From Nitrospira sp. SB0662_bin_26 (GTDB lineage Bacteria > Nitrospirota > Nitrospiria > Nitrospirales > UBA8639): a DNA stretch of 41,427 nt. The position numbers and the translations under genes were made by a program. Below are positions 1-41,427 of the stretch, piece by piece. The stretch's first letter is position 1; every line of letters begins with the position of its first letter. The notes beneath the pieces are model-generated. The model made no database searches and was not told the origin of the DNA. It saw nothing but the letters and a program-made list of their open reading frames with translations. The stretch is from NCBI GenBank assembly GCA_009840285.1, contig VXOF01000105.1, positions 1 to 41,427 on the forward strand, written 5' to 3'.

Positions 1-142
1 TGTTTCCAAAAATCGGCATCCGTCTGAGGGGGCGTTTGGACGTGGATTGTATGTTCGCCTACGTCCTGCAGGTGGCGGTTTATATTCTTCTGTTTTTCCT
101 CGCAAAACCACGACCAGGTGGCTATCCCCGGCAAAATAGGCT

Positions 143-403
143 TCATAGCTCGGCAATCGCCTCCTTGAGCATGGTCGTTGTTTTGGACAAAATGTCATCT
201 TCCGAAGACAGATCAAGAATGTCGTCTTCCGGCACCATAATGAATTTACGGTTTCCGTCCTTGGTCAGAGAAATCAGGAACCGGCCGTTGGAGGGAGTGG
301 TTGGAATGACTACTTCGACCGTGCTCTCGATGCCCTTCACCAATTCAAGAAATTTTGCTTTCCCCTCTTCAAACTCATCCATATCGTTCTTGAACCCTTT
401 CAC
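143..403 (-). CDS. Hypothetical protein (86 aa)
   Basis: ORF on the same strand as its neighbours; acidic protein-like composition; no family recognised. Confidence 0.55.
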   Translation of the reverse strand: MKGFKNDMDEFEEGKAKFLELVKGIESTVEVVIPTTPSNGRFLISLTKDGNRKFIMVPEDDILDLSSEDDILSKTTTMLKEAIAEL

Positions 404-486
404 TCAAATGGAAAAACCAAGACCGGCTGAAAAGCCGCTGGTCGGCACGGACAGGCCATGCTCCGAGAAAGGCATGGCTCCAAACC

Positions 487-1020
487 TCATAAGGCGGTCG
501 ATCCGGAGGAGCCTCCCAACAATTTGTTGACTTCGGCCAAAATAGCTTCATGATTGGCCAGATCCATATTTCCCACTCGCTGCCATTGTATGACGCCGTT
601 TTGATCCAGAATGTACACGTTCGGAATAAAGCGTCCTCCGCCGTACAGTTTATCGGTCACTTGATCAGGGTCCGTGAGATAGGGATATGTGACTTTCACG
701 GGAAAGACGCTGAGAAATTCCAGGACGTCCGCTTGGGAATCGCCCGAGGAGTTCACGCCGATCACCGCGACGTTTTGTCCGCGCGTGGCTTCATAGACCT
801 TTTGTAAATTCGTGCCTTGCACCAAACACGGTTCGCAAATATGAAAGAGACCCAGCACCACGACTTTACCCTGGAAATCTTTCAGCGAAACGGGGTCCCC
901 CGTGACCGAGGTGAGCGAAAAGGATGGCGCCGGCTCACCGACTTTGAAGAAGCCTGCGGCCCAGGCCATCGTTACCATGGCTATGGAAAGCGTAAGCGTT
1001 AAAACGAGTTGGCGTTTCAT
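487..1020 (-). CDS. Secreted thioredoxin-like / TlpA-AhpC-family redox protein
   Basis: Signal peptide MKRQLVLTLTLSIAMVTMAWA; GEPAPSFSLTSVTGDPVSLKDFQGKVVVLGLFHICEPC; GGAGGA precedes the ATG at 1020, so the ORF-track start at 1059 is probably too early. Confidence 0.8.
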   Translation of the reverse strand: MKRQLVLTLTLSIAMVTMAWAAGFFKVGEPAPSFSLTSVTGDPVSLKDFQGKVVVLGLFHICEPCLVQGTNLQKVYEATRGQNVAVIGVNSSGDSQADVLEFLSVFPVKVTYPYLTDPDQVTDKLYGGGRFIPNVYILDQNGVIQWQRVGNMDLANHEAILAEVNKLLGGSSGSTAL

Positions 1021-1163
1021 GACATCCTCCACTTTGCTGGCAGCGAACAATGCGGACAACGATTATAAAAATCTTAACACACGATTTTTCAGGCGGGCAA
1101 TCAACGGAGAGTATGCGGTTTTACCTCCCCCCCTCACCTTTCCCGTGCCGGGGCGAGGGAGCA

Positions 1164-2624
1164 CTATCTGGAAGTGCTCGCGTCGAACAGGCCGAGTTGT
1201 TGTTCTTCGGCTTTGGTGAAGGCAATGGGATATTGTTCGGTGAAGCAGGCATGACAGTAGTGGTCGTTTCGACCCGGGGCAGCGTTGAGCATGCCGTCCA
1301 AACTCAGGTATTGGAGACTGTCGGCCGTGATGTACTTGCGGATTTCCTCGACGGAATGACTCGAACCGATCAATTCTTTCTGCGTGGGCGTGTCAATGCC
1401 GTAAAAGCACGGAGCGATTGTGGGCGGCGAACTGATGCGCACGTGGACTTCCTTGACCCCGGCGTTCCGGATCATTTTGATGATTTTCCGGCTTGTCGTT
1501 CCTCGCACGATGGAGTCATCCACCACCACGACACGGCGTCCTTTGAGGACCTCGGGGACCACGTTCAATTTTAATTTCACGCCGAAATGCCGGATGGATT
1601 GTTCGGGTTCGATAAACGTCCGGCCGATGTAATGGTTGCGCGTGAGCCCGATTTCAAACGGAATCCCCGACCCCTCCGCGTATCCCAGGGCCGCGGGCAC
1701 CCCGGAATCCGGCACGGGAATGACGACGTCCGCGGGCACGTGCGCTTCCTTGGCCAATTGCCGGCCAAGGGCTTTTCGAATGGGATAGACGGCGTGGTCA
1801 CCGAATATTTTGGAATCGGGTCTCGCAAAATAGACGTATTCAAATACGCATTTTGCAGGTTTTTCCGGCGGGATAAACGGATGATGCGAGGTCATCCCAT
1901 CGTCGTTGATGACGATAAGTTCCCCCGGCTCGACTTCCCGCACGAACTCGCCGCCCATGAGATCAAACGCACAGGTTTCCGAGGCGACCATCCAAGCGTC
2001 CTTGAATTTTCCCAGACACAACGGCCGGAACCCATAAGGATCTCTCACGGCGATCAGGTCGTGGTCGGTCAACAGCACCAGCGAATAGGCTCCCCTGACC
2101 AAGGAGAGCGCTTCGGTCAACCGGTCGAGTAACGTATCGCCCTTGGAGTGGGCGATCAGGTGGATGATGACTTCAGTATCGGAATCGGATTGAAAAATGG
2201 CGCCATACGCTTCGAGCTCGCTACGCAGCATCCATGCATTGGTGAGATTACCGTTGTGCGCCACGGCCAAATTTCCGAATGCGAAATTGACGGTTAGCGG
2301 TTGGACGTTGCGAACATGGCTTTCCCCGGCGGTGGAATACCGGTTGTGGCCGATGGCCTTATTCCCTCGCAGGCGGCGAATTTCTTTTTTCGTGAAAATA
2401 TCCGAGACCAGCCCAATCCCTTTTTCCGTGTAAAAATTCCGTTCGTCGGATGAGACAATTCCTGATCCTTCCTGCCCTCGATGCTGTAACGCGTACAACC
2501 CCAGATAAGTGAAATTCGAGGCTTCCCGGTGCCCGTAAATGCCGAACACCGCACATTCGTCCTGAAATTTGTCGGGGGCAATCAGGTGTACAGGCGCGTG
2601 GATATTTTTTGACGATTGATTCAT
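1164..2624 (-). CDS. purF: Amidophosphoribosyltransferase
   Basis: DECAVFGIYGHREASNFTYLGLYALQHRGQEGSGI and PRPP motif VVVVDDSIVRGTTSRKI; start revised to MNQSSKN. Confidence 0.96.
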   Translation of the reverse strand: MNQSSKNIHAPVHLIAPDKFQDECAVFGIYGHREASNFTYLGLYALQHRGQEGSGIVSSDERNFYTEKGIGLVSDIFTKKEIRRLRGNKAIGHNRYSTAGESHVRNVQPLTVNFAFGNLAVAHNGNLTNAWMLRSELEAYGAIFQSDSDTEVIIHLIAHSKGDTLLDRLTEALSLVRGAYSLVLLTDHDLIAVRDPYGFRPLCLGKFKDAWMVASETCAFDLMGGEFVREVEPGELIVINDDGMTSHHPFIPPEKPAKCVFEYVYFARPDSKIFGDHAVYPIRKALGRQLAKEAHVPADVVIPVPDSGVPAALGYAEGSGIPFEIGLTRNHYIGRTFIEPEQSIRHFGVKLKLNVVPEVLKGRRVVVVDDSIVRGTTSRKIIKMIRNAGVKEVHVRISSPPTIAPCFYGIDTPTQKELIGSSHSVEEIRKYITADSLQYLSLDGMLNAAPGRNDHYCHACFTEQYPIAFTKAEEQQLGLFDASTSR

Positions 2625-2631
2625 GCTTCGC

Positions 2632-4875
2632 TCAGGCCGACAGTTTGGATTCCAGACTTCGGCTCCATCGTTCGAATAATTCCGCAACAGGCATATCGAT
2701 CATCGACTGTTCATTCACACGAACCATCAAGCGGTCTCCGCCGACCGTGCCGATATCCTGCGCTGGCACGTCATGCTCTCGGGCAATGGCCGTCACGCGC
2801 TCGGCATGCGCCGGCGATATCGAGAGAAGAATTCGTGAAGGACTTTCTCCAAAAAGCAAGGCGTCCGTACGAAGACCGTTCGAATCAAGCCTAATTGTCG
2901 CCCCTGACGGCTTGTCCGGGGTCGCCTGCGGTGAAAAACATGATTCCGCCAACGTCACGGCCAATCCACCATCCGAACAATCATGAGCGGACTGCACCAA
3001 CCCTTCCGTCGCCAAGCGGAGCATGCACGCGTGCAATGTCTTTTCCGTCTCGAGATTGAGCCACGGTGGAACGCCCTGCTCCCGATAATGTACGACTTTC
3101 AGGTATTCGGTTCCACCCAAATCTTCCTGGGTCTCGCCTAAAAGAAGAACCCGATCCCCCGGAGTTTTAAACCATTGCGTGATCATGCGGTCGGCCGGTT
3201 CGATGAGCCCGACCATGCCGATAATGGGCGTGGGATAAATGGACAAGCCATTAGTTTCGTTATACAGGCTGACGTTGCCGCTGACAACAGGAATGCCGAA
3301 AGTCCGGCAGGCATCGGCAATACCTTCAACGGCCAACACGAACTGCCACATAATATCCTGCCGTTCCGGATTTCCGAAATTCAGGCAATCCGTCACTCCG
3401 ATGGGTTGCCCCCCCGAGCACACGAGGTTTCGGGCCGCTTCCGCCACGGTCAAGGTACCGCCCACGTACGGGTTCAAGAGGCAGTACCGGCTGTTGCCGT
3501 CCGTCGTGACGGCCAAGGCCTTATTCGTGCCTTTGATGCGCATCACGGCGGCATCCGAACCGGGACGGACAATGGTATCGATGCCCACCATGTGATCGTA
3601 TTGTCGATAGACCCAGGCCTTGCTGGCAATGGTCGGCGAATCCAGTAACCGGAGAAGGGCGGTTTCCGCATCCTGCACATCGGGCAGATTTTCAATTGTC
3701 AGGGATTGCAGGAGATCCTGGTATTCGGGAGGTTTGGCCGGGCGCTCGTATTTGGGACTTTCATCAACGAGAGCCTTCGCCGGAATTTCCGCCACCACGG
3801 TTCCCTGTTCCTTGATACGGACATACCCGTCATCCGTGACCTTCCCGATCACCGCCGCATCAATCCCCCATTTTCGGCAAATGGCAATGACCCGATCTTC
3901 TTTCCCTGCATCGGCTACGAGTAACATGCGTTCCTGGGATTCCGACAGCATCAACTCATAGGGCGTCATGTTCGGCTCGCGTCGTGGCACGTCGGCCAGT
4001 TCCAATTCAATGCCCGTGCCGGCCCTGGAGGCCATTTCACAGGATGAACTCGTGAGCCCGGCCGCGCCCATGTCCTGGATGCCGACCAGGAGCCGTTGGT
4101 CCAGGAATTCCAGACAGGCTTCCAGGAGCAATTTTTCCAGAAACGGGTCGCCGACCTGGACGTTGGGTCGCTTCTGTTCGGAGGCGTCGTCGAAACTGTC
4201 GGAAGCCATCGTGGCCCCATGGATGCCGTCTCGACCGGTTTTGGCGCCGATGTACAAGACCGGATTGCCGACGCCACGGGCCCGGCCCAGAAGCAACTCA
4301 TCGGTTTTAACGATGCCTAGGCAAAAGACGTTCACCAAGGGGTTCTTGGCATAAATATCGTTAAACGTGATTTCGCCGCCGACCGTGGGGACGCCGATAC
4401 AGTTCCCGTACCAGGAAATACCGGAAACCACGCCTTTTAAAAGATGACGATTCTTGGGCAGATCCAGTTCGCCGAACCGGAGTGAATCCAGCAAGGCAAT
4501 GGGCCTGGCGCCCATGGTGAAAATGTCGCGTAAAATCCCACCGACCCCGGTGGCCGCGCCCTGGAACGGTTCGATAAACGACGGATGATTATGGGATTCC
4601 ATTTTAAAGACCGCGGAGAGCCCGTCGCCGATATCCACAGCCCCGGCATTCTCTCCCGGACCCTGGACTACCCGCTCGCCCTCGGTGGGAAATCGCTTCA
4701 AATGGACCCTTGAACTCTTATAGGAACAATGTTCGCTCCACATCACCGAAAAGATCCCAAGTTCCGTCAGGTTCGGCTCCCGGCCCAAGTGCTTAAGGAT
4801 CTGCCCATATTCCTCTTCTGTCAGGCCGTGTCGCTGAATCACTTCGGACGTAATGTGTGTGGATTCCTGCCCCAT
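2632..4875 (-). CDS. purL: Phosphoribosylformylglycinamidine synthase subunit PurL
   Basis: 747 aa; [46 protein letters not shown]; adjacent to purF. Confidence 0.96.
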
Positions 4876-4950
4876 TATAATTTATGTTGAACTTAAATTA
4901 TAGTTCATAACTATTTATAAATATTGAATTTTAGTATTTTCTTGAATACA

Positions 4951-5814
4951 TTAATCATGGTCCGGCTTAACACCAAGGATATACGTGATCCATGCCGTAT
5001 CGGGTTCCCCGTTTTCCGAGCGGTGATAGGTGCCTGTCCCTTCATTGGTCTTTTTGTTGGTGCCTTCCCACAGAAAATGCACGTCCCGGAATCCGGCTTC
5101 ATTCAGCAATTCCATGACTTCAGGCATGGTCCACATACGCCAGTCATAGACAAAGGCATTGCGCATTTCACTCCCGTCCTGAAATGCAAAATGCATGCGC
5201 ATCGTACAGAAGTACGTGGCAGGATCGAAGGCGTCCTGGTCCCAAATGAAGGTAAAATCGCCAATGCCGTCATCATCGGGGTTGTCGATGTCACGGGGCT
5301 CTTCCTGTAAAATCTGGCTTTCACTCCCTCCCCAAATGTCCAGGAGAAATATGCCGCCCGGCTGAAGGGATTCTTTTGTTCTTTTGAAATATTGCAGGAG
5401 CGTGGGACGATCCTTGAAGACCATGTAGCTGAAGTTCAACGCCATGGCCAATTGGACGTGTGCAGGATGAGCGTCCAACACGTTGCCGTGGATGAGCGTC
5501 AGGCGGTTTTGCTGATCCACGGTCAAAGTCGACACGTTATGTTTGATGCCCCAATTGAGCGTCGGCCAATCCAGATCAATGCCGATGGCGTGATTCTCGG
5601 GGTGCTGCGTCACGAAATACGCGGACAACGCGGCGGTGCCACAGAAATCTTCACGCAACGAACGCAAGGGCCGGCCTGTATAGTCCTCAAAATATTCGGC
5701 AAAAAACGGAACGTCGAAATCCGGACTTTGAACGCTCTTCTGGTACAGGACATGAGGATCGGCCAACTCAGCCATGGACGGACGTTTCCTGGCCTGCTTA
5801 CGCACTTTTTTCAT
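4951..5814 (-). CDS. Class I SAM-dependent methyltransferase
   Basis: LREDFCGTAALSAYFV, AIGIDLDWPTLNWG and GGIFLLDIWGG motifs. Confidence 0.8.
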   Translation of the reverse strand: MKKVRKQARKRPSMAELADPHVLYQKSVQSPDFDVPFFAEYFEDYTGRPLRSLREDFCGTAALSAYFVTQHPENHAIGIDLDWPTLNWGIKHNVSTLTVDQQNRLTLIHGNVLDAHPAHVQLAMALNFSYMVFKDRPTLLQYFKRTKESLQPGGIFLLDIWGGSESQILQEEPRDIDNPDDDGIGDFTFIWDQDAFDPATYFCTMRMHFAFQDGSEMRNAFVYDWRMWTMPEVMELLNEAGFRDVHFLWEGTNKKTNEGTGTYHRSENGEPDTAWITYILGVKPDHD

Positions 5815-5893
5815 AAAACGATTCCTTTGTTTTCATGCGATTTGATTTGTGGTGCATGAACGGGACAAAAGATATGTCCGTAACCACAAGTTT

Positions 5894-5993
5894 GTATCAT
5901 AAGGGAAAACCGTTGCAGGGAACAACGATCGTTGTTCCCTGCCGCTTGGCGGTGACCAACAGTTGTCCTGTTCCGGTGAATTTTTTATGATAC
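5894..5993. repeat. 100-bp inverted-repeat structure (arms GTATCATAA/TTATGATAC) enclosing a perfect 28-bp palindrome at 5915-5942
   Basis: Read directly: GCAGGGAACAACGATCGTTGTTCCCTGC is its own reverse complement. Confidence 0.85.
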
Positions 5994-6013
5994 GATAACG
6001 ATTGTGTTCTATA

Positions 6014-6155
6014 GGAACCTCTGATTTATTGTGATAGCGGGATGCAGGGCAAGGCGTCCCGGAGCGAAACCCGAAGCTTATCAGAGAGATAGGTGAGGGT
6101 TGAGCGAGGATACAACGCAGCCATGCGTCCGATAGTGCACTAAATCAGAGGTTCC
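6014..6155 (+). mobile_element. MITE-like element copy 1
   Basis: ggaacctctgattta...taaatcagaggttcc terminal inverted repeats, TA on both flanks; ~95% similar by eye to four other copies. Confidence 0.85.
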
Positions 6156-6201
6156 TATTTATCCACGTCCGGTTTTGTGTTTAGGAAGGAGCGTCAGAAG
6201 T

Positions 6202-6873
6202 ATGGAAACGTATGCACGTGAAGAAGGCAAAGCTGAAATCGTCGATGACTCCAGCGCTCGCGAGTTGTTGCGACGCGCGTTTGAGAAAACGTCACGGTGG
6301 CCCGAAAACTTCGGAGGATTTGAAGCCGACCTCCGCATCAACGTGAATGGCGAGGAAACCACCGGGAAAGTCACGGTGAAGTCCTCAAAGGAAGTCGAAG
6401 TGTCTCTTCCGAACGAGGAACTTCAAAAATGGGCTCAAGGTCAAATTTCCATGATCGCCGCGCATCGGGGCCCTCGAAGCTTCGAGGAATCCGATGGAAA
6501 ATACAATCTATCCCTTGAGGGTGAGGAAAATCATCCCCAGGGACCACGGATCAATCTGGGCGATTCCATGGGCTCCACCTATCGCATCAAGGACGATCGT
6601 ATCACCCAAATCAACCGGAAGATGCCGCACGTGGCGTTTACGATCAACGTCGAAGACAGTGCGTTGACGCAGGATGAAAAATACCTGACGACACGGTATA
6701 CCGTGTATTACTACTCGCCCAAGGATGGTTCACTGGCCAACGTGGAGAGTTTTTCGGATTCTCACGCCAGGGTGGGAAACGCTGATCTGCCTGCGACCCG
6801 GCGCATAATTTCCTATGAAAAAGGCGCCACGGTGACGCGGACCATCACGTTTGAAAACCACAAGCCGCTGTAA
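6202..6873 (+). CDS. DUF3386-like protein
   Basis: Sequence resembles the DUF3386 family (RELLRRAFEKTSRWPENFGGFEADLRI); AGGAAGGA upstream of ATG at 6202. Confidence 0.65.
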   Translation: METYAREEGKAEIVDDSSARELLRRAFEKTSRWPENFGGFEADLRINVNGEETTGKVTVKSSKEVEVSLPNEELQKWAQGQISMIAAHRGPRSFEESDGKYNLSLEGEENHPQGPRINLGDSMGSTYRIKDDRITQINRKMPHVAFTINVEDSALTQDEKYLTTRYTVYYYSPKDGSLANVESFSDSHARVGNADLPATRRIISYEKGATVTRTITFENHKPL

Positions 6874-6940
6874 GCGTGACAGTTGTCATAACAAGGCTGT
6901 GACAATCGTCATTGAAGACGATCCGGCGAAGCTGATTTCT

Positions 6941-7016
6941 TTCCCTTCCCCTCCTTTGCCTGCCCTGAGCGTAGCGAAGGGTCAGGAGGGACGAAGGGGA
7001 GGTAGAGAGGATTTCC
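6941..7016. repeat. Interspersed intergenic repeat family 2, short copy A
   Basis: cccctcctttgcctgccctgagcgtagcgaagggtcaggagggacgaaggggaggtagagag; shares core with 21029-21183 and 36820-36975. Confidence 0.65.
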
Positions 7017-7033
7017 CGAACCTTCAGCACACA

Positions 7034-7771
7034 TTACGATAACCCCTGCCCTCGCGTACTCCCGCCGAAACCGCCGAAGTTCCCTTTGAAGCCACCCTGG
7101 CCGGTGCTCCAATATCCGCCTCGTCGCCAGCGTTGAAACGGATGCCGCCGTTCCGGGCGGGTAAACCGCCAAAGGGCAAACAGCATGGCTAGCGCCACGG
7201 CCACGTTCATCCAAAACCCAGCACTCGAAGCCCTTTTTGGTTCTGAGGCCGCTTGGACTGCGCTGCCCGAGGCCGCAGCCAATCCGACGGTCGCACGATA
7301 CAAGGATTCTCCGTACCGGGCATTTTGAAACATGGGGATGAGATACTGTCCGGATAATTCATCCAGTTTCGTTTTTCCGACTGCCGAGAGCAAACTACGT
7401 CCGAGGACCACGACGGCTTGTCGTTCCTTCAACGAAGCGAGCAACAACATGCCCCGCTCCTGTTGCGCCGCGCCAATATGCCATTCCTTATACAATCCCT
7501 CGGCATACTCCCGCGCATGCGAGTAAGGGCCGGCTGTCGCAATCGTCACGACAATCATTTCGACTCCGGTCCGGTCTTCCAGTTCTTTGCAAACTGCACG
7601 GATTCGGCTTTGCCAGTCGGAGCCAATCAACTCCGCATAATCGCTGACGTAACCGAGCGGCCTCGGGAAAGCAGATTTCTTTTCCACTCCAGCTGCGCCG
7701 GCCAACCCGGGAGCCCCCCAGACTAATGGCACAAAGAGAAAAACCATGGCTGCCGATCGCCACGTATTCAT
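7034..7771 (-). CDS. TPM-domain protein (YgcG family), membrane anchored with Gly-rich tail
   Basis: YVSDYAELIGSDWQSRIRAVCKELEDRTGVEMIVVTIATAGPYS, signal peptide, C-terminal GGFKGNFGGFGG. Confidence 0.82.
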   Translation of the reverse strand: MNTWRSAAMVFLFVPLVWGAPGLAGAAGVEKKSAFPRPLGYVSDYAELIGSDWQSRIRAVCKELEDRTGVEMIVVTIATAGPYSHAREYAEGLYKEWHIGAAQQERGMLLLASLKERQAVVVLGRSLLSAVGKTKLDELSGQYLIPMFQNARYGESLYRATVGLAAASGSAVQAASEPKRASSAGFWMNVAVALAMLFALWRFTRPERRHPFQRWRRGGYWSTGQGGFKGNFGGFGGSTRGQGLS

Positions 7772-8535
7772 GATTGAAACTTCTCCTCGTGATTTATCGC
7801 ATCTACCCGGTCCACCAATTGCCCCAAGCCTGTTAGGTACCGTTCCAACAGCTTGGGCAGTTCATGTTTCCCCGGTGTACTGAGGCCACGTTTCAGGCGC
7901 CAGACTTCGAGGAACACCGACGGGTCCACGTCCAGCGTTACTTTTAGTTCATCCAGCACGTCCGGAGATTTCAAGTTCGCCGGATGGTCCAGCAGGCGGT
8001 GCAGGCCGCGGAGACACGGGAGCAGCGAGGTTAACGAGAGGGGTAACAGGGTTTGAATGGCTTCGATCTTGCCCCATCCTTCGACGTAATTTTGGCGGAC
8101 ACGTAGGAGGTTGGCATGGACTTCCTGCCGGCATTGAAGAAACAGGTTGGCGGTATTGACGTGTAGCTCCGGGAACGGATCACGCCCTTCCAGGAGGACA
8201 TGATGTTCCTTGATGCCCAGAAATTCCAATGGAAACACGTCCGATGATTGTTGAAGGTCCTTGTGCGTGAGAAACAACGGGGCGACGATCTTCTCCCTGG
8301 CCCATTGTTTATGAATACCGCTCCACTGTTGAAGCACGGGTTGCGTGATATGTTCGAGGACGATCAGGACGTTGATGTTGGAATATCCCGGCAGAAACTC
8401 ACCACGCGCAGCACTGCCATAAACGAGGATCGATTCGAACGTCAGGCCCTTTTGTTTTTTGATGGAACGGAGAAAACCGCGTAGCGGGGCGTGCGTCTCT
8501 TCCTGCAACTGTGACCAGGGTGGATTGGCGGACAT
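7768..8535 (-). CDS. Nucleotidyltransferase-domain protein
   Basis: ILVYGSAARGEFLPGYSNINVLIVLE. Confidence 0.7.
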   Translation of the reverse strand: MSANPPWSQLQEETHAPLRGFLRSIKKQKGLTFESILVYGSAARGEFLPGYSNINVLIVLEHITQPVLQQWSGIHKQWAREKIVAPLFLTHKDLQQSSDVFPLEFLGIKEHHVLLEGRDPFPELHVNTANLFLQCRQEVHANLLRVRQNYVEGWGKIEAIQTLLPLSLTSLLPCLRGLHRLLDHPANLKSPDVLDELKVTLDVDPSVFLEVWRLKRGLSTPGKHELPKLLERYLTGLGQLVDRVDAINHEEKFQS

Positions 8536-8574
8536 TCTTACGATCTCATCCGTAATGCGTCGTGAAAATTGGCC

Positions 8575-9846
8575 TCATGAAAGCGCATGAGGTGGTCGTT
8601 GATCCGCGCGAGGATCAGACACGAATCCCAAAGCCAGAAAGCGATCCAATAACCCGAAAGGTGGAGTCTCACGAAGACCGGCGGTCGCAGTCAAGACTCG
8701 ATATTTCAGCCTGCGGTTTTGATCGATGGTGGAAAAGACCCGGTTACGCAGCCACGCGAGTGCCGGGTTCCCCGTATTCCAAAAAAAGGCCTCTTCATCG
8801 GCAAGTCGCTGCAGCATTTCGACTTTGGGACGACGCTGTTTTTCGAATGTTTTCAAACGCGATGCTTGAAAATTGTCTTCTGCGAGACACGCAGGAATCA
8901 AATCCGCCAACACCGTGGCATCGACCATGGCCTGCATGCGCCCCTGAGAAGCATGGGGATTCATCCCATGGGCCGCATCCCCGATCAGCACGGCCCCGTC
9001 GGCGACCCACGTTTGCGCGCAGGTACGGCCCGTTGGCATCACTGTGGTTTGCTCCCAGTCGATGAACCCGTGAAACGTGGCCAAGAGTTCAGGGTAAATC
9101 GACGACCAGCGTTTCTGAAGGGGTTCGACCCCGGCAGCGTATAAAGCATCCTGGGATTGGGCGTCGATCAGGTAGACGAGATAGAGTTTCTCCTTCGCAG
9201 CCGGGAATAAACCCAGAATTTCTTTTTTCCCGAGAAAGTACTGTGCTTCCTCCAATTTCTCCGGGCAGTCCAGGATGGCGACAAGGTAGCTTTCGGGATA
9301 GCGATACAGCTTGGTGGGAATGTCGAGTGCGCTACGAACTTTGGAGGCCGGCCCATCGGCCCCGACGATCAATTTGGCGGAAATGCGTACAGGTTTGCCT
9401 TGAACGTCCGCTTCCACCCCTATGATGATTTCGTCTTTTTTCAAAACGTTGGTAAACGACGCGTTGTACCACAAGCTTCCCGGATTCTGTTTCTCCAGGG
9501 CTTCGAGCACCGTCCGATGCGCGACATGCGGTAAGGTGACGAGGGCGCGATTATAGGGAGGAGGCAATTCGTCATAATCGATCGAACACAACCGGCTCCC
9601 CCCGATTTGCCGGAAATGAAAATGCCGGACGGGCTGCACCGCGTGTTGCGGCAATTGATCCAACAGGCCCAGTTCATCCAAAATTTTCTGCCCGTTCGGC
9701 TGGAGGATTTCTCCGCGTATCCCGCGTGGAGGCCCTGAAGCCTGTTCGAGAACGAGGGTCCGGATGCCTTTCCTGGCAAGCAGAAGACCCAGGATTGCTC
9801 CTCCGCCTCCGGCGCCGACGACAACGACATCAACGTGTATGTCCAT
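8575..9846 (-). CDS. FAD-dependent monooxygenase / UbiH-like oxidoreductase
   Basis: VVVVGAGGGGAILGLLLARKGIRTLVLEQ; GADGPASKVRSAL; VLIGDAAHGMNPHASQG. Confidence 0.88.
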   Translation of the reverse strand: MDIHVDVVVVGAGGGGAILGLLLARKGIRTLVLEQASGPPRGIRGEILQPNGQKILDELGLLDQLPQHAVQPVRHFHFRQIGGSRLCSIDYDELPPPYNRALVTLPHVAHRTVLEALEKQNPGSLWYNASFTNVLKKDEIIIGVEADVQGKPVRISAKLIVGADGPASKVRSALDIPTKLYRYPESYLVAILDCPEKLEEAQYFLGKKEILGLFPAAKEKLYLVYLIDAQSQDALYAAGVEPLQKRWSSIYPELLATFHGFIDWEQTTVMPTGRTCAQTWVADGAVLIGDAAHGMNPHASQGRMQAMVDATVLADLIPACLAEDNFQASRLKTFEKQRRPKVEMLQRLADEEAFFWNTGNPALAWLRNRVFSTIDQNRRLKYRVLTATAGLRETPPFGLLDRFLALGFVSDPRADQRPPHALS

Positions 9847-9877
9847 ATGAGGGAAAGGAGCGAATCGAAAAACTCGG

Positions 9878-10020
9878 GGAACCTCTGATTTATCGCACTA
9901 TCGGGCGCATGGCTGCGTTGTGTCCTCGCTCAATCCTCACCTATCTCGATGATAAGCTTCGGGTTTCGCTCCGGGACGCCTTGCCCTGCATCCCGCTATC
10001 ACAATAAATCAGATGTTCCT
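9878..10020 (-). mobile_element. MITE-like element copy 2
   Basis: Reverse-oriented copy of the ~144-bp repeat; one terminus mutated (agatgttcct); no TA flank. Confidence 0.82.
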
Positions 10021-10047
10021 CAGGATTGGATTTCCCGGGCAAACCGC

Positions 10048-10419
10048 CTATTCAAATATTTTTTGGAAATGCTCGTCGGCTTCTTCCCATGCGGTGGGAT
10101 TCGTGTTTTTCAGCCAATCTTTCAGGAAAGCCTTCTGCTCAGGCGAGAGCATTTGCTTGATCTGGTGGGAACGGCCTTGCAGGGGCTGTAAAAATCCGAC
10201 CTTTTTGACGGGGTCGAGCGTGGCAGTCCGTACGTAAACATTCGTATAAGCCCCGGGCTTTTCATCATCCCCCTCCCCTTGGAGCCAGACCGAAATGTAC
10301 TTGTCCATGACCAGTCCGGAACTGTCCATCGCCGGATCCGTTTCATGAAACACGTCATTTTCCGTTTCAGATAACGGGACGGCTTCATGAGCCCGAAAAA
10401 GAAAATTGTGATTCCACAT
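10048..10419 (-). CDS. Hypothetical protein (123 aa)
   Basis: Non-overlapped ORF; no family recognised. Confidence 0.55.
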   Translation of the reverse strand: MWNHNFLFRAHEAVPLSETENDVFHETDPAMDSSGLVMDKYISVWLQGEGDDEKPGAYTNVYVRTATLDPVKKVGFLQPLQGRSHQIKQMLSPEQKAFLKDWLKNTNPTAWEEADEHFQKIFE

Positions 10420-10646
10420 GAGGAAAAAGGGGGTTAAAAGAAACTTGTTTCATAGTGGCAAGGAGCCGGCATGAAAGTCAAATGTGGCCACTTACGCAAG
10501 ATAACCCTTGTATTTTCTTGCCGGCTTGTCATAGTGTTACGGACAAACCTCTCGTGGAATACTGGGTGCCGGGATTGTTATGCAGAAGGCGCTCATGAGA
10601 TGTGCAGCACCGCTTATCGAATCACACAAAAAAGGAGTATCGCCTC

Positions 10647-11270
10647 ATGAAACCATGGTGTCTCACTGGATTTCTTTTGGCCGTTCTGTTCATTTTCGGA
10701 TGTCAAGGCCCTGGCCAAATTACCAAATTACGTATCCAGCATGTCGAATCCGCAGTTGAGTCCAAAGCGTCGCCTCTCACGGTCGCAGTCTCTCCTTTCG
10801 ATGATAAACGGCAACCATCGGAGCACTTGGGCATGCGAGTCCGTGGCGGAGGAAACCAGACCTATTTTGACGTGATGGACGGCACGCTGAGTCAACGTAT
10901 CACAAATTCTTTTGTCGATTTCCTAAACCAGGCGGGATTTTCTGCCGCACCGGCTAATGGCGCGGGTTCCGCTAATGTAAGGATTGAGCCGATTATCCAA
11001 AAATTCAAGGTCGAGGCGACCGATAAAGCGTTGGCTACCTACCTCGAAGTCGACACGATCATGGCCTTTACCGTCCGTAATGCAGCCGACGAAAGTACCG
11101 TTCGAATTGCAATCAGGGTCGGTGGAACGGATCATGAAGTATTTTTCTCCGAAGAGGATCTGGAAAAACTTATCGGGGAAGTACTCACTGAAGGTTTCGA
11201 AGAATTTCTGGAAAAGGTCGAAGTCCAAGGAGAGGCCCTCAAGTTTCGTCTTCCTGAGGGAACCTCCTGA
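10647..11270 (+). CDS. Putative lipoprotein
   Basis: MKPWCLTGFLLAVLFIFGCQG lipobox-like N-terminus; AAAGGAG upstream; ORF-track start at 10602 probably too early. Confidence 0.75.
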   Translation: MKPWCLTGFLLAVLFIFGCQGPGQITKLRIQHVESAVESKASPLTVAVSPFDDKRQPSEHLGMRVRGGGNQTYFDVMDGTLSQRITNSFVDFLNQAGFSAAPANGAGSANVRIEPIIQKFKVEATDKALATYLEVDTIMAFTVRNAADESTVRIAIRVGGTDHEVFFSEEDLEKLIGEVLTEGFEEFLEKVEVQGEALKFRLPEGTS

Positions 11271-11297
11271 GGCTGGATTTAACAACCCCCCCGGCTA

Positions 11298-11441
11298 GAG
11301 AACCTCTGATTTATTGCCCTATCGGGCGCATGGCTGCGTTGTGTCCTCGCTCAACCCTCACCTATCTCTCTGATAAGCCTCGGGTTTCGCTCCGGGACGC
11401 CTTGCCCTACATCCCGCTATCACAATAAATCAGAGGTTTCC
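11298..11441 (-). mobile_element. MITE-like element copy 3
   Basis: 144 bp between TA (11296-11297) and TA (11442-11443); matches the other copies. Confidence 0.85.
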
Positions 11442-11824
11442 TAGGGTTCTTCACTCGCACCAAACCACCGATAGCGATATCTCGCTACAAGTTCATAGCC
11501 GGCAGTCATGGCCTGACGGCACAAGCGAAACCTCCAGAAAAACAGGAGGAGTTTCCCGCTCGTCAGGCCGTGCAGGAACGGAAAAAACGCTTCCAACCCA
11601 CCGACAACGGCCCCCTTTTCATCGATCCAATAGGCCATGGGAGGCCGGGAGTCAGACTGATGGCGGCTTCCCAGATATTCGGCAGCATCTTGACTGTCAT
11701 AGGGGAGATACTGAACGCGTGTGGAACGTTGCTCCAATTTCCGCTTCACTGCGACGCAAAGACGACAATGAGAATCATAAATCAGGCAACCGGACCGCGG
11801 TTGACCGGGAACTTCATCGTTCAT
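11441..11824 (-). CDS. DUF393 / DCC-family thiol-disulfide oxidoreductase
   Basis: CLIYDSHCRLCVAVKRKLEQ (CxxC-type N-terminal motif), SRPPMAYWIDEKGAVVGGLEAF. Confidence 0.78.
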   Translation of the reverse strand: MNDEVPGQPRSGCLIYDSHCRLCVAVKRKLEQRSTRVQYLPYDSQDAAEYLGSRHQSDSRPPMAYWIDEKGAVVGGLEAFFPFLHGLTSGKLLLFFWRFRLCRQAMTAGYELVARYRYRWFGASEEP

Positions 11825-11851
11825 ATTCCATCCTGGCCTCAGGCAGTTCGC

Positions 11852-12883
11852 CTAGCTCTTAAACGTGTCTGCAATCCGCTCCGGGGACACGATCCCTTGC
11901 TCCGTAATGATTCCTGTGACGTATTTGGCAGGTGTCACGTCAAAGGCCGGGTTAAAGACGGCTACATCTTTTGGGGCAATACTTGCCTCTCCATTGATGG
12001 TGGTGACTTCATGGCCGGGACGTTCTTCAATAGGAATGGCCGAACCGGAGGGCATTGACACGTCGATAGTCGAAGAAGGGGCCGCCACGTAAAAGGGAAC
12101 GTCGTGGGCCTTGGCAAGAACCGCAACGCCATAGGTCCCGATTTTATTCGCGACGTCTCCGTTGGCGGCGATCCGATCGGCACCGACCACACACAAGTTG
12201 ATTTTGCCTTGCCGCATGACAACGGCTGCCATGCTATCCGTGATCAGCGTCACGGGAATGCCGTCTTCCATCAATTCCCACGCCGTCAATCTGGCGCCCT
12301 GAAGAACGGGCCGAGTCTCATTCGCAAAGACGTGCACCTGTTTCCCCTGCTCCGACGCCGCCCTGATCACTCCCAAGGCCGTGCCATATCCGGCGGTTGC
12401 CAACGCCCCGGCATTACAGTGCGTCAAAACGGTATGCCCATCCTTGATGAGGCCGGCTCCATGCTGGCCCATGGCCTTGCACATGGCAACGTCTTCTTGT
12501 TGGATCGCCAAAGCTTCCTGCACAAGCCGGGACTGGATCTCGGCGACCGTACAAGCACGATTTTCCCGTACAACGGCCTTCATCCGCGTCAGAGCCCAAA
12601 AAAGATTTACGGCCGTGGGACGAGTTGCGGCTAATTGATCACAGATGCCCAAAACGTGGCGCTCAAACGTCGAGACATCGGCCGCGGACACGGATTGTGC
12701 GCCCAGTGCAACCCCCATGGCGGCGGTCACTCCAATAGCCGGTGCGCCTCGCACCTTCAACTCTTGAATGGCGGATGCCACGGCAGCCACGTCTTTGCAC
12801 TCGAGCAGTTCGGTATGGCCGGGCAACCGGCTCTGATCAAGGAGCCGGACGACTCCATCTTTCCATTCGACGGTAGGAATCAT
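11852..12883 (-). CDS. mtnA: S-methyl-5-thioribose-1-phosphate isomerase
   Basis: [65 protein letters not shown]. Confidence 0.94.
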
Positions 12884-12919
12884 GGCTAACGCCCGTTGAC
12901 AATTGCTTGGGGCACGTTT

Positions 12920-14371
12920 TTATCCTTTGATGTTCCCGATCGGCAATAATTCAGCCACTTTTCTTGTAATCCCCGCAGCATCCACCGACTCCACCACGTC
13001 GGAAATATTCTTGTACGCGATTCCTGCTTCTTCGGCCAATCCCGACATCGAGACGGCTTTCACCAAAATGCCCTGTTCGGCCATGTTCTGCTGAAGGGTC
13101 GCCCCGCGAACCATTCGTTTTGCCTGAGCCCGCGACATCGTCCGGCCCGCGCCGTGCATCGTCGATCCGAAGGACTCCGAATTGGCCTGCGCCGTTCCCA
13201 CCAGCAAGTATGATCCGGTCTCCATGGAGCCGCCGCAGATTACCGGCTGGCCGACCGTTCTGAATGGATCCGGAACATCGGGGCTCCCCGGGCCAAACGC
13301 CCGAGTGGCGCCCTTACGATGGACCAGGAGATTCTGCCTTTCGTACCGTTCGACTTTGGCGATATTGTGGGCCACGTCATAGACCTGTCGCATGCCGAGC
13401 CTTTCAGGAGACTCCCGGAACACTCGACAAAAGGCTTCGCGAATTTGGTGGGCGATGACCTGCCGATTGGCGAAGGCCGTGTTTGCCGCACAGTTCATGG
13501 CCGAAAAATACTGCTCCCCTTCCGGTGATTGATATGGCGCACAAGCCAATTGTTGATCCTTAACGAAGATGCCATAGCGCTTCATGGCCTTTTCAAAGAT
13601 ACGGACGTAGTCGGTGCCGACCTGATGTCCGAGACCTCGAGATCCACAGTGCACCATGATCACGATCTGATCATGCCCATGAATGCCGAATCGTTCAGCC
13701 ACGGACCGGTCGAAAATACGGTCATTTCTGACCACCTGGATTTCAAGATAGTGATTTCCCGAGCCCAAAGTTCCCAATTGACCCATGCCCCGTTGGCAAG
13801 CGTGTTCGGAAACGTGTTCCGGGTCGGCTCCGGACAAACAGCCCTGCTCTTCCGTATGGATAAGATCACTATCCCATCCATAGCCCTGTTTCACGCCCCA
13901 TCTTGCTCCCTGATGCATCACGTCCTGCAAGGTGCGTCGGGACAGCTTCACAAAACCTTTTGCCCCGACCCCTGCAGGCACCGTACGAAACAATTCCGTC
14001 ATCAAGGCATCCAATCGCGGCTTCACGTCGGCCAGTGTTAAATCCGTGCGGAGCAGCCGCATTCCACAATTGATATCATAGCCCACACCTCCCGGAGAAA
14101 TGATGCCGTTTCGAACGTCGAAGGCTGCGACACCTCCGATGGGAAATCCGTAGCCCCAATGTCCATCAGGCATGCACAAGGCATACTTTTGAATACCGGG
14201 CAAACATGCCACATTCGTGACTTGCTCAAATACGCCGGCGTCCATTGACTCAAGAATTCTTTTCGTTCCATAAATTCTGGCAGGAACCAGCATGCCCGAC
14301 TTTTCCGTCTTGGGAATTTCCCAGACAGCATCGGCGAGCCGATTGACTTTCATTGCAGTGGCGAGATTCAT
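12920..14371 (-). CDS. rtcB: RtcB RNA-splicing ligase
   Basis: CMPDGHWGYGFPIGGVAAFD; GGVGYDINCGMRLLRTDL; GSGNHYLEIQ; HGAGRTMSRAQAKR. Confidence 0.95.
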   Translation of the reverse strand: MNLATAMKVNRLADAVWEIPKTEKSGMLVPARIYGTKRILESMDAGVFEQVTNVACLPGIQKYALCMPDGHWGYGFPIGGVAAFDVRNGIISPGGVGYDINCGMRLLRTDLTLADVKPRLDALMTELFRTVPAGVGAKGFVKLSRRTLQDVMHQGARWGVKQGYGWDSDLIHTEEQGCLSGADPEHVSEHACQRGMGQLGTLGSGNHYLEIQVVRNDRIFDRSVAERFGIHGHDQIVIMVHCGSRGLGHQVGTDYVRIFEKAMKRYGIFVKDQQLACAPYQSPEGEQYFSAMNCAANTAFANRQVIAHQIREAFCRVFRESPERLGMRQVYDVAHNIAKVERYERQNLLVHRKGATRAFGPGSPDVPDPFRTVGQPVICGGSMETGSYLLVGTAQANSESFGSTMHGAGRTMSRAQAKRMVRGATLQQNMAEQGILVKAVSMSGLAEEAGIAYKNISDVVESVDAAGITRKVAELLPIGNIKG

Positions 14372-14452
14372 ACACGATAAAGTTGAGTTTAAAGTTTATA
14401 TTTTGTTTATAATTATTTGATATACATGGATTATCAAGCTCATTTTATTGCA

Positions 14453-14905
14453 TTATACGTCCAGGACTATGCGAGCATACCAACCACTTTCGTCAGGTCT
14501 GATTTCAAATAAATGCTTGGTCACCGCTTTCACGTCGGTTCGTAAATCCTGACGAGTCGCATCAACGCCGTCACCGGTCAGAGTGGCATCGAGATGCCAC
14601 AGATTGTTCTCCGAATCATGTCTTACCATAGCACGGACGCTATGAAAGATAACTCCTTCGGCATCTTTGATGAACACGATGCCGTTCAACCATTCGAAGA
14701 ATAAATCCTCTATTTCACTTTCTGACAGAAGACAGTCCTTCGTCCAATTGGTTTCTACGGTCAGCGGGTCAGCCATGGCTTCAATCACGGCCAATGCCGC
14801 CGACTCGAACAACTCTGACACTGAATCGCCAGTGGCTTCAAACGCAAGATCCCCCAAAACAATTTCATCGAGAAACCGGTATGCTTTCCCCATATCATCT
14901 GCCAA
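14453..14905 (-). CDS. Archease (RtcB cofactor)
   Basis: YRFLDEIVLGDLAFEATGDSVSELFESAALAVIEAM and DLRTDVKAVTKHLFEI; adjacent to rtcB. Confidence 0.85.
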   Translation of the reverse strand: MADDMGKAYRFLDEIVLGDLAFEATGDSVSELFESAALAVIEAMADPLTVETNWTKDCLLSESEIEDLFFEWLNGIVFIKDAEGVIFHSVRAMVRHDSENNLWHLDATLTGDGVDATRQDLRTDVKAVTKHLFEIRPDESGWYARIVLDV

Positions 14906-15017
14906 TAAGGATCAGAGAAAATATGTTTTCGCTTTGCAACTTTTCGGAAGAACGAAGGCCGCAAACGATGAAAGATTCGGTCCCTCGAAAACCGGGATGT
15001 ACCGTCATGGACATCGT

Positions 15018-18000
15018 TCAGTAAGTTTCCATGGACGCATCCTCGGATTCCTGTTCTTTTGGCTCGTGCGATGAGGTATTGGCTTCTTTGTTGTCCTCAG
15101 GGAACAGTAATTTCTGTGGCAACGTGATCGTATTTTTCAGAATCGACAATGCCAATTTGGCAAATCCTGTTACTCCAAACGCCACGGATTCCACAGCCAG
15201 CGGCTCAATTGCCGGATTCTGAAACGGGCCTTTGACCGAGAACATTGCCAAGTCGATTCCCCGCTCATCATCGTCAAGCAAGAGATGTACCAACGGAATT
15301 TCTTCCAGAAGCTCAAAATACGAACCCAAGGGGCTGACCGCGGTCACCACATCCAAATCATCGTTCACCAAGTCGTATTGTCCGGCAGCCGTCATTTTCA
15401 CAACCGGTCCATCCATCACCATGTCCCTTGAGACAATTCGGCCCTCGCCAATGGCAAAGGTTCCGCTTTGCCGGTCAAAGGGATACCCGTCTTTTTCAAG
15501 ATCCACTTCCCCCTGTAGCATGTTCGGCAAGTTCATGATGGCCAGAATTTTAGGTATCACGACCCCTCGCTTGATCCGGCCGTCATGGATCGTGAGTTTC
15601 AACGTGCCTTTGAGGGTCGGAAGCACACCCAAGGGATTTCTACCATGTCCTTGCAGTGTGCCCTCCATGGTCATCAATCCCGTCATCAATCGCTTGTCGA
15701 GTGTTTGTTTATCAAGAAGGGTTTTTTCCAGGGTTAACAACGGAACCGAGTTGATCGAGAACCACGTTTTCATCGCGGCTGGTTGTCGCACGGGCAGATT
15801 GACCAATACACGCCCTTGAATCGTCCCTTCGTCGGCTTTCCCGCGAATGCGGTCTATGCGGATGATTCCCTTATTGACGTTCAGTTGACCGGACAAATTC
15901 CGCACCTTCAAGTTGCGGTACGAGGCACGATTGAACCGCAATCTCGCGGAGACCTTGGCCGTGCCGGCAATCGTTTCCAAAAATTCCCGAAGGGGAGAAC
16001 GTTGTTTGTCTCTCGACAGCAACAGATCGAGGTCGAATCGAGTCGCAGTCAACGACAGTTTCATATTCGGTTTACTGTCCCACGCGAGGATAATTCCCTT
16101 GGCCTGAGTTTGACTGTTCTCAAGATTCCATTGAAGTCTCTCTAGCTTGGCGGTATGGCCGGCCAGTTTCACTTGAAGCGCCACTTGAGAAATCGGCGAT
16201 CTGACTCCTTCGATGTTGACGACTCCATTCTTTAAGGTCACTTGCCCCGATTTGCTCCATGACCTCCACTCGCCTCCCGTTCCCCGAAGATGCACCACTC
16301 CTTCCATGGTTCCGGAGGAAATAGTCTTCTCAAATAATTCAAGGTCCGTCGGTAACGACTCGAAGCGTATCGGTTCGGCCGTCAGTGAGGCATTGAATGT
16401 CAATGTTTGGTCGTAATGAAACGTTCCTTTTCCGGCGAAGCGAACCGACGGCAGATCCAGGGCCATGCTTTCAAACGTGAATTGACGCTTTTTGCCGACT
16501 CGAACGTGAAAATCCAGATTGCCGGCCAGGCTCGAAGGCTTATAGAGAATGCCCGGCAAGTGAATTTCCAATCCTTGCAGAGAAATTCGCCCCTTCACCG
16601 AGGGGTTTCGCAGTTGTCCTGAAACCATGAGGAGATACTGCGACTTGCCTGAAATTGTTTCTTGCGTCGGAAGCGCCGGGCCTGACAAGAGAGTCGGCAG
16701 GTCGCGGTCGTTGAAATGACCTTGAATTCTCAAGTCATCGGTATAAGCTTGATCTTCAAGAGCAATCGTCCCTTGGATGTCAAAATCGCTATTTCCATAG
16801 AGCCCTGTGACGTTTTCGAAACGAAGACGATCTTCTGAGACGGCAAAAATGCCTTCCACTCGGGTAAGAGGCATGCGTAGTCCCGGCAATTGCATGGCGA
16901 TCCGTTCAGCATGATATTCGGCGCTTTGGAACGCGATGGCTTGAGGATCCTTGAGTGGTCCGGCAAATCGCATGGTCAACAATCCGCTCCCGGCCTTGCC
17001 TTGCAAAGCTTCTTCAGGTCGTTGCGACAAACTCCACCCGGCAATGGTTTGCATAAGGCCGATAATTTTTGGGGCGGAAACCCGCCCTCCGAATTCTGTT
17101 GTCAACCAAGGCCCTTGTTCGGCAAATACAATTGTCCCTTCGCCTTGAGTGACGGGAAGTTCCTCATATCGGCCACGAAGGTCGAAAAATCGAATTTCAT
17201 CAGCTCCGACATTGATGGTACAGGTCATCTCTTTGACCGTTCCCAGCTGAGGATCTAAGTTCAATCTTGCTTCCGAAAGCTGAAATTTTCCCGTCAGTGT
17301 ATGCCCCGCTTCTTTGCGGGATGAACCGGTGAACGTCGCCGAAACCGCTTGAATTTTTCCACTGATCGACTGTCGATGAATGGCATCAGACAATTCTGAC
17401 GGAATAAGTCCTTCGGGCAGTAATTGGGGCAAATGTTGAATGGCTACAGGTGCGCTGGACCATTGCCCCGAAAAGGTAAACGGTTCAGGCCGCCACAAAC
17501 CCTTCACGTTGATATCTGAATTCAGATCAACGCTGTCGGTTAAAACCACCAGATCGGACACAGACAGATCATACCCTGCAATGCCGGGAGCAAAATGGAG
17601 GTGTCCTTGGACCTTGGTTCGACCTTGCAACCCAATCGGCACTTCATGCACGTCTAACAGATCGGCCAATTGCACAAGCGTTCTGCGATCGAGGTCCATG
17701 CGAGTATGGAGGTCGAATTGCGGCGACGCGTCACGACCTATTGTCGTTCCCTCTTTGAGAAAACCCCCGATGTCCTGGAGCGTCCCATAAGCAGAGAGCA
17801 CGGATCGCGTGTCCCCTTCGGAAAATCGCGCGGACAGAAACATTTCCGTGGGGCCATCCCACACGAGCTGCTCGACTTGCAGTTCTACGTCTTCCGCGTG
17901 AATGATAAACGCGGATTCACGGCGATATCGATCCTCCAGATGGACTGTACCGTTGGTCAATTTCAATGAACGTCCCAAGAGCCACGCCCCTATCTCCACC

Positions 18001-18434
18001 TGATCGGATGATTCCTTTTGAAAAATGTTCTGGTAATTCCATTGTCCGTTTTCGTCGCGTTTGAGATCAAAAACGGCATGTTCGATGATCAGGGCATGCG
18101 GCATGGGTATATCCTGCACGAAGGACAGAAAATTCAAATCCAGTTGAATGTACGTGGCCTGAAAAACCGGGGTGCCTTGCTCCGGGTCTTGAATGCTGAC
18201 GTCTCTCAATTCCAGGTGGGGAAAGGGGAAAAACCCTACCTGTATATGTTCGATGACGACGTGATCTCCCAAGGATCTTGTGACAAAATCTCGAACGACA
18301 ACTTGCATGTCCTCCTTGTGAAACGTCGCGAGATACACGAGACCCACAACGCAAACGATCATGACCAGAAGGAGGATTGGAATCAGACTCTTGCGCTTGG
18401 AAGACATGTATTCATTCCCGGCCTTGATGGGCAC
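15018..18434 (-). CDS. Large AsmA-family / DUF3971-like protein (1138 aa)
   Basis: Single N-terminal TM, repeated beta-rich segments, C-terminal GEGRIVSRDMVMDGPVVKMTAAGQYDLVNDDLDVVTAVSPLGS; true start may be MSSKRKS. Confidence 0.8.
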   Translation of the reverse strand: MPIKAGNEYMSSKRKSLIPILLLVMIVCVVGLVYLATFHKEDMQVVVRDFVTRSLGDHVVIEHIQVGFFPFPHLELRDVSIQDPEQGTPVFQATYIQLDLNFLSFVQDIPMPHALIIEHAVFDLKRDENGQWNYQNIFQKESSDQVEIGAWLLGRSLKLTNGTVHLEDRYRRESAFIIHAEDVELQVEQLVWDGPTEMFLSARFSEGDTRSVLSAYGTLQDIGGFLKEGTTIGRDASPQFDLHTRMDLDRRTLVQLADLLDVHEVPIGLQGRTKVQGHLHFAPGIAGYDLSVSDLVVLTDSVDLNSDINVKGLWRPEPFTFSGQWSSAPVAIQHLPQLLPEGLIPSELSDAIHRQSISGKIQAVSATFTGSSRKEAGHTLTGKFQLSEARLNLDPQLGTVKEMTCTINVGADEIRFFDLRGRYEELPVTQGEGTIVFAEQGPWLTTEFGGRVSAPKIIGLMQTIAGWSLSQRPEEALQGKAGSGLLTMRFAGPLKDPQAIAFQSAEYHAERIAMQLPGLRMPLTRVEGIFAVSEDRLRFENVTGLYGNSDFDIQGTIALEDQAYTDDLRIQGHFNDRDLPTLLSGPALPTQETISGKSQYLLMVSGQLRNPSVKGRISLQGLEIHLPGILYKPSSLAGNLDFHVRVGKKRQFTFESMALDLPSVRFAGKGTFHYDQTLTFNASLTAEPIRFESLPTDLELFEKTISSGTMEGVVHLRGTGGEWRSWSKSGQVTLKNGVVNIEGVRSPISQVALQVKLAGHTAKLERLQWNLENSQTQAKGIILAWDSKPNMKLSLTATRFDLDLLLSRDKQRSPLREFLETIAGTAKVSARLRFNRASYRNLKVRNLSGQLNVNKGIIRIDRIRGKADEGTIQGRVLVNLPVRQPAAMKTWFSINSVPLLTLEKTLLDKQTLDKRLMTGLMTMEGTLQGHGRNPLGVLPTLKGTLKLTIHDGRIKRGVVIPKILAIMNLPNMLQGEVDLEKDGYPFDRQSGTFAIGEGRIVSRDMVMDGPVVKMTAAGQYDLVNDDLDVVTAVSPLGSYFELLEEIPLVHLLLDDDERGIDLAMFSVKGPFQNPAIEPLAVESVAFGVTGFAKLALSILKNTITLPQKLLFPEDNKEANTSSHEPKEQESEDASMETY

Positions 18435-18590
18435 AAATCTTGGGGATTACCAGCGGGTGTTCCGCTACGAGCCGTTTGGCGTATGCACGTTTATCTTGGC
18501 GTTTTCTTGACAGTCTGAGGAATTCACCGTTATGGTCCTCCCCCATTCTAACGAAAGTCCACTCGTTATTCTATCGGCAGTTTCCTGACC

Positions 18591-19478
18591 ATGAAATCGG
18601 TTTCCCGCGCAGCTTTCTCTTTGCCATATTCATACACGCATCTTCTCGTGTCGCGGTCCGTAGCAGCCGCACTGCTAAAATGTTATGACTATCCTCATCC
18701 GAACAAACCGGATGTCGTTATCAGAGGATACGACAAGGCCCATGCCTTTCGGACGGCGAAAATGTGTGCGGTCGTGGCCCAGCACCTTTCGTATGAACGC
18801 TCACGTGTCCGACAATTTCAGATTGCCTGTCTATTGCATGATTTGGGAAGGGCCGGACTTGAGCGCCGGCTTTTTGGCAAAATATGGTCATGGGCGCGTA
18901 ACCGGAATATTCCCACGAGGCCTGCCGAATGGCGATTGCGACATCCCGATTCGAGTTATGGCAAGGAGACCGAAGCATTTGTGAAAACGTATCGAAATGC
19001 ATTGGCCGAACAAGGATTGCCGCTCACCCGGTGGGCACGCGAACACATTGAAATGCGCTTGGGATTTGCTCGTCGCCATCGCCGGCAACTCGCAAGAGTC
19101 GCTCCCCTCTTGGAAAGCCTGAATATTCGTTGGTTGCCATGGATGGAGAAGGTGACGTTATATTATTATTATCCTGAAAAACTGGCACGGTCTCCTGACT
19201 GGGTCAGGGAACTTGGAGAAATCCTGGTCGCGTGTGAACAGTTGGAAGCCTACAGCAATCGCCGGCGTGGAACGGACTACTACGTGCGCTCACAAGAAAG
19301 TTTTCACGAGGCCTTTTGCTACCTCGACTCATTGAAACGACAGGGCCGTTTACGGACAAGAGTCATCAAAGCGGTTCGACAATTGACAGCTTCCGGAAAT
19401 TTTGATTCCATTCTCAAGGCGGCCCGAGGGGGAACTCTATCACGATCAGAACAACAATTCCTTCGCTCCCTCCAATAG
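18591..19478 (+). CDS. HD-domain protein, putative phosphohydrolase
   Basis: HAFRTAKMCAVVAQHL...ACLLHDLGRAGLE pattern. Confidence 0.65.
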   Translation: MKSVSRAAFSLPYSYTHLLVSRSVAAALLKCYDYPHPNKPDVVIRGYDKAHAFRTAKMCAVVAQHLSYERSRVRQFQIACLLHDLGRAGLERRLFGKIWSWARNRNIPTRPAEWRLRHPDSSYGKETEAFVKTYRNALAEQGLPLTRWAREHIEMRLGFARRHRRQLARVAPLLESLNIRWLPWMEKVTLYYYYPEKLARSPDWVRELGEILVACEQLEAYSNRRRGTDYYVRSQESFHEAFCYLDSLKRQGRLRTRVIKAVRQLTASGNFDSILKAARGGTLSRSEQQFLRSLQ

Positions 19479-19495
19479 ACAAGAGATACGATTCG

Positions 19496-19918
19496 ATGCC
19501 CGTCTTGACCCACCACTTCTCGGTCGCGATGCAAGGACATTCGCAGGTTGAGAATATTTCCGACCGCGTTCGGGAGTTCCTTGCCTCTACTCCCATGCAA
19601 GCCGGTATCGTCACGATCTTCGTGAGACATACGACTGCTTCGGTTCTTATCATCGAAGATGAACCGGGTTTGCGCGCTGATACCAAAACCGTCTGGGACA
19701 ATCTGATTCCGGCAGCCTTAACCTGGCAGCATAACGTGAGAAACCCCGGTGAGAACAATGGGCACAGTCACTTGCGAGGCCAAATCCAGGGCCAATCACT
19801 GGCCGTTCCCTTTGCCGACAACCAATTACTCTTGGGGACATGGCAGGAAATAGTTATTCTCGATTTTGATACACGGGCACGATCTCGGGAGATCATCGTC
19901 CAAGTGATGGGCGAGTGA
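19496..19918 (+). CDS. YjbQ / UPF0047 family protein
   Basis: GIVTIFVRHTTASVLIIEDEPG; HSHLRGQIQGQSLAVPF; LGTWQEIVILDFD. Confidence 0.92.
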   Translation: MPVLTHHFSVAMQGHSQVENISDRVREFLASTPMQAGIVTIFVRHTTASVLIIEDEPGLRADTKTVWDNLIPAALTWQHNVRNPGENNGHSHLRGQIQGQSLAVPFADNQLLLGTWQEIVILDFDTRARSREIIVQVMGE

Positions 19919-19923
19919 ACCTA

Positions 19924-20067
19924 AGGAACCTCTGATTTATTGTGATAGCGGGATGCAGGGCAAGGCGTCCCGGAGCGAAACCTGAGGCTTATCAGAGAGA
20001 TAGGTGAAGGTTGAGCGAGGACACAACGCAGCCATGCGCCCGATAGTGCATTAAAGCAGAGGTTCCC
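19924..20067 (+). mobile_element. MITE-like element copy 4
   Basis: 144 bp flanked by TA (19922-19923 and 20068-20069); inverted termini. Confidence 0.85.
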
Positions 20068-20247
20068 TAAATACGTGTGAGGCTGACTCCCGGGATTGAC
20101 CGTGCTTTTCGATTCACCGCTTCGCAAGCACGGAGTTCCCCGAACGGGGAGATCTTTCTTGCTTTTTTCTGAAAATGAGAGACAATGAAATAGAGGATCG
20201 GAGGTCATAGAGTTCATTTCATCGTGGTTTCGCGGAGAGGATAATCC

Positions 20248-20967
20248 ATGACACACAAAAGCCAAGACGACAAACAACGACACAACACCCCGTTGTTCTT
20301 CTGGATGACGGCCCTTCTTTTCACTTGCTTGTGCTGGACTCCCGCTTGGGCTGATAGTTTGGATCAGCAACAACTTGTTGAAAAAGCCTCGCATACCGTT
20401 TCAAGCTTTATGGAGGATCCGAATCTCACCTGGTTTCAGGATCACGTCAAGGAAGCCAAAGCTCTTTTGATTATCCCGCAACAATTGAAGGCTGCCTTCT
20501 TCTTTGGTGCGGATGGAGGCAGCGGAGTTTTGGTCGCCAATGATGCCAAGACGGGAGAGTGGGGCGAACCGGCCTTTTACGTCCTGGGAGGACTCAGCTT
20601 CGGATTTCAATTCGGTGGGGAAGCCTCGGAAGTCATCATCCTGGCCATGACCCAAGGCGCAGTCGAAAAGCTCTATTCCTCATCCTTTAAACTGGGCGGT
20701 GATGCCTCCATTGCAGCCGGACCCTATGGAGCCGGAGTCGAGGGCGCGACCTCAGCCAATTTGAACGCCGACTTTCTTTCGTTCTCGCGTTCAAAAGGGG
20801 CCTATGCGGGGGTCTCATTGGAAGGATCGATCATCTACACGGACGATGATTCCAATCAAGCCTATTATGGAAAAAAGATTCGGCCCGTTGACATTCTTGT
20901 CACTAAATCCGTCAAAAATGAGCATTCGGCCGGTCTTCGCCAAGCCATCACGACGGCCACAAAATAA
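20248..20967 (+). CDS. SYLF/Ysc84-domain lipid-binding protein, exported
   Basis: Signal peptide; AKALLIIPQQLKAAFFFGADGGSGVLVAND; GGDASIAAGPYGAGVEGAT. Confidence 0.87.
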   Translation: MTHKSQDDKQRHNTPLFFWMTALLFTCLCWTPAWADSLDQQQLVEKASHTVSSFMEDPNLTWFQDHVKEAKALLIIPQQLKAAFFFGADGGSGVLVANDAKTGEWGEPAFYVLGGLSFGFQFGGEASEVIILAMTQGAVEKLYSSSFKLGGDASIAAGPYGAGVEGATSANLNADFLSFSRSKGAYAGVSLEGSIIYTDDDSNQAYYGKKIRPVDILVTKSVKNEHSAGLRQAITTATK

Positions 20968-21028
20968 GCAGTAGACACCAATTGGCATGAAAATAACCCC
21001 CTGCTATCCCTTCTTCTTGGCCCGTCTC

Positions 21029-21183
21029 TCTACCCCACCCGCATTCTCTCTTCGGAAATGCGCCCACTTACAAAGGGGAGGAAAAGACGACGCCCCTCTT
21101 TGTTCCCCTCCTTTGCCTGTCCTGAGCGGAGTCGAAGGATAAGGACGGGAACTTTTTCCGAAGAGGGAAAAGTTGGGAGGTAG
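21029..21183 (+). repeat. Interspersed intergenic repeat family 2, long copy B
   Basis: ctctaccccacccgcattctctcttcggaaatgcg...cctgtcctgagcggagtcgaagg...gggaggtag; inverted homologue at 36820-36975. Confidence 0.75.
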
Positions 21184-21208
21184 CGCTCGCATTCGTAGGA
21201 GGGCTCGC

Positions 21209-23803
21209 TCATTCCCGAATGCTGGGAACGATAACAACCTCCCCGTCTTTACAATCGATCGTCACCGCGTCACCGTCTTTGATCTCTCCTTTGACCAACA
21301 GCTTCGACAGGGGTGTTTCGACGTCGTGTTGGATCAGGCGTTTCAAAGGTCGGGCGCCGTACATGGAACTATAGCCTCGCGATCCCAAATTCGACAGCGC
21401 CTCTTCGGTCACCTCCAACCGAATTCTCCGGTCCTCCAGCCTTGCCTTTAGTCGCTCCAGTTGAATGTCCGCGATTCGACCGACCTCATCCGTGCTCAGC
21501 GGATGAAAGACGACGGTTTCGTCGATACGATTCAAGAATTCAGGACGGAAGTGTCGTTTGACCTCGTTCAAGGCCATGGTCTGCAATTCCTCATAGGTTC
21601 GTTCACGCTCTTGCGTTTCCAGAATTTCCTGACTGCCGATATTCGACGTCATGATCAGGACCGTATTTTTGAAATCCACGGTTCGTCCTTGTGAATCGGT
21701 CAACCGGCCGTCGTCGAGAACCTGCAAGAGAATATTGAACACGTCATGGTGGGCTTTCTCGATCTCATCCAGGAGAATCACGCAGAAAGGACGACGCCTG
21801 ACGGCTTCGGTCAATTGCCCTCCCTCTTCATAACCAACGTAGCCGGGCGGGGCCCCGATCAGTCTCGCCACGGCATGTTTTTCCATGTATTCCGACAAAT
21901 CGATCCGTATGAGATTGGCTTCGTCATCAAAGAGGACGTGAGCCAAGGCCCGAGCCAGTTCGGTTTTCCCAACACCGGTCGGACCGAGAAACAAAAATGA
22001 ACCGATCGGCCGGTTGGGGTCCTTGATGCCCGATCGTGCCCGGAGGACGGCGTCGGCGACGGCTCGAACCCCTTCATCCTGGCCGACCACGCGTTGATGG
22101 AGCAACGCTCCCAATTGCAACAATTTTTCCATTTCCCCTTGGAGGAGGCGGCTCATCGGAATGCCCGTCCAACGACTGACCACTGCCGCAATGTCTTCTT
22201 CGTCCACTTCTTCCTTCAATAGACGAGACTCCCCTTCCTGTCGATCGAGATGCGCTTCTTCAGCCTGGAGTTCCCTCTCCAGCCTCGGCATCGTTCCGTA
22301 GCGGAGTTCCGCAACGCGATTGAGATCATATTCTCGTTCGGCCTTTTCAATCTGGTGCTTCAAATCTTCAATGTGTTGTCGGATCTGCTGCAAGCGTCCG
22401 ACCGCGGATTTCTCCGCTTCCCACTGCTGCTTCAATTCGGCAAGTTCCCGGTACTTGTCATCGAGTTCACCTTCCAATGTTTCAAGTCGCGCCTGGCTAC
22501 CCGGATCCTCTTCCTTTTTGAGGGCTTCCCGTTCAATTTCGAGTTGCATCACTTTTCGGGAAACTTCATCCAATGCCGCGGGCATGCTGTCGATTTCCGT
22601 ACGCAGTCGTGCGGCGGACTCATCAATGAGATCGATGGCCTTGTCCGGGAGAAACCGGTCGCCGATATATCGATGGGAAAGCCGTGCAGCCGCAACCAGA
22701 GCCGCGTCTTTAATGCGGACCCCATGATGAACCTCATACCGTTCCTTGAGTCCCCGCAAAATCGAAATCGTATTGGCGACCGACGGTTGTTCCACGAGCA
22801 CGGGCTGGAACCGGCGTTCCAGTGCCGCGTCTTTTTCAATATGCTTGCGATACTCATCCAAGGTCGTCGCTCCGATCAGATGGAGCTCCCCTCGCGCCAG
22901 CATCGGTTTCAACAGGTTGGCCGCATCCATGGCCCCTTCGGCCGCTCCCGTGCCCACCACGGTATGCAGTTCGTCGATAAACAGGAGAACCTTTCCGTGC
23001 GACGACTGAATGTCCTTCAAGACAGCCTTCAGGCGTTCCTCAAATTCGCCCCGGAATTTGGCTCCGGCCACCAAGGCTCCCATGTCGAGGACAAGCACGC
23101 GTTTCTGCTTCAACCCTTCAGGAACGTCGCCCTTGATGATCCGTTGAGCCAGCCCTTCGACAATGGCCGTTTTCCCGACACCTGGCTCACCGATGAGCAC
23201 GGGATTGTTCTTTGTCCGTCTTGACAGAATTTGAATCGTCCGCCGGATCTCCTCGTCACGCCCGATCACCGGATCCAGCTTTCCCTGGGTCGCCAAACGG
23301 GTCAAATCCCGGCCATATTTTTCCAGCGCCTGAAAGGTCCCTTCAGGGTCCTGACTGGTCACTCGCTGATTGCCGCGAACCTGTTGCAGGCCGGCCAACA
23401 ATTTATCGCGCGTCACGCCCAGGTCCTTTAACGCGCCTTCTTGAGCCGCCATGGCCAGCAGGAGATGCTCGACACTGATGTACTCGTCCTTCAAGGATTG
23501 TTTTTCATCTTCGGCACGAGCCAGCAGCGTGGCCGTGCGCTGAGTCAAATGTAGCTGACCGGGCGCTGCTCCCGTGCCACGGACTTGGGGGATTTTTGCG
23601 AGTCGTTGCTCGGTCTTGGCCTTCACAGCGGCACCGGACACCCCGCTGTGTTCCAGGATCGGATCGGCAGACCCGTCAACTTGCTCCAGCAAAGCCGCCA
23701 GCACGTGTTCCACGTCGATGCCCTGGTGATTCCGGCGCATGGCCAAGGTGGACGCGGCTTGCAGCGCCTCTTGCACTTTCAGCGTCATGCGATTCATATC
23801 CAT
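21209..23803 (-). CDS. clpB: ATP-dependent chaperone ClpB
   Basis: 864 aa; two Walker A motifs [13 protein letters not shown] and [12 protein letters not shown], ClpB middle coiled coil, [34 protein letters not shown]. Confidence 0.97.
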
Positions 23804-23916
23804 GATTACCGACTCCTCCGTAGATATTTTCGATCAACGATCCTCTATCATCAGATAATCACATCCCCGAAAAGATCAAGTAGGAATCAACGATCGCCGC
23901 TCCTTACTCCCGACGA

Positions 23917-25509
23917 TCAAATAAGCGATGATATCAGTCGTTCGTAAATCGTGAGAACCCGGGTCCTGATGGATTCATAGCGGGCGAGGAAGCTTGAGGT
24001 CGCGGAAGATGACGGTTGGTCCGCGTAGCCCATGCGGACGGCACATTTGGTCAATTCGGCAGGTTGCTGCGGCAATGTATGGGTTTGTAGTTCATGGACC
24101 ATTTGTATCTTATTCTCCACATCACGCAGAAACAGATAGGCCTCCTCCAGAAACTTCCCGTCGGCCCCTTGTAAAAGGTCAAGTGCCTGGAGTTGCTGAA
24201 GCCCTGCAATCGTATTCGACTCAAATAATTGCGAATGCCTGGCAACATGCAACAATTGAAGCGTCTGGACCATGAATTCGACGTCACGAATGCCTCCAGG
24301 GCTGAGTTTGACGTTACGTTCATGTTCTTTTTTCCTCTCGACCCTTCGGTGAATCTGAGCCCTTAGCATGTGAACCGTTTCGACAACATCTTGGTTCCCC
24401 TCATCTACTTGCCCCATGACAAACGGCCGGATTTTCTTGAGAAAGGTCCGACCCAAAGACCGATGCCCCGCTATGGGGCGCGCCTTCAACAGTGCCAGCC
24501 GTTCCCAAGTCCTTCCTCGCGTTTGATAGTATTTCACGGCGTCACGGCTTGCCCAAGCCAATGGTCCAACGTCTCCCTCAGGCCGCAACCGCAAATCCAC
24601 TCGAAACAATCGCCCTTCCGAAGTGGATGCCGACAGGACTCGGGTAAGCTCCATGGCAACAATTTGAAAAAACATTTCGTTACTGATTGGTTTTTTTGCG
24701 GTTTTTATCTGCCTGTTGCTCGACGAGTATAAGTAGATCAGATCGACGTCGGAGCTGTAATTCAGCTCACCTCCACCCAGTTTTCCCATTCCCAACACCA
24801 CGAATCCCTTGCTGCTTCTACTTGCCCCAGGGCCTCGCTTGAGGGGAATTCCATATTCTTTGTACAGTTCTTCGTGAACGAGTCGGTACGCGGCGTGGAT
24901 CACGATTTCCGCAAGTCGTGACAGGGATTGAACCGTCTCCGCGACGGATGCAACGTGAAAAAGGTCCCGCGCACCGATACGCAGCATTTCCCGGCGATGG
25001 AAACGTCGAAGGGCGTCGAATTTGCGTTCGTAGGTATGCACGAGACCAAGGGTTTCGTCCAAGACCGTTTGTAAGCGTTTGAAATCAGGCGCGCTCTTTA
25101 GGACATGATCTTGCTCGATCCAATAGATCAGCATGGGGTCTCGAATGAGCGTTTCCGCCATCGCAGGGCTGTTTCCGAACAAGACGCACAACAATTGCAG
25201 GACGTGCGGTACCTGCGCTAAAAAACCGAATACTTGGGTTCTGGCATTACCGGCATCAAGGTATCGCTCCCATTCTCGTAAGGCGTGATCCGGATCGGCA
25301 GTCACTGAAACGGCGCGCAAGAGATCAAAAAGAATGACCGCGAGCAGTTTTCTGCTTCTAGGTTCGCCAGCCATAAGTTGAAGGTTGGCATCGGCTTTCT
25401 TCCAATTCCGGAACCCATACGGCGTCAACAGCCGTTCGACTTCCGAATGGGCTAAATTCGGAGAAAGCAGCAAGGGACGAGGATCAGGGTTAAAACGCGG
25501 GTTGCGCAT
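23917..25509 (-). CDS. glnE: GlnE-family adenylyltransferase, single nucleotidyltransferase domain
   Basis: VLGMGKLGGGELNYSSDVDLIYLYS; RVDLRLRPEGDVGPLA; LSPGGIRDVEFMVQTLQL; about half the length of canonical GlnE; start MRNPRF preferred over TTG at 25530. Confidence 0.85.
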   Translation of the reverse strand: MRNPRFNPDPRPLLLSPNLAHSEVERLLTPYGFRNWKKADANLQLMAGEPRSRKLLAVILFDLLRAVSVTADPDHALREWERYLDAGNARTQVFGFLAQVPHVLQLLCVLFGNSPAMAETLIRDPMLIYWIEQDHVLKSAPDFKRLQTVLDETLGLVHTYERKFDALRRFHRREMLRIGARDLFHVASVAETVQSLSRLAEIVIHAAYRLVHEELYKEYGIPLKRGPGASRSSKGFVVLGMGKLGGGELNYSSDVDLIYLYSSSNRQIKTAKKPISNEMFFQIVAMELTRVLSASTSEGRLFRVDLRLRPEGDVGPLAWASRDAVKYYQTRGRTWERLALLKARPIAGHRSLGRTFLKKIRPFVMGQVDEGNQDVVETVHMLRAQIHRRVERKKEHERNVKLSPGGIRDVEFMVQTLQLLHVARHSQLFESNTIAGLQQLQALDLLQGADGKFLEEAYLFLRDVENKIQMVHELQTHTLPQQPAELTKCAVRMGYADQPSSSATSSFLARYESIRTRVLTIYERLISSLI

Positions 25510-25593
25510 GATCGCCTTTAGGACGAACAACGAGAAACGTTTGAGGTGTAAGCCTTCTCACAAGAGTCCCGCGTTAAGGTATACTGCACTGCC

Positions 25594-27882
25594 ATGAAAA
25601 AGTCATTCGACCAGACGGAACTGGAAAAACTCTCTCCACAAATCGACCGTGCAGTTGTCAAAGACTTTCTGGATCGTATGGATCCGGATTATTTCCTGGA
25701 ATTTTCAACCCGGACCGTGGCGGAACACGTGACCCTGGCCAACACCCTGACTCTGGAAGAGCCCTGCATGCTCCGTGTTCAACCGGCAAACGATGCGAAT
25801 CGGTACCGGCTCACGATCGTCGCCTACGACTATTTTGCGGAATTTGCCACCATTTGCGGCCTGTTGTCCGCCTATGGCTTCGACATACGCGAAGCCCTTG
25901 TTTTCACGTACCATGACGACCCGGTTTCTGCGTCGAAAACTTTGCGTCACATGCGAGCGCCCAAATGGCCGATCCGGCGCCCCCGCCAACAACCGGGCCT
26001 CTTCAAAAGAAAAGTCGTGGACGTCTTTCAGGTTCAGCTTCTCCCGGGGACGACATTCAATGCGGCAACTGAGCAGGAATTGAGCCAAGACCTGTCCCAC
26101 ATGATTTGTTTGCTCGAATCCCGGAAGCTCCAGGAGGTCCGCAATTATGTAAATCGAAAATTAGCGGAAACGCTTGGCCAAAGAAAAACAGCGGCTTCCG
26201 CCCTCGTGCATCCGGTGGAAATATTCTTCAATAATGCGCGTTCCACGCGAGATACCGTCGTCGATATCAGAGGCACGGATTCTCCGGCTTTCTTATACGC
26301 CTTTACGAATGCGTTGGCCATGAGAGGACTGTATTTTTCAAAAGCCGTGATTGATGGAGACGGCATCAAAGTCCGTAACCGATTTTTTGTCAGGGATCGA
26401 CACGGCAAGAAGATTGTCTCGACACAAGAACAACAGGAACTGACCGTCGCCGCCGCCCTCATCAAGGAATTTACCCATTCCCTCACGTGGGCCCCGGATC
26501 CCGGCAAGGCGTTGAATCATTTCAGTCATTTCCTGGATCAGTTGCTGGAACATCGTCTCAACAAAAAACAGATCGGCTGGCTTACCAGAAAAGATTCGTT
26601 GGCCAACCTCGCCCGGTTATTCGGTACAAGCGATTTCTTATGGGAAGACTTCCTTCGCCGGCAACACGTCAACCTTCTGCCCATTGTCGAAACGTTCCAT
26701 CAGCCTCAGGCCCGCTTATCAAAAACCGCTCTCGCCAAGACGTTGAAGGCCGCGCTTGGAAAGAATCGAAATCCGGGAAACAGAAAAACGATCTTGAATC
26801 GGTTTAAAGATCAAGAATTGTTTCGTATCGACATGCATCATATTCTTAACGAAACGTCCCTCCCCTCGTTCTCCGAATCACTCACGACCCTGGCTGAAGT
26901 GATCTTAGCACAAGCCCTCGTCGAGGCCCAGGCAGTGGTCAACCGAACACTTCCACCGCCGGCGACGCTGAACAAAAGTCCTCTGCCGTTCAGTATTTGT
27001 GGATTAGGCAAGTTGGGCGGGCGTGAGTTAGGCTACGCCTCCGATATCGAGTTGATCTTTGTCTATGGGACGAATACCTCGGATCGTCCCAGCCCCGGCC
27101 TTGGTGAATACTACGAACGACTGGTTCAGGAATTTCTTCATTGGATCGAGGCGAAACAGGAAGGAATTTTTCAGCTCGACATCCGGTTGCGACCTCATGG
27201 AGAAAAAGGTCTGTTGGCGAATTCCTTTGACGACGTCAAACGCTATTATCGAACGGGAGGCGCCGCTGCGCCGTTTGAGCGACAGGCCTTGATCAAGTTG
27301 CGGCACGTCGCGGGGCACGCCGCGCTGGGCCGTCGCATTGAACAGTACCGGGATGAGTTTGTCTACAGTCGAACCTCCTGGCCGTTGGACACCGCCCTGC
27401 ATTTGCGCCGCAGGCAGATCCGGGAATTGATCCCCAAGGGCGCCATCCACGTGAAATACAGTCCTGGTGGACTCATCGACGTTGAATATGCCGCTCAGTA
27501 CCTTCAAATGCAGCATGGCTGCCGGGATGCCTCGCTGCATACTCCCAATACCCTGGACGCACTTGAGGCCCTTCAAGCGACAAAAATTCTCTCACGTCAC
27601 GACGCAACGATCCTGATGGAAGACTATCTGTTCCTGAGAAAGGTGATTGATGGCTTGCGCATCGTTCGCGGAAATGCCAAGGATCTGGTGCTGCCGGAAT
27701 CCGGTTCCGACGACATGATCTATCTGGCAAGAAGATTGGGGTATCTCACCGACGTCTGGAAAGAAGGGGCGCAAACGTTTGAAAACGAGTTACAACAACG
27801 CATGAACCGGACACACGCCCTATTCGTCAAACTGTTTCGTCAAACGCCTTCCGGCAAAAGAAAACGGCGTCTTTCCGATTGA
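25594..27882 (+). CDS. GlnE-family adenylyltransferase with apparent ACT-like N-terminal region, single nucleotidyltransferase domain
   Basis: RLTIVAYDYFAEFATICGLLSAYGFDIREALVFTYHDD (ACT-like); ICGLGKLGGRELGYASDIELIFVYG; LDIRLRPHGEKGLLA; YSPGGLIDVEYAAQYLQ. Confidence 0.82.
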   Translation: MKKSFDQTELEKLSPQIDRAVVKDFLDRMDPDYFLEFSTRTVAEHVTLANTLTLEEPCMLRVQPANDANRYRLTIVAYDYFAEFATICGLLSAYGFDIREALVFTYHDDPVSASKTLRHMRAPKWPIRRPRQQPGLFKRKVVDVFQVQLLPGTTFNAATEQELSQDLSHMICLLESRKLQEVRNYVNRKLAETLGQRKTAASALVHPVEIFFNNARSTRDTVVDIRGTDSPAFLYAFTNALAMRGLYFSKAVIDGDGIKVRNRFFVRDRHGKKIVSTQEQQELTVAAALIKEFTHSLTWAPDPGKALNHFSHFLDQLLEHRLNKKQIGWLTRKDSLANLARLFGTSDFLWEDFLRRQHVNLLPIVETFHQPQARLSKTALAKTLKAALGKNRNPGNRKTILNRFKDQELFRIDMHHILNETSLPSFSESLTTLAEVILAQALVEAQAVVNRTLPPPATLNKSPLPFSICGLGKLGGRELGYASDIELIFVYGTNTSDRPSPGLGEYYERLVQEFLHWIEAKQEGIFQLDIRLRPHGEKGLLANSFDDVKRYYRTGGAAAPFERQALIKLRHVAGHAALGRRIEQYRDEFVYSRTSWPLDTALHLRRRQIRELIPKGAIHVKYSPGGLIDVEYAAQYLQMQHGCRDASLHTPNTLDALEALQATKILSRHDATILMEDYLFLRKVIDGLRIVRGNAKDLVLPESGSDDMIYLARRLGYLTDVWKEGAQTFENELQQRMNRTHALFVKLFRQTPSGKRKRRLSD

Positions 27883-27898
27883 ACCGGAAAGACGCCGT
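27855..27898 (-). terminator. Intrinsic terminator downstream of glnA, overlapping the 3' end of the opposing GlnE-like CDS
   Basis: 14-bp perfect arms ACGGCGTCTTTCCG (27864-27877) / CGGAAAGACGCCGT (27885-27898), 7-nt loop, then TTTTCTTTT on the minus strand. Confidence 0.85.
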
Positions 27899-27930
27899 GA
27901 TGTCCAAATGGGGCTCGAAGCCCCATCGCG

Positions 27931-29340
27931 CTAAATATCGTAGTACAAGAAGAATTCATGGGGATGAGGACGAATGCGAACCTCATCGGCTTCGTTTTCC
28001 CGTTTATAGCTGATCCAAGACTCCACCAGATCTTCACTGAAGACCCCGCCCTTTAGCAGGAACTGATGGTCGTTTTCCAGGTTGTCGAGTGATTCATCGA
28101 GGCTCGCAGGCACGGTTGGAATATTCGACGCTTCCTCCGGAGCCAAATCGTAGAGATTTTTGTCCATGGCTTCGCCCGGGTCGATCTTGTTTTGAATGCC
28201 GTCGAGTCCCGCCATCAACATCGCGCTGAAGGCCAGATAAAAGTTAGCCGAGGGATCAGGGAAACGCACTTCGATCCGTTTGGCTTTCGGGTTGGTCGAA
28301 TACATCGGGATTCGAATCCCGGCCGACCGGTTCCGGCTTGAATAGGCCAACAACACGGGAGCCTCGAATCCGGGCGTCAACCGTTTATAGGAATTGGTCG
28401 TCGGATTCGTAAACGCCGCCAGGGCCGCAGCGTGCTTCAGCACGCCGCCGATGTAATGCAGGCACGCTTTGGACACACCGGCGTATTCTTTGCCGGCGAA
28501 CGTCGGTTTTCCGTCCTTCCAAATGCTTTGATGCGTGTGCATGCCCGTCCCGTTATCCTGGAACAACGGTTTCGGCATGAATGTCGCGGTTTTGCCGTGC
28601 CGTCTGGCTACGTTCTTGACGATGTATTTGTACATCATCATTTTGTCCGCCATATTCAGTAAGCTGTCGAAACGAAGATCGATTTCGGCTTGTCCTCCCG
28701 TAGCCACTTCGTGGTGGTGTTTTTCAACATGAATCCCGGCCCTTTCCATTTCCCGGACCATTTCGGTACGAATGTCCTGTTGCGTATCCGTCGGGGGAAC
28801 AGGGAAATAGCCTTCCTTATGCCTTGGCCGTGACCCCAGGTTGTGACCGTCGTCGCCTGAATTCCATATACCCTCTTCGGAGTCGATAAAATAATAGCCA
28901 GAGTTGCTGGTTTGGTCATAACTCGCGTGATCAAACACGAAAAACTCGGCTTCAGGCCCCCAATAGGAGACGTCGCCGATTCTGGTGCTCTTCAGGTATT
29001 GCTCCGCCCGTTGAGCCACGCCTCGCGGGTCCCGCTCGTAGACGGCGCGCGTGATCGGATCTTGCACGTTACACACCATACTGAGAGTGGGCAGCTCGGT
29101 AAACGGATCCATCCGGGCGGAGTTCGGATCGGGGAATACCAGCATGTCGCTGTTCTGAATCGCTTTCCACCCGCGGATGGATGATCCGTCAAAGCCCGCT
29201 CCATCCTTAAACAAATCAAGGTTCAGTTCGGAGGTCGGGATGGAAAAATGCTGCCACGTCCCGACCAGGTCGACAAACTTGAGATCGACCATTTCCACTT
29301 TGTTCTTTTTGGCAAAATCCAATACTTCACGCGGAGTCAT
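27931..29340 (-). CDS. glnA: Glutamine synthetase type I
   Basis: 469 aa; [23 protein letters not shown]; adenylylation-site context [20 protein letters not shown]. Confidence 0.97.
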
Positions 29341-29387
29341 TCCGTACCTCCTTCTTCACACAATAGGTTTACAACACGAACGCCATC

Positions 29388-30686
29388 TCAGGTATAAGCG
29401 CGCTCACTATGCTGGCTCAAATCGAGCCCGGTTTCTTCATCTTCCGAAGACACGCGCAGACCCACCAGCAGATCCACGACTTTCAAAATAACAAAGGTTC
29501 CGACCACCACAAACACCAGCGTGGAAACGGCAAGCACAAACTGAGTCACGAATTGCCCCGGGTTCCCGTAAAATAAACCCTGGGCCCCTATGGATGCGAA
29601 CAACCCGGTTGCGAGGATCCCGGTAAAGCCGCCCACTCCGTGAATGGCGACGACGTCGAGCGAATCATCGTACCCCAGCCTGATTTTCAAGACAACTGCG
29701 GCATAGCAGAGGGCACCAGCCACGAGTCCGATCACTAATGCCGGCAGGGGCGTCACGAACCCGGCACCTGGAGTAATGGTGGCCAAACCCGCGATGATCC
29801 CGCTTGCCACCCCCAGCATGGTGGGTTTGCCGGTGCGTAGCCATTCCGCTCCCATCCAACTAATCCCACCGGCACAAGCCGCAATGTGCGTGGCGACAAA
29901 CGCCGAGGCCGCGCCTCCGTTAGCACCCAACGCGCTCCCGGCGTTGAACCCGAACCACCCAAACCACAACAACCCCGTCCCTAGGACCGTCATGGGAAGG
30001 TTGTGCGGAAGCATGGTCTCAACCCCGTAGCCTTTCCGTTGTCCCAACACCAGGGCACAGACGAGAGCCGCGAATCCCGAACTGATGTGCACCACGGCTC
30101 CCCCGGCAAAATCCAATGCGCCCATCTCCGCCAGCCAACCGCCTCCCCAGACCCAATGGGCAAGCGGCGAATAGATCAGGACTGACCAGAGTACGGCAAA
30201 CAGCAGCAACGCCGAGAATTTCATTCGCTCGGCAAAACTGCCGGTGATCAGCGCCACGGTGATGGCGGCGAACATGAGTTGAAACACCATGAAGGCCAAA
30301 TGCGGGATTCCCGTGCCGGGAAAGGCGTCCTGTCCCACGCCCATCGAGAAAAGAAATTCTAGGCTGCCGATGATTCCGCCCACGTCGGTGCCGAAGGCCA
30401 ATGAATATCCGAGCAGCACCCACACAATGCTGATCATGCAGAGGATGATGGCAGTATGCATCAGCGTCCCGAGTACATTTTTGCTCCGGACGAGCCCGCC
30501 GTAAAAAAGCGCCAACCCGGGCAGGGTCATACAGAGTACGAATGCGGACGACACCAGAACCCACGCCGTATCACCCGTGTCAATGGCTCCTGGGGTCCCG
30601 TCCTGGGCCCATCCGGTTACCGGCCCGCACCATAAACTCAAAATCACAACCACTAGCCACATGAATGAGAAGGTCGAGTGCTTCAC
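29388..30686 (-). CDS. amtB: Ammonium transporter (Amt)
   Basis: PGLALFYGGLVRSKNVL; WFGWFGFNAGSALGANG; IHGVGGFTGILATGLFA; GTG start. Confidence 0.95.
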   Translation of the reverse strand: MKHSTFSFMWLVVVILSLWCGPVTGWAQDGTPGAIDTGDTAWVLVSSAFVLCMTLPGLALFYGGLVRSKNVLGTLMHTAIILCMISIVWVLLGYSLAFGTDVGGIIGSLEFLFSMGVGQDAFPGTGIPHLAFMVFQLMFAAITVALITGSFAERMKFSALLLFAVLWSVLIYSPLAHWVWGGGWLAEMGALDFAGGAVVHISSGFAALVCALVLGQRKGYGVETMLPHNLPMTVLGTGLLWFGWFGFNAGSALGANGGAASAFVATHIAACAGGISWMGAEWLRTGKPTMLGVASGIIAGLATITPGAGFVTPLPALVIGLVAGALCYAAVVLKIRLGYDDSLDVVAIHGVGGFTGILATGLFASIGAQGLFYGNPGQFVTQFVLAVSTLVFVVVGTFVILKVVDLLVGLRVSSEDEETGLDLSQHSERAYT

Positions 30687-30842
30687 GGTTCCACCTCGGG
30701 TTAAGGGTTATCTGAACCGGCGCAGCCGGATACGCCAGAAACCGTCCGTTGCCGGAAAGTTGAAGAATTACACCTCAAGTCCACCAAGACCCGTTCCAAT
30801 GCCGCCTGTTTTCGTTTGTACAAGTGTCTTCAAGGGAGCCGG

Positions 30843-31241
<399 letters not shown>

Positions 31242-31282
31242 TCATGCCTGACGTGATCCAATATCATGAATCGATCTGACAC

Positions 31283-32587
31283 CTAAGTATATGCGCGTTC
31301 GCTATGTTCACTCAGGTCAAGCCCAACGATCTCCTCTTCCTTCTCCACGCGAAGGCCTATCACCATATCCAACACTTTCAAAATAATAAAGGTTCCGACA
31401 AACGCAAACACCCAAGTGGCTCCAACGCCCACGGCCTGAATGAACACCTGACCCGGATTTCCGAAAAACAAGCCTGTTCCACCGCCCACACTGGCAAAAA
31501 GTCCCGTGGCTATGGCCCCCCAAGTCCCTCCGATGCCGTGAATGCCCAGCACGTCAAGCGCATCATCATAGCCGAATTTGGACTTCCATACCACAGCTAA
31601 ATAGCACAGAACCCCGGCGCCGAAACCGATCACAATCGAGGAAATCGGGCCGACGAAACCCGCCGCCGGGGTAATCGCCACCAACCCGGCAATGGCGCCG
31701 CTGGCCCCGCCCAAGGCGGTCGGTTTGCCGGTATACATCCATTCAATCACGAGCCATCCCAGAACACCGGCAGAGGTGGCTACCTGAGTGGCGACAAAAG
31801 CCCCCGCGGCGATCCCATCAGCCGCCAGGGCGCTCCCCGCGTTGAAGCCGAACCATCCCACCCACAACAAGGCCGCCCCAACCACGGTAAAGGGCAGGTT
31901 ATGGGGAGCCATCTTTTCGGTTCCATAGCCGTGGCGTTGTCCCAGGACCAACGCCGCAGCCAAGGCGGCCACACCCGAACTGATGTGCACGACGGTGCCG
32001 CCGGCAAAATCCAGGGCTCCCAATTCGCCCAACCATCCGCCGCCCCAGACCCAATGAGCCAGCGGGGCATAGATCAAGGTGACCCACAGGACCGCAAACA
32101 GCACGTACCCCATGAACTTCATGCGTTCTGCGATGGCTCCGCTGATCAGCGCCACCGTAATCGCCGCGAACATGAGTTGAAACACCATGAAGGCAAGATG
32201 CGGGATGGCCGTGCCGGAAAAGGCTTCCGGCCCGACGCCACTCGACCACAGAAATTCGAAATTGCCTACGATGCCAGCCACGTCCGTGCCGAAGGCAATG
32301 GTATAGCCCCACAGCACCCAGACCACGCTGACCACGCACACGGAGATGAAGCTGTACATCATGGTGCTCAGCACGTTCTTGTCGCGCACCATCCCTCCGT
32401 AAAAAAGCGCCAGGCCCGGAATAATCATGGCGAGCACCAATGCGGAAGACGTCAGAAGCCATCCCGTATCCCCAGCACTGATCGCCGCGCCTCCTTCTTC
32501 CGCCAGGGCCGATCCCGTAAAAACTGAAAGTAGTAATACTGAAAATAATATACTTATATATTTTAATGAAAGTTTCCTGTTTTCCAT
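31283..32587 (-). CDS. amtB: Ammonium transporter (Amt), second copy
   Basis: PGLALFYGGMVRDKNVLSTMM; WVGWFGFNAGSALAADG; LGIHGIGGTWGAIATGLFA. Confidence 0.95.
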   Translation of the reverse strand: MENRKLSLKYISILFSVLLLSVFTGSALAEEGGAAISAGDTGWLLTSSALVLAMIIPGLALFYGGMVRDKNVLSTMMYSFISVCVVSVVWVLWGYTIAFGTDVAGIVGNFEFLWSSGVGPEAFSGTAIPHLAFMVFQLMFAAITVALISGAIAERMKFMGYVLFAVLWVTLIYAPLAHWVWGGGWLGELGALDFAGGTVVHISSGVAALAAALVLGQRHGYGTEKMAPHNLPFTVVGAALLWVGWFGFNAGSALAADGIAAGAFVATQVATSAGVLGWLVIEWMYTGKPTALGGASGAIAGLVAITPAAGFVGPISSIVIGFGAGVLCYLAVVWKSKFGYDDALDVLGIHGIGGTWGAIATGLFASVGGGTGLFFGNPGQVFIQAVGVGATWVFAFVGTFIILKVLDMVIGLRVEKEEEIVGLDLSEHSERAYT

Positions 32588-32621
32588 TTTCTCCCTCCTG
32601 TTATGTGGTTACAGGACTTCC

Positions 32622-33794
32622 CTAAAAGAGGAAGATCATTTCACCGGCCAACGTTGATTGGCTGTCTGTCGGACCGTCACTACCATCAAAGGTATTTCTG
32701 TCGGATTTATCGTAACGGAATTCCGCCCGGGTAATCAGATTGGGAACCGGCTTGTACTGCAGGGTCCATGTGGTTTCCCACAACGTTTGATCAGGCACGA
32801 CTCCTGCAGCACAAACATGAGCATTGCCTATACTTTCATCCCCAAAGCAAGAGAAGTAACCGGCCGCATCCTCAAAGACTTCCGCCCGGGCGTGAAGTCC
32901 CCACTGGTCGTTGAACTCATAGATGGCGTAGCCTGCCACGCCATTCCATCGGGCGTTGGCAGCTCCAGGGACTGCCTGATTCCCGTAATATCCTTCCAAC
33001 ACGAGTTCCAGTTGATCGGTCGCCTGCACATCGATGATGCCTCCAACCTGCATGCGGTCCGCACTTTCTTCTCCAAAAGAGTTATCCTCCGGCCCCCAGA
33101 ACCCGAATATCGACACCCCCAGGTTGTCCGCTGGCGCGAGAGACAGCAGCGCTTCGATCGATTTGCCGTTGTTCTCATCCCTTTGCAGGCCCTTAAATGA
33201 ATTGATGGCGCTCATGGCAAACGAAACGTTATCCGAAAGATCAAACGAAGCGCGAAACCCCGTCACCGTGAACGGTTCGCCGATGCCGAAGAGGAACGAA
33301 CGCGAGAAGTTGGGGTTGAGAGGGCTTTCGATCACTTCATACCCGATCAGCGTGTTCATGCGGCCGGCCTGGAAGGTGAGATTATCCGCCGGCATGTATT
33401 GGACGTAGGCTTCCTGAAAGTCGAAATCGTCGTTACCCGTCCCACCGGTAAATTTGGCATCTTCCCCGAAGTTCAGCTTCAGGCGGAATCCCGCCCGGTC
33501 GGCCAGGGCTCCTCCCGGACTCGCGGCTTTTTCCAGGACGAGTTGCGCCATGTTGGGTCGGAAGGAATTCGCGTCGCCGTCGAAACTCCGGTTGTTGTTC
33601 ACGCCGGTGGAAGGATTGTTGAAATTCTGCGTGTACGATGTTTCCACGTAGCCGTACAGCGACAGGTTCAGTTTGTTGGCCAACGTGTCATTTTGAGCCA
33701 GCGCCACGGAACTCAATAGTGGCAAAGGCAGCCACCCCACGACCGCAAGGCTGAAAACAAAAAAGAATATTCGAGTCGTCATTCGTTTGACCAT
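32622..33794 (-). CDS. Outer-membrane porin, putative beta-barrel porin-2-like
   Basis: Signal peptide; LNLSLYGYVETSYTQNFNNPSTGVNNNRSFDGDANSFRPNMAQLVLEK; C-terminal Phe (EMIFLF). Confidence 0.82.
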   Translation of the reverse strand: MVKRMTTRIFFFVFSLAVVGWLPLPLLSSVALAQNDTLANKLNLSLYGYVETSYTQNFNNPSTGVNNNRSFDGDANSFRPNMAQLVLEKAASPGGALADRAGFRLKLNFGEDAKFTGGTGNDDFDFQEAYVQYMPADNLTFQAGRMNTLIGYEVIESPLNPNFSRSFLFGIGEPFTVTGFRASFDLSDNVSFAMSAINSFKGLQRDENNGKSIEALLSLAPADNLGVSIFGFWGPEDNSFGEESADRMQVGGIIDVQATDQLELVLEGYYGNQAVPGAANARWNGVAGYAIYEFNDQWGLHARAEVFEDAAGYFSCFGDESIGNAHVCAAGVVPDQTLWETTWTLQYKPVPNLITRAEFRYDKSDRNTFDGSDGPTDSQSTLAGEMIFLF

Positions 33795-33909
33795 GTCAGG
33801 TTCTCCTTCGTCGAAATTTGTTGCAGAAAGTCAATTCGGCACACTCCTTTGTGTGCGTCCTATTGTGAATGAAAGGGCCTAGATTTAATTTTCAATGCCC
33901 TTCCTGACC

Positions 33910-33946
33910 AAAAAAAAAGCCCCCAACCCCTTTTACGTGGTTGAGG
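33910..33946 (-). terminator. Intrinsic-terminator-like hairpin in the leader of the porin-amt-PII-amt-glnA cluster
   Basis: Minus-strand CCTCAACC-loop-GGTTGGGG, then GC and nine T residues. Confidence 0.8.
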
Positions 33947-34009
33947 ACTTCGTCGTCCTTTGAATACAAATAATAAAGGCCGAGACACCGATGTCCCGAC
34001 AATGAGGCA

Positions 34010-34038
34010 TTTTTACATCAGTTCCAGGTAACAGTCAA
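34010..34038 (-). promoter_or_regulatory. Sigma-70-like promoter for the leader/porin cluster
   Basis: Minus strand TTGACT (34033-34038), 17-bp spacer, TAAAAA (34010-34015). Confidence 0.5.
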
Positions 34039-34095
34039 GACAAAATTGTGGGGAATTACATACGGAACCTAAGCTGTGTTATAGAGTTAACCGTT

Positions 34096-34932
34096 ATGCC
34101 TGAAGACCCCTCCTCACCTTTGGATTCCTTGGGAAATGCGCCCGTGCTTAGGGAGCCGCCTCCGAATCCCGAGGGCGGCAAGACCCTCATTGTGGATCAG
34201 GCCGATCCTGCGTGTTACCCCCGCCCAAGTGCGGCCCTGAAGGATGCGGGACCGGATGACCAAATTTTTGTTCGCCCGGGGATCTATGAAGACCGTCTAT
34301 TCGGCACACAGCAACCCATTCACTTGATTGGAGCCGGACGGGACCACGTCCAGATCTTCAGCCGCCGAAGCGGGCCTTTGTATTTGCAACAGATTCCCAG
34401 CGGGCGCATTTCCGGCATGACGTTCCGTTACGTCGGCAGCGACCAGCACTCCGCGATCAATATCTTCGATTCCACCTGCACGATTACCCAATGCCGGGCC
34501 ACCGACGGTCTCCTCTCGGGAATCGTGATTTATGGCCCGAATTGCCGGCCTTCGCTTATCGAAAACGAGGTATGCCGAAATCGTGAATCAGGAATTTTCT
34601 GTTTCGCCGGGGCACAGCCCTATCTGGCCAAAAACGTCTGTTTTGACAATCACCATTTTGGCCTGGCGGTCAGGGATGATGGAACTCGACCCGATTTTCT
34701 CAAGAATACCTGCCATCATAATATGCTCAGCGGCATACTCCTGTTTCATGGAGCCCAGGCAATGCTCCTGGAAAATGAGTGTTACGACAACTGTCACTGG
34801 GGACTCGTCATGACGCCCGACTCCAAATCAACGCCGGAGCCGGACCAACTCCTGTCCTGCAACGCCCTTGCTCAGAACCCACGAGGAGCCTGTATTGTCA
34901 CGGAACAACCCCTCGGAGAGATTGGGCGATAG
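34096..34932 (+). CDS. Right-handed parallel beta-helix (NosD-like) repeat protein
   Basis: About 23-aa repeats: ENEVCRNRESGIFCFAGAQPYLA / KNVCFDNHHFGLAVRDDGTRPDFL / KNTCHHNMLSGILLFHGAQAMLL / ENECYDNCHWGLVM. Confidence 0.82.
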   Translation: MPEDPSSPLDSLGNAPVLREPPPNPEGGKTLIVDQADPACYPRPSAALKDAGPDDQIFVRPGIYEDRLFGTQQPIHLIGAGRDHVQIFSRRSGPLYLQQIPSGRISGMTFRYVGSDQHSAINIFDSTCTITQCRATDGLLSGIVIYGPNCRPSLIENEVCRNRESGIFCFAGAQPYLAKNVCFDNHHFGLAVRDDGTRPDFLKNTCHHNMLSGILLFHGAQAMLLENECYDNCHWGLVMTPDSKSTPEPDQLLSCNALAQNPRGACIVTEQPLGEIGR

Positions 34933-35075
34933 GGAACCTCTGATTTAGTGCACTATCGGGCGTATGGCTGCGTTGTGTCCTCGCTCAACCCTCACCTATC
35001 TCGATGATAAGCCTCGGGTTTCGCTCCGGGACGCCTTGCCCTGCATCCCGCTATCACAATAAATCAGAGGTTCCT
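34932..35075 (-). mobile_element. MITE-like element copy 5
   Basis: 144 bp between TA (34930-34931) and TA (35076-35077); matches the other copies. Confidence 0.87.
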
Positions 35076-35230
35076 TATCGCAAGACAAGATATAGCGAGA
35101 GAAACGTTCCGTACTGAAAACGGTTGAGGCAGGGAACGTCAGATTCAAAATGTGCGGGCAGCACTGACGACATGAGCGAAAAAGATCCGGTCAGGAGCGT
35201 TGAAACCCGTAGCGCATCTGGCTGCCTTTG

Positions 35231-35452
35231 CTAAGGCGAGGTGACCGTGGGCAAAATGCGGCCCCATGTGATTCGTTGCCATAGACGTTCATGCCCCCAG
35301 TACAGAACAATTTTCGCCAACGCATCGAAACTGCCGACAATCGCCGCTGCCACCAACTCACCCGAATACAGATAAACAACGATTGTGGTCACCATAGTGG
35401 CCAAGACTCTCCAACTGATGCCTTTCACCACGCTTCGAAAATGTGTATCCAT
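35231..35452 (-). CDS. DUF2061 membrane protein
   Basis: RSVVKGISWRVLATMVTTIVVYLYSGELVAAAIVGSFDALAKIVLYWGHERLWQRITWG. Confidence 0.88.
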   Translation of the reverse strand: MDTHFRSVVKGISWRVLATMVTTIVVYLYSGELVAAAIVGSFDALAKIVLYWGHERLWQRITWGRILPTVTSP

Positions 35453-35462
35453 AACCCACTCC

Positions 35463-35951
35463 TTATTGAGTCCTGCTCAGGGCGTTCTTTCCTCGACGTT
35501 GGGGAGATTTCCGGACTCGACGATTCCGACCTAGATCGTAAAATGCTCTCAACGTATATCCGTCCAAGACGCCGGTAATGGCGTTTCTGACGTCAAACAT
35601 GACGTCTTGTATCGGACAGTCACGGGCCTCGGAATATGGACAGTCCTGACAAGTTTGATAGGCCGTCTGGCTTACGCAGGGGATGGGAGCCAGAGGACCG
35701 TCCAAAATACGAATCACCTGCCCGACCGACACGTCTTCCGGCGGTTTAATCAACCGGTAGCCACCCTGCACGCCGGGACGACTCCCCAGGATTCCGGCCC
35801 GCTTCAATTCCAATAGAATGGTTTCCAGGAACCCCACGGGAATGTGTTGGACTTCGGCAATATCCGATCGTCGCAACGCAACCTGACCATACGCCTTGGT
35901 CAATTCAAGCAAGGCCCGCAATCCGTATTCGCTTTTTCTGGAAAGTCTCAT
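35463..35951 (-). CDS. Rrf2-family transcriptional regulator with four-Cys cluster
   Basis: MRLSRKSEYGLRALLELT; GVQGGYRLIKPPEDVSVGQVIRILDGPLAPIPC; Cys spacing C-x8-C-x2-C-x7-C. Confidence 0.92.
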   Translation of the reverse strand: MRLSRKSEYGLRALLELTKAYGQVALRRSDIAEVQHIPVGFLETILLELKRAGILGSRPGVQGGYRLIKPPEDVSVGQVIRILDGPLAPIPCVSQTAYQTCQDCPYSEARDCPIQDVMFDVRNAITGVLDGYTLRAFYDLGRNRRVRKSPQRRGKNALSRTQ

Positions 35952-35985
35952 ATTCTTAATATTGTTTAGAAAAGTTATTAAGAAT
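35952..35985. promoter_or_regulatory. Perfect 10-bp inverted repeat abutting the Rrf2 start codon
   Basis: ATTCTTAATA-N14-TATTAAGAAT. Confidence 0.6.
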
Positions 35986-36059
35986 TAGCGCAAAAAATTT
36001 TCTACTCTTTTCTCATCTGCCGTTGGGCCGGCGACACGACGAATTCCGCAAATCAAGAT

Positions 36060-36135
36060 TGGTGGAGGGCAGGGGACTTGAACCCCCGACCCCAACGTTG
36101 CGAACGTTGTGCTCTCCCAACTGAGCTAGCCCCCC
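36060..36135 (-). tRNA. tRNA-Ala (anticodon CGC), CCA encoded
   Basis: GGGGGGCTAGCTCAGTTGGGAGAGCACAACGTTCGCAACGTTGGGGTCGGGGGTTCAAGTCCCCTGCCCTCCACCA; cloverleaf arms present; G3:U70 identity pair. Confidence 0.96.
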
Positions 36136-36178
36136 ACGTCCGGCACTCTATCAAAAGGATCTGCGCCCTGCAATCAAA

Positions 36179-36805
36179 TCAGGAATGACGTATATGGACT
36201 ACCCGACCCTCTACCCTCAGGCGACCTTCAGCAAATAACTGGATGGCCCGGGGCAAAGCCCCATGTTCTTCCTTCAGGATTCGTTCGGATAAGATGTCCG
36301 CAGTATCACCTTCTTCCACCGGCACGGCTCTTTGCAGGATGATGGGACCCGTATCCATACCTTCGGTGACAAAATGAACCGTGCAGCCGGCGACCTTTAC
36401 TCCATGGTCCAATGCCTGTTGTTGGGCATGCAGACCCGGAAAATTCGGAAGCAGTGAAGGATGAATGTTCATAATGCGCGATTCATAGGCATCGATGAGG
36501 ACCGACGTGACGATTTTCATGTATCCCGCCAAGACCACCAATTGGACCTGGTGATGCCGCAACGTCTCCAGCAATTTCCGGTCATAGGCTTGCCGGGGGT
36601 CCGGCATGCCCGCTACTGATTTCGGATCGAGAAAAACGGCGTGGAGCCCATGACGTTCAGCGTGCTCCAATGCCGGGACTCCCTGCTTGTTGCTGATGAC
36701 AACCGCGATCTCAGCCTTGAGAGTGCCGGCCTCAATCTCGTTAATGATGGCTCGAAGATTGGATCCCCTGCCTGAAACAAGCACGCCGAGCCGGAGCACG
36801 TTCAT
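36179..36805 (-). CDS. purN: Phosphoribosylglycinamide formyltransferase
   Basis: LGVLVSGRGSNLRAIINEI; NIHPSLLPNFPGLHAQQQALDHGVKVAGCTVHFVTEGMDTGPII. Confidence 0.96.
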   Translation of the reverse strand: MNVLRLGVLVSGRGSNLRAIINEIEAGTLKAEIAVVISNKQGVPALEHAERHGLHAVFLDPKSVAGMPDPRQAYDRKLLETLRHHQVQLVVLAGYMKIVTSVLIDAYESRIMNIHPSLLPNFPGLHAQQQALDHGVKVAGCTVHFVTEGMDTGPIILQRAVPVEEGDTADILSERILKEEHGALPRAIQLFAEGRLRVEGRVVHIRHS

Positions 36806-36819
36806 TGCGGCCTCCCGAA

Positions 36820-36975
36820 CATTTCTACCTCCCCTTCACCCCTTTTATCCTTCGACTCCGCCCTTCGACTCCGCTCAGGACAGGCAAGGGAGGGGTAGAA
36901 AGCAGCATGACCATCTTTTCTCTCCCCTTTATAAGTAGACGCATTTCCGAAGAGGGAATGCGGGTGGGGTAGAGT
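36820..36975 (-). repeat. Interspersed intergenic repeat family 2, long copy C (inverted relative to copy B)
   Basis: Reverse complement ctctaccccacccgcattccctcttcggaaatgcgtctacttataaaggggag...cctgtcctgagcggagtcgaagg...ggggaggtag. Confidence 0.75.
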
Positions 36976-36988
36976 CCGAACGCCGAGA

Positions 36989-38299
36989 CTACGCACGAAC
37001 GAGTTCCACCAGGGTTTCGATCTGCGCGGTCTGCGGGAACATGTCAAATGCCTGCACTCGCCGGACGCGATAGTGAGTCGCACACAGCCGGTTAAGGTCT
37101 CGAGCCAAGGAAGAAGGGTTACACGAAAGATACAGCATGCGGGACACTTTGATACGATTGAGAGACTCGGCACATCGTCGGCTCAGCCCCGCGCGAGGCG
37201 GGTCCATCACGATCACGTCATATTCGTCTATGGCCACCGTCTCCAGAAAGTTTTCGACTTTTGCCGCACGGATACGGTAACGACCGATGTGGTTGTCGGA
37301 GGCCGATCGTTTCGCGTCAGCCACGGCATAAGGATTTTCCTCGACTCCCGTAACCATCGCTCCGTTTTTTGCCAACCCCAACCCGATACAACCGACCCCG
37401 GCATAAAGCTCAAGCACGCGAATTTGTCCATCCTCCACACTGAGCCAATCGTTGACGGTTTCGAAGATCGTCGAATAGACCGCCCAATTCGCCTGCATGA
37501 AGGAACGGTCGCTGATTCGAAAAACCAGGTCCTGGAAGCATTCATACAGATGCGGTTCCCCTCTGACGACTCGACGCACGTGTCTTCGTTGAGACGCCGT
37601 TATGGAAGAGGAGGTCAGGACGCACCCAACCACGGAAGGAACGTCTTCAAACAATGCCAAGAGGCTGTGTGCCTGGTGTCGGGTCGCGCGGGGCACCGTG
37701 CAGAGGATCAGGTGTGTTCCGAACGCGTCCGAGAATCGAATTTCCACGTGCGAGAGAAACGCGGGAAGCCTCCGCAGGCGAGCCAACCGTCCTTCGACGC
37801 CCTTGATCACCTCTTCCATGGGCTTGGCAACCAACAGGCAGCCCGCTCCTCTGACCGGGTCGTGCGAACGTTCACGCACGAATCCCAGGTGAAACGTCCC
37901 CTGCTGTTGAAAAACTCTGAAGCGAACCCTTCGCCGGTATTCGTATGGCAACGGAGAAGGAACGGGATCTTGAAAGACCGCCTCTGTTATCCGGCCTATA
38001 CGCGAAAACGCCTCTTTCAGCATGTCCTGTTTATACGCTAATTGTGCCGCATAACGAACATGTTGCAATTGGCAGCCCCCACAGTCTTCGTAGACGGTGC
38101 ATGGTGCTTCAACGCGATGGGGTGACGTGTCCCGAACCTCTTTGAGGGTTGCAAACTGGTAGTCGGAATGCCGTTCGCCGGGGGCGGCCGTGACCACTTC
38201 GCCGGGCAATCCGCCCCGGACGAACGTCACCATGGAATCCGATCGGGAAAGACCCCAGCCACCGGCAACCATACGTTCAATGGTGAAAGTCTGAGGCAT
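36989..38299 (-). CDS. 23S rRNA (uracil-5)-methyltransferase family protein (RumA/TrmA-like) with TRAM-like N-terminus
   Basis: CTVYEDCGGCQLQHVRY; VLELYAGVGCIGLGLA; VIVMDPPRAGLSRR; MLYLSCNPSSLARDL. Confidence 0.92.
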   Translation of the reverse strand: MPQTFTIERMVAGGWGLSRSDSMVTFVRGGLPGEVVTAAPGERHSDYQFATLKEVRDTSPHRVEAPCTVYEDCGGCQLQHVRYAAQLAYKQDMLKEAFSRIGRITEAVFQDPVPSPLPYEYRRRVRFRVFQQQGTFHLGFVRERSHDPVRGAGCLLVAKPMEEVIKGVEGRLARLRRLPAFLSHVEIRFSDAFGTHLILCTVPRATRHQAHSLLALFEDVPSVVGCVLTSSSITASQRRHVRRVVRGEPHLYECFQDLVFRISDRSFMQANWAVYSTIFETVNDWLSVEDGQIRVLELYAGVGCIGLGLAKNGAMVTGVEENPYAVADAKRSASDNHIGRYRIRAAKVENFLETVAIDEYDVIVMDPPRAGLSRRCAESLNRIKVSRMLYLSCNPSSLARDLNRLCATHYRVRRVQAFDMFPQTAQIETLVELVRA

Positions 38300-39666
38300 C
38301 AGTGTTCCGAACGAAGTTCCACGTTCAACAGCTTAATTTTCCGATGCAGGTGACTTCGTTCGATTTTCAGATCATCTGCAGTCTTTGAGACGTTCCAATT
38401 GTTTTCGCGCAAACGAACGGCAATATACTCACGTTCAAACGCGTTCCGGGCCTCCCGCAGGGAATCGTAGGCGTCCAGAGGATTGACCCGGTTGAATCCT
38501 CTCGGCATAAACGGCAAGACGTCGTCCACCTCAATGGTATTTTTCGGGACCATGATCATCAAACGCTCGACTTGATTGCGCAATTCCCGGATATTGCCCG
38601 GCCAATCATGACGTACCAAGACGTCCAATGCCTCTGAAGTGATGTCTTTCAACTTCACGCCTTGTTCTTCTGCATGAATCTTCAAAAAATGGTGGGTCAG
38701 CGCCGCAATATCTTCACGTCGCGCGCGAAGCGGCGGGATTTCTATCGGCAACACGTTTAACCGGTAAAACAGGTCTTCGCGAAAATTTCCTTTTTCGATT
38801 TCCTGCTGAAAATCCTTATTGGAAGCCGCGAGCACGCGAACGTTGACCTTAATCAATTTTCCGCCTCCGACCCGGGTAAACTGCTGCTCCTCCAGGACGC
38901 GAAGCACTTTGGCTTGGGTCGCCAGGCTCATATCGCCGATTTCGTCGAGGAAGAGGGTACCGCCGTCGGCAAAGTCGAATTTCCCTCGCTTTTGCGCAAC
39001 GGCTCCCGTAAATGCGCCGCGTTCATGTCCGAACAGTTCCGTCTCAATCAACGTCTCGGGAATTGCCGCACAATTGACTTCGACAAACGGACGATTATGG
39101 CGGGGGCTTTGCAGGTGGATGGCCCTTGCCACCAATTCCTTCCCCGTGCCGTTTTCCCCGGAAATCAGCACGCGACTGTGAGTCGGCGCCGCCGCCGCGA
39201 TTTGCTGCCGAAGCTTTTCCATCGCCGTAGAGGCTCCAACGAGTTTTGAATGCCGCTCAACCTTGACACGAAGGTTGATATTTTCTTCTTCCAGCTTGTG
39301 TTGGTTTAAGGCATTCCGGACCAGAATCGTGACCTTTTCAAGGTCCAGAGGCTTTTCCAGGTAGTCATAGGCACCCAGCTTCGTGGCTTTCACGGCAGTT
39401 TCGACGGAGCCGTGACCGGACATCATAATAACCATCATGTTGGGAAAGAGCTCGCGCACGCGCGTCAAGACTTCCAACCCGTCCAGTTCCGGCATCCAAA
39501 TATCCAGAATCACGACGTCCGGCGGCTCCATTTGAATGACTTTCATGGCTTCTTCACCGTTTTTCGCGAGCGTCACCTGGTACCCCTCGTCTTCCAAAAT
39601 GCTACTCAGGGTATTCAAAATGGACGGCTCATCATCGACGACGCAGATGGTACCGGACATGCTCAT
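38299..39666 (-). CDS. Sigma-54-dependent response regulator, NtrX/NtrC-like
   Basis: REC domain CVVDDEPSILNTL, VILDIWMPELDG; AAA+ GENGTGKELVARAIH, GAFTGAVAQKRG; Fis-type HTH C-terminus. Confidence 0.95.
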   Translation of the reverse strand: MSMSGTICVVDDEPSILNTLSSILEDEGYQVTLAKNGEEAMKVIQMEPPDVVILDIWMPELDGLEVLTRVRELFPNMMVIMMSGHGSVETAVKATKLGAYDYLEKPLDLEKVTILVRNALNQHKLEEENINLRVKVERHSKLVGASTAMEKLRQQIAAAAPTHSRVLISGENGTGKELVARAIHLQSPRHNRPFVEVNCAAIPETLIETELFGHERGAFTGAVAQKRGKFDFADGGTLFLDEIGDMSLATQAKVLRVLEEQQFTRVGGGKLIKVNVRVLAASNKDFQQEIEKGNFREDLFYRLNVLPIEIPPLRARREDIAALTHHFLKIHAEEQGVKLKDITSEALDVLVRHDWPGNIRELRNQVERLMIMVPKNTIEVDDVLPFMPRGFNRVNPLDAYDSLREARNAFEREYIAVRLRENNWNVSKTADDLKIERSHLHRKIKLLNVELRSEH

Positions 39667-39763
39667 TCCTCCAAGTCATGTGAGATCAACGGCTGAACGA
39701 CAACGGGTTATATTAGCGAATATGCCGACTGAGGTCTTGTGGTGCATGCACCATCTCCAGCCG

Positions 39764-41427
39764 TCAGGCGACTGGAAGTTCGATCAAAAACGAGGCCCCA
39801 TGGGGAAAACGATTGGAAGCTTGGATCGTTCCGTTGTGATCCGTCACGATTCGATGAACAATCGCCAGCCCGAGTCCGGTTCCCGTTCGTGTTCGTGAAA
39901 AATGCGGGATAAATAATTTCCCATGATCTTCCTGAGGAATACCCGGCCCCTCGTCGGCCACCGTAATACGAACTCGATGGTTCTTCCAATCCATCTTCGT
40001 GGCAACCCAAATTCGCCCCTTATGCTTCATGGCCTGGATGGCATTGTCAAACAAATTCACAAAGACGCGGCGCACCTGTTCCCGGTCGACGCTGATGTCC
40101 GGCACCGAAAAGTCGAAGTCCTGAAGAAATTCGACGTCATGGTGACCTCCACGATATAACGCGCTCACCTTTTCAATAATATCATGCAACGATTCTTTGG
40201 ACATATGCGGTGCCGGCAACCTGGCAAACTTGGAAAATTCATCCACCATCCGTTTCAAACTGCCGACCTCGTTCACAATCACGTTCGTTGATTCATCGAA
40301 AATGGCTTTGAAATCGGTCGACCCTTCAAAATATTTTTTTCGTAACCGCTGCGCCGCCAATTGAATGGGCGTCAGGGGATTCTTGATCTCGTGCGCGACG
40401 CGTTGTGCCACTTCCTGCCACGCTGCGGTTTTTTGCGCCTTGATCAATTCGGTCCGATCTTCGAAGACAAATACAAACCCCAAATTTTGACCTGCCTCGT
40501 TTTTCATGCGGGAAAGATTCAATCCCATGGTGAGGAGTTTTCCTTGCACCTCCATCTGCCCATCGAGCGTGAGCGTATCCCGCGCGTCGAGCAAGACCCT
40601 GTCATAGGCTTCCTGAAACAACGTAAATTGATGCGATTTGAACACGTCATAAACCGAGCGCCCGCGAACGGCGTTTCCCTCCACCCCCAAAATCCGTTCA
40701 GCCGAATGGTTGAACGTCGTAATCGTATCGCGGGTATCAATGGACATCACGCCTGACGCAATCGTATCCACCACGGCTTCCGTATAGGCCCGGCGGCGGT
40801 CGACTTCGACGTTTGATTCCATGAGAGACTGATTGGCCTCTTCCAGTTTGACTTTGCTGCTGGACAGGTCTTCGGTCATTCGATTAAACGAATCGATCAA
40901 CGTCCCGATTTCATCGGTAGCATTGACCTTAATTCTCACGTTGAGATCGCCACGGGCAACGGCTTCGGTCCCTTCGGCCAATTTTTGGATCGGAACAGTG
41001 ATGCCTCGCGCCACGTAAAACCCAAACCATGTGGCGCTGAACAGCAACAAGACCGTGACGACAGCGACGAACAGATAGGCTCCGGCCTTAATGGGATCTT
41101 CCAACGCCTTCATTTGCAGGTAGTCCGTATATTGTTTGGCAATCCCCTGCATCTTCGCCAGAATCGATTCCGAGACGTAGGTGTTGACCACCACCACTCC
41201 GGCAATGCCTCCGGGTTCGGTGTTGGAGGCCACCGGCACCGCCGCACGGATCAGCCGTCCGGCTTGGGCGACTTGCACCGACGTGACCTCGTCTTGCGAA
41301 TCCAACGCTCGACGAACGAGTTGCCCCACCGGCAACCGGAACGTCCTGTCGGTTGCCTCCGGGGCAGTCATGCGAACGAGCATTTCCAATTTCGACGAGA
41401 AGACTTCCACGCCCGTGACGTTGAATT
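39764..41427 (-). CDS. Sensor histidine kinase, NtrY-like (HAMP-PAS-HisKA-HATPase), 5' end beyond window
   Basis: AWQEVAQRVAHEIKNPLTPIQLAAQRL; DEGPGIPQEDHGKLFIPHFSRTRTGTGLGLAIVHRIV; the frame stays open to the window edge (FNVTGVEVF), so the GTG at 41410 is probably internal. Confidence 0.92.
   Translation of the reverse strand, partial: FNVTGVEVFSSKLEMLVRMTAPEATDRTFRLPVGQLVRRALDSQDEVTSVQVAQAGRLIRAAVPVASNTEPGGIAGVVVVNTYVSESILAKMQGIAKQYTDYLQMKALEDPIKAGAYLFVAVVTVLLLFSATWFGFYVARGITVPIQKLAEGTEAVARGDLNVRIKVNATDEIGTLIDSFNRMTEDLSSSKVKLEEANQSLMESNVEVDRRRAYTEAVVDTIASGVMSIDTRDTITTFNHSAERILGVEGNAVRGRSVYDVFKSHQFTLFQEAYDRVLLDARDTLTLDGQMEVQGKLLTMGLNLSRMKNEAGQNLGFVFVFEDRTELIKAQKTAAWQEVAQRVAHEIKNPLTPIQLAAQRLRKKYFEGSTDFKAIFDESTNVIVNEVGSLKRMVDEFSKFARLPAPHMSKESLHDIIEKVSALYRGGHHDVEFLQDFDFSVPDISVDREQVRRVFVNLFDNAIQAMKHKGRIWVATKMDWKNHRVRITVADEGPGIPQEDHGKLFIPHFSRTRTGTGLGLAIVHRIVTDHNGTIQASNRFPHGASFLIELPVA

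Follow-up and report, generated by a model that had tools for sequence, protein, structure and literature searches.

A 142-bp miniature transposon of Nitrospira with IS5-like ends and a hairpin core homologous to that of ERIC

Introduction

ERIC has been in use for genotyping for three decades, and its origin, mobilizer, and function are still open. Its recorded hosts are Enterobacteriaceae and Vibrionaceae (PMC10969869). A relative of ERIC in Photorhabdus, MITEPlu5, has been reported with IS630-like ends and duplication of TA (PMC6267812), and in Yersinia transcripts ERIC influences mRNA stability (PMC2229807). Here, we describe a repeat family from Nitrospira sp. SB0662_bin_26, first seen as five copies in a stretch of 41,427 nucleotides (contig VXOF01000105.1; the whole stretch is called the window below). 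The element shares the core of ERIC and carries it on different ends. In the open-access literature (subscription papers and ISfinder lay outside the search), we found no report of ERIC in Nitrospirota or on IS5-type ends, and literature searches with the terminal inverted repeat (TIR) and core sequence strings returned nothing relevant.

Results

Five intergenic copies of a high-copy element

A reading of the window from its letters (the sequence-only reading) had listed five near-identical copies, all intergenic, with no transposase in the window. All five were recovered at the same places and in the same orientations, their intergenic location was borne out, and the window indeed holds no transposase. 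Element spans were set after a 4-bp duplication had been assigned, which makes each copy 142 bp long. These five repeats are real miniature transposons (MITEs). The features are as follows, with relatives given by genome number:

6014..6155, + strand: MITE copy 1; flanks TATA/TATT; the two flanking genes diverge; orthologous site empty in G008, among others
9878..10019, - strand: MITE copy 2; flanks TCGG/TCAG; neighboring genes in tandem, with the structured strand in the same direction; CTCAG at the empty site of G001, G004, and G011; 10-bp remnant in G008 and G013
11299..11440, - strand: MITE copy 3; target duplication CTAG/CTAG; adjoins the stop codon of a DCC1-like gene, 11441-11824 (-); empty site GTCTAGGG in G001, G011, and G013
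19925..20066, + strand: MITE copy 4; target duplication CTAA/CTAA; tandem genes, co-directional
34933..35074, - strand: MITE copy 5; flanks ATAG/TTAT; adjoins the stop codon of a gene, 34048-34932 (+); empty site TTAG (relatives: GTTAG) in G001, G004, and G012
6049..6118, + strand: ERIC-like structured core, copy 1
9915..9984, - strand: ERIC-like structured core, copy 2
11336..11405, - strand: ERIC-like structured core, copy 3
19960..20029, + strand: ERIC-like structured core, copy 4
34970..35039, - strand: ERIC-like structured core, copy 5
11852..11860, no strand: target site CTTAAACG, unoccupied in the window but filled by a copy in G008 and G013 (target duplication TTAA)

Perfect 16-bp termini had been ascribed to the whole family, but copies 2, 3, and 4 have TIR mismatches. 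The inverted homology continues beyond the TIRs through the whole element, and in one copy, on contig C80, the TIR is perfect over 37 bp. The internal difference that had been called diagnostic (AGAGA/ATCGA) is present, and its place is the 5-nt terminal loop of the hairpin.

A BLASTN copy count, proposed in the same reading, revealed a high-copy family. The source genome (2.2 Mb in 113 contigs) holds at least 40 copies, scored by BLAST among 94 candidates; because all of these matches have E <= 2e-55, the family is far beyond chance. A 15-mer of the TIR, allowing up to two mismatches, occurs 127 times in this genome, versus 0 for the reversed control. By BLAST, the element is present in 11 of the 14 genomes of the genus (the source genome included) and in 0 of 46 genomes searched outside the genus, within its family and order; plasmid and phage collections queried with it gave no match. 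The ends are also carried by Nitrospira sp. and Nitrospirales MAGs and by MAGs of Granulosicoccaceae, Lysobacteraceae, and UBA6915.

The interior is homologous to the ERIC core

The whole element is an imperfect palindrome, with folding z scores of -6.6 to -8.5 for the strand that we call structured and -3.9 to -6.6 for the other. Aligned to an E. coli ERIC (L282), the interior scores 217, versus 98 +/- 13 for dinucleotide shuffles (z = 9.2), while its other strand reaches a z of only 0.5. Against four ERICs from Escherichia, Klebsiella, and Salmonella, the five copies score 187 to 232, all above the null maximum of 164 obtained with these ERICs for 1,139 stretches elsewhere in the window. The unpaired positions shared with ERIC (AAGGCG, GA, TGA, and ACGC) follow one another at near-constant spacing, in register across the interior.

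MAFFT run on all cores misregisters a stem of unequal length. We therefore aligned the cores with gammaproteobacterial elements and ERIC manually, by structure, and checked the result with covariance models. In this alignment, 167 of 171 cells are paired, most pairs show compensatory changes, and the internal loops GA...GA and UGA...GA are near-invariant. A covariance model built from gammaproteobacterial cores alone ranked the five window copies first (E = 1.5e-6 to 1.4e-4); the next match in the window had E = 0.69, and one ERIC was found at 0.011. A second model, with Nitrospira members and one ERIC, found other ERICs at 1.2e-4, 4e-4, and 0.012; in a partial control of 135 kb of IS-bearing loci, it gave two matches below E = 0.01, both from Nitrospirota and possibly genuine. 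In a set of 14 sequences, both partners vary in 15 of 23 pairs, none of 500 shuffles reaches the observed covariation, and slid controls are low; these covariation figures come from alignments that were themselves fitted to the structure. Rfam gave no match for the element, either in the window at the gathering threshold or for copy 4 at E <= 5.

Might the likeness to ERIC instead reflect convergence of palindromic repeats, in an IS5-type MITE that shares no descent with it? Both elements are long imperfect palindromes, and the likeness to some gammaproteobacterial members is structural only: compared directly in sequence with the members from Halomonas and Pseudomonas, the core shows no significant similarity (z < 1), so this link rests on structure. 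Convergence is nonetheless improbable, given that the similarity to ERIC is one-stranded and in register across the whole interior, that unpaired positions are shared at near-constant spacing, and that the gammaproteobacterial model is specific. The interior is homologous to the ERIC core, and by its core the element is a relative of ERIC.

ERIC proper was also considered as an identity for the element and rejected. ERIC ends and a TA duplication were looked for and are absent, and the host belongs to Nitrospirales rather than to Enterobacteriaceae or Vibrionaceae.

The core occurs on several kinds of ends

The second covariance model has matches in 96 of 296 Nitrospirota genomes and in 28 of the 135 genera sampled. 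In five of these genomes (G016, G019, G026, G229, and G277), the core lies in 140- to 142-bp elements with GGGCACCTCTAAAAACC ends, 17 of 23 of which have an exact 4-bp target duplication. One of the five, G019, also carries a 1256-bp autonomous IS5_4 element with GGGCACCTCTAAAAACC ends and target duplication TACA. Genomes of another family of the order have the core with GCTGAAAAAG-type ends, and an element of Lysobacteraceae has the ends of the window's copies around a different palindrome. Core and ends are thus separable, and these data suggest that transposon ends of several kinds have carried the ERIC-like core between phyla.

The ends resemble those of IS5-family elements

The ends of the MITE are 17 bp long, GGAACCTCTGATTTATT. 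Within the genus, the DDE_Tnp_1 family is present in 5 of 14 genomes, and two of them, G008 and G013, encode a 313-aa IS5_4 transposase (NF033581, E = 3e-93); these are the only genomes of the genus with an IS5_4 element. The element in G008 is 1165 bp long, with ends GGAACCTCTGATTAAGTC and target duplication TTTA. The MITE TIR is identical to it over the first 13 bp, after which the G008 element diverges. Other IS5 elements of the order end in GGAAGGTCTGATTTATTC or GGAACGTCTGATTAATTC and have mostly YTAR target duplications (CTAG, TTAG, or CTAA). Compared with 20-odd IS5 elements of the phylum, the MITE end mostly matches at 14 to 16 of 17 bases. On the evidence of its ends, the element belongs to the IS5-type MITEs.

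No IS5 transposase was found in the source genome or in the single-contig genome G010, so that the copies in both are either orphaned or have a mobilizer that was missed. Degenerate IS5 pieces occur in G008, G013, and perhaps G012. We also considered that contigs ending in a TIR might hide a longer autonomous element; these contigs break inside the MITE itself.

A transposase of another family, not seen here, could in principle move the MITE. No transposase of the genus was found with the exact 17-bp end (the exact TTTATT end is on no IS5 transposase element found in the genus), and most genomes of the genus carry copies, yet only two have an IS5_4 element. End sequence, duplication length, and target nevertheless agree with the IS5 elements of the genus and order, and G019 offers a parallel MITE/IS5 pair. 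We therefore regard a mobilizer outside IS5 as unlikely.

Insertion duplicates 4 bp

Direct repeats were scored at the flanks of 131 distinct complete copies: 80 have a repeat of exactly 4 bp, four have one of two bases, one has three bases, and one has five. At least three of the four flanking bases match in 115 of 131, and permuted flanks give exact 4-bp repeats in a mean of 5.9 copies and a maximum of 16. Frequent duplications in the genus are TAAA/TTTA, TTAG/CTAA, TTAT/ATAA, and TCAA/TTGA; in gammaproteobacterial hosts, they are largely YTAR.

These data bear on the assignment made by the sequence-only reading, which had noted TA on both sides of most copies and took the family for an IS630/Tc1-mariner-type MITE with TA duplication. 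TA is often present, and it lies inside many of the duplications (CTAA, CTAG, TTAG); ERIC itself, moreover, seems to be of this type in Photorhabdus, where ERIC/MITEPlu5 is reported to duplicate TA and to have IS630-like ends (PMC6267812). However, because the repeat is 4 bp long, the TA belongs to this repeat (CTAG/CTAG at copy 3, CTAA/CTAA at copy 4) and is no IS630-type duplication. Repeat length is sharply peaked at 4, the empty sites agree with it, duplications without a central TA are common (TCAA, TTGA, TGTA, TAAA), and the ends match those of IS5-family elements. The assignment to IS630/Tc1-mariner is thus set aside as very unlikely.

Empty and filled sites reveal mobility

We joined the 450-bp flanks of each of the five copies and searched them in 13 genomes of the same genus. 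For every locus, one or more relatives have an orthologous sequence that lacks the element; this comparison had been proposed as a check on mobility. Where junctions align cleanly, the missing piece is exactly the element plus one 4-bp repeat. At copy 2, for example, the window reads CTCGG, element, TCAGGA and relatives read ACTCAGGA; at the site of copy 5, relatives read GGGCGTTAGC. The junctions of copies 1 and 4 are more diverged. The reverse polymorphism was found near position 11855, where the window reads CTTAAACG and a copy flanked by duplicated TTAA is present in G008 and G013. At the site of copy 2, these two genomes retain a remnant of 10 bp, seen in G013 as ACTCAG-GGAGCC-TCAG and consistent with a deletion between the CCTC repeats of the two ends. 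Empty sites and reverse polymorphism together support the earlier description of the family as MITE-like and mobile. A fixed, vertically inherited family of structural RNA genes, the refuting alternative named in that description, would suit the strong folding of the structured strand and the covariation but is scarcely credible in view of the empty orthologous sites at all five loci, the reciprocal insertion polymorphism, the target duplications, and the lack of an Rfam match.

Copies insert at stop codons

Nearly a third of the copies for which both neighboring genes were called (31/93) lie no more than one base from a stop codon, versus an expectation of 9.4% (P = 2e-10) that was derived from duplication-weighted permissible sites, with crude ORF calls as genes. 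The source genome alone gives 14 of 36 copies (P = 2e-6), and copies 3 and 5 in the window belong to this class. Such insertions preserve the stop codon, since TAA or TAG is often part of the 4-mer that is duplicated. The structured strand is co-directional with transcription in 34 cases versus 13 overall (P = 0.003) and in 24 versus 4 in the relatives; since the bias is absent from the source genome (10 versus 9), we do not claim it.

Discussion

Taken together, our analysis indicates that the repeat is, with high probability, a 142-bp non-autonomous MITE that is mobilized by the IS5 family and bears an ERIC-homologous hairpin core on exchangeable ends. In the mechanism we propose, an IS5_4-type (NF033581) transposase would recognize the 17-bp ends GGAACCTCTGATTTATT in trans and insert the MITE into T/A-rich 4-bp targets, duplicating the target. 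Many targets contain TAA or TAG, so that an insertion can fall exactly at a stop codon and rebuild it. The interior is an ERIC-core homologue rather than filler, a long hairpin with covarying stems and fixed GA...GA / GA...UGA internal loops, borne in Nitrospirota and Gammaproteobacteria on several unrelated sets of ends. Where it lies at the end of a gene, this core may appear in the transcript as an RNA hairpin, as has been proposed for Yersinia ERIC, and may likewise have a role in mRNA stability. Presumably, most genomes of the genus have lost the autonomous partner.

The presence of a homologous core in another phylum, on ends of the IS5 type, suggests that the GA-loop hairpin is the conserved part of ERIC and that the ends are exchangeable; it also points to a candidate transposase, IS5_4. 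The 4-bp duplication restores the stop codon at which a copy inserts, which explains how an element of so many copies can be nearly harmless. A broader proposal, which we consider evenly poised between right and wrong, is that the core of ERIC is a module in its own right, ancient and structured (as RNA or single-stranded DNA), that was captured by, or exchanged among, different transposase systems (in enterics, IS630-like; in Nitrospirota, two or more kinds of IS5-type ends; in Nitrospira and Pseudomonas, the GCTGAAAAAG type) and kept across phyla since the hairpin acts for the element or for host transcripts.

Among known systems, several share parts of this architecture. The IS5-family insertion sequences of Nitrospirales (NF033581, approximately 1165 to 1180 bp) have the TIR (mostly 14 to 16 of 17 bases) and the 4-bp duplication in common with the MITE, which lacks a transposase gene and has no evident similarity to their interiors, the ends having been compared by eye. 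RUP of Streptococcus pneumoniae is likewise a MITE tied to an IS family by TIR similarity, but it is of the IS630 type with TA targets (PMC2229807), and no ERIC-like core has been described for it. The GGGCACCTCTAAAAACC MITEs of related Nitrospirota genera agree with our element in their ERIC-like core, their 4-bp duplication, and their length of 140 to 142 bp and differ in the TIR. Finally, ERIC/IRU/RU-1 (MITEEc1, MITEYpe1, and MITEPlu5 of Enterobacteriaceae and Vibrionaceae) has the homologous core and GA-loop hairpin and is alike in being intergenic, of similar length, and in high copy number in both orientations; whereas ERIC is about 127 bp long with TATAC-type ends and a TA duplication, the Nitrospira element is 142 bp long, ends in GGAACCTCTGATTTATT, and duplicates 4 bp.

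Autonomous element, truncated copies, and related repeats

The genome of a related Nitrospirota genus (G019) was found to contain both ERIC-core MITEs and an autonomous IS5-family element, and the ends GGGCACCTCTAAAAAC are common to the two. This element and the truncated or remnant copies of the window MITE are as follows.

L336 1303-2558 (G019): autonomous IS5-family element, 1256 bp; ends GGGCACCTCTAAAAAC; TSD TACA
L035 205-285 (own genome, contig C6): internal-deletion derivative of the MITE, 81 bp; TAAT duplication perfect
L079 from 871 onwards (own genome, contig C14): lone MITE left end, 22 nt (GGAACCTCTGATTTATTGTGAT)
L227 7052 (same-genus relative G008): 10-bp remnant at the site of MITE copy 2; matching site in L230 (same-genus relative G013)

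The 22-nt left end lies directly upstream of an open reading frame that starts MPRVKGGPQ and resembles ribosomal protein L20; it is a MITE remnant in the leader of this L20-like frame. The 10-bp remnants are consistent with loss of the palindrome by near-precise deletion between CCTC repeats.

Using the second covariance model, which was built with Nitrospira members and one ERIC, we found isolated ERIC-like cores in Citrobacter phnD-phnC (L280 296-353; E = 9e-6) and on a Fukatsuia plasmid (L279; E = 0.0024).

Adjoining MITE copy 1 is a 22-bp perfect palindrome, GGGAACAACGATCGTTGTTCCC (window 5918-5939). Because close likenesses of it, themselves short palindromes, occur at many sites in most genomes of the genus, it looks like a member of another, second small repeat family.

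A Lysobacteraceae metagenome-assembled genome carries 130-bp elements (L126, L155, and L175) with 4-bp duplications and a TIR identical to that of the window MITE; however, their interior palindrome differs, being of the TCATTGCGAG type.
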